The notes beneath the pieces are model-generated. The model was not told the DNA's origin. It made no database searches and was given only the letters and a program-made list of their open reading frames with translations. Source: Mrakia gelida (Eukaryota; Basidiomycota; Tremellomycetes; Cystofilobasidiales; Mrakiaceae). Taken from it: 64,000 bases of DNA. Below, one piece after another: positions 1 through 64,000 of the stretch; position 1 is the stretch's first letter; the number at the start of each line of letters is the position of its first letter. Made by a program: the position numbers and the translations under genes. The DNA is taken from NCBI GenBank assembly GCA_024345305.1, contig BRON01000014.1, forward strand, positions 806,001 to 870,000, read 5' to 3'.

Positions 1-864
1 TGCTGTTTCAAAGCCCTTTTCGTCTTTTCCGTCTTCGTTTCGAGTTATCGGTTCGGTCGTCAAGTCCACTCACTCCCACAATCCACTCTCCATCTCACAA
101 CCACCCCTCGCCAACAACCTACCTTTCTTGTCTCTCTCTTCTCCCCTCGCCTGGTCTCCCATCAAAGCTCAATTCCCGTCTCGATCAACCCGGTCGCCTC
201 TTAAATCTTGCCTACACTTGGTCGACGCGGAACCCCTCCTCGGTTTCGCCCTTCTACCTCGTCTTCTTGCTTTATTAGTCTACCCCAGTTGTTAGATCCT
301 TGACCGTGTTTTCGCTTTTGTATGGTCCCTCGTTTCCTCTTCTGTTTTCGTATTCGTTCGTTCGTTCCCTTCTCGTCCCTCTCGCGTTCGTTTCTCCTTT
401 GTGTTTTCGACTCGGCTCTCACTGGACACTCTCTCGTCGTTTGCCTTTCAGAGCCTGACTACCTACTCTCCTTTTTCGTGTTGCTTGAAGTATAGAAAAT
501 CCCGTTGATGATAACTCTGCTCCACGAAACGAAAGAAAAGCGACGAGGGAGGCAGGAGGGACGAGAGCAGGTCTTCTCGTCTCGTCTCGTTCGCGAAACC
601 GCTTGGGCCAGCTTTGGTGAGTCCCCGGAGCTTGTTTAGGTTCTCGCCTAGCAGCTCTCAAGGTGCAGAGGCGAGCGGAAACAGAGGAAGGGGAGGAGAG
701 AGGAGAGCGGGCAGGACGACGAACCTTCGACGCATCTGGGAGGAGCTCCTCGAACGAAAGAGGATGAAGCTTCTTCGCCTTCCTCCCCCTTCTCAAGCAA
801 CCACTTAACCCACCCAACCCACCCACCACCTTCTCTAGTCTTCGCCCATCTTGTATCAGCTAGC
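1..864. other. Upstream region without a resolved gene
   Basis: No protein family is recognisable on either strand. The sequence is pyrimidine-rich on the + strand, as is usual for promoters and 5' leaders in this window. Short open frames are low-complexity Arg/Glu or Ser/Pro runs, and I take them as chance. Confidence 0.5.
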
Positions 865-1169
865 ATGAATCGTAAGTCCAACGGTCGACGACGAGAAGTG
901 AGATCACTTCGACGAGTCGTCGTCGTTCTCGCTCTCTCGCTCTCGTACTCACACTCCCAGAGTATGCCTCCCTCTCGTCACACCCCCTGTCAATAGCTCT
1001 CCCAGCAGCTACTACGGCCCCCCTACATCTTCGAAATCTAACTCCAGCCCAAGAAACGTCCAAAGAGAAGCGGAAGAAGTCAGCTGAAGACGCGAGAAGA
1101 ACTCAACCCCGACGCGTCCGCTCGAGGGTCTCCTCCTCCCTCAACCCTCTTCCCTTAGACCCAGATTGA
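865..1169 (+). CDS. Small spliced reading frame of 42 residues (gene or upstream ORF)
   Basis: An ATG at 865 is followed seven bases later by a GTAAGT donor. A good CTAAC branch box and CAG acceptor end the intron at 1047. Exons 865-871 and 1048-1169 join to 43 codons including a TGA stop. The product is basic, with many Lys and Arg in its middle, and matches nothing I know. It ends about 150 bases before the ATG of the next small gene on the same strand, so it may be an upstream ORF of that transcript. The splice signals are clear; the coding function is inferred only. Confidence 0.27.
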
Positions 1170-1322
1170 TCTAATCTTGCCCCATCAACTTCCGTCCCCA
1201 TCGCTTCTTCTCATCTCACCTCATAAAAGAGCTCAAGCAGCTCACCCTTTGCCTCATCAACCACCATCTCTCCCACCTCAACCCAACCCTCCCTCCCTCT
1301 TCTTCGCTCGCTCGACGCCAAC

Positions 1323-1547
1323 ATGAACATCCGATTCGCCTACACCCAAGTCGCCGCTCTCTTCGGGTTCTCCTCCTACGCTGGCTACCACATGGGGAAG
1401 CATTCGGTTGCTGTGAGTCTTGCTCTTCCTCCCTGCCTCGTTTCGAGGTTGAGTCTGAAAGGGCGACGCTGACCTTTCGTTTCGTATTTACTCTCGCAGA
1501 TGCTCACTCGAGACAGCGCTCGACGAGGAAGGGTCTACCGAATTTGA
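1323..1547 (+). CDS. Small two-exon protein of 45 residues, probably membrane-associated
   Basis: Exon 1 (1323-1412) begins at an ATG in a good context after a C-rich leader. It ends at a GTGAGT donor in phase 0. A CTGAC branch box and GCAG acceptor lead to exon 2 (1500-1547), which ends in TGA. Residues 4-28 are mostly hydrophobic and aromatic, and the last 13 are strongly basic (SARRGRVYRI at the end). This is the layout of the small single-pass subunits of mitochondrial inner-membrane complexes, but I cannot name a family. The intron signals and clean phase support a real gene. Confidence 0.5.
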
Positions 1548-2537
1548 TCTCTCTCTCTCATCTACCCATCAGGAAGGTGAGCTCACCTCGGTCTTCCTCT
1601 TTTGAGCGACCAACGACGACGCTGACCTTCACGACGCGTCGTCCTCCCTCTTCGCTTCTTCCACGTCCTTTCCAGCCCCAGACTCATATCAACTCAAACC
1701 AGCAGTAACGACAGTATTCAGCTCGACATCACGAACTTCGCTTTAGACTTCTCCTTCCTTCACCTCGCGTACATAGAGTAGCGGTCGACGCAGACGCTCT
1801 CGTCGACGTCGTCTTTCACTCCTTTTGACCTTCAAGCCTCGCTCTTACGACCTCTCTTCTGGACTTCTTCTTTCGCCTACACTGTCTTAATTAGCCCAGA
1901 CTTCTCTCTTGATCTAGAATGTAACTCACGAATTCCTGAGTCTCGCGAAGCAGGAAGAGTGAAGTGGGGCGGTCAGCTCGACGACGACGACACGAACAGG
2001 ACGTGCTTTGGTTCGGGGTAGACTACCTCTTCCTCGCTGAGAATCTCGCAGTGAGGTGAACGAAGCCCCCGCTTCCGAAGTCTGTGGGAAGCTCTTTCCC
2101 TTTCTAGAAGATGGCTTGCTGGGAAGAAGAGAAAGAGGAACGACGCGGATTTGAAGACGACGAGGTCGTCGCGTTGGTTGTCTTCCATTGAAGCGGCCAG
2201 ACGCTCGAGAGAAGATTAGCATGAGACAACAGTAGAAACAAAGCAGTGCAAGAGTAGCGAGTGACCTAAGACCCAAAAAGCAGACAAAGAGCTCAAAAGA
2301 GACGCGAGCCCAAAGGAGGAGAAGAGAAACAAAAACGAGAGCGAACCCTAAAAACCGATGCGAACGCGACAGCTCTGCCTCGTGAGCGTGTACAGCAGAG
2401 GAGAAAGGAGAAGCCTAGAAGAGAGAAGTGAGGCGAGCAGATGGAGTAAACCGAAGGGGAGTGGTGAGTATAGAGAGTGTCAAAACAAACACGACGCGTC
2501 GACTTCCCCCCTCCGTCCCCTGTCCTCCAGCACGCCT
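1548..2537. other. Intergenic region, no gene resolved
   Basis: Two copies of the dispersed palindrome GACGCGTC lie in or near this stretch (1633 and 2493). The first sits close to what may be a 3'-UTR intron of the preceding small gene. No family-like translation was found on either strand. Confidence 0.5.
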
Positions 2538-3260
2538 TCACGCACTACCACCCCGACTGCTCCTCTCCATCAGCCCGAGTAAACTGTCCTTGTTGACACC
2601 CATATCCCCCCAGTTCTTCTCCTTCCCTCGACTCCTCTTCCTCTCCATCCCAACCGACCCGCCTTCCCCTCCTCGACCCCCCTCGTCCGCTCTCGACAAC
2701 AAGCTCCTCTCGTCCCAGCTCACGCTCCTCGCATCAACGAACCCCAGACCCACGTCTCCTTCGCCGCTGGTTGACCAAGTCGAGAGCGTTGAGGAGGAGC
2801 TGGCGAAGCTCGATCCTGAAGACGACGACGACGCGCTCGACGAACTGGAGTTTCCGAACGACCTTCCTCGGGTCCCTAAGGAGGGTCGAACCGGTTTAGG
2901 CGAGGGTTGGGAGGGTAGTGGAATTAGGTGAGGGTGGGAAGACCGTGCGTGGAAGGGTGATTCGGAGGAGTGGATGAGCGAGGAAGTTTGAAGACGGAGG
3001 GGCACAGGAGCCGGCGGTTGGGAGTTGTGAAGGAGGAAGGTTGGAGAAAGGGAAGGCGAGCGAAGATTTGGCGAGGAGCTGGACATGGTGCGACTGTGTC
3101 GATGCTGATGAGAGGAGGATGGGATGGGGAGAGGTGGTGGAGGAGGAGGACGCCGAGAGGGAGCAGGAGGAGGAACCGAGACAGCTGTCGTCGTTATCTT
3201 TGAGAGCCCTGATCCTCTTGGAGAGGGAGAGTGAGGATTGAGGAGGAGAGTTTGGGACAT
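2538..3260 (-). CDS. Ser/Pro-rich protein of 240 residues, function unknown
   Basis: A single - strand reading frame starts at ATG 3260 and ends with TGA at 2538. The first half is Pro/Ser-rich with a polyproline run. The second half holds a Ser-rich tract followed by a more ordered, charged tail. Codons end mostly in C or G, like other genes here. Just upstream, a GTGAGC donor near 3367, a CTGAC box and a TAG acceptor near 3282 suggest a 5'-UTR intron, which explains why the first ATG lies in the second exon. The + strand is also open at 2428-2931, and that frame is the main alternative. No domain is recognised. Confidence 0.45.
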   Translation of the reverse strand: MSQTLLLNPHSPSPRGSGLSKITTTAVSVPPPAPSRRPPPPPPLPIPSSSHQHRHSRTMSSSSPNLRSPSLSPTFLLHNSQPPAPVPLRLQTSSLIHSSESPFHARSSHPHLIPLPSQPSPKPVRPSLGTRGRSFGNSSSSSASSSSSGSSFASSSSTLSTWSTSGEGDVGLGFVDARSVSWDERSLLSRADEGGRGGEGGSVGMERKRSRGKEKNWGDMGVNKDSLLGLMERSSRGGSA

Positions 3261-3422
3261 CGATGTACGATCCTACGTCTATACGAAGAAGGAAGGAGGG
3301 TCAGGACGGCTGAACGAAGGAGAGGAAAGGGGAGCCGAAGGAAGGATGAAGGTCTCGTCGAGCTCACCTTCGAGCTCGTCCGTTCCTTTGCCCCAGATCC
3401 CTAGTCTCGAGAAGGATCCCAT

Positions 3423-6045
3423 CCCTTGATGAGGTAGCGTAGTGAAGGAAATAATAGAAGAGAGGAAGATGTGGTTGAGGATGGAACGCAACGGTGAACT
3501 CTTCCGTGGAGCTTTGGTTCGAAAGGGAGCAAAGGGAATGGGACAGGGAAGCGGTCTCCGTCGGTCGATCTGAAGCTTGAAAAGAAGGCGTTTCGTTCTT
3601 CGGTCTCGGCCCTGAGCGGTCTGAAGGGACCAAATCAACTCTTATCGAGCTTTGGAAGGTTCGTTGCTGAAGAGAAGGCACCTGATCTGGAAAGGTCGAA
3701 GGGACGAAGGAGCGCTGCCGTAGAGCGAGTTCGAGATCGCGTCGCAGCTTTTTGGACCGAGTCAAAGAAGGGGAAGAAGAGGGGGAAGGAGAACTGCCTC
3801 GGCAGGAAAGCCGAGCACGAGTGGCAAAGATCGTTTGCCACCAGCGAGGGCTGAGGAGAGGAAGACCTTTGTTTGCGACGCGTCGCCTCTGCCCCGCGTC
3901 TTGGACTCAATGCGTCGACTCAAACAAGTTTGTATCCGTCCCTTACGCTTACAGGACGATGCAGAAGGTTGAAATAGCAGTGCATGCATCTATAAGCTCA
4001 AGGAATCAGACGAAGGCTTAGAAGAACGAACGACCAGTGAAGAAAACACCAAGAACGACGACGACTCGACCAAAACCTCGACTCAGCGAGCGACGAAGCA
4101 CAGATGCTGAGAGCGAGCCAATCGGAAGCCACTCGAGAGTAAACCTGAACATCCGACGCAAGAAAGAGAAGGAGAGCTGTGAACGAAAAGGGACGAGAAC
4201 GAGAACGAGAACGAAAAGGTGTAGGAGGGTTGAAGGGGGCTTCAGAAACGCCGATTGAAAGTTTCACCACATCCCCTCACCGCCATTCGACAGTAGGCAC
4301 AGGTCTGATCTGTGCGTGATGGCAGAGGGGAGAGGCAAATGGAAGGGTTGCCTCGCTCGAGAACTCTCGGTTGCGACGCGACGCGAAGCGTCGCACTTCC
4401 TTTTTCTCCCTTCGTGCGGGCGCCTTGATCTTTATATCCCTTGCGCGTAGAAGCTGAAGATGTTGAGCTCGAAGGATGGAGAGGTCGCTCGAGTCGAGTC
4501 GGTCGAGGCGAAGTTCAAAAAGGGGGTAGAGCCGAAGGCTTTCTTCATGCTTCTATCTTGAAAGCTTGCGTACGAGAAAGGTGATGACGATGTGGGAAGG
4601 CTCATGTGCATCGGAAGCGAAGGCAAAAGGTAGGGAGGGGCAGGCGAGGAGAGGTCGAGGTCGGAGAGGTGGTTTTGCGAGAGCTCTGCGTCCGAGGGTG
4701 GACAACTGCCGAGGTGCTTGGCAAGGTGGGAGGGAAGATGGAAGGGAAGGGAGTGATCTGATGCCGCGGTGAGGAGGAGGAAGGAAGGGGGGGTCAGCAA
4801 CTGGTCGGGGGAGGCAGGTCGAGAAAGGTTGTAGGAGCTTGTAGAGATTCAGATAGGGGCGAATAGACTAATATTCTTTGATGATGAAGCTCAGCATTCC
4901 TCTAGTAGGAGGTCTGATTGAACTATGAATTGGTGTGAATCATCACTGTAGGAGCGAGGGAGAGCGTCCCAGAGACCAGCGAGGTCACGACGCGACCTCA
5001 CCAGCTCTTGATCACTCCCTCTTGCACGAGAAGGTGGCCGAGAAGGGATGTAGAGGGAAGACTAACCAGTAAGGAATGCTAGGGTCGAAGCATGGGAAGG
5101 GAGATGGCGAAGGGAAGGAGGAACGGGAAGGGAGCTGGAGGGAGGAGGGATGAGAGCATGGTCAGCTTTGTGAACGAAAAGCTTCTTCGAGAGACGAGCT
5201 CGAGCGCAAAAGGTTGTAGAGGGGTAGAGGAGGGGTGGACTGACCTGTAGAAGAGGTGATGGTGAAGAGAGAGGAGGAAGGGAAGGAGCGGCGAGGTCGA
5301 CGACTTTCGAAAAAAGTCGAAGCGTGACTGGCGCTGCCGTTCGACCCCCCCCCTCCCGGCTCGCTCTCGCCTTCTTCGCTCCCAGAGATGGTAGCAAACT
5401 CATCAGAGCATGGCCTGGGGCGTCGAGGTGGAGTCAGATCGAAGCAGATCGTCAAAGGAATGAGAAACAAAGGCAAAAGCTCGACGCGTCGGCCACCCCT
5501 TGAAAATCGATTCCAAGAACCGACTCGAGCTCGACGGAGCGTGAGAGAGGTTCGGAGCTTGAGTGCTCGCCAAGGCGTTTTCCCTGAGAGATCCACTCCG
5601 TGGACACGTGAGAGAAGGTCGAAGAGCACGAAAGTTTTTCTTGCAACGGCAGTCTACGCGAGGCCACCTTCGTTTTGCTCTCCCGTTCTTTCCTTGTGAG
5701 GTCAAGAGCTTCGTTTCCCAGGAAAACTGTTCTCTCATCTCTCTCATTCGCGACGGGGAAATGAAGATGCAGACGACAAGCCATGCATCGAGAAGTTCAA
5801 GCAAGCAGGGCGAAGCTACGAAGAACGACGACGAGCACGCCCAAAGGACCTCGAGCGACGACGCAGATCTTGGCCGCGAACGAAAGCAGAGCCCCGGAGT
5901 CAAAGAGCAGACCTGAGCGTCCAACGAAAGAAAGAAGAGAAGAAGGAGTCAGTATCGAGTTTTCAAACGAAGAGAGAACGCGAACGAGAACGAGAAAGTG
6001 TGGGAGGGTTGGAGGGGGTTTCAGAAACGCCGTTTGAAAGCTTGA
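3423..6045. other. Unresolved region with scattered - strand splice-like signals
   Basis: Several - strand matches to donor, branch and acceptor sequences occur here (around 5130-5240, 4940-5060 and 6190-6430). I could not chain them into a family-like protein. Short candidate exons are Ser/Arg-rich. The only firm structure is the repeated segment annotated separately at 4196 and 5978. One or two lineage-specific - strand genes probably lie here. Confidence 0.4.
4196..4310 (+). repeat. Duplicated segment, copy 1
   Basis: This stretch matches 5978-6087 closely over about 110 bases in the same orientation. Shared blocks include TTCAGAAACGCCG and GCACAGGTCTGAT. Differences are mostly single-base, plus a 2-base indel near 4280. 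On the - strand it contains an acceptor-like CAG followed by a frame reading TCAYCR. Confidence 0.75.
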
Positions 6046-6087
6046 TCACATCCCCATCGCCTTTCGGCAGTAAGCACAGGTCTGATA
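5978..6087 (+). repeat. Duplicated segment, copy 2
   Basis: This is the partner of 4196-4310. It lies downstream of calcipressin on the - strand and overlaps the second candidate exon of the 46-residue frame at 6046-6296. The two copies are about 1.7 kb apart. Confidence 0.75.
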
Positions 6088-6296
6088 TAGTGTCATCATT
6101 GTAAGAGGTGAAGGTGGTGGTTGTCGAGGTGGGGGGAGAGGGGAGAGATGGACGAGAAAGCGACGAGCGGAAAAGAGAAGACGAGACTCACGAGTTCGAA
6201 ATGGTGGCCGCAGGAGTTGAGCTCGCTCAAGAGGGTTTGCCAGCGTAGAGGGCCGAGAAGGGAACGAGGGAGAAGAAGGTCGTCGAGGTCATGCAT
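6046..6296 (-). CDS. Candidate two-exon small protein of 46 residues
   Basis: Exon 6296-6192 reads an acidic, Leu-rich start (MHDLDDLLLPRSLLG) and ends at a GTGAGT donor. Exon 6081-6046 follows a TATCAG acceptor and ends TCAYCRKAMGM before a TGA. Phases fit and both splice sites look normal. The first exon is preceded by another - strand intron (donor near 6420, acceptor near 6312). All of this could therefore be a 3'-UTR of calcipressin rather than a separate gene. The second exon lies in the duplicated segment; copy 1 keeps the TCAYCR reading but runs on to a different stop because of the indel. Confidence 0.25.
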
Positions 6297-6453
6297 CTTG
6301 AGAGGCGTAAGCGAAGAGCTGCAGGGAAGGGAAGAGGGAGGAAGGAGGTCAGCGAGGGCGAAGAGAAACAACGAGCGATGAGAAAGCGCGAGCAGGTGGA
6401 AAGGCAGGGCTACTCACAAGTCATAAAAGGTCGTCGAGAGTCGTGTAAAGGGA

Positions 6454-7481
6454 TCAACCAGATCTAGGAGGCATAGCAGTAGGGACGATCTTCCCTCCAA
6501 CAGCGAAGGCGTCGGCGTATCCACCGAACATCGACCCTCCAGGAGCCCTCTCCCCCGCTCCTGCACCTCCTGCCATGCTGTCCACGGTCGCCTTGATCTG
6601 ACTGATCTTGACGGCCTGCTGATGACCTGCCGCGCTCTCGAAGATCTCGTCGGGAACGGCGTCGAGCTCATCGTCGTCGTCGAACTGGATGTCGGGAGTC
6701 ATGTCTTGAACGGTGACCGAGGGACCTCCTTCCTGTACATCCTCGATGATGGTGGTCTTCTCTCCTCGACGAGGAGCCTGGAAAGCGAGAGCTTCGAGGG
6801 CTCGAGTGAGGTCGGCGGCGAGGGTGTTCGAGTTGGGAGGGTCCTCGAGGATGGGTTCCCAGCCTTCCGGAGGAGAGCCAGGAGGCGAGATGAGGAAGTT
6901 TTTGGTGATGGGTGGAGGTTCGAGGTGGTCGGTGGAAGGTTCGAGGATGGTGGGAGCGGCGAGGTAGAGTCGAAGAGTGAGTCTGGAAGGGAAGGAAGGA
7001 CAAGGGAGGGAAGGGGAGCGAGGTCAGCGAAAGAAGGTTCGACGACGCAGATTTTCGAGCGCGAAACGAGGAGAGACGGAGGGAGTGCTCACCGAGGATG
7101 GTTTCCTACTCCATCTTGTCCCTCTGCAGGTCTGGGGAAGTAGGTACCCTCGGGGAGACGACTTCCTCGCTCGCCAGCGGACCTGTCCTCCCCTTCCTCC
7201 TCTCCTCCAATCTCGAGACGGTCCCCTTCCCTCTTGGCCCTCATAGCTCCCTCGTCCTCCTCAAAGACGATGATGACCCTTCCGAACGCTCGAATGGGTG
7301 CCCAAGTATGGATGGCTCCAAAGGTTTCGTAGTGAGAGCGAAGGAGGGACAGGATCGGAGGATGGAAGAGGAAGGGATGAGGCAGAAGGAGAGCGAGGGT
7401 GTTGGTTGGTTCGGGAGCAGGAAGGGAAGGAGGTGAAGGGAGAGATATAGGTGGGGGGAGGGGAGAGACGGTGGCGGACAT
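6454..7481 (-). CDS. RCN1: Calcipressin (regulator of calcineurin)
   Basis: Calcipressins bind the calcineurin phosphatase and tune Ca2+ signalling. Exon 1 (7481-7093) and exon 2 (6982-6454) are joined by a GTGAGC...CTGAC...CCAG intron and give 305 residues. Residues 40-85 form the RNP-like fold with the family string FGRVIIVFEEDEGAMRAK. Exon 2 carries the calcineurin-docking signature FLISPPGSPPEGWEP. The tail is acidic (DDDDELD) and then Gly-rich. Length and motif order fit fungal RCN1 proteins. The frame is open throughout, with no lesion seen. Confidence 0.93.
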
Positions 7482-7812
7482 GGTGAGTGGAGAAGAGAAG
7501 AGAGAAAGGAACGGACGGAGGAGGAGATGGGAGAAGGAAGGGAACGAGGTGAAAAGAGGTTTTGGAGGGGAGAGCTCGAAAAGAGGTCGAGCCGCTGAGC
7601 CCTCTCGCGTCTCCTTCTCGCTGATGACTTTCTCTATACAACGGCTGTAGGCAGCACACTAGAGGGAACGACGTGTCCGACAGAGTTGAGCAGCCCGCAA
7701 ATTTTGAGCCTCTGCGATGCTGCTCCTCCTCCCGAGGCGAAAAGACCGTTCCTCCTGATCTCCGTCTGCTCGTTTCGTGAGATGGGTAATGAGATACATA
7801 GATAGAGTGAGA

Positions 7813-9975
7813 TCACGTTAAGATAGTCGAGCGTTTCTCCTCCTCCGAATCTGCCTTCCTCTGCTCCTCAGGAATCCCAACCTCTCCGCCCGTCGACTCC
7901 ATCGAACTTAACACCTCCCGCTCCTTCCAATTCAGCCTCTTCTTCAGATACAGCGCCACCCAAGTGAGAGCGAGCAGCACAGGAACTTCAACTAGAGGTC
8001 CGATGGTAGCGGCGAGAGCTTGATCCGAATCGACTCCATAGATGGCGCTGAGGAAGAGGAAGAGGAGGAGCGGGAAGGCGACGCGTCAGCGAAGAGATCA
8101 AAGACCGCGAGGCGAGTCGACATCGGGAGAGAGAAAGAGAGAGATAGTGTGTGAGAGAGAAAGGCGAAGTATGACTTACATGCAGACTGCTATAGCGAGC
8201 TCGAAATTGTTCGAGCTAGCCGTGAAGGACTGAACGACAGCCATCTCGTACGATCCTCCCCACTTATCTCCTCCCTTTCTCCTTCCGAACCACCAAACTC
8301 CAAAGAAAGTCCCGCTCCACATGATGCAGAAGTAGAGGACCACTGGTGAAGAGGCACAGACGAGAAGAAGAGGGAGTCAGTCAAGCTCGAAGAGAAGAGA
8401 TCTGCTCGTCGCGTCGACTCGTCGTCAAACTCACTCGGCACGAAAACCCTGAACGTAGGACCGAGGTTATCGAGGATCCTGGTCGCCTGTTCGGCGAAGA
8501 TGATGATGATGATGTAGAGGAGACCGATGAGGGACCAGGGAGCGAACCAAGGGAGGAAGTGCGATTGAAATCGAGCGGGACCGAGGAGTCGACGGAAAAC
8601 GACGCGAGTGACGAAACCTGCGACGAGGGGGATTCCGAGGTACTGCGAGAAGACGAAGGTAGAATCAAAATATGAGTACAAGATAAACGGTGGTGAGGAG
8701 AGCGGGAGTGAGAAGGAAGGACGGGACGAACGATAACGACAGCGAGCGCGGTGTTTCCATAATCGAGTCGAAGACTCTCCTCTCCTCCTATCACGTTGAC
8801 GAAGAGCAGCGACATGGGCGAGTAAAGGATGATCTGAAGGACGGAGTTGATGATGACGAGGATGGCACAGTAGTCGCCGTCTCCTCCAGCGAGGTGATTC
8901 CAGATCTGAGAAACGAAGAGCAAAGACGCGTCGAGAGGTCAGTCAAGTCTTCTCGAGTGCGTACTTCGAGAAATCAAAGAGAGAGCTCACCATGACCATG
9001 GCGATACACCTAGCTAGTCCGACCATGATGACACCTGTTCGGTAGGTTGGAAGATCCGGCAGAGTGGCCCAGGCGATGGCGAGCATGACCTGAACGAGGA
9101 AAGGGAACGAAGAGAGCGAGGTCGGTCTTTCGTCTTCGAGGTTCAGCACTACGAAAGAGAAGAAGAGAGCGAACTCACGAAAGGTCCGACGATCCAGTTG
9201 AGAACGAGAGAGATGCAGATTTGATACCACATCTTCTTGGTCTGGAAGACCTGAGGGAGTTTCTCGTATTGAACTGGTCGCGACCGAGCGAGCGAGACGA
9301 AACAGAAGACATATTTAGCCGACGTTCTTCGAAGGAAGACAGAGTGTGCTGAGCTCACCCTTGGTCAAGATAGGCCACATCATAACAAGAAGCCCGACGA
9401 CGAGAGCTGATAACCAAGGGAAGGGTGAGAGGAATGATGAGCTTGGAAGGTCGAGCTCGCGAACGTGGGGAAAGTTGAAGACGAACGGATCGAGACTCCT
9501 TTGAGAGTAGAGCCGTTGAGAACCGCGTTGACGTTGGGAGCGAACTTTCCGATGCTGGCAGAGAAGGTAGGGAGAGGGCAAAGGAGAGGTCAGCTTCTTC
9601 GTAGAGAGGAGGAAAGGGAGGGGAGAGAGGGGAGAGAGAGGAGGAAGGTCGTCAAAATCGAAAGGACGAGCTCACACGACTCCCAGAATCATCGCCAGCA
9701 GCACAAAAACGGCGAGGAAACGATCCAGGAAACTGAGACCCTTGAGTAAGGCTGGCGATAGGAGAGAAGGAGGACAGTCAGCGAGGATGCTAGGAGGAGG
9801 CGTGGAGCCATGGACGAGGGGAGAGAGAAGCAAGGAAGGAAGGGAGGTCGAAGCTCAACTCGCCTTTGGTCGTGCTTCCTTCCTGCTCCTCAGGTCGCTC
9901 CCTGACTGTGGATTCCGATCTGATGGTTGCCGAAGAGGAGTGTAATGGTGGTGAAGAAGGTTGAGAGGACGGCAT
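7813..9975 (-). CDS. ACR3: Arsenite efflux transporter, ACR3 family
   Basis: ACR3 proteins are ten-helix carriers that expel arsenite (some also antimonite) across the plasma membrane. I assemble ten exons: 9975-9864, 9751-9676, 9554-9487, 9406-9359, 9273-9179, 9089-8991, 8905-8732, 8642-8435, 8342-8180 and 8047-7813. They total 425 residues with all phases consistent. Family landmarks in order are LSFLDRFLA, GLLVMMWP, LVLNWIVGP, the helix-4 Cys in GLARCIAMV, YLGIPLVAGF, and the helix-9 Glu in SSNNFELAIAV. The first intron uses a GC donor (AAAG/GCGAGT) and two others use GTTCGT. A Ser-rich start of about 36 residues precedes the membrane part. The gene diverges from the histidine kinase to its right. 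Confidence 0.96.
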
Positions 9976-10691
9976 GACTTGTGCTAGAGGTGGGTCGTGG
10001 CTGTATGGGAGAAGAGAAGGACGAGGAGGATCGAACGAAGTGAGCTTGCAACTGAATTTGACTGGACTGAAATTCGACCCACTTTGACTAAAATCTTCAA
10101 CTCGAGCTGAAGGGGAGGAAGGGAGGATGTCCTTCTCATAGAAGCTTCGAGATCGATGCAAAGAAAAGAAGGCGCGTGCGACAGGAAGAGGCGAGAAAGA
10201 CGCGTCGCGAAAAAGACAAGACCGGGTTTCGCTTCGGAGCGGTGAGCAGACCGAGGATTTCTCCAAGAGCTTTCCGTTCTGGAGCAGTACTGCCGATGTG
10301 GACCCTCCCTACGGTGTGCGAGAAAGAAGAGGAAACGAGGTCGTGCTGGTCGAGAGCGACGCGAATGAGTCGCTGAACACTTTCTCATCGTCAACCAGCT
10401 CGCGGACGATCATTCTCCTTTCGATCAGATTCAAGCAGCTGCTTCTGGCTGTACCACCTCTCTCCTCTCGAGCCCTGAAAATCTTCCCAGGAACGAGATC
10501 GGCCATTGATGCCGCCCAGGTTCCTGTTCCAACGATCGGAGGGGGCTCTCCCTTTTCTCCTTCGCCTCCCCCTCCTCTCTTCTTCCTTCCCTCAACCGCC
10601 AGCTCTTCTTGTTTCGCTCGTTCCGTTCCCCCTAGACCCTTAGAGTGGAGAAGAGGACCGTCTCAGGACTATAAATCTACAAGCTACCCCA
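9976..10691. promoter_or_regulatory. Shared divergent promoter region of ACR3 and the hybrid histidine kinase
   Basis: These 716 bases separate two divergent start codons. They include a GACGCGTC palindrome at 10199-10206 and a TATAAAT string at about 10671, very close to the kinase ATG. The ACR3 frame stays open upstream to 10266, so a longer ACR3 N-terminus cannot be excluded. Regulation itself is not visible. Confidence 0.4.
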
Positions 10692-13600
10692 ATGTCGCCC
10701 GATCTACAGCAGCTCAAATCAGCCGACTTCAACCTCGAGCTCAACTCTCTGCCCTCCTTCCTCTCCTCCTGCTCTCTACCAACGTTCATCCTTCCTCCCG
10801 CTTCAACTTGGACGACTCCCACCACCACCACCTCTCTCCCGGATCCCTTATGGGTCAACTCGGCAGCTCGAAACCTCTTTCTCTCCTCCAACTCGTCGTC
10901 CAAGGGAAAGGAACCTGAGTCGATACCGCCGCCGCCTTCCCTCGAACTCGAAGCGCCCTCGGTCGTCCTCCTTCGTTCGTTGGTAGCTCGATTGCTGCAG
11001 GAGGAGGCATCCTCAGGATCTCAAGATAGGCGAGATGTCAAGCTTACCTCGGAGGGAAGCTCTTCGTCGTCTCAATTTCGAGGAACGCCGGTCGCCAACC
11101 AACTCGCCGTCGTCGAGCTCGTCTCTTCTCTTGGACGTCCCCACTCTCCCATCATCACCTTCCTCGACCCTCCTTCAACTCTCCACCCATCCTCGAAACC
11201 TTCTCCAACTTCCTCCCCACCCTCTCAGCTCATCGTCCTACAGCTTTTCCCTCTTCCCTCCTCCTCCCCTTCCCCGGTCGACACCGTCCTTCTCCCTCCC
11301 TCCTCCTCCCCCGCCGTCAATCCTCTCTTCGAAGCCGTCGAAGGCTACCCAACTCCCTCTTGGACAGGATCTCCCAGCTCAGAAGCCGACCTCGACCATC
11401 CTCCATCCAGCTTCGCCTTCCCCGTCCCGGAGGACGAACTTCGAACGAAAATCATCAACGCAGAGGAAGGGAGTCGCGTCGAGGAGTTGTTCGCGAGGAC
11501 GACGCCGGGCACGACGACGACGAAGAGCTCGAGTTCGCTGCATAGCTCAGAGCGTCGAGGCAGCAGTGTGTTGACTGGAGTGGCTTCGCTGGGATCGGTG
11601 AGGGACAAGACTTGGATCTCGACGAAGCAGTTGATGGCGGACTTTCCGTTCGAGAAGACGTCGCTTGGACCTTTCAGTAGAGGCTCTTCCTCGGTCTCTC
11701 GAGTAGCTCAACACGGCAACTGACTGTTGCTTTTCTGTTTTGTAGAAGGAGAGCTGGCCTCAGAGTCTCGTGACGGCGGTGGCTATCGTTCAGGTGAGCC
11801 TTCCCCTCTCTCCTCGCTCGAGCTCACGCGTCTGACTTTCCCTTGAGTCGTTGTTCCACAGGCTTCGAACAACCAATGCTGTCTCTGGTGGGGAGAGGAC
11901 TTCACGATGATTTGTGAGTTGAGACGGGCTAGCTACTTCTCGTTTCGTGGAGCTCAAACTGATCTGAGCCTCGTTCCCTCTTCGTTTTCGCGATTAGACA
12001 ACGACGCTGTGAGTCGACTCTTCTACGGCTCAAGACGCGACGAAGACCCGATTCTCTGACCTTCGTCTTCTTCTTCTTCAGTACGCTGATATGAGCTATG
12101 GGCGTCACCCAGCCTTGTTTGGAGCCGCCGGTAAAGTTGGCTGGAGCGAAGCATGGAAAGGTCCGTCGCGTCGTTCTTTTTTTCTACGACCCGTTTCCGC
12201 TCTTTTTCCGTTTCGAGTCTGACATCAGGCTTCTTCGACTGCATCTTCACCTCCCAGAGCTCGAGCCTCTGGCCCTGAAAGTCATGGGTGGCGAGGTAGT
12301 GTCGAAAGACGACCACCTTTTCTTCCTTCAGCGAGACGATTCGAAGGAGGAGGAGAGATACTTCTCGTGGAGCTTCTTGAGTACCTAGCCTTTCTCTCCG
12401 CTCGGGATACTCATCTCAGGGCTAGTGCTGATCCATCCGCTTTCGATCTGCAGATACCAGTCAAAGTCGAAGACGGATCGAACGGAGGACTCCTGAACCA
12501 GTGTTTCGAGACGAGTCAGTGCACCTTTTTTGCCTGTTATCGCTAGTTGTAACGATATCAACTGACCGTTCTTTCCTTTCATCAGCCTCCAAGGTCCTGG
12601 CGGAGCGAAGGCTGAACGTTCTTCGAGAATTGGCGTCGTTTTCCTCGAGGGCGACGTCTCAGAACGCTTTCTTCCAGGCCGTCACTTCAGCCTTGCTACA
12701 CAGCCCTCACGACGTCCCCTTCGCCATGATCTACAACTCAGATAGTTCTTCTGCTTAGTCAAACCTTCCTTCCGTTCTCGCAACTGATCCTCCTTCACGA
12801 CGCGCTCGTCCAAACTCTTGTGCGCTCTTCGTTTCGACTTCGCTCTTCCTTCTGACGTCTCCCTCTCCTTTCCCCTCTGTATCTCCAGTCCGCCGATCTA
12901 GTACCATCTCATCCAGCAGCCGCCCCTCAAAGTCGGACGTCAAGTTCTCCCTCGTCGGATCGGTGGGAGTTCCGTTGAACCACGCTTCCGCTCCCTCTTC
13001 CCTCACCTTCAGCATCGATCTCGATTCCGGAACCTTCGAGGATGGATCGTCGAGCTGGCCGCTGGCTGAGGCCCTTTCTACGAGGGAACCGGTCTTCGTC
13101 GCGGATTGCACGAGCTTAGTGGAAGGATTCGAGACTCGAAGCTGGGGAAAGGTCGAGTCCGCTCGCGTTATTCCGCGTGAGTTCATGCAGTTTTCCTTCC
13201 GATTCTTCCAACGGACTGTGACTGATCGCCTTTCTCCAACTCAACGTTCCTTCCCTGATCCTTTATTCGTCAGTCTTCGGTCTCGATGACTCGACATCCG
13301 GGACACAAAGTCTTCTCATCGTCGGTCTCAACCCGCGTCGACCATTCGACGAGAATTACAACGTTCGTTCCACATCTCCTCTGCCTCTACCCCTTCGCGT
13401 ACTGACGATATTCTGGAGTCCTTCTATACAGAGATGGCTTCGCCTTCTTCGTCTTCAGCTCGCCAGCGGTCTCTCGTCGGTCATCAGCTTGGAATCTCAG
13501 CTCCAACGAGCAGAAGAGGTCAGCGACGCGCCTCCTCGACTTGCGTTTCTCCCTCGCTGACCTCCGCCTCTTTCGCTTCCCTCTCTTTCTCAGCTCGCCA

Positions 13601-16600
13601 AACTTGATCGAGCCAAGACCGCCTTTTTTTCCAACATCAGTCACGAGTGAGCAGCGCCGACTTCTTGCTTGTCCTTCCCTCGTTTTGCTTCGAGCCTCGC
13701 TGACCTTCATCATCCTCGACAGGCTTCGGACGCCTCTCACCCTCATCCAAGGTCCAATCTCGGATCTCCTTACGGAAGAGACTCGAGAAGAACCCAAGCA
13801 GATGCTACAGCTCGTCTCTCGCAACATCTCAAGGCTTGGAACCCTCGTCAACCGCTTGATGGACTCGAGCAGGGCAGAAGCAGGTCGGATGCAAGGCTCG
13901 TTCTCCCCTCACCAACTCGGAGCCGTCACCGCCGATCTCGCTTCGCTCTTCAGGTCCGCCATCGAGAAGGGCAAGATCGTGTACACGGTCGAGTGCGACA
14001 CCACGGATCCTCGTCCCGTCTTCAGTTCGTTCACCTCACTGCTTCTGCTTTTTTGACGCGAAGGCTGACGAGCACCTTACCATCATCTTCTTTTTCCAGT
14101 TGATCCTTCCTTATGGGAAACGGTGCGCCCTTCTCTTCTCTCGGGTCGTTGAGCTTCACCGAAGGTCCTTTCGACTCACGCGCGTCTCCCTCTCTCGCGC
14201 TTCAGATCGTCTTCAACATCATCGGGAACGCCTTCAAGTACTGCCTCGAGGGATCGATACGAGTCTACCTCAAGTATCATAAGTCGGAAGTCGAGTTTGG
14301 AGTTCAGGATGTGAGTTTTCGACGCGTCGAGCTTGGCTAGCTCGAAGCAGATCGCTCATCGACTCGTTCTTCCTTCCTCCTCTTCTTCCCCAGACCGGTG
14401 TCGGCATACCTCAGGAGGATGTTCCAAAGTTCGTATTTGCTCGATATCCCTCTTCGAAATAGACTCTGCTGACTCCCTCTCTTCCTCTTTCCTTTAATCA
14501 GGGTCGTCGAAAGGTTCCATCGAGTCGCGAGCGTCGGTCGATCCCACGAGGGAACGGGAATCGGGCGTAAGTCTCGAGCGCCTCGTCGATGCATAGATGC
14601 ATACCTCGTCTGACCTATCTTCTTCTTTCCAGTTTCTCTCACCTCGGACCTCATCAACATCCACGGAGGAACGCTCTCGATCGATTCAAGAACGAAGGAG
14701 GAAAGCCTCGACGGCTCTCACGGCTCAACTTTCGTCGTCAGGCTTCCTCTTAGATCTTCTCACCTTCCAGCGGAGCTCATAGGACCTCCATCGCCGCCAA
14801 TTCAGATCCCTTACAAGGACAAGCCCCACTCGGAAGGGATTCTCAACGAGGTCGGATCTTGGGTCGATTCAGAGCTAGTCCCTTCGTCCTCGCCTAACAC
14901 CTCGTCTCGAATCGATCCTGGAGTTCTTTTTTGGTCAAGGAACGACACGATTCTGGTAGCGGACGACAACTTGGGTTGGTCCACATCTCGCTTCTCCCTC
15001 TTCCTTCGTCGTTGAACGCGCTGACCTCGTTTCCCCTTCGGCCTTTCTTTTCCTCGTTCAGATATGAGACGATACCTCAGCAGCATCCTTTCTCCCTACT
15101 GCATCGTTCTACTTGCCGAGAATGGACAGGTTGCTTTCGAGATGGCTTGCAAGCATCGTCCCGACTTGATCGTCTCTGGTTCGTATCGATCTCGTTCGAG
15201 CCTCGACTCGATTTCGCTCAAGCTTGCGCTGACACTCTTTCGATTCCTTTTGTGCAGATATGATGATGCCAAGTGAGTTCGAGACGTCTCTCCTTGCACT
15301 CGCTGTCTCGTCTGACCCGTTTTCTTCTTCGTCTCAGTCCTCGACGGCGCTGGGCTTCTAACTTCTCTTCGAGCGTCCGCTGGCGAGGTTGCTCTCATCC
15401 CTATTCTGTGAGCCTTCGCATCTTCGATCCGCTAGCTCGCCAGCACCTCAACTGACACAACTCTTGTCCTCCTCTCCAGCTCGAGCCGTGAGGAGTCTGC
15501 GACAAGGTCAGCTTCGTTCGCTTTGAATTCGAGCTTAAAGGTCGTGGCTGACTTCCCTTTGTTTCTGTAGGTCAACGGACTACTTCTAGGAGCCGAGGGT
15601 ACGTTCTTCGACCTCGTCTTTTGAGCTTCAGAAATACAGCTCTCGACTGACTCACTTTCTCACCCTACAGACTACCTTCCAAAGCCGTTCAGCTCTCGAG
15701 AACTCGGTTCGTACTTCGTCGTCGCGTCGATTCAAGAGAGTGCTCGCTGATGTTCCTTTTCTTTTCCTCCCAGTCGCTCGCTGCCATCTCCAGAGTGCGT
15801 ATCCCTTGAAACGTCTCGAACACTCAACTCCTGGACACTGACCCTCCTTCACCTACCTTCCAGTGCAAATGGGGAAGCGTCGACTCGAACTGGAGAGGCG
15901 ATTCGCCGAGTGAGTCGACAACGGCCATTCTTCGACACTTTTGAGTACGACTGACGGCTTTCTTTCGTCTGCTTTTCAGACGTACGGTCGAGATCAAGCT
16001 TCGAGCCGAGGAAGCCGAGGAGAGACGAAAGGAAGCCGAGGATCAGCGCCGTCAACAGGAACTTCTGGTCGACGTGACCTCCCACGGTGAGTCGTCCCCT
16101 TCCTCCCTCCCTCTCTCAGCTCTCCAGCTGACGCGTATCTCGCGAGTCTTAACAGAGATCCGAAACCCCGTCTCCGCTATCCTTCAGAACGGCGGCCTCT
16201 GCAAGGACAACCTCACGACTCTTCACGCTCTTCTCGTCGGCGCGTTCGAGCGCGGGACGGGTTTCTTCCCTACTCCTGCTGTGATCAACGAACTTGTCGA
16301 AGACCTGGAGTGTCTGGACGCTATCATTTCTATGGGACAGTCGCAGGAACGGGTGAGTGCTACCCTTTGAGCTGGAGGGGAGAAGCAGAAGCTGATCTCG
16401 CGCGTCTTCGTCTCTTTTGCAGATCGCTAACGACATCTTATCAGTGCGTTTCTATCTTCCACTCCGCCCTTTTGCTTTTTATGTGCGCTGATCCTTCCCT
16501 TCTTTCGATTTCTAGCTCGCTCGGATCCAACTCCACACGCTCGAGTGAGTCAAGCTCGATTTTGTCCGACGCGTCTTCGAGCTCGTGCTGACCTCCGCCT

Positions 16601-18700
16601 TCTTCGTTAGGATCTTCCCCGTCGAGATGAACGTCATCGTCGAAGCCAAGAGGATTCTCAACGTCTTTGCTTCGGAATGGTTCGTTCCAAGTTTCTGTCC
16701 TTCGTAAAAAACGATCACTGATCACTCTCGACTTTTTTCCTCTCGACAGTCGAATCAAAAGCATCTCCCTCGGTCTAGACTTCGGCCCCTCTCTTCTAGC
16801 ACTCCACAACGCTGGAATCTCGCACATCAAGGTGGACTCGGTGCGACTGGGACAGATTCTTATGTGAGCAAACCTAGAAAAACTGACAAAGACGCTGAGC
16901 CCGAGGCTGACCGCTCACACCTTTCGCTCCCTCTTCACCAGCAACCTCCTCAGCAACGCGATCAGGTTCACATCGACGGCTCCCACGCGAAACATCACCG
17001 TCTCTATCGATGTTCGTACGCTCTTCCTCGCTCCCCTCGGCTCGATCCTAATACTCCGCCCCCTTCCTTTGCAGATCCGACGCGAACGACCCATCGACGA
17101 CTCTTGCCTCCCACCGCCGCTCGACTCTCGACCTTTCTCGTCTCCTCCACCATCAAGGAGATGAAGAGTTCATCTACATCTACGCTTCTGTGTCCGACTC
17201 TGGTCCCGGTCTCTCGCCCGAGGAGCTTTCTCGACTTTTCCAGCGATTCACTCAGGCGTCGGCAGGTTCGTTCCTCTCCCACTCCCTCTTTTTCTCCTCC
17301 ATCTCTTCGCTTCTTCGCTGACACCTTTCCAACTTCTTTTCTGCAGAGACTCACGCCGTGTTCGGTGGCTCCGGTCTCCGCCTCGTGAGCTTCACCTTCC
17401 CATGATCTTGGTTTGAGTCGGGTCGAGTCACTGATCACTTCGACTCCGCCTTTTCTCTATCAGTACGTCTGTCGCCAGATCTCTCAACTCATGAACGGGA
17501 AGATCGAGGTCGCTTCTCAACCAGGCCAGGGATCCACTTTCCGCTTCTATGTCAAAGCCTCGCTCGCCAGCAACGTGATGTTCTTGTCGCAGGAGAACTT
17601 GGTTCTCGTCGAGGAGAAGCCGACAGATTCCAACGCCTCGAAGAAGGTCCTCATTGTTGAAGGTAATATCTTTCGCCGTCTTTGTTCCCTCTACCCTCGT
17701 CGGATGCTGACTCCCTTCTCTTCGCAGATAATCTCATCAACCAAAAAGGTGAGACCGCTTCGCTCGATCTCGAACTCGAAGTCGTCGCCGTTCGCGCTGA
17801 CCCTTTCCCCTTGTTGACAGTTCTCAAACGACAACTCACGAAGGCTGGCCTACTTCCCGACGTCGCCTTCGATGGACGAGAAGCTCTCGCTTTGATTCGG
17901 CTCGCTGAGGAGAAGGGAGAGAGGTACATTGCTGTGAGTTTTGCCTCGTCGCGTCGTTCCTTCTTTCGCCCTCATCGTCTCGTCTCTGATGTCTGATCTC
18001 CCCTCTCTTCCACAGATCTTGATGGACATCGTGAGTTGGGTTCTTCAGCGTCGTGTATCAGCTAAGGGCTGAATCGGTTGCAACGGCTCGAGAACTGACC
18101 TTCGACTTCGCTCGCTTCGCGTTCGCACCAAAGGAAATGCGTGCGTCTCCTTGCCTTACCCTCCTTCGTTCCTTTGAAGATCGATGCTAACCTCAACTTC
18201 CTCCCTCACTCTCACAACCGTCATGGATGGATTGACCGCTGTTTCGAAGATCCGAGAGCTCGAGCAGAAGGGAGAACTCGAGGTTCGACAGACCGGCGAG
18301 TCGTCTCGACTCTTTCTATCTCCGTCGAAGTCTCCTGTCTCGCTGATCCCCAAACTCCTCACTCTTCCCGATCACTAGTCTACGCCCTCACCGGAAACGC
18401 TCGACCAGCCCAGGTCGAACACGCTCTCAAATCGGTACGCGTCGAATCGCTCTGCTCTTTCTCTTCTCACGATCCGAGCTGACCTCGAGATCGATTTTTC
18501 CTTCTCTCTCGACAGGGAATGGATGACGTCATACTCAAGGTGCGTAGCCAGAATCATGAAGCCTTCCCACCCGAGACGGCGATGAGTCGACGCAGCTTTC
18601 TTGATCCACTGACTTGTTCTCTTTGCCCGCACCCCTCGTCCATTTCCAGCCCTACAAGATCAACGACATCCTCGCAAGACTCGCGAAACTACGAGTCTAA
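10692..18700 (+). CDS. Dual hybrid histidine kinase (HK-REC-HK-REC)
   Basis: The product is a very intron-rich cytosolic sensor kinase. Phosphate is expected to pass His to Asp and then to a histidine phosphotransfer protein. Order of parts: a Ser/Pro-rich N-terminus of about 330 residues; a PAS/GAF-like sensor (WPQSLVTAV, LIVGLNPRRPFDE); H-box 1 SNISHELRTPLTLI, split by an intron (about 13647-13722); ATPase 1 with NIIGNAFKYC and TGVGIPQED; receiver 1 with VADDN and SDMMMP; a charged coiled coil; H-box 2 DVTSHEIRNPVSAI; ATPase 2 with NLLSNAIRFT, SGPGLSPEE and GGSGLGL; and receiver 2 with LIVEDNLINQK and LMDIEM. The stop is TAA 18698-18700. Several microexons occur: 11 nt at 11998-12008, 15 nt at 15258-15272 and 7 nt at 18134-18140. 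The intron after the last one ends CACAA where AG is expected. The end of the first exon (11677-11745) is not settled. Confidence 0.95.
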
Positions 18701-19485
18701 CCCGCTTTAGAATCTCACGATGGCGTGGCTCAACAACTCATCGCCGCAGGACGATCTCCGTCCGCGACGCGTCGTCCCTCTTTTCTTCTCTTCGCTCATC
18801 TCTACTTTCCCCCTTACGTATTTCACTTCTCGGCTCCGTCAGCTCTGTTTCGCTTCCCAATTCATCTTCATCTCTACCTACCATCATCAGCTCACCTCGT
18901 CCTGTACTCTTTCCGTTCTCGTGTCTGCTCGTTCGTTTCGTTTTCCATCTCGTTTGTTTGCTCGCTGTTCTGCTCCTAGACATACCCATCTCGCTTCCTT
19001 GCATCTGCTCATACTCTAGAATAATACACTGGTATTGCCGTCTTCACTGTTGGCCGTGTTCTAGCAGCAAGCCCTGCGGGCGAAAGCGGGAGCGACGCGA
19101 GTCGAGGCTTTCCGCCCTCGTTCGAGCGTCGACTCAAGGGCGCCTGCCCAAACGTAAAGCTCACGAGCAAGCTCGGCGATGCTTTTCCTCTGGTCTCTTT
19201 CTTGCGTCGCCATCATCCACGGGTCGGGACAAAGCTCGACGATGAATCCAATCCACACGCGTCGAACAAGAACGACCCTCTCCGCTGGCCGCTTCACCAC
19301 TCCCAGCCTTGATGTTTTCAGCTACTCCACCGATCTCCCACCTTGTACCTCTGTAGATGTCCCCCTCCGATAGCACCTCCAACGCCTCCTCCTCCCCCGC
19401 TCAAACGACAACCAACTCGATCTTCTCCCTCTCCTCTCCCAGCTTCGCTACTCCAGCTTTGATCGCCTCCTCCTCTTCTCCCTTC
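18701..19485. other. Intergenic region between convergent genes
   Basis: This stretch holds the 3' flank of the histidine kinase and the 3' side of the F-box-like gene. A GACGCGTC lies at 18768. A + strand open frame from 19357 looks codon-like but lies antisense to the F-box-like gene, and I did not accept it. Confidence 0.45.
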
Positions 19486-20690
19486 CTAACCATCCACATC
19501 AGCGACTCCAACCTGTCCATCGACAAGGCTCCGGACTTCGACATCGCAGAAGGGACGAGTTTTGCTCCCCATCGTCTCAGCTCCCACCATCCTCGCGTCA
19601 AGCTCGATCCTGAGCGTCCCTTCACCCGCTGCTTCCGAAGGTGGTCGAGAAGGAGGAGGCAGGTACCGAAGAAAGAAGGGTCTGACCTCCTCCTCCTCGT
19701 CGTTGTATCGAACCGGGAACCATCCCTGGAAGCTCACTCGTTCGAGCGACATCCAGTTTGAGCAGATCAGCGACGGGTCGGGACCGAAGGTGGACCAGGC
19801 AGGAGTGTGGATGCTCTGCTCGTGATTCGAGCTCGAAAGCATCTCGAGATGGATAGGGTTGAACATGGGTAGGATTCGGAAGAACAAGAGGTGGGAGAGG
19901 GAATGTGGAGGCCAGGAGATGGTGAGGCGATGAAGAGGGAGGACGACGACGAGCTCGGTTTGGGTTGGGAAGCGAGGGAAAGGGGAGCGAGGGTTGATAG
20001 AGGTCTATGTGCTCGTAGAGGAAGATGCCAATCCTGATGTCGAGACTGTGCATGAGGGAGGTTGAGAGGGAGGGGTGGAGGCGAGAGGAGGGGGAGAGGG
20101 GGGCCTGAAGGTGAGGGAGGGAGACAGAATCGAGAAAGGTCAGCTTGAGCTTTCAACAGGAAGGGAACAGGAAACGAGCTCGTCTGAACAAGGAAGCGAT
20201 AGAGGGAAGTCTCCGAAATGATCTCGACGTTTCTCATGAAGAAGGGTCCTGCTTCTCCGAGGGTTGAGAAGGAAACGAGGCAGAGGGAAGTGAGGGAGCG
20301 TTGATCCAGGTGGGCCAGCATGTTGAGAACGATCTCGAGAGGGAAGAAGGATCGAAGGGACTTGGCCTGGCGGAAGAGAGAGGCAGGATATGGTCAGCTT
20401 GCACTTTTACCTAGGTTGGAGGAGGTCTGACAGCGAGAACGTTGCTCTACGAACGGCCAGGAGAGGGAGGGAAGGAAGGTCGAGCTCACCTGCTGAGCTC
20501 GGAAGAGTTCCCCTCCTCCTGGTCCTGTTGTAGGGCGAATGCTGGTGCTGAGATCATGAAGGAGCAGGGAGGAGATTGAGGAGAGGTGAAGATCGTAAGG
20601 TTGTTTTGCGAGATGGAGAAGGTTTTCCCCGAGAAAAGTAGGGTCGAAACGATGCTGAGGGTTCGGGAGCCCAAGCCCACCTCCTCCTGT
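19486..20690 (-). CDS. F-box-like protein, gene model incomplete
   Basis: The best part is an exon starting at 20366 after a CCAG acceptor. It reads FFPLEIVLNMLAHLDQRSLT, then SLCLVS, the usual shape of a fungal F-box (substrate receptor of SCF ubiquitin ligases). The exon before it ends at 20490 and reads LFRAQQ. Its 5' side lacks an ATG and may continue into the ALG12 promoter. A well-formed coding stretch lies at 19980-19486 (LTISWPPHSLSHLLFF, FSVQ-type leucine pattern). The frame must change around 20000-20030, where I find no good intron. The stop could be at 19486 or 19401. Either one exon is missed or the gene is damaged. Confidence 0.5.
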
Positions 20691-20741
20691 TCCTCAACTT
20701 GATCTCAGCCAATAGAGGTCGATTCTCGCCATCTCTCGTTC

Positions 20742-23138
20742 ATGGTCTCAGCCAAGAGACCTTCCTTCCGACCTCTGGATGTCAGAAGAGGATTCCCTCC
20801 ACCCTCCATCTGGTTGAACCCCCTCCCTCTCATCGTTTCCTTCGCTCATGTCCTCCTCTCCCCGGACACCAAAGTCGAAGAGTCCTTCTCGCTTCACGCC
20901 GTTCACGATTTTGCTATTTACGGGTACTCGTTGGAGAGTCTCGGCAAGGTGAGTCAAACCTTCTCCATCGAGGATCTCCAAGTCGCAGGACAAGGGAGGA
21001 GGACTGAGCAAAGGAAGGAAGGAACGACCGAGCTCACCTGCATCGATGTCGCGACTTCCCTCCTGGTCTACTCTCAACCATGAGCTTGACTCCTCTCCCG
21101 ACACTATCAGAGCGTTGACTGACATTCAGCCTTCTTCTCGTATCAGTTCGACCACGTCACCTTCCCTGGTCCCCTCCCACGAAGCTTCATCCCTTCCCTC
21201 CTCCTCTCCCTCCCCGTTCGACTTCTCGCCATCCCTCTCGTTCGCTTGGGCTACATCATCGACAAGTTTGATCTCCAGATCCTGAGTCAGTCTTACTCAC
21301 ATCTCTCTCTTCTTCTCCTGCTGATCCCGACCCCTCTCTTTCCTATCAGCTCGCCTCACTCTCGCCTTCATCTCCTCCCTCTCCCTCCTCTTCGTCGCTC
21401 GTCAACTCGTCAAGATCTACGGCCGAGCAACAGGAGAGGTCTTCGTCTACTTATGCACGACTCAGTTCCACCTCATGTACTACGCGGGAAGGACGCTTCC
21501 TAATTTTCTGGCTCTCCCTTTCGGTGAGTGCTCGTTTCGTTGTGCTTATGGCATCGAGCTCGACGCGTCGCGCTCTCTTGAGGCCCTGGCACTGATCGAA
21601 ACTCATCTGTAACTTCACCTTGACCAGTCAACATCTCCCTCGGACTCCTCCTTTCCTCCCGTCCTGGACCAGCTCTCGCTCTCCTCACAGCTACTGCAGC
21701 CATTGTCCGATCCGAGCTTGCTCTCCTTCTCGCACCCATCGTCCTGCTCCTTCTAGCAACTCGGAGGATCTCAGCCGTGCGAGCAGTCTCATTCGGGGCT
21801 CTTGGGGGGTTTGCAGGAATGTGTGAGTGTCTATCCGACTGAGCGCTCAGGGGACTTGACCAGATCTGACCTCGCTTTCGTTCTCGTTCTTCTGTTCGTT
21901 TTCATTTGCAGTCTCCTCGTTGGCCGTCGACTCGACCTACTGGTCTCAACCCTACCTCTGGCCAGAGCTTTACACCATCTACTTCAATGTGGTCCTCGGA
22001 AAGGCATCGGAATGGGGCGTGAGTTCAACGTTGCTCTCTTCCGTCTCCTCCGTCTCTTCCGTCAACTCGCTGACACCTTATGGTCTCGTCGCGTTGCTCT
22101 CCCCTCTCAACATTAGGTCTCACCTTGGTACCACTACCTCAAGTCACTCCCTCTGCTCCTCCTCCTTACTCTTCCTCTCCTCCTCCTCGCTCTCTCCCAT
22201 CCCATCCTCCGTCAGCGAACCTGGTTCCTCGTCGTCCCTCCGACGGTCATGATCCTTGGGATGAGCTTCCTCGGTCACAAGGAATGGCGATTCGTCTCCT
22301 ACTCCATCGTCTGGTTCAACGCTGCTGGAGCCGTAGCTGGCGGCTGGATGTGAGTGCAATCTCCATTCGGTTCGTGGGCGAGGAACGAGACTGACGCGTC
22401 GCTGATTCGAACGAAACAGATGGTCGACTCGTCGGAAGAGCTTGTCCAGAACCCTCCTCGCCGTCGCTCTCGTCGGAGGGATCTTAGCAAATCTCCTCGT
22501 TACTGCTGCCTTGACTGTGGCTAGCGCTGGGAACTACCCTGGAGGAGAGATCATGCGACTTCTGCATTCGATCGAATCCAACTCGACCGTCGCAGGTTCG
22601 TCGCTCTCCTCTTTTCCTCCTTCATCCTCGAGTCATCTCGTAACCTCACCTTCGCTGACGTCTAATCCACACTTTTTTCTCCTCATCAGTCCATCTTCAC
22701 TCCCCTTCCCTCCCTCTCCAAACGGGATCAACGCACTTCCACAACCTCCGTGTCGAACCTCCCTTCTCGTCATCCTCCCTCTTCTTCCCCTCGTCCCTCG
22801 TTTACCCATCGCCACCAACTCCCTACTGGATCTACGACAAGACCGAGTTCTCGGACCGACTGGGACCCACTCTAGCGAGGGAGGAAGGCTTCACCCATGC
22901 CATCCTGGAAGGAGGGGAGTTCGAGGAGGAAGGGTGGGAAGTCGAGGGATGGGAGGTGTTGGGCTCGAGGAGCGGGTTTGGAGGGGTTGGAGTAAGGAGG
23001 TTCGCGAGTGAGCAGACCAAGACGCTGCTCGAGGAAATTAAGAGCGCCTGGAAGGTGCCGTTGTTGGGATGGGAGGTCGTGATGAAGGAGGCAGCGGAAA
23101 GGGTCGTTCTCGTTCGACGCGTCGATTGGGATCGATGA
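20742..23138 (+). CDS. ALG12: Dolichyl-P-Man:Man(7)GlcNAc(2)-PP-dolichol alpha-1,6-mannosyltransferase
   Basis: ALG12 adds the eighth mannose to the lipid-linked N-glycan precursor in the ER lumen and belongs to glycosyltransferase family 22. Eight exons (20742-20948, 21147-21285, 21350-21523, 21628-21822, 21912-22018, 22117-22349, 22420-22595, 22690-23138) give 559 residues in consistent phase. The N-terminal signature TKVEESFSLHAVHD and the string FDHVTFPGPLPRSFI match the family closely. LGHKEWRFVSY is the conserved GT22 motif. Many Leu-rich membrane segments lie between. Introns 3 and 6 contain GACGCGTC, and the same palindrome occurs in the last codons. The seventh intron has a GTTCGT donor. 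Confidence 0.96.
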
Positions 23139-23598
23139 ACTAGCGACCTTAGGTCTTCTTCTCGGGTTAGTGATGTTCGAGCAAGCAGTCTCGGTGAGGT
23201 CTGGACGGTTGAAGCACAGTCATGAACATCTAGAAGAAAGATGAGAGTCGAAGCGAACGCAAACAGCGGGGAAGAACAAAACGAGCGAGAGAGCGATAGA
23301 AACTAGAGCGAGGAAGACAGCAAACAGAGCAGAGCGAAGACGAGTGAAAAAGCGAGAACAGTTAAAGGAAGCACAACGAGTGAGAGCGAAGCAAAAGAGG
23401 GACGCAAAAGAAGCAAGGAGAGAGAGAAACACGAAAGCAAGACGACGACGACGTGAAAGCAAAAGAGGGAAGGGGACGAGAGTTGTTTTAGGAGGGGAGG
23501 GAGGAAGTTATAAGCAGAGGAGGGTAGATGGATTGGGAGGTAGGTGTAGAAAGCAAGTGGAAGAAAGCAAAGAGAGGGAAAGCAAGACGAAAGAGAAC

Positions 23599-25675
23599 CT
23601 AGAGTCGAGCGCGAAGGGATCCGCCGGTGGTGGATCGTCGATGTTGAGTGATGAAGGCGGCGGATCGAACGCAAGCGTTTCCGGTGGAGGAGGGGACGTA
23701 GCCGAGTCCGCAGGAGTAGACTGAAGAACGAGAAAAGAAAGAATTCGGGGTCAGCTTGAAGGCTTTGAAGCTCGGCGAGGGGAAGAGAAAACGAGGCAAG
23801 ACGAACCTTTGCACTTTCCAACCTCACATCCGACGGCCTTGGCTCCGGCGATGGCAGTGCAGTCCTGTCCAGCTCCGAGAGACTTGCATCCTCCGCAAGA
23901 CTCGAGCTCGGTCTTGGGGTTGAGGCTGAAAGGGATGAAGAGAGGGGAATGAGCGCGTCAGCGATGCGAACTTCGACGCGTCTCGAGAAGCGAACGATCA
24001 ACTCACCACTCGTAATCAGTTCCGTTTCGAGGTCCGGCGTTCTCAATAGGGCAGGCGGTGAGTCCACGAGGGCATCGAGCGGCATCAGGTCCAGATCCGA
24101 GAGGGAGGGTAGCGGGGACGACAGATGGAAGAGCTCGCTTTCGTCGAGCGGAGGGAGTAGGACCGTGGCAGCATCGAGTCGAGGAGTCCCAGGTGTGTCC
24201 GCTGGTGCTGCAGGTAGGCTTGGGAGTCGAACAGTCGTTGGTGGTCTTAGGAATGCAGCACCTGAGGGAGAAGGAAAGGAAGAGCGAACGAGTCAGTGGC
24301 GGCGTTTCGATGAGTTGCGGAGACGCGAGCGAAGAAAGAGACGCAGAATATGGTGTATACACTCACTTCCTTCCAGTATCCCAGAGCCATCCGTTGGTAG
24401 GGCAGGAAGTACCAGAGGGAGGCTGGTTGGAGGAGCCGTCGCCTCCGGTGGTGCAGCAGAATCCTCCTCCGTTGGACTTGGTCCACCAAAACTGCTTCGA
24501 GGTCGAGCAGTCGGTTCCAGTATCGGACCTGGAAGTAGTGAGCGACGCGAAAAAGGGTGAGAAGGGTCAAATGGGTGAAAGGCAAAAAGGAAGGGAGGAG
24601 GGGAAGAAAGGTCGAGGGAAAAGAGTCGACTCACTCGAAGGTGTCGGTAGCGCAAGCGAAGAGGTCGGAAAGCCAGTTGTGACCGCTGACCTTGCAGGTA
24701 GGGCTGTTGTTGTTGGCGTCCGAGGAAGTCGAAGGGATGCAGTAGCTGCTCGAGAAGAACGAGGGAAAGAAGACGAGTCAGGATCGATTCGACGCGTCTT
24801 GTTGAACGAGAGAAAAGAGGATGAGCAAGACGAACCTTCCTCCCCAACTGATATCAAAGAAAGAAGCCGAGGATACGAAGGTCAGTATGTGGTCTAGACG
24901 AGTGGGAAGGGGAGAAGAGCGAGCACTCACGACCATCCAGAAGGGCACGAGTGGTACGAGGGAGGAGTGAGCGTCGACGATCCTCCCTTCACACAGCACG
25001 AGGACTTCTTGCCCCACCAGAACTCGCTGGAAAGAGGAAGAAAAAACAGAGATAGATCAGCTCGATCTATGAAGGAGAGTGAAGCGATCGAAGACGAAAG
25101 GAGCGGTGTGGGAGGGAGGTGAACGACGACGAGGTCGGACGTACATGTTGTCGTTGCAATCAGAAGACGAGGACTTGGGAACGGCACAGACGGATCCAGA
25201 GCAGGTGTAGTCGTTCTGGTTGAAGTTGCTGAATCCTCCGGGGCTGTAGAGTAATGGAGAAAGCAGCGAAAGGAGGGACGGAGTCAGCTTTTTGAGAAGA
25301 GTCGCATCGTCCCGCCTCCCTTCTTCTCGATCGAGAATCGAAAGCGAAAGCGAAGAAGAAAAAAAAAACTCACCAAGTCCAGTAGGAGAACAGAGAAGCG
25401 AGGTAGCTCGAAGGCACACAAACCGCGAGCTCCGAAGAGTAGTAGAGGAAAGCAGGGCAGGACTTTCCTGCAGGGAGAGGGTCGGCGTCGCTGGGCGAAG
25501 CGTAGTCGACACAAGCGCCAGAAGGAGACTTCCATGAGGTGAGGGCGTTGCAGGAGGATCCGAAGGAGATTCCGAAGGTTCGAGCCTCGAGTTCAGCGGC
25601 GGTCTCCTGTTGAGCGACGACGGCGGAAGGGAGGACGGCGGCGAGGAGGAGGAGGGAGGAGAGGAATCGAGTCAT
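23599..25675 (-). CDS. Secreted Cys-rich protein of the PriA family
   Basis: Nine exons give 425 residues in consistent phase: 25675-25374, 25243-25145, 25026-24931, 24847-24836, 24745-24635, 24528-24367, 24261-24007, 23925-23807 and 23720-23599. Residues 1-21 form a signal peptide ending AVVA/QQ. The middle has Cys-rich modules with the recurring pieces FWW-x-K and CC and a CPSGW/CPTNGW box. The C-terminus carries the PriA signature: [36 protein letters not shown] and [10 protein letters not shown]. PriA-like proteins are secreted or wall-associated in basidiomycetes; their biochemical role is unclear. Exon 4 is only 12 nt, and two introns use GTTCGT donors. A dibasic ARRKRA site at about residue 287 may be a processing point. 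Confidence 0.92.
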
Positions 25676-26769
25676 GATGAGGGAGGTCCGAAAGGTTGAA
25701 GGTGAAAGACCAGGCCGAGGGGAGGGGGTTCAGGAGGAAGCGAAGGGGCTGCTGAAAGAGCGTGGTCGTCGTCGAGACGAGAGAAGAGAAGAGGAGAGCG
25801 AGGGAAGGAAGGAGGGAGGGAGGGTGCTGGTTGAAGAGAAGGAAGCGAGAATCAGGGAGCAGGCTTTTTCGTTCCTTCCCTTCTCCCAGTCTCGGGACTG
25901 GTCAGCAGCGGGAAGGCACCGATCATAGCGGCAGAATGAGGGCTCTCAGCAAAGGGGAGACGGTCGACGTTGGACGGGAGGAAGGGAAGGGAAGGGACGC
26001 TGTCTGAGCTTCCCTTTTCGTGGCGTCGCTGATCGACGGTCCTTTTTCTTCTTTGGCACGCGTCTTCCTTCTTTGCTTCCAAAGGAAAGTCATGCAGAAG
26101 AGTGATCCATTCGATGATTCATCTATCATCTGGGAGCTGGTGAAATTTTGCCTTTCACTTCGAAAGAGGGAGGGAGAGGCGAGGACGAGAATTGACCGCC
26201 CGATCGTTCCTCGTCCCTTCCCGCCCTTTCCAGCTGCTCTCCCGCCCATTCCAGGGGAAGCGAACGTGGCGAGGGTTAGTCCGCTGCTCTTCCGAGACCG
26301 ATAATGAGGCAGCAAGAGAGATCGAGCTTGCTGCTGAAACGACCGACGAGTCGTCTCGAGGTCGAAGGGCCAGGAGAGCGAGACAGGGCAAAGAAGCCCT
26401 CTCAACGTGCCTAGGCTCGAGGGGGTCGGAGGTGTGATCGGAAAGCGAGGAAGCTATCTTATCGCTCGAAGAAAGTTCGAGAGGACCGCGAGGCAGGAGG
26501 AGCGAAAGGCGAGGGAAGCGACTCGACTCGACTCACGATCGGTGGCCCGTTCGTCTTCGTTGTCCTCTTCGCACCACCAAGCTCTTCGCAAATCTGCTTT
26601 TGAGGACTTGCCCGCACAGCGAACATGGAGGCAAGTTCGTGAAAGAACCATGATACTCAAACTGAAGACGGTCAAAGCGCTAGCGACGCACTCTTCGAAC
26701 GAGGAACGAGTTCGGGAAGCGAAGGGTGCTGAAGTCAGCAGAGCATCATCGTGGCGGAGAAGAGAGCGA
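25676..26769. other. Intergenic region
   Basis: This is the promoter side of the PriA-like gene plus about 800 bases with no recognisable product. The right part may contain eroded 3' sequence of the permease pseudogene, but I could not match it to the last helices of that family. Confidence 0.5.
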
Positions 26770-28330
26770 TAACTCACAGCACAGTAAGCCAATCCGCAGA
26801 AAGCAGTGCAGAAGATCAGGGCCGGGAAGGGATTCCTCGCTTGGACACCTTCTTGAAGATCGCGGGGGCTTGTCCCTCGACGGCGAGAGCGAAGAGGGTC
26901 CTGGATCCGATGTAGAGATCGGAGTTGGCGGCAGAGAAGACGAAGAGCTGGAAGAGGGAAAGAACAAAGAGGGAAGAGGGGAAGGATGAGGGGGGGCGAG
27001 GGAGAGAGTCAGTTCGAGGCTCGTCGCGTCGTCTCGATCTCGCGGAGTCTTGAACGTACGAGAATGCAGCTGGAGGAGGGAGAAAGTGAAGAAGAAAGAG
27101 GGGAAAGAGGGGGGAAAGGGAGGTGAGGAGTCAGTTCGAGGCTCGACGCGTCGTCTCAATCTCTCGAAATCTCTCACGCGTTGAGGATCGAGGGGAGGGT
27201 CTTGATCTGGGCGATTTGAATGGCGACGACGAAAGGTGAGGCGGCCGCATTCGCAGGAGCCTTGAGAGCGGTGGTCACTGAGGAAAAGAACGGGAGGGAA
27301 GGAAAGGGAGGGTCAGCTTGTCGTTCGTCTTTCGCCGCACTCACGTCTTGCTCGAAAAGACGACCACGTACAGAGTTGGGAGTTCGAGGGGACAGGGAGA
27401 CCGATAACGAAGATTCCTCCGACGTCTGGGAAGAGAGAAGAAGGAAGCAGACGCGTCAGTTTCGATTTCGAGGGAAGCGAGTCACGACGAGTTCGTTCCG
27501 CCGACTCACAGAAGACGAGAATTCGCCAGAAGGTGGATCGAATAGCTCGAGGGACTTGTTTCCTGGGTTTAGCGCACTCTCCGACCGTCACTCTACTCAC
27601 GCTCGGTTCCGATGTAGGCGAAGAGCGCGTTGGGGAACGCGTACCAAGCTCCGAGGAAGCGACCCATGGTGGTTCCGGGGAAGATGTAGTAGGCGAAAGG
27701 GCCAGGGTTCTTCCAGTATCGGAAGCCTAGAGTGAACAGGAAGTCAGCGAGGGCGGTGGATGAGAGGCGAAAGGGTATAGAGGACTTACCGATTCGATCG
27801 TGAGTTGGCCCTCCTCTGAGATCAAGCACGATTCCGAGGATGAGGAGCCCGACGAGGACGATGACCTTGATGCTAGACATCCAGAACTGATAGAGAGGGA
27901 GGTAGGAGAGAGAGAGGAGGGGCGAGTTGGAGAGAGAGGGAGGACAGAGGGAGGAGTGAGAGGGAAGAGCGGGTCTGCAATCAGCGAACGACGCGGGTTC
28001 GAGCGGGAACGAGTCGAATCGAGCGAGAAACGAAGTCAGACTCACCTCGAACTCTCCGAAGACGGCTACACCGAGCAAATTGATGGTATATATGGAGGTA
28101 ATGACGATCGAGACCCAGATGGAAGGGTTGTACTTCATGTTGTCCCAGTAGTCGATCTGGAAGGAGAAGAAGGAGAGGGGAGGCGACGCGTGAGCTTGAC
28201 CTCGCCGGGGACACGCTTCGCCTCAGCTTTCGTCGTCTCGCTCCTTGATCGGTCTCCACCTGAATAACGTAGAGGGGCTATTGCTCGGACTCCAGCAATG
28301 CTGAGGACAACGGTCCGAAAAAACCCTGTG
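26770..28330 (-). pseudogene. Decayed amino-acid permease (AAT/YAT family)
   Basis: The central exons are clearly an amino-acid/polyamine permease. Strings seen include WVSIVITSIYTINLLGV, FWMSSIKVIVLVGLLILG, GGPTHDRIGFRYWKNPGPF, VGGIFVIGLPVPSN and SAANSDLYIGSRTLFALA. Several lesions are visible. After IGTE (near 27600) ten bases replace the nine expected, shifting the frame into a TAG. After KRGIP (near 26835) one base is missing before PALIFC. Just upstream of IDYWDN the expected conserved helix is replaced by a frame with a TAG at about 28279. The first 100 or so residues and the last helices are not recognisable, and the BTB gene ends where the N-terminus should be. Introns in the middle are intact, so decay looks recent. 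Confidence 0.75.
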
Positions 28331-28691
28331 AGAGATGAGGAAGAGCACGATTTGATCGACGCGTCGAGGGAGGAGATCTACTCGCTTCCACATGCCAGCT
28401 CCAGTCGAGTTCTACGATTCTCGATGATGTTCTCCTTTCCGAGATGATCACTGCGAGCCCGAGGAAGAGGGGGAGGAGGGACGAACGATCGCATCGAGAT
28501 CGAATATCGAAACGTCCATCCTAACGGTCCCGGCAGGCTGCGAGGGGGAGAGAAAGGGGAGAAAGCAATTGAGAAAGAGGACGATGGAGGATGGTCAGAC
28601 GGAGGTCTCGAGGGAGGAGAAGAAGGGAGAAAGATGGGACGAACGATGGCGACGCTCAACAGTCGACGAGACGAGACTGGACTGTCGTCCA

Positions 28692-29488
28692 TCAACCTGC
28701 CAGACCATAAGAGAGAACGAGAAAGTCAGCCGGACGTTTAGACGAGACTCCCCCTCGAATATCCAGAGAGCAAACAATCGAGAAAACCCGTCGACTTTGC
28801 ACTCACCTATCGTCGCCTTCCCCGCCTCGTGCCAGCTCTCCTTCAACCCAACGAGCCTATCGTGGCTCCTCAACAGGTGCCACAGCGCCGAGGCAGGCAC
28901 ATCGTCCAACGGCTCCTTGGGCACATCCGACGGCGACGTATCTCTCGTCCTAGTCGTTCCCAACACAGGATCCTGAATCGAGGTAGGGAAGTAGGCGTAA
29001 CAACTCCTCGCCAGTCCCTCCTGCCCATGACTCGCTGCTATCGCCCACACCTCCAAGGGCTTCTCCTTGACATGCTTGAACAGCTCCTCGCACAGCCTCG
29101 TAGCTCCAACGTCGACGTCGTACTTGGTGCAGATCTTCCTGATCTCGAGGAGTTGGTCGAAGGGGAGGGACGTGGGAGGGGAGGTGGTCGAGCGATGGAC
29201 GAAGCGGAGGAAGTCTTCGAAGAGGGAGCCGTCTTCGTCGAGCTTGAGGATCTCTTTGGTGTCCGAGGAGGAGGAGGAGTGAGGGAGGGAGAGGATGTTC
29301 TTGAAGACTTGAGAGGAGGCGGCGAGGTAGAGGGTTTCGATGTAGAACTGGCCGTCTGGGGTTTGGAGGATGAGGTCGTGCGAAGGAGAGTTGAAGAACG
29401 GAGAGACGTTGAGGGGGAAGCTGGAGGACTGGGAGGAAGACGACGAAGAAGGGATCTTGGAGACGGTGGTGGTGGTGGTCGGAGACAT
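28692..29488 (-). CDS. BTB/POZ domain protein
   Basis: Exon 1 (29488-28807) codes a Ser/Thr-rich start and then a BTB fold at about residues 30-150, including SHDLILQTPDGQFYIETLYL, LAASSQVFKNIL and FEDFLRFVH. BTB proteins often serve as adaptors for Cul3 ubiquitin ligases or as transcription cofactors. A GTGAGT...CTGAC...GCAG intron (28806-28697) leads to a two-codon last exon ending TGA, giving 228 residues. If that intron is retained the frame stays open to 28595 and yields 297 residues, so the C-terminus depends on splicing. Small fungal BTB proteins of this length are common. Confidence 0.85.
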
Positions 29489-29639
29489 GTGATGAGGGAA
29501 CGATCCTGCGTCTTTTTATAAAAGGAAGAGCTGGAGGGGGGAGGAGAGAGGATGGTTGGAGGAGCTCGAGCTCAACATCGACCCCGACCACATCTCCCTC
29601 CCCTCTCCCATCTTTTTACCCCGTCAAAAAGCTCAAACG
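29489..29639. promoter_or_regulatory. Compact bidirectional promoter with a shared TATA element
   Basis: Only 151 bases separate the divergent start codons of the BTB gene and the F-box-like gene. A TATAAAA string at 29517-29523 sits within a longer near-palindromic TTTTTATAAAA, so it can serve either strand. It lies about 30 bases from the BTB ATG. Confidence 0.45.
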
Positions 29640-30835
29640 ATGGCTTCTCGACCTCGGGATCTCACAATTTTACCCTCAGATGTCCTCCGCGAGATCCTAG
29701 GCTTCGTCCTAGACGAACCGAACTGGCCCCTCCGAGCTGCTGTTCTCTCGACCAACTCCCTCCTCCACGAGCTCGGTACTCCTCTCCTCTTCAAGCACGT
29801 CCGGCTCGCCACTTTCGCGTCTTGGGAGTCTATGTTTATAGTCGGAGGAGTCTTGAGTCCCATCGAGGACGGTGGGATGGGGATGGGGAAGTACGTGAAG
29901 GAGCTAGAGCTGGATAGGTTGGACGAGCAAGATGCAGGTGAGCTCGACCCTACTCCCTCATCCTCGTCTCTCTCTGCCCCCTCCTACGCCCCTCAGAGCA
30001 AGAACGATCGTCTGCTGCTGAAGCTCTCTTCTAACTCGCGTTCATTCGTTCTCTAGACTGGTACTTCCCCGTCAGCCCCTCCCTCCAACTTCCCTCCGTC
30101 CACACCCTCACCCTCTCCCATCACCTCGTCGAAACCTGGACCCTCCATCCCTCCGTTCCTTTCGACACGACCGATGGACACGACCCTACCTCCTCCTTCA
30201 TGCGCCACATCCCAGCCTCCCTCTTCTCCAGCATCTTCACCCTTCTCCCAGCCGTCCAAACCCTCCGTTATCTCGTCGCGAGCAAGGCTCCGTTCCCCAA
30301 CCCTCCCAACTCAGGTCGTCACAAACACCACACGCGACAAGCCATCAGCACCCTTCTAGGTCTCACCCAACCATACGAGCATCGGCATAGCGACAAGAGT
30401 CCCGCGCCCTCGACACCCTTCCCTTTCCCTCTCCTTCGGACGATCGTCTACGTCGGAGGTCTCGTTCTGGACAACGGTCGAGGAATGGAGAGCATCGCGA
30501 TCTCGGCAACGGCGTTCGCGATGCTCCCGATGGTAGAGACGCTTGTCATCGTGTTCCACAAGGACGAGGCCAACGCGGTGAAGGCGGACTGGATCTACAA
30601 GGCGTTGATCCTCGGGTCGTTGAAGGAGGAGAGGGAGACGCGTTGGAACGGGTTGAAGAGGTTGGAGATCAGGAGGAGAGGGCAGGCTGCGAGGCTGGTG
30701 GAAAGTAGGTTGAGGTTGAGTTGGAAGAAGAGTAGGGAGGGCAGAATTGCTGGGACGGACTCGTGCGAGCTGAGGTTGGCGCCGTTGGTGGTGTTTGTCG
30801 ATGAGGATGGCAAGGAGAGGAGGCTGGTGGAGTAG
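29640..30835 (+). CDS. F-box-like protein of 358 residues
   Basis: Exon 1 (29640-29937) starts MASRPRDLTILPSDVLREIL, an F-box-type N-terminus, followed by a Leu-rich helix pattern and the phrase LGTPLLFKHVRL typical of fungal F-box proteins. A GTGAGC intron (29938-30056) joins exon 2 (30057-30835) in phase. The rest has spaced leucines but no clear repeat domain. An in-frame ATG at 29556 would add 28 residues; I prefer 29640 because the F-box begins just after it and the sequence before is leader-like. Likely partner is Skp1 of an SCF ligase, by family inference only. Confidence 0.65.
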
Positions 30836-31660
30836 ATACGAAAGGTTTTGTCGCGTAGGCTAGTACGTATGGCTGGTATCTATTTAAACTGCTCGATTCT
30901 GCTCTCTGAGAGTAGATAAGGGAGCGGTAAGGTCGAGAGTCGGCTGAAACGCGTCGTGGTTGAGCTTTGCCCGGTCGTTCGTCGTTCACTCCCCTCTCCT
31001 CCTTCTCCTCAGCTGTATGCACCTCATCCATCGAAATCATTACCCATCTAGACCCTCAATTCGAGCTCGCAGAGACACTCTCGAACGATTGAAAGAGATC
31101 AGAGCGCGTCGATTCTCGCAGCGCTTCTGGTCCGAACTGCTGTTTTCTTCCGACTTCCTCTTCCTTCCTCTCCTCTGCTCTTGATCTCTCCGTTGAACGC
31201 TCCTTGGGATGATTCGAGAAGGTAAAATGAGGATGTTGAAGATATGAAAACGCGGCCGAAGATGTGCAGAACGAGCTCGCCTCCCTCGTTTTCCCCAAAC
31301 CATCAGGATCCGCGCCCCGCCCTTCGCCCTCTCGAGTCGCAGTTTCTCCAGTCGAAGGCTGTCAAAGCCTGGTGTTCTATTGTTAGATGGCTTTCCTGGC
31401 CTCCCCTCTGTCGATGACACGGAGAGGAGGAGAGCCATTGATTTTGCAGGGAGGGAAGGAGAATCCACCAACGACCGTCATCAACACCCACTTTTCCCCT
31501 TCTTCTTCTCCTCTCCCTCCTCCCCTCCCCTCCCTCTCGGCTCCCTCACTCTCGACACCTCATCCCAAACCTACCTTCGCCTGCCACCTCTGGTCAGCTC
31601 ATCACTCGCCCGACTATATCGTTCATCAACGAAGCCAGCAACTCTCCTCGTCAACGAAGG
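30836..31660. other. Intergenic region, promoter side of the KRE6/SKN1 gene
   Basis: No family-like translation is seen. The last 200 bases are C/T-rich with short Pro/Ser open frames, typical of leaders here. Confidence 0.5.
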
Positions 31661-34600
31661 ATGCGAGCTTCTTCGTCGTATTCGAACCAGTCGAACCGTC
31701 CCCTTCTCACCAGCAACGCCAACCCCACCTACCAGAACTCGAACGCTCCCTCGCCACTGGTAGGAAGCTCGTACAACACTCCTTTTGGGGATTCCAATGG
31801 GAGCATGATGAGCAGAAGCAGCTCAGAGGCGGGGAGTCGGTACTCAGTCGGAGGTGACTCGAGGAGGGGGAGTTCTGTTATCGCTGGAGAGATGAGCAAC
31901 TCGGAAAAGGTCAGTTCTCGTTCATACACATCCCCTCTACCACGTCGTCGAAGCTCCGAAGCTCTGGAAGGCAGAGGGAAGGAGGAATCACCACCTCTTC
32001 ACCTTCCCTCCCTTCCACTGCGCCGCGTCTAAAACACCGCTCTCGTTCTTCCTTTTGTTCTTCGCTGACCCTCTTTCCAACAGTTCTCGCTGCCTTCGAG
32101 CTCGATGCAAGACTTAGAGGATGCTGGACCTGAAGCCGACGACTACCTGCATGAACCAGACGCCAAAACCTACTCGAGAGTTCGTCCCTCCCCCAATCCC
32201 TTTCTTTTTTGGTCCTCTCCCTCTCGAGATCGACGAGCTCTTCACCCTCACAGCCTAGCTGACCTTCCCCTCCCCCTCTTCGCGTTTTGCAGGGAACGAT
32301 CTTCACACTTCGAGGGTTGATGAACCTGGGATGTCTGGCGACTCTGATTTCGGCGTTGTTGATGCTCTTGTGAGTTGAGCTCGAGCGTTCTCCCTTCCCT
32401 CCCTCCGACCTTCGTCTCGTTTGGAACTCACGCGACGTCATCTTCGCCCTCTGCAGTGCTGGTTACCCTATCATCGTCGCGACGAGACCTAGCACAACTA
32501 CGACCGCAGGATTCAAGTCAGTCCTATCTCTCGTCTCCCGATCCCTACTCTGTCTCGACTCGACTCGAACTGAACTTTGCTCGTGCTTCGCTCTCCTCTC
32601 TGCTTGTCTTCAGCCTCGGAGGAGTCAACTCTTCAGGTCAAGTCCCTGCTACTGTCGGAAGTGAGTAGCAGCTCTGTCTTTTCGAACCCAAACGAGACAA
32701 AAAGCTGACGGGTTCGCGTTTTCGTTGACGTCGCAAGATTTTGGATTAATTGACGAGGATACTCCTACCGACGCGTACACCATCACCTCCAATGAAGGAA
32801 CGACATGGGAGCTTCAGTTCTCAGATGAGGTGAGTATCTCCTGCTCTCGCAGAGGAGGAAAGGAGAGCGAGAGTGCCTGGCGACGAACACACCCAAGCTG
32901 ACCTCGCTATTCGGTTCATCTCCAGTTCGAGCAAGAAGGACGATCTTTCTACCCTGGAGACGACCCCTACTGGGAGGCTGGAGATTTCCATGCTTGGGCT
33001 ACGACCGACCTGGAGTGGTGAGTCCTTCTTCTCTTGAGTGGCGAAGGGACAAAGAGAGGTCGAGGGAAGACTGCTTTCGTGTCGTTGAACTCGAGCTCGA
33101 CGCTTGAATCTGACCGTTGTGACTGCTCGACTCGCTCTTTTCTACTAGGTACTCCCCTCGAGCATTCGCTACCGTTAATGGATCTCTGGAAATCACGCTG
33201 TCCGAGGAATCGTACAAGGGTCTCGAGTTCGTTCTCCTCCTCTTCACTCTTTTTCCTCGCGTCGCTTTTCTTCAACTCACCTCTTCCCTCGTCCTCTCGA
33301 CTTCCCTAGCTACGTCGGAGGATCTCTTACTAGTTGGAACAAGCTCTGCTTCACGTACGTTCTGTCTCTCTCGGTCCGAGAAGGCTTCGTCGCTCAACGC
33401 GTTCGATCGCTGACCTCTTTCCTTTCCTTCCCTTCCCTTCGGTAGCGGTGGTCGTTTGGAGGTCAACGTTCAGCTTCCTGGTCGAGCCGACGTTTATGGA
33501 CTCTGGCCTGCGGTTTGGACGATGTGAGTCGATCTCCCTGCTCTCTTGTGAGACGAGCAGTGCTGACTTTGCGTTCGCGTCTTCTCTACCCTCCTCTTCC
33601 TTCTCACGCTTGTCTTTCTCCCCAGGGGAAACCTCGGACGAGTAGGATACGGTGGGACGCTCGATGGAATGTGGCCTTACTCGTGAGTTTGCTCACTCGT
33701 TCCGCTGCTCGAACGCTCGACCTCGAGCTGACTTCCTCGCCTTCTCCATCTTTCGGTCCACTCAGCTACGACACCTGCGACGTTGGAACTGTCGTGAGTA
33801 TCGAGTTCGCTGCCTCCTCGACGTCCCTACTCGCCTGCGCTCTCATCACTGACGCTCAAATACTTTGCGTCTCCAAGTCGAATCAATCTCTCGCTGGAGT
33901 TCCCGCCATCGCCTCGACTGGAAACAAGTGGGGAACCGAGCTCTCTTATCTTCCTGGGCAACGACTCTCGAGATGTACTTGCACCGACGATACTACTCAC
34001 CCTGGTCCCAAGCACGACGACGGAACTTGGGTCGGACGTTCTGCTCCCGAGGTTCGTTTGTCTCTTCGTCGTTTTCGTTTCCCGCTTCGACTCAACTCAC
34101 TCGTTCCTCTCCTCTCGCAGATCGATCTCTTCGAGGCTCAGGTCGATAACGATCTCTTGGTCGGGCAGGTCTCACAGTCTGGTCAATTCGGACCTTGTGA
34201 GTCCATTGATGGCCTCGTCGCGGGCTGGTTTGATCCTTCCCTGAACCGAACTGACGCGTCACCTTTCCCGCTGGCTTCCATCCTCTTCTCCCCCAGTCAA
34301 CCCAATGTACGAGTTCCTCAACGTCAGCAATGCCGATATTTACGATGCGAGCGTCTCGGCTCTCAACTCTTACAGTGGAGGTGAGTCGTGCTCTGCGTTG
34401 TTGACTTCTTCTCGACTCTCCTTGACTTCTCATCGATCTGACTCTCCCTCCCCCCCTCCTCTTCCCTCTAGGTCAATACCAAGTACGTGTCACCTCCACC
34501 CCCTTCCTCGAAGCCCCCTCGTCGACTTCGAAGGAAAACGAGACGCGTTGTCCCTGACGCGAGTCGACGTCCTTCGCTGACTCTGTTCTCGCTCGTCTTG

Positions 34601-35741
34601 CTTTCCAGCAATCCACTTCGGTCTTAACAACAACGAACCAAGAATGCTATCAGTACACCGGTGCCAACAACGTCGCTGGTTGCTTCGCAGTCTACGCGTG
34701 AGTCCACTCAAATCCCTCACTCGTCGACCCCCTCCCACTTCGCCTGCTTCCCTCTCCGTTCATTCGCTGCCGTCGGCCGCTTCGCTCTTACTGACCTTCA
34801 AGGTTGTTTCGTCTTCTTCTCAGCTACGAGTACGCGCCTGGAGAAGATGGATACATCCAGTGGCACAACGACGGCAAGCCTGCTTGGAAGTAGTGAGTCG
34901 CTTCGTCTTCGTGTCGCGCCTCCGAAGAACCAACAGCACACGCTGAACTCGCCCTTCCTTTCGCCTTCACCCAGCTCCGCCGCCGGTATGGGTCCCAACA
35001 CCGAGGCTGCAGTTGGAATGCGACCTGTTCCTCAGGAGCCGATGTACATGTGAGTGTCGAATCGCGAGCGAGGACGACGCGACAATGGAGCGAGACGGTC
35101 GAGAGCTCCCCTTACTCGTTGCTGACCCTCCCTCTCCTTCTTCTTCGTGTTTCAGCCTTTTCAACTTGGCTATCTCGACGGCCTTCGGAGCTATTGACTA
35201 CGACGGAATGACGGATCTATGGCCTCAGAAGATGTTGATCGATTACGGTGAGCCCGACTTTTTTTTTCTCGAAGAACGAAGAACGAGCACGCCAGTCTGA
35301 CTCCTGGTCTCTATCTCGACTCTTTAGTTCGACTCTACCAAGACCCCGCCAAGAAGAACATCGGCTGCGATCCTACTGACTTCCCCACCGCAGAGTGTGA
35401 GTCGACTCGTGGCTCGTCTCGTCTTTTCCTCGCGTCGAACGTCGAGCTGACCTTTCCCCTCCTTTCTCTTCCTTCCCAGACATCGCTCGATACCCCGATG
35501 GATACTCCAACGTCAATCTCACCACTTGGGATCAGGTTCGTCTCTCTCAGAGCTCTTCGTTGCTTTCCCTTCGGCTCGCTGACTTCTCGTTCGTTCTTCG
35601 CGTCCCCTTTCAGATGACCGACTCGGCCGCTCTTCCTGGAAACACGTTCGCTGTGAGTCCTCGATCTCTTCTTATCTATCTCTGGTTGGGATTCTTCTTG
35701 ACGCTGCTCTCTATTTTTCCGACTCTCAGGGAACCTGCTAA
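31661..35741 (+). CDS. KRE6: Beta-1,6-glucan synthesis protein, KRE6/SKN1 family
   Basis: This is a type II membrane protein of the secretory pathway needed for cell-wall beta-1,6-glucan, with a lumenal GH16-like domain. The cytoplasmic start is Ser/Asn-rich. A membrane helix follows (about 32310-32480, LGCLATLISALLMLFAGYP). The GH16 part includes LQFSDEFEQEGRSFYPGDD, LWPAVWTMGNLGR, MWPYSYDTCDVGT, CTCTDDTTHPGP and the catalytic-site string APEIDLFEAQ. Near the end come FGAIDYDGMTDLWP, LIDYVRLYQDP and IGCDPTDFPTAEYI. The last exon ends GTC and TAA at 35739-35741, the usual short Cys ending. The coding region is split into more than a dozen exons for roughly 650-700 residues. One donor is GTTCGT at 32180. 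Confidence 0.95.
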
Positions 35742-36334
35742 GGCCGCGACGCGCTTCGAGCGTTTCCTCTCTCCTCTCTTCTCCCCGCATCCTCACACAC
35801 ACGTCCCTATCTCTCTCTCTCTCCACCATACCCTAGCATCTTATCACCCGCTTCCGACTCTACGCGAGTCCTTTGCTGTAGACCATATCTCTTCTCTCGC
35901 AGAATTCTCTTTCGCTCGTGCTCGCGTTTTATCCCCCTCCTGCCCTAAACAACACGGACACTCGCTCGCAACTCGTTTTTCTCCTGCTCTGATTTCCTCT
36001 CTGCGCCTTGGCTCTACGTCTTTCTCGCTGTATTGATCAGTTATACTCGAAGAAGAAGGACGACGACGCGCTCGAGCGAGCTGGTTCTCGTTTCTCGTTC
36101 TTCGTCTTTTCCCTCCGAAGAAACAAACAACCCTTCACGTAACCGCGCTTGTCAGCCAATTCGGTCAAACACAAGGGCGGCCGTACAGACGGAGGCAAAT
36201 AAAAACTGGGGTTGGCACGCCTCGGCTCTCTCGCTCGAAGCGAAGGGAGGAGTCGACGCTTTTGCAGATCTCACCAAACGTCGACCCTCTCCTCCCTCCC
36301 TCCCCCTTCCCTTTTCCCCTTCTCCTTACCACGC
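35742..36334. other. Intergenic region between KRE6 and HOM6
   Basis: This holds the 3' flank of KRE6 and the promoter of HOM6. The last 100 bases are C/T-rich. No gene is seen. Confidence 0.55.
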
Positions 36335-37969
36335 ATGCACACTCCTCAGATCAACATCGCCCTCGTCGGATTGGGAGGAGTTGGAACTTCTACCTTACAA
36401 ATCTTGCAGTCCCAAACGCTCGCTTCCAAATTCCACCTCATCGCCCTCGCCAACTCTTCCTCGACCTTGCTTCTCCCCACCCACGGAATCCCTACCCTAC
36501 CCACCTCGGCCAACCCTTCTCGATGGCTCAACGAACACGCTCAAGCTCAACCCCTAGACCTCCCAGCTTTCCTCACCAAGCTTTCGTTGATCAAGGGAGA
36601 GACGATCCTCGTCGATAACACCTCGGACGAAAAAGTCGCTGCTCTCTACCCTACGATGCTCAGGCTGGGTCTGCACGTCGTCACTCCCAACAAGAAGGCA
36701 TGGAGTGGGGATCTCTCGCTTTGGCAGGATATCAAGAAGGCTATCGAGGAGAAGGGGAGCTTGTGTTACGGAGAGAGCACCGTAGGAGCTGGTCTGCCCA
36801 TCCTCACGACGTTGAAGGATCTCGTAGAGACGGGGGATGAGATAGTAAAGATTGAGGGTGTCTTGTCGGGTACTCGTGAGTCTTCGCAACTCTTCTTCTT
36901 CTTGTTCTTTTCTCGCTGCTCCACGATGGAAGGGGAAGGTTTGGGTCTCAAACGAGAAGGAGCGAGGGAGAAGGCAATTCAAAGTCGGCCGCCCTTCCTT
37001 CCCCTCCCTGTTCGGCTGTCTCGAGCTCGACTTCCTACGACTTCCAGTCCAAGGAGTATATACTTATGGCGCTATTCTGCCTTAGTAGAGAGCCAGAGGG
37101 ACGAGCTTCTATAGATGAGCAGGCCTTGGCGGTGACAGGCAGAAGTGGTTCCCCTCCGTGTTCTCCGAATCAGCTCGAGCTGACCTCCTTCCTTCCTTCT
37201 CTTCCCTCCTCCCTCCCAGTCTCCTACATCTTTAACAACTACTCCCCTTCCACCCCCGTCTCCTCCAAACCCACCTTCTCCTCCATCATCCACACCGCCA
37301 AATCCCTCGGATACACGGAACCCGACCCAAGAGACGATCTCTCGGGAGTCGACGTCGCGAGGAAGCTCACCATCCTCTCGCGACAGATCCCTTCCCTCGC
37401 TACTGCTTTGCCTAAAGGGTAAGTCCCAACCTCGGTTCTCTACTATGCTCTCCCTTGTGACATTTAAGCTAACTCTCTACCCCGTTTCCCTCCCTCCCAG
37501 ATTCGCTTCCGTCTCCATCTCCTCCCTCGTCCCCAAAGTCCTCGAGGACGCCGAAACCGCTCAGGACTACCTCTCCCGTCTCGCAGAGGGAGATGACCAC
37601 TTCGCCGCTCTTCGGGAACAGGCCGAGTCGAATGGGAAGGTCCTGAGATACGTGGGAGTGATCGACGTTCTCAAGGGAGAGATCAAGGCTGCTCTTGAAC
37701 TGTGAGTCGACATCGAGTCAAGCTCTCTGCTTCTTCGCTCGAGCTCGCTCGCTGACCTCCTCGTCCGCACTTCCCTCCCTCTCAGCTACCCCTCCACCCA
37801 CCCCTTCGCCACCTCCCTCTCCGGATCCGACAACATCATCTCCTTCACCACCAAGCGATACCCTTCCCCTCGTCCCTTGCTCGTTCAGGGAGCTGGTGCC
37901 GGAGGAGAGGTCACGGCCATGGGAGTGGTGGCGGATTGCTTGAGGGTTTGGGAGAGGAGGAGCCGATAA
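36335..37969 (+). CDS. HOM6: Homoserine dehydrogenase
   Basis: This enzyme reduces aspartate semialdehyde to homoserine with NAD(P)H, the branch point to threonine and methionine. Four exons (36335-36875, 37220-37418, 37501-37701, 37786-37969) give 374 residues with consistent phases. The Rossmann motif VGLGGVGTS is at residues 10-18. [27 protein letters not shown] and the hinge string [14 protein letters not shown] follow. [18 protein letters not shown] is the conserved catalytic segment. The end [17 protein letters not shown] is the family C-terminus. Length fits fungal HOM6. An in-frame ATG at 36212 exists, but the leader before 36335 is not protein-like. Confidence 0.97.
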
Positions 37970-39156
37970 ACCTTCTTTGCTTGTCGCTGGGTGATGGAGA
38001 TCTTGTGCGGAGGAGGAAGGGAGGGGAGGGTCCGGGCGGATGTCGTTTTCGTTTTGTGTTTCGTCTCAGGGCTTTCTTTTGGGGTATTATTAGCTTGGTA
38101 GGTACAGTAGGTCCCTCTATTAGATAATTGCTTCTTCTCTCTTTTCACCCGTTTCTGCAATAGACTAGTTTGCTTTCGTTCCGAGTTTGGGGCGAACGAA
38201 AGGTCGTCGCGTCGCGCAAATCGAAAGAGGGAAGACCGAAAAGCGGGCACATTCTCTCGAGCGAGCATGATTCCGAGTCGAGTCGAGATATGTCTACGTC
38301 GGAGTCACCAGTGTTCTGCTTCTGAAAGAAAACAACTTGCAAGAGGATCGAGGGGAGGAGAGCTCGACGACGCGCGCGTTGAGGTCTTTCTTTCTCTTCT
38401 CCTTGCCGTCATCTTTCCTTCCGTCTGGTCTTCGATATGATCTCAGTCTAAGCAGAAGCTATTGTGGATCGAGGTTGAAAGTTTGGCTGCCAAAAATGCC
38501 TGCGAGGTTCGTAACCTAGCAACGGGGACCAGCCCCCGAATCGAACGACTCCGCCCCGTCCAGTTCTGCCTCTTTGGCTCTTAACGTCCAGCTTCGTCCA
38601 TCACGAGCTTCCAGAGCTCCTTCCAGCAGCAGCGCAGATGATCCAGGCCTCACCAAGATCTCGAGGAGCTCAGATAGCAGAAGATCTCGTTCCAGATGAC
38701 GAGGGAGAGCGTTAAAAACTGGTGAGCTTGACCTTTCCTTCCTGCGTCCATCTCCCATCGCGTCTCGTCTTCTCTTCCCTTTCCCGTCTCCCGTCTGCTT
38801 CCATCCATGTCTCGCTTCGCAAGCTCATACATCATCGTTGTCTGCTTTCCAGATCCTCCAGATTCTCATCGCTTTTCGCGTTGGTCTCCGGGGCGTTTCA
38901 CTCCAACGAAGCTCGACCTTCTCTCTCGTCCTTCGACCTCGCATCGACCTCGCTTCGACTCGACTCTCGACTTTGCCGGCTATGCTTCTCTCGCAGCTTC
39001 CATATTTGATCCCTCAGCGTGGATTTTTTCGATCTAGGCGACTGTTTGACCTCTTCTCGTAGGCAGCGAATCGAAGACGACAAACACCCAACGTTCAAGA
39101 GCCTCTTTCCCTTTCGCCTCACGACCTCCAACCACCATCCCACCGGAACCGACATC
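37970..39156. other. Intergenic region, no gene resolved
   Basis: No family-like product is seen on either strand. A GTTCGA-containing stretch near 38550 resembles a tRNA T-loop but lacks paired stems. The frame of the next gene is open upstream to 39019, so that gene may start earlier. Confidence 0.5.
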
Positions 39157-40457
39157 ATGTATCTCAACTTCGACAGCTATCTCTCCCCCTTGTCGATGGA
39201 TCCCCGAGGAGCGTACTTCGACGTCGGCGAAGACGGAGGAACAGAAGGAGGGGGGAGGAAGCGGTCTCCGTCGACGAGGGAGGAGGAGGAGGACGAGGAA
39301 GCTCGAGCGTTTGGTTCTCTCCCTGAGAAGAGGATCAAGGTGGATGTCGTTCCGGATGGTGAGTCCCTCTTCTGTACACTTCATCCACTTTCGAAGGCAA
39401 GGGAGGAGGGAAGAGGAAGGGAGCAGAGCAGCATCTCCTTCTCCCTCCTCCTCCTCCGCGTTCTTCCAGGCCTCGGCTTCCCCCGCTGACCTGTTTCTTC
39501 CTCCTTCATATCTGCGTCGCTCTTTGGTCCTCTTCTCCTTCAGATCATTCTTGGTCCTCAAGATACCCTTCGACTTCACACTCCATCCCTTCCAACTCCT
39601 ACGACGCTTCCTCTTCGAGTCGTTCGTCGCGCTTGTTATCGACCTCCTCTTTCTCCACCGTCGGATCTCCTCAGCAGGACCGATATCGCCCCTCCCAGTA
39701 TCTCGCCACCTCTCAACTCCCCTCTCCCCTCCTCTCAGATCCGCCTCTCACCTGCTCCTTCACTCAGCCAAACACGTACTCGACCTCGGAAGACAACAGC
39801 TTCGGTCTCTCGTTCTCGACCCAGGTGGATCCGTTTGGTCTGGGAGGAAGCGGAGCAGATTGGTGGGAGCTCGACGAAGACGAGGCGGAAGGGACTCCGG
39901 TGGTAAAGTCGACGATGCTGGTTGGGTTGGTAGTGGATAGGAAGGCAGATGTTGCAGGCTCCTCCCTTGGATGGAACGAAGGACTAGGCTGGTCCGAGCT
40001 CACCTCCTCCCCCGTTTCACAACAACCCTTCCTCGACTACTCCTACCCCTCCAGTCCCTCGGATCAACTCGCTACCTCTCCAAACCAAACCCAAGCCCAA
40101 GTCCACCCCTACCACCCCTCCCCTCCTACCTCCCATCATCAACACCTCGCCCAAACCTCGCCCACCTCTCAATTCCTCACTCCTCCCTACTCTCCTCCTC
40201 ATCCATGCCCCGTTCCCTCCCACCAAACACGTCGTCCTCGCAACTTCTACCAAGAGCGAGTCGCTGCTCTCAACGCTCGAGGCGCTCGTCCAAGCTTCAT
40301 CGCTCTCCCCGCCGGATCAAGCTCGAGCTACTCATCTGGGAGCAACTCGGGCGAGGACTTCGCTTCTGCCCTCGGGAGGATCAGGAGGGAGAAAGGACCC
40401 TTCAAACTCGTCTTCCCGACCATGAGGAGGACCCCTTCCCCTCCTGCGCTGGCGTAA
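39157..40457 (+). CDS. Unknown low-complexity protein of 371 residues
   Basis: Exon 1 (39157-39358) starts MYLNFDSYLSPLSMDPRG and contains a KRKR-like basic patch next to a Glu-rich run. A GTGAGT intron joins exon 2 (39544-40457) in phase. The middle is Ser/Thr/Gln/Pro-rich with many SP and TP pairs. The last 70 residues are more ordered (YQERVAALNARGARPSFIAL, FASALGRIRREKGPFKLVF). The composition suggests a nuclear regulatory protein with a short C-terminal conserved patch, but no DNA-binding domain is visible. The start at 39157 follows a C-rich leader; 39019 is an alternative. Confidence 0.72.
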
Positions 40458-41690
40458 CTGAGGAGGGAAAGGGAGGGAGGGGAGGGGAGGAGACGCGTCG
40501 CTCGCTCGCTCGCTGGTTGTTTGGTCTCAGGGTTCTTCTCGCTCTTTGTGAGTTCTCGTCTTCCTCTTTTCCTTTCACCTCTTCTCGAAGAATCTGACTG
40601 ACTCTTTATCTCGCTCGTCCCCCTTCCAGAACGATTCCTCCTCGCTCATGACTTCTCCGGTTCTCCTCCACCTCGCTCCTCGTCCTCGACGCGTCGCGTC
40701 GGTTCGTCTCTCTCTCTCCTTCTCTCGGTTTGGGCTTTCTGTTCTCACGGCAGTTCGTAGATACATCCAACGAGCTAGACTCCCCTTCGTTCTTCTTCTT
40801 CTGTTTCTTCTCCTTTTCGCTCTCGCTCTCGCTCGCCTGCTCATCCTTCTCCCGTTCATCTCCTCGTCCCTTTCGTGTTCCACCTCCCCTTCCCATCTCA
40901 CGTCTCCCTCCATCTTGTTTTTACCCTTTCTTTTGCTTCTTCATCTCATCAAACGACCTACCCCCATGTTCTCTCCTCTTGTTACCCTTCTTGTGCTCTT
41001 CTTCGTTCGTTGACCCTCGCCCGCTCCTCACGCACGCTCTCACGTCTTTTCTTTTCTTTTCTTGCTTTGTTTGGTTGTCTCTCTTCTTTGACGAACATCC
41101 GCATCTCACTCACCTCCGTCCCCCGTCTTCTCAGCCTGTTTCAGTCGGCGAGGTCGAAAACAGACGCGCTTTTCGCGGGCGAGGGACGACGCGCGCATCG
41201 AATGCTGTCTCCTTCGAGACGACTCAGACGAAGTCAGAGAGGGCCTTTTCTTTTTTGTAGCAGATGATGACGAAACTATGAGCTTTGCGAATGGAAGACT
41301 GCTTGTTTGTCGAGGCGACGAGGGAGGGGGGACAGAAGGGCGAACGAAAAGATTGGGACGAGGTCGTCTTAACAGCCTCGTTTTCAGAGCACTTTGGTTT
41401 CCCTTCACGCGTGAGCGAGAAAGAGAAAACCTTCTCTCGTCTCAACTTGAGATGGACGATCTGCGAGGAAGATCTTCACTTTTGTTGACCTCCTGTCGCG
41501 ACGACTCCGCGTCCCCTTTCCTGCTTCGCGTCAGAGAGGTCGAGCTTCGTTCGTTTCCTTTCTCCTTCTGCCTTCGCCTCTCACCCATCCATCCAGCACA
41601 CCTCGTACAAACTTCCCCCATCTCTTCTCTTCCCCTCCCTCTACGGTCTTTCGAGTCGTTTGAGACGTTCCTGTAGCTAGAAGGGCGTGG
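40458..41690. other. Intergenic region, no gene resolved
   Basis: Two GACGCGTC palindromes lie close together at 40492 and 40688. Long C/T-rich tracts occur on the + strand and give spurious Leu/Ser-rich open frames. No family-like product is seen. Confidence 0.5.
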
Positions 41691-44600
41691 ATGTCGTCCA
41701 GTCGAGAAGGTCGAGCTCCTCCTCCTCCCTCCTCCTTCGCCAGGACTCCTTCCTCGAATCGATCCTCCGTCTCTCCAGACAACAGGAGACAGTCAGCCAT
41801 CTTCGTCGGCAAGATCCCTCTCAGCATCACTCCCGCCAGCACCAAGGACTCGTCCCCTCTTCACGCATCTACGGCTTCCACTTCGTCGTCGTCGTCGTCT
41901 TCGTCGAATCGTTCGAGCTCCTCTCTTCAACATCAACACCAACAGGGACAGGATCCATCCAACAACGACGACATCACTTCCTCCTCCTCTTCTACCTTCA
42001 AACGACCTTCCAAATCTACTCGTCGACCCTCCCTTCAGAACGGACTTCCTTCGCCTCCGTTCACCTCCTCAGAAGGATCAGGAGGTTCGATACGACTTCC
42101 AAACCAAACTCAACCTCCTCAACCTCCTCCTTCCTCCTTCCAGCACTCCTTACACAGAGACAACAGCACTTCAAGCGGTCAATCAGAAGAGGACATAGAC
42201 AACTCCTTGGTCATGGATGGATACGACAGCCAACAGCACGAGCAGGCAAGAGCAACGACGACGAGCAGGAGGTCCTCTTTGACGAGTTCGAGGAGGGAGC
42301 AACGAGGAGATCAAGAGAGGGATCAGAGGATCAAGGATCTCAAGGAGAGGAACGTAAAGGTGAGTGAATCTGTTCTTATAGAAGGAGATTTTCGCTCTCT
42401 AGTTTGAGGAGGAGTCTGCCGTAGAGGAAGGAGCAACCGAGCTCACTTTCCTCCCTTCCCCTCTCCCCTCTCTCCTCAGATCATCGACCACCTCGCAACC
42501 CTCTCCTCCTCACCTTCCAACGCTCGCTACTCCTCAGACTCCCCAGCAACTCCCTCTCCAACCAGATCCTCTTATCGAACAGCACCCCCTTCCTCTTCGT
42601 CCAACTCGACCTCTTCCTCTACCAAATCCACTCGACGCTCCTCCCTTCCAGCCCCTCCTCCAACAACAACCTCCTCCAACGGTCGGCTCATTAAACCTCC
42701 TCTACGCGACGACGCAGGCTGGGAAGCATCAGCAGGAGAGGAAACCGAGAGAGCTTACTCCTCGGGAGGAGGATCTCCATCAGGCAGCGGAGGAGGAGGA
42801 TGGGGAGAACGAGATCTTCAACAGCAACGTCGACCCAACCTCCCCCGATCAGGCTTTTCAGGTTCGAGCGCCGAAGGAGGACCAGAGACCTACAGGCGTC
42901 CTCCCTCTGTAGCCTCTCCATCTCACGAGAGGACCTCCTCGCTAGGATCGGATGGAGCCCTCAGTCGTCGAAGCAGTCGAAGCGGAGGAAGTCGAGGACC
43001 AGGAGGAGGACCGTCAGCTTCCCTTCACACTCAATCTCAATCCATGTCCTCCCTCGACCATCCCACTCCACCTCCCAGCAGCATCACCACCACCAACCAG
43101 AGCCCACGAGTAGCTCGAGATGCTCCCTCCTCCCTTCGAACCACTGCTCTCCATCGCTCCCAGTCGACTTCGACCACTGGATCAGGTTCCTCCTCAGGTC
43201 GACCCGCTCTTCAACCTCGTCAAGGCTCAGACGGCTCCTCTGACTCTCGCGTCGTCCCTTCTCCCTCCGGCAATCGATCCAGAGCAGGCTCAGGCGGATC
43301 TCCCTCGTCAGGATCCCTCCACCAAACCCTTCGGATCTCTCCCTCGGTCAGGTCCACTCGAGGTTCGCTCGCTGGCCTCGCCAACAGTCGAGAGACCTCT
43401 CCTTCTCCTCGATCTCAACAACCACCCTTCTCAGCAGCGAGATCGACCTTCGCATCTCGTCAAGCCGTCAGATCCAACTCGCAGGCTTCCTCCCTCGCAA
43501 GTCCGTTCTCGTCGCCGGACAAGGAGATTAACGGACGCGGTTCGACGACGGAGACGGTTGGGAGGAGGAGAGCGAATGGAGGAGAGACTTCGACGGCTGG
43601 AGGAGAGCAGAGGTCAGACGAGAGAGCTACGAGGGAGAGGCAGACTAGTGGAGGAGCGAAGAGGAGGGCGCCGTTGCCGATGGAGTTCAGAAACGACGGA
43701 GTGAGTGTCGCGTCTTCTTCGTTCGTTCCTTCTTCTTTCCTTCGCTGACTCTTCGACCTCTGGCCCCCTCTCTCTCTCTCTTCAGTCACCACCCGAACCC
43801 GCTCCTCCCGCTCCTCCACCCCCTCGAAACCCTCGCATCACCACCACCGCTCCCACCCTCTCCAAAAGATCCGTCGACCTCGACCGATCCTCTCCCAACC
43901 GCGCCTCTCCAGAGTTCTACACCGCTTCCGGATCCAGCACTCTCACTCACAACACCAGTCCTCGGATCTCTCGAGTCCTCCCTCCCAGTCGCTCAAGGAC
44001 CATCCGAGGAAACGGCTACGACGAGCAGGATCGACCGAGATATCTCAGGCGAGGGGGGAGTGCCGAGAGTGCGTTGGCGGAGAAGGATGGGAAGCGAGGA
44101 GGCGAGGAGAACAACGGGAGGGATCTGTTCTCGAGGGACGAGAAGTCGGCGGGGGCGGTGGGTGGTGGTAGTGGAGGGACGAGGGAGATCCTGGCGAGGA
44201 TAGAGAGGGAGACGGCGGAGAGGGAGGAGAAGAAGAGGGAGTTGTTGGAGAGTCAGGCGTTGAGGAGGGCGGAGAGCGTGATGGCTTCGTCGAAGCAGCA
44301 GGAGAGGACGTATCAGCAGCATCAGCAGCACGATCGACCGGAGAGCTCGATGTCGAGGACGGAGGACTTCAACAGGAGATTCCCTCCGAGAACGCCAACG
44401 GCTTCGACGACGAGGAACTCGGTTCGACATACACCTCAGACGATGGCTCCTCTTCGACCTTCCACGGCCATGTCCTCCTTCATGGACGATGCACCTCGAA
44501 CGGCTCCTCCCATCGGTCAACATCACCTGAGGTCCCATCGGTCGATCTACAACATCCAAGCAGCAGCAGCGAGGGAAGACGCGTCTCCCTCTCCGTCCCA

Positions 44601-46251
44601 ACTCCTTGGGTCGAGGAACGCCATCAACAACGATCTCAGTCGAGCAGCAGCAGGAACTCCCACCAGGCAATCCACCTTTGATCGAAACCAGTCCCTTCGT
44701 CGAGCAGCAACTCCTTCCTCCGCCTCCCCTTACCACCCTCGAGCCATGACCTCCATCGACTTCCCAACCTCCACCTCCTCCCACTCCAACTTCTCCGCCT
44801 CGACAAGCTCAGGTCCACTCGAGAACATGGTGAAAGCCTTCGCCCACCTCGAGGCCTACTACTCTCCCCTCTCCCTCCACTCCTCGGACGCTATCATACG
44901 ATCAGCCAACGCTCTCATGTCGTCGGCGGAAAGCACCAACACGTCCATCGCTCAAGTCCTCGCGTTCACGCGTCAGCAACTCGTCGACGCCGAGGTTAAC
45001 GACATGCCTCTCGATTTCATCGATGGTCTGAATCAGGTCTCGTTCGATCTGAAGGAGGCGAAGAAGACGAGCGATGAGGAGATCAGGCAGTTGGTCGATT
45101 TGATGGCGGCGTTGCCGAGGTTGGGGAGGGAGCTGGGAGCTGCTGGAGGAGGAGGAGGAGGGTCGTCGGATGGAGGAAGGGACGACAGGATGTTCGCTGG
45201 GGTGAGGTCGAGGCATAGTAGTTTGGAGAAGGGTGGATCGCCGTCGTTGGTGGGCAGGAACGAGTCGAGGAGGAGCATGGACTTCCATTCGAGGGAGGCT
45301 TCGGAACCAGGTTCGTCCTTACTTTCCTTCTCTCTCTCCCTCGACCCAACCTGACCCTCCTTTCCCTTTTCTCGTTCGTTTGCTCCAGCTCCCTCTCGCT
45401 TCGCCGACTCCCACTACACTCGACCCTCCACCTCCCAACAAACCTACTCCTCCATCACCACCTCCCCGTCCTCTCGCTTCCAACGCGACACCCTCCAACC
45501 TCGACCTCGACTCCCCTCCATCCCCTCCGTTCGTCAATTCGTCAACGACGCTCGAGCAGCAGCAGACTCCTCTTCGACTTCGACGGTCTCAGCAGCTCCC
45601 TTCCCTCGCACAGGCGACTCCTCCACCTCCCTCAACTCCCAAACCCTCTCCCCTCCAAGGAAACGAACCTCCGTCCTCACTCACGTCTTCGATCGGTTCT
45701 CCAGCAAACAAGAGGACCCCGCGTCGTCGACGGACAAACTCCCTTCGCCAGATCGAACCTGGAGACAAGCCAAACTCTCCTCGACCTCAACCGTTCGAGC
45801 CACCTCCCTCTTCCCCTCCGGACCAAAAGTCTCCGAACCCACCACTGCCATCAGCACCGTAACCGCTACTCACGGCTCTCCCTCTCGGACCACCTCCGGT
45901 CTCCCTCTCGACCCCGAATCCTACGACGAGAACGACGACTCTCCTCGACCCAAGATCTCAGCGACCGCGAGCTTCCTCAATCGAGCACGAACGATGAGCA
46001 TGCACCCCGGATCTGGGGAGTCGAGTCCAAGGAGAGGGAGTGGGGATCCTAGGAGGACGAGCTTCGCTGAGGACGAGGATACTCACGCGTCGGGGTCGGG
46101 GTCGGAGGAGAGTGCTGAGAGGAGAAGGAGGATGAGCCTGCCGCCAGCTGGAAGCATGACTTCTACCAGTCCCTCGAGCGTGCTGAGGAGGCTGCCAGGT
46201 ATCTTTGGGGGAGGTTCGCCGAAGAAGAAGGACACGACGGGGTTGCCGTAG
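41691..46251 (+). CDS. Large Ser-rich scaffold-like protein of 1425 residues, function unknown
   Basis: Four exons (41691-42359, 42480-43700, 43786-45310, 45389-46251) join in phase. Most of the protein is disordered: Ser, Pro, Gly, Arg and Gln repeats with many RS, SP and RRxS sites. Three parts look folded. A short coiled coil spans the first intron (RDQRIKDLKERNVK, then IIDHLATLS). A second helix rich in Glu/Arg lies at about 44185-44290 (REILARIERETAEREEKKRE). A helical domain of about 105 residues lies at 44815-45130 (ENMVKAFAHLEAYYSPLS, SSAESTNTSIAQVLAFTRQQ, LNQVSFDLKEAKKTSDEEIR). The tail ends LPGIFGGGSPKKKD. It may be a cytoskeleton or cell-cycle scaffold, but that is a guess from composition. 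The last intron uses GTTCGT. Confidence 0.87.
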
Positions 46252-46660
46252 ACGGTTGTTGGACTGGTTCTCGTTTCTTCGTTCGCGTTCTCGGTTTTTC
46301 GTCCCCGTTTTTCGTTCTTTGCTTAGTCTGGCTCTCTCTCTCGGCTCATCGTTGACTTTTTAGCCATCGCCTACTCCTTCTCTCCTGCACACCACTCTTA
46401 TCCCCGTTCCGTTTTCGCTTCGTCGTTCTCGCTCCATCTCTTTCCCTCCTCGTTCGTCGCGTCCTAACCACAAAGCAGCTTTCTTGTTCGAAACAGGTTT
46501 TTCTTCTGCATCCACACCCGCTATAGCTTTCGTTTCTCTTTCTCTGTATTGCTACGTATACGATCTTCTCTTCTTTTCGCTCCCTCCTTCGTTCGGTGGA
46601 GAAAGAAGCGAGACGCGTCGGCGCATGACCAGTCACGGATCTGGTTCTCCTCTCGGTTGA

Positions 46661-46693
46661 TATCGACGTAGTCAATCTATCCCCCGAAACACG
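46661..46693 (+). repeat. Short direct repeat, copy 1
   Basis: This copy reads TATCGACGTA, then CAATCTATCCCCCGAAACACG with small changes relative to copy 2 at 46811-46847. It lies in the promoter-proximal space between two genes. Confidence 0.6.
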
Positions 46694-46810
46694 GATGCTT
46701 CTCTTCTTTCGTTCTTCGTTGATGGATACGATTGGGAGGAGGGCGAAAGACGGCGCGTCCAATCCATGATGGATTCTTCTTCTCGCTCGTGGATCCTCCA
46801 AATCATCGTT

Positions 46811-46847
46811 TATCGACGTACGTAGGCAATCTAGCCCCCGAAACACG
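46811..46847 (+). repeat. Short direct repeat, copy 2
   Basis: This copy shares TATCGACGTA and the block CCCCCGAAACACG with copy 1, with a 4-base insertion between the blocks. The spacing between copies is 150 bases. Confidence 0.6.
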
Positions 46848-47971
46848 AAATCCACTCGGACGAGAAAGGAGGTGTCTTATCCATCGTCAACCAGCCCAGG
46901 GTGCGGGGAGAGAAGGGGGGACCGATCGACTCGACGCGACCTCGTTCATCGTTTTCGACTCGCAGCCTGCCCACCAGCCAGCTGGTCGTTCAGCAGGTTA
47001 ATTTCCCAGGCCGAGCCTTTGACGAGGTAGAATACACCCGTCTCGGGAAGAGAAGTTGAACGGAAGCGAAGAAGGACGAGAGAGAGAGAGAGAGAAAGAG
47101 CGGGAAGCGAACGAAGGAAGGTCGAAATGGATCCGTCTCTTCTTCGTCTTCCTCCGGTACTGCTGTTTCGCTCACACTTGATACTTCCTTCATCCCCGCT
47201 CGATCCGTTCCCGCCCCTCCCCATCTCGTCGACCAAGTAGGTGGAATCCCTAGAGACCTGATGGGAACCGAAAAGAGAAGGGTGAAAGAAAAGGAACCGG
47301 CGAGTGAGACTGATTCGGTTTCAGCGAGTGTCTTCAGTTCCAGACAGAACCACGAGAACGAGGAAGGGGAAAAGGGCATCATCATCATGCCGAGATTGCC
47401 GTGTATACCGCGGGGTGAAAACATCAGAAGACAGCTTCCCTTGGGTCCATCTTCCAGAGACACGAAGGGCGAAACATTCTCGACGTCCTTCTTCGGCTCG
47501 CGTGGACCTCGCTTTTCTCCGTGCTTTGTCTCTGAACGAAAGCTTGCTGACGTCGCTCTCTCTCCTCTTCTTGAAGGCCCTCGTCGGGGCTCTTTCGTTC
47601 CTGCTGCTTCGCACTGTAGGTCGAAAGCCATCGGATTCGAGCTGAAGGAAAGAGAAAGAGGAGGGGGCTCGATGTGATTTCTTCGCTTCCGCTCTGCCCA
47701 CTCCAACTTCTCCAAGCGGATAACAATTCCTCTCGATCGTTTGATGAATTAGCTTCCTCAGCAGTTCCCAGAGATCGACAAACTCCCCGAGACCCTGTTT
47801 GGGGAAGACGAGCGAGGCACGTTGACGTTGAAGCGCGAAATCGATCTCGTCGGGCTCTCTTTTCTCTTCTCTTTTCTTTCGCTTCGTAACCACCACCCTG
47901 AACCCCCTTCTCTTCTACCATCTTCTTCTATCTTACCTCCTTCACGCACTTCTTCACTTACCTCATCGCTC

Positions 47972-49234
47972 ATGACGACCTGGCACACTCAAGATCCTCG
48001 AGCTTTCACCTCGACGCACCTCGACCCTCGATTCTACGCTCCTCGTTCCCTCCCTCCCACCTCACCGGCTAAATCGGTATGTGGGTCCTCGTCTTCGCGC
48101 TCTTCTGGAGGAAGGCAGAGAGCAAAAGTCTCATGCTCTTACTGCAGGCTGGTAAGTTTTCGCCCCCTTCGAGCTCAACCTCTGGCTCGACCGTCCGCTC
48201 TCGCCCGAGCCCGCGAACCTGACTCTCTCTCTCTCTCTTCTCGTTCTCAGAGGAAGATTCGGTGCGACGGAGGAGTTGTCTGCTCGAGTTGCACTAGAAC
48301 TAAGAGGTCGTGCGAATACAAGGAGGTCTCTGATGAGGACAATCGAGGTGAGTCTCGCTCTCGCGGTTTCGATATTTGAGCCCGCCGGCCTGACCCGTTT
48401 TCCCTCTTTGCCTTTGCTTATCAGCCGCCCGAGAACGCAAAGCCTTCCTCAAGGCTCAAAAGGTGGCCACTGGATTTGCTGGTCGATCACCTCGAGGAGG
48501 AATGAACGAAAGCAGTTCGTGTCCGGATCTTCTGCTTGAAGGATGGCAGCCGAAGAGGGAGGCGTCCTCGTCGTCGGTGAGCTTCCTTTCCTCCTTTCTT
48601 CTGTCACCCTATCTCTCAATCAGTCTTGATCTGACCAACTCTCTCTTCTTTGTAGCCTCTTCAACCTATCTACGAACCATCCTCCTCTCGCCCATTCCCC
48701 TCCGTCCTCCTCTCTTCCCCGCTCGCTTTCGACACTCTCCTCCTCGCGTCGCCGGAATTCACCCCTCCCTACGACGGCCAGCAACCTCCCTCCTCCTCAT
48801 ACACCTCATACTTCCCCTCCTCTACCTCAACGCCCAACCTGTCCTCCTCCAGCTTCTCAACCCCTCCCCCCTCTCCACTTCACCCAACCTTCGCTCGATT
48901 CGACGACGTGCCAGAATCGTCCTGGATCATTCCTCCCAACCCAGCCTTCCGAACTCCCACCAACTACCCTCACACATCCTTGGATCTATCGACCTCACCC
49001 CTAGGTCCTGGGTCCAACATCCCTCTCCCCAAGGCTGGACTCGAAGGCGCATTCGACTTCGAGGAACTCGAGCTGGCAGACGCGTCGACTTCGACAATCA
49101 CTCCTCTCGCTGAGTCCTCCTTCATCCCTCAAATCGACTTCGGAGCCTCTACTCCCCTTATGGGAGATCTTTGGGTCTTCGATCCTTCGTGGGAGGCTGA
49201 GGGAGAGCAGGCTCTACAGGGATGGGTCGTTTAG
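47972..49234 (+). CDS. Zn2Cys6 (Gal4-type) transcription factor
   Basis: Four exons (47972-48151, 48251-48347, 48425-48576, 48656-49234) give 335 residues in phase. The zinc cluster spans the first intron and reads CSYCRL, then RKIRCDGGVVCSSC and RTKRSCEY. Its spacing is C-x2-C-x6-C-x5-C-x2-C-x6-C, as the family requires. It sits at about residues 57-85, followed by a basic linker (ARERKAFLKAQK). The rest is Ser/Pro-rich with acidic, aromatic patches near the end (DFEELELADAS, MGDLWVFDPSW) that look like an activation region. No fungal middle homology domain is seen, so this is a short member. The target genes are unknown. Confidence 0.92.
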
Positions 49235-49993
49235 TTCAAGTCGTTGTTCTTGTTTTGGTTTCGTTGCCTCGCTTGCTTTGCTTTGCTTTCTCGTCCCTTT
49301 TTTGTCGGACCTCCTCGGTTTGTCTGATGCTTATCTACCCTTTTTGCTTTCTTGTTTACCAACTGTTGTCTCTCTAGCAGCTTCTCCCTTCGTTGTATCT
49401 CGCTTCTCGCCTCTGGATCGGCCTCCCTCCCTCTCGCCCTGATTCACGGTCCTGCCCTCTGTCAGTCCTGGATCGAATGTTGCTCGTTTGCTTCCTCGAG
49501 ATACTCAGACCTCATTCGAGTCTATTCGACCCAACCCGCCTGTCACACCTGCTCGAGATACTAGCAGAAGACCAGCTCCTCTCGACTCTCATGCCGCGCC
49601 CTCGACGGCGACGACGCGTCTTTCGACGACGACGCTCGCTCACCACCCTCACCTGAGGCTTCGGCCCTGCGTCTTTTATTGGGATCTTGATCTTCATCGC
49701 CATCGAAACGCAATTAGGCACGCGCATCTCTCCCTTCTCAGCTTTCTCGACTAGTGGCGAACCCTGGCCTTTCACCTTCCTGCCTTTCTCTTTCCAACAA
49801 CTTTGTTCACTCCTGCTCTCCATCCAATACCCATCTCCCTCTACCCGTATCTTCGCCAACAACCACACCCTCCTTGAAGCATAGCTATCTCGCGCCACTT
49901 TCCCTTCTCCTCGCCTCGCCTCACCTCCCCTCGACTTTCGTTCCTCTCGCTTTGCCTCCCTTCCTTCCTCTCCCCTCCCCTCCCCTTCCACCC
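49235..49993. other. Intergenic region and leader of the kinase gene
   Basis: No gene is seen. GACGCGTC occurs at 49614. The last 250 bases are an open, C/T-rich leader in frame with the kinase from an ATG at 49754, which I do not take as the start. Confidence 0.5.
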
Positions 49994-52057
49994 ATGCCAC
50001 CCTCTTCCACCCAACCCCTCATCGGCACCTCCATCGACAACGGTCGCTTCGAGCTGCTCCAGCTTGTCGGAAAAGGAGGATTCGGCGAGATCGTCCTCGC
50101 TCGCGACGTGCAGGAGGATCAGCTCGTTGGTGAGTCCTTCTCGTACCTGATCTTCTCTTCCCTCTTTTCCCAGCGTCCAACCCATCCTGATCCTCCTCCT
50201 TGTCCTTTCCGTTCCTTTGAATCCTCTCACCTCTCCTCCTCTACAGCCATCAAATGCCTCTCGACCAAAGGACTCAGCGCCTCCGAACGAGCCTTCCACG
50301 AATCCGAACAGTACCTTCATCAACGAGTCTCCGCCCATCCCAACATTATCATCCTCCACCGCATCGTCAAGTCCCACCCAGGATGGACGTTCCTCGTTCT
50401 CGACTGGATCGAAGGAGGAGATCTGTTCGAACACATCACGCGAGGTCGATTCCTTTCCTCTCCCAACCTCATCTCGTCCGTCTTCCTTCAAATCCTGGAT
50501 GCGGTGGAATACTGTCACAACTACGGAGTGGCCCATCGAGACATCAAGCCCGAGAACGTTCTTTGTGGAGAGGGTGGGCAGGTTTATCTGGCCGACTTTG
50601 GGTTGGCGACGGGGAGGGAGAGGACGAGGGAGTTTGGGACGGGGTCGAGTTGCTTCATGTGAGTCGTCTCTTCCTTGCTCCGAGCTTCATATCCATATAG
50701 TCTCATCGTATGCTGACTCTGCCCTTGTGATCTCCTTCTCGCAGGTCTCCTGGTTCGTCTTGTCTCGCAACAGTTCGACGCGACGACGTTCTTCTTTCGC
50801 GTCCTCGTGTTCGCTCCCCCTAACGCCCATTCCCGTCCGTTCATCGCACCAACAGAATGCCGAGATGGACTCTTCCGGAACCCAAAGACGTCGTACTCCT
50901 CAGTCACCAACGACGTTTGGTCGCTTGGAATTCTGCTGCTCACTCTGATCGTCAAGATTTGCCCGTTCGTTTTCCCCTCCCTTTCTCTTGTCTTCGATCC
51001 TCTTCGCCTCCCCCGGTTACTGACTCATCTTCTGTCTTTTAATTTTCATGTTCAACAGCTGGGCTGAAGCCCACCTCGACGACCCTGCCTTCGCCGCCTT
51101 CACTCTCGAGCCTCGACTCTTCCTCCAGCACAACTTCCCTCTCTCGGAAGAAGCCCTCTCCCTCCTCCTCGCCATCTTCGAGCTCAACCCTTTCCACCGA
51201 ATCACCATTCTCGAGCTGGCTGGGGAGGTCAAGGGAATCGAGAGGTGGACGGTTCGCCCGAGGGAGGAGGACGCGAAGGACGACTTCAACAAACACAGAC
51301 GCTCGGACAGGTGAATCGACACTCTCTCTCGCCTCCCACCTCTCTCTTCTCGATTCTGACTCGCAACTTCTTTCTCGTCCTATCTCTCAGTTCCACGAGC
51401 TCCGTCGACGATGGCTTCCCTATCACTCCCGAGGACGACGACCCCGACAGCGGCATCCCCACTCCTCCCAACGACAAGAAAGCAATCGAGCTTCCTCACA
51501 ACCCCTCGCCAGTCTTCCCACCCTCCGCAGTCCCCTTTGGCGCCTACCATCGACCCTCCTCTCACGGCCTACAAGCTCGTCGACTCGGATTTGGAGTCCT
51601 CTTCCCTAGTTTCGCCGCCGCCGTCTCCACTTCCTCCATCGCCTCGACCCTCATCGGATCGGACGACGAGGACGAAGACAACGACGATGAAGAGGGAGAG
51701 GACTCGGACGAGTCGTTCTTCGTCGACGACATCACCAAAGCGGACAGGGATCTCCTTGACGAGTTCTTCGTTACTCCTCCCACTCCCGTCGTCGAGAATC
51801 CCTCCTCCCTCATCGTCGTCGCAGGAAGGATGCTCTCCCCCTTCCACGTCAATGGATCAGGGATCCCCATCGGTGTGGATGAGGAGGACGAGGACCAGTT
51901 CGAGCTCGAGGATGGGCGGGATGGAGAGGAGATGGATCGGGCAGAAGAGGAGAGGAAGATGGAACGAGGTGGAGGAACGGAGGGCGTCGCCGTCGAGTGG
52001 GGTTGCTGGGATCGAGACTTGTTTGGAAAGCTTGAGGATCCCTTCGTTCGATGTTAG
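49994..52057 (+). CDS. Ser/Thr protein kinase, Ran1/Sks1/Vhs1-like
   Basis: Six exons (49994-50129, 50247-50658, 50745-50752, 50856-50964, 51059-51310, 51391-52057) give 527 residues in phase. The kinase domain spans about residues 16-310. It has the Gly loop VGKGGFGEIVLA, the Lys motif AIKCLS, the catalytic loop VAHRDIKPENVLC, ADFGLAT, and FGTGSSCFMSPEC, which is close to the activation loop of the Ran1/Pat1 and Sks1/Vhs1 group. Those kinases act in nutrient and meiosis control. The C-terminal 220 residues are disordered with long Asp/Glu runs. The SPEC motif is built across an 8-nt microexon (50745-50752) whose donor is GTTCGT; the next intron also uses GTTCGT. Confidence 0.95.
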
Positions 52058-52264
52058 GTATGCTTATCGTTTCATGTTTACGCACGTGTACTGCTGCTGG
52101 CTGAAAAAAAGGTTCGAAGTCTCATCTAAACCAGATCTTTGACTCCGGCTTGCCGTTTGACGCGTCGTTCTGTCCGCATTTCCGAGCCCAAAGATGCTGA
52201 GAAGGCCTCCCGGACGCAAGAGGCTGCTCAATTTTTTCTATACAACTGTCTCATATTATCACGA

Positions 52265-53420
52265 TCAAACACGAGGACTCGGCTTCCTCTCCATCCCAGG
52301 CCACCGAAGCCACCCTCCCTCGAACTCGTCTCCAGCGATCTCGCAGTAGTCGATGACTTCGAAGCCTTGCTTCGAGTAGACGTGACGACCCTGTGAGAGC
52401 GATCAGCGCACAAGAGATCAGAAAGACAAAAGGGGAAGGAGGGAAAGGAGAGGGACGAACATGAGCGGACGACTCGAGCCACGTCGGAACCCCTGCCGCG
52501 TCTGCTTGATCTGTTCCGTAGGCGAGGAGAGCTTTCCCTACTCCCATTCCTTGATAATCTGGGTGAACGAAGAGGGAGGCCTGAGAGGAGAGAGAACGTG
52601 AGGAGGGAAAGGAACGACGACGCGTCAACGCTCGCTCTCACCAGCAAAACTCGCTGCTCCCCTTCTCCGTCCGACCGAATCGAAAGGAGGGACGCAATTG
52701 ACTCACCAGATACCAATGCGGCTTCCCCGCGTACCTCTTCTTTCGAACCCTAGGCAGCTGCTCGAGGAACTTCGCCTGAAAGACCAAGTCCTTTGTCGCG
52801 TCGAGTTCATCCTCCCAAGACGCTCTTCCCTCCTCCTTCGACTTCGCTTCGGAAAGTTCCTTGATCTTCACCTCCTCAGGAAGAGGATCTCCTCCCGTTG
52901 ACCTCCTATCGACAGGAGAGTGCCAGTCTGCAGAACCGACGACTCGACCGTCGAGCGTCGCTTTGATCGAGATGAGATCGGAGGCAGGGGAGAGGGCTCC
53001 TTTGATGTGACTTTGGACGCGGAGAGCTTGTAGGAAAAGAAAGGTGAGGGAAGAGAGCGCGGCGATTAGTAGAGCCGTTGACGAAGAGGAGGGAGGTGAG
53101 AAGAGGAAAGGTGCGGAGAGGGAACAAGCGAGGAGAACGAAACCTCAGCGGGGAGCGCAACTCACCGACTCGGGTCTCGATAGACGGCTGAATCGAAGGA
53201 GGATAGATGGAAGTCAAGATCTGGAAAACAAAAGGGGAAGAAAGACGAAGAGGACATCAGTTGTGAGCTCGTTCGTCAAGTTGACGGACTCGACCGGACA
53301 GACGTCGACACCTCGAAATCTCACCTCCGTGTGCTGAAACGCTCGAACAAAAGCATCTTCTACCGCTTCGTAGTCATCGGGCGTGACTGAGGAGATCTCG
53401 ATGAGAGGACGAGTTGACAT
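52265..53420 (-). CDS. GNAT-family N-acetyltransferase
   Basis: Five exons (53420-53325, 53220-53166, 53026-52707, 52580-52461, 52390-52265) give 238 residues in phase. The start reads MSTRPLIEISSVTPDDYEAV with the usual beta-alpha opening of GNAT enzymes and FVRAFQ. The acetyl-CoA loop is VHPDYQGMGVGKALLAYG, matching R/Q-x-x-G-x-G/A. GVPTWLESS and the final KQGFEVIDY complete the fold. An inserted, charged segment of about 60 residues (Lys/Glu-rich) separates the two halves. Fungal relatives acetylate small molecules, but the substrate here cannot be read from sequence. The fourth exon is followed by a GTTCGT donor. Confidence 0.94.
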
Positions 53421-53746
53421 GTCGAAGGAGTTGGTGAGTCGAAGGGAAGAGGGATGACTCGAAGTTGAAGCGCCAGCGCATCGAAACCTCGTTTAAAAAC
53501 AGACCGCGTGGGTCCGAGGTTGGCTGCCGACAAGTTGCTCTAAAACTCTCCGACTGGATAAAAACCTGGGAAGCTCGAGGCGTTGACCCAGGAGGAGCGA
53601 AGGGGGAAAGGAAAGTCTCGTCGCGCAATTCCTCTTCGCGTCTCTCGCTCGGTTAAAAAGGAAGAAAGACGGTTGGTCCATGGCAAGTAGAATAATCTTA
53701 TAGGCTAGACCGAATCAGCAAAAGAAGTAGGACGCTGTCTACCATC
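53421..53746. other. Promoter region of the acetyltransferase gene
   Basis: These 326 bases lie between the GNAT start and the stop of the arrestin-like gene on the same strand. No gene is seen. Confidence 0.5.
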
Positions 53747-55709
53747 TCACTTCTCATCCTTCTCGTCGTCGTAATCGTACTCGAGCGAGAAGTAGTCGGG
53801 AGGGATGTCGGATGACTTCTCGTCCTGCTGATCTTGACCGACGCGAGGATCCGAAGAGATGACGAGAGGGAAGAATTTGTGCTCGTCAATCTCGTTCTTG
53901 ATACCCTTGAGGGCAAGCTCGAGGCGAATGGCGTACTGGAAGGAGACGAAGAAAACAGCGAGCTTAGCGACGCGTCGACGAGAATGAGATCAAGATCCAG
54001 TCTCCTCCCTTCGCCGCCAAATTAGCTCGAGAGGCAAAGAGAGAAAGGAAGGATGAACTCACATCACAGCACAACAAGCCCCTCGTCTGCTCCTCCCTCA
54101 ACGTAGGCATCGCGTCCCCCGTAAGCTCGAACTCCCCAACCACAACTATCTCTCCTCCCCATCTCCTCTCCCCTCCTTCGACGTCCACCCACCCGTGAGG
54201 CTTGTACCAAACTCGCTTCTCGTCCTTGAGATCGGTGATGATTCCAGCAGCTTGTTTCCACTTCTGCGAAGCCTTCTTGGCGGTCGTGCTGACCGTTCGT
54301 CGAGCGGAGAGTCGAACCTCGGAGGGAGAAGGGAGGTTGATCGTCGTTTCTCCCTTTCCTTCGGGTCCGAGGACGAGGATGGAGAGATAGTAAGGGATGG
54401 GTGTGTTTCGAGGGAAGGTGGGGAGGGAGGGGACCGAGAACTGAGGAGTGAACGAGAGGGACGAAGGGGAGAGTGAGCTCGACGCGTCGCGCGTCGCGTT
54501 GGGATCTCGGTCTCGAGTGGAACGAAGTGAGAATGGGACTTACCTTGACGACAGCCTTGTTCTTCTTCCCCAAGAGCTTCTCTCTGTACTCCTCCTCCGC
54601 CGTCGAGGTGATCCAGCCTTCGTGAGCGGTTGGCTGAAGAGGAGCGATGGGCGAGAGGGACTGCTGCTCTCCGGAGGGTCGAGGGACGATGGGGAGAGGG
54701 ATCGAGGAAGGGTTGATCGATGCAGGAGGCCTGCGGTATGCGGGTAAACGAAGTCAGCCAGCGAAGCCCGTGACCTGAGTCCCTTCCAAGACTGGAAGTC
54801 GGGACGAAGCGAGACGACGACGGAGAGCAAAAAGAAAAAAAAAAAAAAAAGCAGGACGAACATGTAGATGAAGGGAAGCACCGTCCTTTCGTTCGAAGAA
54901 AACCTTCCCGCCTTGTGTCCAGAAATCTTGACGGAATCTACCACACATTCAAAGCCAGAAGTCAGCTCTCCTCAAAGGAAGAAAACAGCTTCGAGATCTG
55001 AACTCGCTTCGCCGAACTCACAAACGATCCTAGCAACCTCATGCCCTTTCGTCTTCCCCTCCCTGTTCCCACCCTCGAAGCTCGGCGGAAGGTTCGCCTC
55101 TCTCCCAGGAAGCGTGAACGACCAGGGGATCTCGAGGACGGGAGGAGGAGCGTTGGGGTCGGGGAGGGAGGAGGAGGAGGAGGTTGAAGCTGACCAGAGG
55201 AGGAGATCTTCTGAGTGCTGTAGAACAACGAGGGAGCGAGTAAAGATGTCAGTTTTCCTCCCGAAAACGTATGAAGAGGAAGGGCGTGTCGACGAACGAG
55301 AGCAGTCTTCTCCTCCCTGATATCTGTAGCTCAAACGAAAACCAAACGAAACAAACCCATCATCGGATCAGTCCGAGAGCTCGACATCGCTTTCCTCCTC
55401 CTCTCACTCCCTCTTTCCCTCCCTCCCTCTCCTCCCTCTCCCTCCCTTCCTCTCCCCCCCTTCCTTAGCCCCTTCCATCCACTCACCAAACTGCGTAGCA
55501 CTCAACACCTGGAAATACGTCGTAACCTGCAGGACCCTCAGCTTCGCGTAAACCTCATCGAGCTTGAACCTCCTCTTGTCCTCCTTTCCCTCCGTCTCTA
55601 GTCTGAGCGAGATGCTGCCCTGGACGACGTCGGAGGCGGTGAAGACGTGGGTTTGGGCGGAGGGGAAGGAGGGAGTGATTAGTTTGGAGGAGGAGGAAGA
55701 GGAGAACAT
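53747..55709 (-). CDS. Arrestin-like protein
   Basis: Seven exons (55709-55487, 55323-55298, 55217-55022, 54937-54862, 54730-54544, 54440-54063, 53935-53747) give 424 residues in phase. The first exon reads FTASDVVQGSISLRLE and then LDEVYAKLRVLQVTTYFQV, the strand order of an arrestin N-domain. LEIPWSFTLPGREANLPPSF is the proline-containing strand common in arrestins, and SVKISGHKAGRFSSN follows. A C-terminal sandwich ends with YAIRLELALKGIKNEI and an acidic tail ending DYDDEKDEK. Fungal alpha-arrestins recruit ubiquitin ligases to membrane transporters, but no PY motif is evident. Exon 2 is only 26 nt and two donors are GTTCGT. The fold call is by pattern, not search. Confidence 0.72.
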
Positions 55710-56165
55710 GGTGGTTTGGTGGCGGCGAGCTAGCGCGAGAAGAGAGGCTGTTTCGTTTCGTTTTTCGGCACGATCTCGGAGGAGGGGTGAAAGTGAAGAT
55801 CTTCATGCTAGGTTACTCACCGAGAAGAGGGCAGTGCTGCCGGCTTGTCTACAGCATTTCTTGGTAGAAATGACGCTTCTCGAACTTCGGCTCCCCCCAT
55901 CTTGATGAACTCGGTTCTCGCTCGTCGAAGAAGAAACGCGTCGATTTCGTGATTGTTTCGTAGAGATATGGCAACGTACGCGAACGAGGAGAAGGGGAAA
56001 CGAACGAAGCGAGCGAGAGAGTAAGTAAACAGAGTGTTTTGGAGGAAGAAACGAGGAGAACTACTAGAGCTAGAGTAAAGAAAGAACGAGGAACGAGGAG
56101 CGACGAGGGGAAGGACCAAGAGCGCGACGCGACCGAGGGAGGGGGAAGATATATAGAGAGTACGT

Positions 56166-56205
<40 letters not shown>

Positions 56206-56372
56206 GGAAGGGAGGGAAATCTAGGTAGAGAAAGCGGGAGGGAGGAGGGGAAAAGAACGAAGCGAGACAGGTCGTGAAAAGCTAAACGAAACGAAACGAC
56301 CGAGGGGCGAGAAGTATCTAGAAGAGCAGCGACCAAACGAGAACGAAGCGAACGAAGCAAAGGCTATAGGGA
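55710..56372. other. Promoter region of the arrestin-like gene
   Basis: The region is purine-rich on the + strand and contains the poly(G) run. No gene is seen. Confidence 0.5.
56166..56204 (+). repeat. Poly(G) run of 39 bases
   Basis: An unbroken run of 39 G on the + strand follows a TATATAGAGAGTACGT string and is flanked by purine-rich sequence. It lies upstream of the arrestin-like gene. Confidence 0.9.
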
Positions 56373-56813
56373 CTACGAAGACGAAGCCGCTGCTGCCTCA
56401 ACCTCCGTGAGCGAGGAGGACGAAACCGAAACCTCCCTTCCCGATGAGTCGAAGGAGCTCGAATCGTCCGTCGTCGATGGAGGTTCCGAGGAGTTTGTTG
56501 ATGGACTTAGAGGATGGCATCGAGGGTTATAGGTGAAGGATGGTGAAGAAGGTGGGTGATGAGGAGTGAGGAAGGGAGGGTTGAGGAAGGCTGATGAGCT
56601 GGCGAGAGGGAGGAGGGGAGGAGGAGGGTTGTGAGCTCGAGTCGAGTCGAGGAGTCGATGAGCGGGAAGGTGACGCTTTGAGCGAGGAGTTGAGTCTTTT
56701 TTGTATGTTTGGATGTTTGGCTTAGATGGGAGAGGAGGATGTGGTCGAAGGAAGAGGGAGAGGGGGGGAGGAAGGGCAAGAACATCCCAGCTCAGACATC
56801 CTCGTCGTCGTGC
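56373..56813 (-). CDS. Possible terminal exon of an unresolved Ser/Pro-rich protein
   Basis: After a CCAG acceptor at 56814, a frame runs to a stop at 56373. It is Pro/Ser-rich with a Ser/Glu/Ala ending (SLTEVEAAAASSS). Upstream - strand pieces can be joined in phase: a short exon near 56895 reading ASLMK and one at 57204-57173 reading DLRREVALHLF. No family is recognised, and a different arrangement of exons is possible. Confidence 0.3.
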   Translation of the reverse strand, partial: ARRRGCLSWDVLALPPPLSLFLRPHPPLPSKPNIQTYKKDSTPRSKRHLPAHRLLDSTRAHNPPPPLLPLASSSAFLNPPFLTPHHPPSSPSFTYNPRCHPLSPSTNSSEPPSTTDDSSSFDSSGREVSVSSSSLTEVEAAAASSS

Positions 56814-57172
56814 CTGGATTTTCCAGATCTCTTGCCGGGAGGTTGGAAGGTTGAATCGAGCAAAACAGCTTACGTAATCCCGCTTACCTTCATCAAGCTC
56901 GCCTGAGTTGACTTGATTCGAACAAGAAGCAATCGGACGCGCGGAGAGAGACGGGGAAAGGCACAAAGTGGTCAGCTCGACGAGATCGAAAGCTTTCGGA
57001 GAGGTAGGGAAAGAGCAAAGGGGCAGGAGAAGAAGAGGAGGAAGAAGAGCCCACCCATTCGGCTGAGCCGATCCGTCCGCTCTCGGAAGCGAACCAGCGA
57101 GATCGAACGAGGAGAGACGACGAGTGAGAGAAGCGACGCGTCTTGACTGCGAAGGGCGAAGGGCCTCACGAA

Positions 57173-57860
57173 AAGGTGAAGGGCGACTTCCCGTCGCAGG
57201 TCTGTCGAAAAATAACTAATGCGAAGTCAGTGGTTTGTTGAAGCGAAGCAGCTCACCTGCTTCGTTCTCCCTCGCTCGGGCCCTCAACGATCTGCGAATG
57301 CACTGCTCTCCTCGGTTACGTCCAAAGACCCAACTGAGCTCATTGCCATCTGCTACCTCTCCGACCACGACCAAGCAGGTCAGAGGAGTGAAGGGAGCAG
57401 AGATTGAATGCAAGATGAGCGCGACGCTCGAGGTCGAGGTTCCAGCTCCTCTGGAGAGAAGCACCCTCCCCTGCTCCAGAACGATGATGACGAGACCTTC
57501 TACGTCACTCCTGAGTAGTATACCACGTATGCTGATCTTCGGGATCCTACGAGAGTCGAGAAAGAGGAGCTAAGGAGGGGAGGAGTGAGACAGCCGGTGG
57601 TAGATCAGGGCAGTTGAGCTTCCTTCTTCGTTCGTTCCTTGCGACGAATGGACGCGTCGAGGTTAGAGACTCGTTGGAGAGCTGACGAGAGATGAAGAAG
57701 AAAGTGAGAGACTGAGTGAGCCAGTTCAGCGCTTGACGGAAGAGACCGAACGAAGGAAGAAAGGGAAGGGGGATCAGGACGGAAAGACTCGGACTTACCC
57801 ATCTCTCGCTTGATTCCGAACTCTCGTTTGCTCGGTATCCTAGGCGAGCGCTTTCAGGTC
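57173..57860 (-). CDS. Unresolved multi-exon - strand gene
   Basis: Splice-like signals on the - strand mark several short exons. One near 57840-57795 reads KREFGIKREM and joins across a GTAAGT intron to DPEDQHTWYTTQE near 57555-57514. Further left, two different continuations are open, one reading ARARENEA to a GTGAGC donor at 57254 and one ending SSAFADR before a TGA. I cannot choose between them, and no known family is matched. A gene here is likely; its structure is not settled. Confidence 0.27.
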
Positions 57861-58295
57861 GAGATCCATGACTGAGGTTGATATGTTGAAGATTTGAGAT
57901 CTTGAAGAGGGGACTCTGAGTCGTCGTCGACGTCGGGAGGGAAGGAGCGAGAAAAGCGTGAGCTCGAACGAAACTCCTCCCCTCCTCCTCGCCTTCTCTT
58001 CTCTGTGCTTCTCACGGCCATCTCCAAGATTTGCTGATCTCTTCTTTTCTCGCAGACTACTCACCCTTTGAACCCGTTCGCGTCTTTAGCACCCCTTGGT
58101 CGCTGCGATGACGAGCAAGACCAGGCCAGGCACGAAATCTTCTTCTCGATCCTCCTGCCGTTCGATAAGCAGCTGACGGGATGAACTGTCTGTCCTCCTA
58201 CTCCCTCCGTCCCTTTGCCACTCTAACCACCAACGGACATCTACGCAGAGACTTCAAGGTCTCTATATCTACCTCCCTTCAAGAAGGAATCAACG
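57861..58295. other. Unresolved region upstream of the first cyclin gene
   Basis: Splice-like signals of both strands overlap here: a + strand acceptor near 58055 and a - strand donor near 58070. It probably holds the 5' end of the - strand gene to the left and the promoter of the cyclin gene. Confidence 0.4.
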
Positions 58296-59906
58296 ATGGT
58301 CTTCCTCTCTCCCGTTCTGGACGACTTGACCCCCCTCCCTCTGCTCAGCCCCCCAAGCGACCTCTCCTCCCCTTCCCTTCCCTCCCCCGTTCGACCTCCC
58401 TCCAAGCAACCACTCCTCATCTGCTCACTCTCAACTCCTCCCTCTCCTCAAGACTACAGCCTCCCCTATCGAATCCCTCTCCCTGTTTCTCGCCTGTCTT
58501 CCCTCGAAGGACGAGGAGAGGGAGCGGCGCGAGAGGGATGGACGGAACCCCCTCGTCCCAACGAGGATCCTCCAGCAGCAACCATGACGGTCTGGTCCAC
58601 CAAGGAAGGGCTCGATATCGATGATCGACAGCAGATGCAGGAGCTCATGAATTTGAGGTGCTCGAAGGAGCATTACGGTCAGTCCCTGTCCTTCGTTCGA
58701 AGAGGTCGAGTCGAAGGAGGAGTGCGGGAAGCACTCGTTCGAGAGCTCACACGTTCTTACACGTTCTTACCCTTTCTTCTTCTCTTTTTCTCCAACAGTC
58801 ATGGCTTCCGAAGTCATCGGGATCATCGTACCGGCGCTCTCGTCCTCCTCCAACGCCTCCATCGAAGACAGACTCAAGGCTTCGAACGATCAAGCTCATC
58901 GACTCGCGAAGTCCCTCGCTCGCTGGTGCGATCTCTCCCAGCATCCTGTGAGTCCAGCAGTCTTCATTATATCACTCCAATGCTGCTCCTCAGACGCGCA
59001 TCTGACTGACCATTTCCTCTCCTCTCTTCGTGGATTTGGCGGGTCAAACAGCTCTGTACGCTAATCTCGACCATCGTCCTGCTCGAACGACTCTTCGCGC
59101 TTCATCCCCAGTTCAACGAGTCTGGTAAGCTCCCTCTCTCTCGCTTCCAGTCTCTCGGTGCGGTTCTTCAACCCAGCTAACCTCCTCCCTCGCTCTCTAC
59201 ATCCCCACTCTCCTCCTCAGCCATCTCCGCCGACACCTTCCTTCGCCTGAGCTTCTCCTCCTTCCTCCTCGCCCTCAAGACCACGTGCGATCGATCTTTC
59301 CACAACTCCACCTTCGTAAGATACACGCCTTGGTCCCTCGGAGACATCAACGTCATGGAGAGGGAGCTCCTGGGAGCTTCGAAGTACGATCTTTACGTCT
59401 CGACGACCGAGTGAGTGCATCGTCGTTCTCTCCCTTCTTTGGATTCGCTTCACCCTCCTGACCTTCTCGGGTTTCTCCTTTTCCCCAATACCAGATTCCT
59501 TCACCGAGCAGGAGGGTTCTGGACCCAGCATCTCCTCGAAACCACTCCCAAGCCCTCGACCTCAACCTCCTCCAACCTTCTCCTCGACGCGTCCTCCTCT
59601 CCTCCTCCCTCGCCTCCCTCCTCTCCCTCGATCGGCAACCTCTTCCTCACCCAACGACGCGCCGGAAAGGAGGAACGAGGCTGGAAGGGTGGGATCCTCC
59701 ATTCCCCCGAAAAGATGGGCAAACGAATGAACACCGACGAGGGAAACATGGAGACGGTTTGGCACGACGGGAGGTTGGAGAGAACGGAGGGATGGGTGAG
59801 GTCGAAGACGGTCGCTGCTGCGAAGAAGAAGAAGGTCGTCAAGCAGCGAAGTCGAAGAGCAACGGACGGAGGAGGGTTTACGCCTACGGAACTCCTTCCA
59901 GCCTGA
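58296..59906 (+). CDS. PHO80/PCL-type cyclin, tandem copy 1
   Basis: Five exons (58296-58677, 58799-58947, 59052-59124, 59221-59410, 59495-59906) give 401 residues in phase. After a Pro/Ser-rich N-terminus of about 100 residues comes QQMQELMNLRCSKEHY and a cyclin fold. The fold includes ASEVIGIIVPALSSSSN, LCTLISTIVLLERLFAL, SADTFLRLSFSSFLLALK and WSLGDINVMERELL, the layout of Pho80-like cyclins (Pfam Cyclin). Such cyclins activate Pho85-type CDKs in nutrient and polarity control. The C-terminus is basic (KKKKVVKQRSRR). It lies head-to-tail with a paralogue 1.1 kb downstream. The ATG at 58296 is the first in frame; 58584 is a possible later start. Confidence 0.87.
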
Positions 59907-60991
59907 TTGGTGAGTCGTGCTTTCTTCACTCTCGACTCGACTTGTCGCACGAGATGCGAGCAGCGAGGATGGGTTTCGCTTCGGTCCAGTGTCTGACACC
60001 TTCGCTCTTCTTCTTCCTTTCTTTCTTTGATCTGGATATAGTGGAGCTTCTTCTTCACCACTCCTCTCGGACCCTACCATATGCTACCACTTTGCCTCCT
60101 CCACCACGCTCCTTCACAACAACGCCCTCTCGCTCCCCGTCCCCTCTTTCTTCTCGTTGCGTAGGACTTTACGAGTCGCTCTGTTTCTTCGTCGATTTTA
60201 TCTAGTCTACTTACTCACTCCCCGCTCTCGTTCAGCTTTCCGCTCCCGCGCCTTGCTTCGTTTCTCTTCCTGTCTCGCTTCGCCTGCTGTCGCGTCGCCG
60301 TATTCCTTTGGGCTTTTGTTCTCCTCTCATTCGTAGGTTCCGTAACTAGTAAATCAATCGACCCTTCTCTCAATGAACTTTTCTCCCTCCTTTATCTTTT
60401 GGGGGAAGAGTTGAAGGACGATGAGCTGCACCAGCGACGACGCGTCAAGTCGAAAGAAAGCGATGAGTCGCTCGAGGTCCCCATGAGCAGAGCTTGTTGA
60501 CGTTCTCCGTTCTTTGTGACTTCTGACCTCGCGGTCTCGTTTAGCACTCCTGGTCGGGAGAAAGAGGAACAGAAGGCTCTGCGAGACGCGTCGAGCTGCT
60601 GCAAACCCTGCTTCAAAAACAAAGTCAGACCTCCGTCGGCCTTCTCTCAGTTTTCCCGTTGTCAACCTCTCGCATCACCTGATAGATGAAACCAGGGCGA
60701 TGGATGCCATTTCCGGCTGAAGAGAAGTGGTGGGAGGGGACGTCGCAGATCCTATGGATCCGTCTTTGCTCCTTCAGCCCAAATCTAATCTCTCGGCGGG
60801 GATCGCCGTGTTGATCCTTCAACCTCCTTCGCTTCTTCCTACCGCTGCTTTTCTTACCTTCGCTTTGCTTCTCGCTGATTGGACTGAGATCGCTCGTCGT
60901 TTGTCCCCGCTGGATCATCGATTCCCGATACAGCCGCCTTTAATCTCCCTCTCCATCGAGAATCGCCCATCCTCGACTCCCCTTCATTCTG
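59907..60991. other. Spacer between the two tandem cyclin genes
   Basis: No gene is recognised. GACGCGTC occurs at 60438 and 60585, only about 150 bases apart. The spacer would hold the terminator of copy 1 and the promoter of copy 2. Confidence 0.5.
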
Positions 60992-62941
60992 ATGTTCTTC
61001 GATGCCCTCCTTCCTCCCCAACCACCACTCCCTCCCTCGGAACCAGCCCTTCGAAGTAAGTACTATCTTCCCTTGCCGATTCTACGAGCAGAAACAGTCT
61101 CGATCCAAGGCATCGAAGCTGAGCTCACCCTCTTCCGAGTCCTCCCTCGTCTCAGTCTTCCCCCCTCTCCCTCCTCTTCCTCGCCCTGGATCCCCTTCTT
61201 TCGCCGACCCGTCACCTCCTCGTAGCACCTTTCTCTCGACATAGAATGTATCTACCTCGACCTCGCCTCAAGGAGCCTTTCTTCGACCCTCCCTCCCCTT
61301 AGCCCTCCGAGTCCTACCTCCGACGAGTCCGCCGTTCGATCGCCCGTCAAGGTCCCAATCACCGTCCGCTCGTCCCCACTCGTCTCGACTCCTCCCTACA
61401 CTCCTCCTACACCCAAAGTCGTCGATCAGAATGTTGAGGTTCCCGCGTCGAGTCTCGGTCCTCCGGCGAAACAACCTAAAAAGGAGGAGGACGTCGAAGT
61501 CGAGTCGGTTCGACGACGCGACCTCTCGCCGCAGGATCGGAGCCAGATGCAGGAGCTGATGATGCTGAGAGGTTCGAAGGAGCACTATGGTAAGCCTACA
61601 CCTCCCTCTTTTTCTTTTTTCTACCTCGCTCGCCGCAGCTTGACCTCTGGTGCGAGAGTCGAACAAAAGACGAGCTCACACTTCGCGTCACTCCTTTCCC
61701 TCTCTCGTTCTCTTTCAGCCATGTCAGCCGAGGTGATCAGCTTCGTCATTCCTCCAGTACTCTCCAACTCGACTGCTTCAGTCATGGATCGAGTGAAAGC
61801 TACGGAGGAGCAGCGTCGAGCTCTTGCGAAGGCTCTGTCGCTTTGGTGTGAGCTTACGAAACATCCTGTCAGTTCGTGTTTCTCTCTGCTCTCTGCTCGT
61901 TCTCTCTTCGTGAGAGGACATGACTCACGTCTACGAGAATCATTTGAACTGATCCCTTCGTTTGGTTTCGCCCAAACAGCTCTGCACTCTCATCTCGACG
62001 GTCATCCTTTTGGAACGACTTTTTGAGCTTTACCCCAAGTTTGATCAGAAGGGTGAGTCGCTCGGTATACTTGTATCTTCCAAAAACACTTGATGGGCTT
62101 GGGAGCTATTTTTGACCCCTCGCACTCGTTCTGTATCGTCTCGTCCCCCCTCTTAGCCGTCGCGTCCGACACCTTCCTTCGACTCACCTTCTCGTCGTTC
62201 CTCCTCGCCCTCAAGTTCACGACCGACGGCTCCTTTCGGAACAGAACCCTTGTTGGATATACTCGTTGGAGCCTCGCAGACATTGCGGTGATGGAGAGGG
62301 AGCTGTTGGCTGCTCTGAACTTCGATGTTTACATTTCCTGCGACGAGTGAGTTCGGATCTTTCTCTCGCTTCCTCCTCATCTTGTTCTCCCCTTCTCCCT
62401 CGTATCACATGAGGCATGACTGAACACTCCTCCATCTCTGTCTAACTCTCGAGCAGATTCCTCCATCGAGCAAACGGCTTCTGGACTCAACACCTCGACT
62501 CGACGCCGCGTCGCTCCTCCCCTCTCGACCTCGCTAACCCCACCTCGTCTTCCCTCCCGCCACCCTCTTCTCCAGTGGGAAAGCTTTTTCTCCTTCGACG
62601 TCGAGCCGGCCTCGAGGAGAGAGGCTGGAAGGGTGGGATCGTTCGATCTCCCTCGAGAGCGGGGAAGAGGATGGGAGAGGTCGTCGTGGAGGAGAGGGAG
62701 ACGGCTTGGAGGGATGGGAGGCTGGAGAGGACCGAGAACTGGGTCAGCTCTCGCTCGAAGTCTTTGAAACAGAAGGGAGAGAAGTCTTCGAGAAGGAGTA
62801 AGAAGGAGGATCTTGGGGATGAACTGAAAAAGTGAGTCGCGCGCGCTGGTTTTCGATTCCTCGTCGTGGTAGCTCCTCCGCTCAGAAAACCGCGCTGACT
62901 TTAACTTTCTCTGTTGTAGATCACACGGAGAGACTCTATAA
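60992..62941 (+). CDS. PHO80/PCL-type cyclin, tandem copy 2
   Basis: Seven exons (60992-61055, 61245-61589, 61719-61867, 61980-62052, 62157-62346, 62457-62831, 62920-62941) give 405 residues in phase. Exons of 149, 73 and 190 nt match copy 1 exactly in length and phase. The cyclin part includes SQMQELMMLRGSKEHY, SAEVISFVIPPVL, LCTLISTVILLERLFEL, ASDTFLRLTFSSFLLALKFT and WSLADIAVMERELLAALNF, followed by FLHRANGFWTQHL. The N-terminal region (TPPYTPPTPK) differs from copy 1 and is split by an extra intron. The last short exon is optional; without that splice the protein ends KK-stop at 62835. Confidence 0.86.
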
Positions 62942-63827
62942 TGCTGTCATCGATTCATTCTCTCTCATTGTCACTCGCATCGACCGTTCGAACGAGATTA
63001 TTTGGCTTTCCACTCCCCCTCGCTCTGTTCTTTGTCTACCATACACGCTCCACTCATCTAGACGCTCTCATACCATTGAGTTGATAGCATGCTAGCCCCA
63101 TCACTCGCTTCTATCTTCCTTCACCCTGTTGTCCCCATCTCTTCGTCGATCGTAGAGCTTCGTTCGCTGGACTCTGTCGTCCTAGCTTTGCTTCTTTCCC
63201 TGTCCTTCGCTCACATGGCTATATCACACTATCCATCTAGAAGGCTCAAGCCTCGATCCAGCATCGCGCTTTGATCCTCTCAGCCAGGTCGCGAGAGCTG
63301 CACTTCGAGAACGGAAAGGACGCGTCGCGTTTCAAGCTCGACTCTCGAAGTCGAGACCGAACCTCTTCCTCGTTTCTTTTCTGCTCCCGTTCCGGTCTTC
63401 AGATGCAACTCGGCTCACGGATCTGCTTCCGAAGACCCTTCCAAACGGGAGAGCAGGGACTGGAAGGTATGTGTTTCTGCTTGTTTTCGTTCGCTTGCAC
63501 GAGCCGTGCTTCGCTCAAGGACGAATCGAAGTCGGGTGAGGTCGGCAGCCCTTCCTTCCTTTTGCTGGTCATCCCTGGTCGTAGTTCTTTCGCAGAAGTC
63601 ATTTTTGCAGCTCAGGCGATCAGAAGGTCTTCTTGAGAACTCCTCAGAGTCGGAGTCAGATGTGGACGTGAAGAAATGAGCTCGAAAACGAGCTCCAACG
63701 AAAAAAAAAGCGGAAGTCGAATCGAGGTCGTTTCCGTTTGCGAGCTTTTCTGTTGGCTCCCTCCAACGTCGACTCCCCACTTCGCCCCCTCCCTTCTCCC
63801 TTCTCCCTCCCCTCTCGCTCTTCGACC
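62942..63827. other. Intergenic region
   Basis: This holds the 3' flank of the second cyclin gene and the promoter of the NADH dehydrogenase gene. GACGCGTC occurs at 63319. No gene is seen. Confidence 0.5.
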
Positions 63828-64000
63828 ATGCTCTCCGCTGTCGCTTCCTCCTCCCGCCACTCTTCTCTGGTGTCGTTCGCTTCTCAGCGGTCGTTTGCTA
63901 CCCAGGCGATCTGCAACCCTCGAGTTTCTGCCAACAAGGAGAGGTTGATCATTCTCGGGTCTGGATGGGGAGGATACCAGCTCGTGAGTTCAAGGTCGAC
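63828..64000 (+). CDS. Alternative (type II) NADH:ubiquinone oxidoreductase, first exon only
   Basis: ATG 63828 opens a Ser/Ala/Arg-rich start typical of a mitochondrial targeting peptide (SSSRHSSLVSFASQRSFATQ). It is followed by KERLIILGSGWGGYQL, the FAD-binding GxGxxG opening of NDE1/NDI1-type enzymes. These single-subunit flavoproteins oxidise NADH without pumping protons. The exon ends at 63983 with a GTGAGT donor, and the gene runs off the window. Whether it is the internal or external form cannot be told from this part. Confidence 0.87.
   Translation, partial: MLSAVASSSRHSSLVSFASQRSFATQAICNPRVSANKERLIILGSGWGGYQLVSSRS

Follow-up and report, generated by a model that had tools for sequence, protein, structure and literature searches.

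The highly iterated palindrome of cyanobacteria, HIP1 (GCGATCGC), is discussed together with DNA methyltransferases, and its purpose is still debated, according to excerpts of the paper concerned (PMC4390886). The main text of that paper contains no word beginning with 'spacing' or 'periodic'. In small algae, CpG methylation is confined to linkers, as stated in excerpts of three reports (PMC5728721, PMC9246332, PMC12695648). In prasinophytes, high CpG methylation goes together with an enrichment of CpG, located between nucleosomes along gene bodies, and 5mC peaks where 5'-end 6mA diminishes (PMC12695648, in part). In yeasts, Rsc3/30 are general regulatory factors with CGCG sites (PMC2897762, in part).

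In the fungus Mrakia gelida, the octamer palindrome GACGCGTC occurs exactly 36 times in the window, the 64,000-nucleotide stretch of DNA analyzed here, with starts from 1111 to 63319 (Table 1). This confirms the over-representation, with about 36 copies in 64 kb, claimed by an earlier, sequence-only reading. The whole 34.86-Mb genome contains 15,647 copies compared to 87 of the word read backwards. The Markov expectation for the window is 1.4 to 3.7 at orders 0 to 3 and 16 to 33 at orders 4 to 6, the latter being high, as we read it, because copies of the palindrome inflate the 5- to 7-mer counts. With the word masked, 7.3 (order 2) or 10.8 (order 3) copies are expected in a 264-kb sample (the window and 20 stretches of 10 kb taken from contigs 1 to 20, one per contig), compared to 129 found, and the order-2 ratio is the highest among the 256 octamer palindromes. 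Among unmasked 8-mers seen at least 15 times, GACGCGTC has the first z-score at orders 2 and 3 and the second at orders 1 and 4. The excess is bound to the exact word: like HIP1, one palindrome stands far above its neighbors, at 12.6 times the order-3 expectation compared to 0.4 to 3.9 times for the 12 one-letter neighbor classes. Counts of 150 for GACGCGTC (11.9 expected) and 6 for AACGCGTT (4.8 expected) indicate that the flanking G and C matter; past the two nearest flanking bases, base preference around the copies is weak. TCGCGA (0.54-fold) and CCGCGG (0.34-fold) lie below expectation, and the half word CGCGTC reaches 1.7 times the order-3 expectation outside the palindrome. The extension of several copies to TCGACGCGTCGA, also reported earlier, is found in 3 window copies.

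Table 1. Copies of GACGCGTC and the masked-sequence wave in the window
Feature	Position	Context
Copy 1	1111..1118	splice edge of small gene model
Copy 2	1633..1640	intron, small gene model
Copy 3	2493..2500	intron
Copy 4	3877..3884	intergenic
Copy 5	5483..5490	intergenic
Copy 6	8080..8087	intron, model 6454-9975
Copy 7	8925..8932	intron, model 6454-9975
Copy 8	10199..10206	intergenic
Copy 9	14321..14328	intron, model 10692-18700; TCGACGCGTCGA form
Copy 10	16568..16575	intron, model 10692-18700
Copy 11	18766..18773	intron, small model
Copy 12	21562..21569	intron, model 20742-23138
Copy 13	22393..22400	intron, model 20742-23138
Copy 14	23116..23123	last exon, reads R-R-V; TCGACGCGTCGA form
Copy 15	23975..23982	intron, model 23140-25675
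Copy 16	24791..24798	intron, model 23140-25675
Copy 17	27145..27152	intron
Copy 18	27450..27457	intron; copy 17 at 305 bp
Copy 19	28358..28365	intergenic; TCGACGCGTCGA form
Copy 20	34253..34260	intron
Copy 21	40492..40499	intergenic
Copy 22	40688..40695	exon, small model; copy 21 at 196 bp
Copy 23	44578..44585	exon, reads D-A-S
Copy 24	46612..46619	intron
Copy 25	49079..49086	exon, reads D-A-S
Copy 26	49613..49620	exon, reads T-R; copy 25 at 534 bp
Copy 27	52159..52166	intergenic
Copy 28	52619..52626	intron, model 52265-53420; copy 27 at 460 bp
Copy 29	53969..53976	intron, model 53747-56520
Copy 30	54481..54488	intron, model 53747-56520; copy 29 at 512 bp
Copy 31	57135..57142	exon, reads T-R
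Copy 32	57651..57658	across predicted splice edge; copy 31 at 516 bp
Copy 33	59586..59593	exon, reads D-A-S
Copy 34	60439..60446	intergenic; copy 33 at 853 bp
Copy 35	60585..60592	intergenic; copy 34 at 146 bp
Copy 36	63319..63326	intergenic
Nucleosome-length wave, GACGCGTC masked	1..64000	best period CpG 172 bp, TpA 170 bp

Compartments were taken from our own predicted gene models, verified for one protein, with the motif positions made neutral. In the 264 kb, the palindrome reaches 0.75 copies/kb in introns (51 in 67.9 kb) and 0.82/kb in intergenic DNA (41 in 50.0 kb), compared to 0.17/kb in exons (20 in 119.9 kb), densities that leave out 17 of the 129 copies, which lie in small models or span a boundary. 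Introns differ from exons (p = 1e-9) and not from intergenic DNA (p = 0.67); the two are equally rich, and GACGCGTC is therefore without intron specificity. The proposed concentration in introns thus holds against exons and fails against intergenic DNA. The window copies comprise 16 in introns of models of at least 150 amino acids, 2 in introns of small models, and 9 in intergenic DNA, the remainder lying in exons (6), a small-model exon (1), and predicted splice edges (2, one in a small model). The sequence-only reading had itself named equal intron and exon density as a result that would speak against it; at GTGAGT donors genome-wide, 2158 copies lie on the intron side and 203 on the exon side, a ratio of 10.6:1 in favor of that reading, which nonetheless overlooks the equal richness of intergenic DNA. 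This asymmetry would also suit an RNA-level splicing element or an introner remnant, which is extremely improbable given that intergenic DNA is as dense as introns, just 50 of 558 introns contain a copy, the splice words GTGAG (0.12) and CTGAC (0.07) are weakly phased in the periodicity described below, and the outer flank base preference is weak. The splicing hairpin offered earlier is not supported either, since a perfect palindrome of 8 nt has no bases left to form a loop. With a crude branch-box call covering 34 copies in introns of up to 200 nt, 13 lie 4 to 20 nt upstream of the box (6.5 expected) and 6 lie 4 to 10 nt downstream (2.4 expected), 5 of these at +4; the placement shortly upstream noted before corresponds to a mild excess and is accompanied by one downstream.

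In noncoding DNA within 1 kb, 12 copies are found in the 26.7 kb nearest a gene start and 28 in the 26.6 kb nearest a gene end. Introns hold fewer copies within the first 500 bp (4 in 15.8 kb compared to 47 in 52.0 kb elsewhere, p = 0.007), and those farther than 1.5 kb from the start reach about 1.0 to 1.2/kb. Of 35 intergenic copies, 4 lie in divergent regions, which make up 29% of the sampled intergenic positions. The MluI cell-cycle box, the site of MBF, is ACGCGT, identical to the six-base core of GACGCGTC. A conventional MBF/APSES-type transcription-factor site would explain this core and would agree with the bin 100 to 200 bp before start codons, which is without depletion (5 copies in 5.3 kb), and with one KilA-N exon match (C12:73286, E 3.6e-4), at a locus where the model has ankyrin repeats and the scan listed ankyrin families only. 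The 15,647 copies are, however, too many for such a site, and the counts near starts and ends, in divergent regions, and in introns far from the start run contrary to a concentration in promoters. An MBF-type site in the ordinary sense, another role offered by the earlier reading, is therefore very unlikely.

Neighboring copies are spaced near whole multiples of ∼170 bp. Genome-wide, 600 pairs lie at 155 to 185 bp and 545 at 325 to 355 bp, compared to 35 at 70 to 100 bp, 30 at 240 to 270 bp, and 48 at 410 to 440 bp, where uniform random placement gives about 218 per bin; in-step bins average 573 pairs and out-of-step bins 38, a difference of about 15-fold. Among the pairs under 1100 bp in a local list (100 contig 1 positions, 94 kb of contig 14, and the 20 stretches), none falls at 28 to 110, 197 to 304, 378 to 455, or 557 to 634 bp. 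For 170 pairs closer than 1500 bp, the 170-bp period has a power of 35.3, with 95% of the maxima over all periods in 300 jittered sets below 7.3. The ladder vanishes when each copy is relocated at random within the intron, exon, or intergenic segment that holds it: the observed power is 14.4 (34 pairs, mean cosine 0.62) compared to 8.6 (0.13) for the top of 1000 relocations. The mean cosine is 0.78 for pairs within one intergenic segment (11 pairs) and for intron-intron pairs (8) and is lower for the mixed classes intergenic-intron (0.26, 5 pairs) and exon-intron (0.45, 5 pairs). Phasing extends to the half word CGCGTC where it stands apart from the palindrome (380 copies, 362 pairs, power 86.7), and CAGCAG and GGATCC control pairs show no such period. 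The phase is gone beyond about 2 kb, and the copies are not phased with respect to start codons (36 and 22 copies). Steps of about one nucleosome length between copies suggest that GACGCGTC marks the linkers between nucleosomes.

In register with this ladder, CpG becomes more frequent and TpA less frequent. In the masked window, the amplitude at 172 bp is 4.4 times (CpG) and 5.1 times (TpA) the median over periods of 60 to 318 bp; 100 kb of Escherichia coli shows no such period, with 0.6 and 0.5 times, respectively. CpG density around 150 copies swings from 0.055 to 0.100 with four clear peaks and a broad fifth, in antiphase to TpA (relative amplitude of 0.53). The linker/core ratios are 1.47 for CG, 0.39 for TA, 0.64 for AT, and 0.77 for CA; ApT, which also falls in linkers, is not a YpR transition step. 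ACG, CGA, and CGC reach ratios of 1.5 to 1.6, compared to 1.08 for the hardly phased CCG/CGG, and some CpG-free words are phased as well (GAGCTC 0.42, CCTCC 0.21). At the start codons of 65 predicted genes, TpA oscillates with a relative amplitude of 0.23 to 0.29 and a best period of 178 to 182 bp, values given without a null, and CpG reaches just 0.06 to 0.09. In 27 exons of at least 700 bp (35.9 kb), the CpG wave is weak, barely exceeding the maximum of 20 block shuffles (2.7 times their mean), and TpA stays inside the shuffle range. A 10-bp rotational signal is not prominent in six step classes (ranks 9 to 92 of 178 periods). At sites over 1.5 kb away from every copy, the wave has almost the strength that it has within 600 bp (CpG 0.0024 versus 0.0028, TpA 0.0039 versus 0.0050), and the full palindrome therefore cannot alone create the phasing.

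This independence of the wave from the palindrome is also consistent with a passive record, in which mutation or repair differences between linkers and cores, such as fewer C-to-T changes at linker CpG, preserve CpG words and leave the palindrome functionless. The YpR transition-linked steps indeed trade places in linkers, with CG up and CA/TG and TA down. Neutral mutation is, however, not expected to raise one octamer 12.6-fold while TCGCGA stays at 0.54-fold, and coding sequence too holds 20 copies compared to 2.7 to 4.3 expected; we regard a passive record as quite unlikely.

The encoding of nucleosome positions in DNA is a long-standing question, in a debate that usually rests on weak statistical signals; here, a signal is readable from raw sequence. 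Overall, the best explanation is probably that GACGCGTC is a linker-DNA word and that the genome sequence has recorded nucleosome positions. The 170-bp unit would be a nucleosome, a reading based on the length of the period, and the copies would lie in linkers, not at dyads. Nucleosome positions would be stable, with a repeat of about 168 to 172 bp, and the sequence would have adapted to them, linkers gathering CpG, above all ACG, CGA, and CGC, and cores gathering TpA, ApT, and CpA. The perfect palindrome may be the extreme of this vocabulary, tolerated or selected mainly in linkers; we propose that codon constraints keep it largely out of coding sequence. If every copy sits in a linker, GACGCGTC is present in about 7.5% of all linkers. 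Among the four roles offered by the sequence-only reading, the chromatin element is the fitting one, in view of the ∼170-bp ladder and the CpG/TpA wave that accompanies it; the interpretation given there is partly supported overall.

Linker CpG could alternatively be methylated by a DNMT1-type enzyme, keeping nucleosomes off, with selection keeping linkers CpG-rich; ACGCGT in GACGCGTC would then be the enzyme's preferred site and the word a methylation mark, not a protein-binding site. A DNMT1-type gene is predicted at C10:829501-833713 (PF00145, 97.4 bits; the model is cut at the 5' end of its stretch), and of 32 matching PDB sequences, the best 23 bear the name DNMT1, with matches mostly spanning about 70 residues. 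Its fungal relatives carry PF01426, one being named a BAH-domain protein; the model itself shows PF00145 alone. The scarcity of intron copies in the first 500 bp may be set beside the prasinophyte 5mC pattern. Algal linker methylation is tied to DNMT5, a methylase carrying an SNF2 part, which is absent from the DNMT1-type model, the 5.8 kb behind it being modeled and outside the scan. An exon-by-exon search, by which a divergent DNMT5 could be missed, passed one of three candidates as PF00145. A plain CpG enzyme also leaves the exact octamer unexplained. The near-flat CCG/CGG ratio and the deficit of TCGCGA and CCGCGG speak against methylation as well, and the deamination neighbors GACACGTC (2.4-fold, 11) and GATGCGTC (1.3-fold, 16; two-strand counts) are unremarkable within the neighbor range of 0.4 to 3.9. 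Linker methylation as the cause appears unlikely, although a modified CpG site, the fourth role offered by the sequence-only reading, may still apply given the DNMT1-type gene. The explanations weighed here are not mutually exclusive.

Within the linker-word explanation, the most speculative element is a sequence-specific recognizer that would occupy GACGCGTC, with a dimeric DNA-binding protein as the first candidate and a methyltransferase plus a reader of the same preference as the second. Such a recognizer would favor GACGCGTC over GTCGCGAC or TCGCGA and would contribute to open linkers and to the register of arrays across gene bodies and 3' regions. Tentatively, the palindrome may be a code word, in which a dedicated protein dimer on linker GACGCGTC and CGCGTC half-sites keeps gene-body arrays in register, a role that would take over where promoter-derived phasing fades. 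If confirmed, the linker word would bear on how static nucleosome positions stay over evolutionary time, and the octamer would be a bait for the protein or mark maintaining them.

Compared to the closest known systems, GACGCGTC shares its core with the MluI/MBF site, although its flanking G and C matter too, and differs from a promoter site in copy number and location. The CGCG-containing words of Rsc3/30 are nucleosome depleted in living cells and change among fungi, and these factors help to set promoter nucleosome-free regions (PMC2897762, in part), whereas GACGCGTC is about half as dense near starts as near ends. Common with small algae is a CpG signal of nucleosome-length period, found here in the DNA sequence and not in methylation. 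In the excerpts on these algae, the linker CpG signal runs along gene bodies with well-positioned nucleosomes, prasinophyte genomes are CpG enriched, and the mark is CpG methylation linked to DNMT5; in the fungus, an exact octamer stands out, CCG is left out, and the one PF00145 gene found is DNMT1-like. A HIP1-type palindrome would come with a cognate methyltransferase for its inner sequence, a part that the DNMT1-like gene might play. HIP1 and GACGCGTC are both exact octamer palindromes in large genome-wide excess, HIP1 with the word GCGATCGC in bacteria, which are without nucleosomes, and GACGCGTC in a fungus; if confirmed, it would give the cyanobacterial palindrome a counterpart among eukaryotes.

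The palindrome GACGCGTC occurs 36 times in the window and 15,647 times in the assembly (25 contigs, 34,857,517 bases), or about once per 2.2 kb, compared to 87 occurrences of the reversed letter order. Letters were read for ∼1% of the genome, and genome-wide statements are pattern counts. In a 264-kb sample, built from the window and one 10-kb stretch on each of contigs 1 to 20, 129 copies are seen, compared to 7.3 (order-2) and 10.8 (order-3) expected from Markov models trained on the same 264 kb with the word masked, which bears out the excess reported in the sequence-only reading. The excess is tied to the exact word: in 294 kb, GACGCGTC reaches 12.6 times the order-3 expectation, its top one-letter neighbors GTCGCGTC and AACGCGTC reach 3.9 and 3.8 times, and the remaining ten neighbor classes lie at 0.4 to 2.5 times. 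The related hexamers TCGCGA and CCGCGG are under-represented (0.54 and 0.34 of expectation), and a preceding C and a following G are favored (59%), lengthening the word. An artifact of base composition is rejected in view of the runner-up palindromes CGAGCTCG and GCTCGAGC, which show 1.2 to 2.5 and 1.2 to 3.0 times the order-2 expectation, depending on the compartment, and of the steps AC, GC, and GT contained in GACGCGTC, themselves under-represented (0.84, 0.69, and 0.80).

The location of the copies was determined with gene models from a purpose-built hidden Markov model that includes splice signals, learned its parameters from the data, and is neutral at the motif. Over its full length, the homoserine dehydrogenase predicted in the window matches that of Mrakia frigida at 92%, and it matches that of Phaffia rhodozyma at 67%, which places the source in Mrakia or a near relative, among the basidiomycete yeasts; the model contains ∼16 additional residues at one place relative to the Mrakia protein, probably a missed piece of intron. 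In the predicted genes of the 264-kb sample, an exon together with its intron most often measures 150 to 200 bp, near the nucleosome repeat, and the coding fraction around copies of GACGCGTC swings faintly with distance (152 to 164 bp; 0.035).

In the 264 kb, GACGCGTC shows densities of 0.17 per kb in predicted exons, 0.75 in introns, and 0.82 between genes. The proposed concentration in introns thus holds against exons but not against intergenic DNA, whose equal density rules out an intron-specific element. Anchoring on the donor GTGAGT, independent of any gene model, gives 2,158 copies genome-wide 5 to 35 bases into the intron, compared to 203 toward the exon. A splice-linked element is likewise rejected: the excess described upstream of the branch box is present but weak and recurs on the other side, and splice words are barely phased. 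Inside predicted genes, intron copies are rarer toward the start: the first 500 bp hold 4 in 15.8 kb, compared to 47 in 52.0 kb farther on (P = 0.007), and introns 1 and 2 hold 5 in 20.6 kb, compared to 46 in 46.9 kb of later introns (P = 0.0007). Outside genes, summed bins up to 1 kb hold 12 copies in 26.7 kb nearest a start and 28 in 26.6 kb nearest an end, with one exception to the start-side scarcity, 5 copies in 5.3 kb at 100 to 200 bp before starts. Predicted coding sequence contains 20 copies, which are read in three frames, as D-A-S (10), T-R (7), and R-V (3).

Copies of GACGCGTC form a ladder of distances with a period of ∼168 to 170 bp. The 77 local pairs below 700 bp leave the intervals of 28 to 110, 197 to 304, 378 to 455, and 557 to 634 bp empty, and the periodic power of the 170 pairs below 1,500 bp is 35.3; for the highest power over all periods, the 95% limit under the null is 7.3. 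The ladder fades with distance, from a power of 38.1 for the 77 nearest pairs to 6.7 at 700 to 1,500 bp (93 pairs), 5.8 at 1,500 to 2,250 bp (78 pairs), and 1.5 at 2,250 to 3,000 bp (80 pairs). Genome-wide distances, counted in five 31-bp bins only, for which uniform placement gives 218 pairs each, show 600 in-step pairs at 155 to 185 bp and 545 at 325 to 355 bp, compared to 35, 30, and 48 out-of-step pairs at 70 to 100, 240 to 270, and 410 to 440 bp. Contig 22, with an apparent tandem repeat, supplies 8 of the pairs at 70 to 100 bp and 4 of those at 410 to 440 bp. An artifact of exon-intron architecture is ruled out by relocating copies within their own intron, exon, or intergenic segments: the power stayed at or below 8.6 in 1,000 trials, compared to 14.4 observed, and exon-intron spacing is therefore not the cause. 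No phasing relative to start codons was found.

The window alone contributes just 8 pairs within range, at a mean cosine of 0.57 and a power of 2.6, and is insufficient to prove the ladder for GACGCGTC. A first hint came from a phase test (0.27 at 165 bp and 0.29 at 180 bp). Nearest-neighbor gaps fit an exponential distribution (134 gaps; coefficient of variation, 1.06; Kolmogorov-Smirnov P = 0.35), which, taken alone, would have masked the ladder.

A second intron-enriched word, CGAGCTCR, shows a trend opposite to that of GACGCGTC in the window and the 20 stretches, with 2.1 to 2.2 copies per kb 250 to 1,000 bp behind the start codon and 0.08 beyond 3 kb. Phasing also extends to its CGAGCTCA form (mean cosine of 0.35 over 60 pairs) and barely to its CGAGCTCG form (0.11 over 26 pairs).

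The composition of the surrounding DNA oscillates with the same length. Around 150 copies, CpG density moves between 0.055 and 0.100, with peaks at ∼169, 337, 519, and 687 bp followed by a fifth, broad peak, and TpA runs opposite (relative amplitude, 0.53). ApT (0.29) and CpA (0.15) follow, while AA, AC, AG, and CC are almost flat (0.01 to 0.03); some CpG-free words also carry the phase (GAGCTC, 0.42; CCTCC, 0.21), and CGCGTC alone is phased in 380 copies with a power of 86.7. The density at linker-like relative to core-like positions is 1.47 for CpG and 0.39 for TpA, with CCG almost flat at 1.08. With GACGCGTC masked, the best periods in the window alone are 172 bp for CpG and 170 bp for TpA, and a control of 100 kb of Escherichia coli gives no signal at those periods. 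The wave is clear in intergenic DNA and weak within long exons; for TpA it is visible around predicted start codons, where no null was computed. No rotational 10-bp signal stood out. More than 1.5 kb from any copy of GACGCGTC, the wave is almost undiminished, which indicates that the palindrome is one of a wider linker vocabulary, to which CGCGTC also belongs, and not the sole organizer.

Coordinates of the features discussed, in the whole assembly
Feature	Contig	Positions	Observation
DNMT1-type cytosine methyltransferase gene	10	829501-833713	positions 1-4213 of fetched stretch L035
Recurring GACGCGTC pairs	22	10005-13048	85 bp apart, tandem-repeat-like; partly in 509-bp steps
Recurring GACGCGTC pairs	22	223632-228113	85 bp apart, tandem-repeat-like
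GACGCGTC-free region	1	126143-141217	15 kb without any copy
Part of this region read (fetched stretch L034)	1	128001-138000	10 kb; best CpG period 160 bp; four ordinary-looking gene models >80 aa, nothing special seen

Judged by its length and form, the unit of 168 to 172 bp would be the nucleosome repeat, with GACGCGTC lying in the linkers; this most simply explains why CpG and an exact, CpG-rich octamer share one phase and TpA takes the opposite one. A placement at the dyad would be compatible with the sequence as well, but a short accessible linker would account well for the near-exclusion at half-repeat distances. The exactness of GACGCGTC argues for recognition by something, for which a putative sequence-specific factor bound at linkers ranks first; a predicted KilA-N protein at position 73286 of contig 12 is one candidate. 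Methylation of linker DNA ranks second behind this factor. It is supported by the DNMT1-type gene, the sole PF00145 match passing in the genome search, whose presence suggests that the organism may methylate its DNA. The whole methyltransferase model finds no homologues at an E value of 0.001, and its residues 370 to 769 give 286 homologue matches. Further support comes from algae, in which, according to a passage of one study (PMC12695648), CpG methylation of linkers can accompany CpG enrichment.

Among the matches listed, in a search outside of which most subscription literature falls, nothing was found on GACGCGTC or such a ladder in Mrakia. Two known systems come near the linker-bound octamer proposed here: HIP1 of the cyanobacteria is, like GACGCGTC, a repeated octamer palindrome, and small algae show CpG marks confined to linkers. 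Neither is a full match for an exact octamer that follows a putative nucleosome ladder in a fungus.
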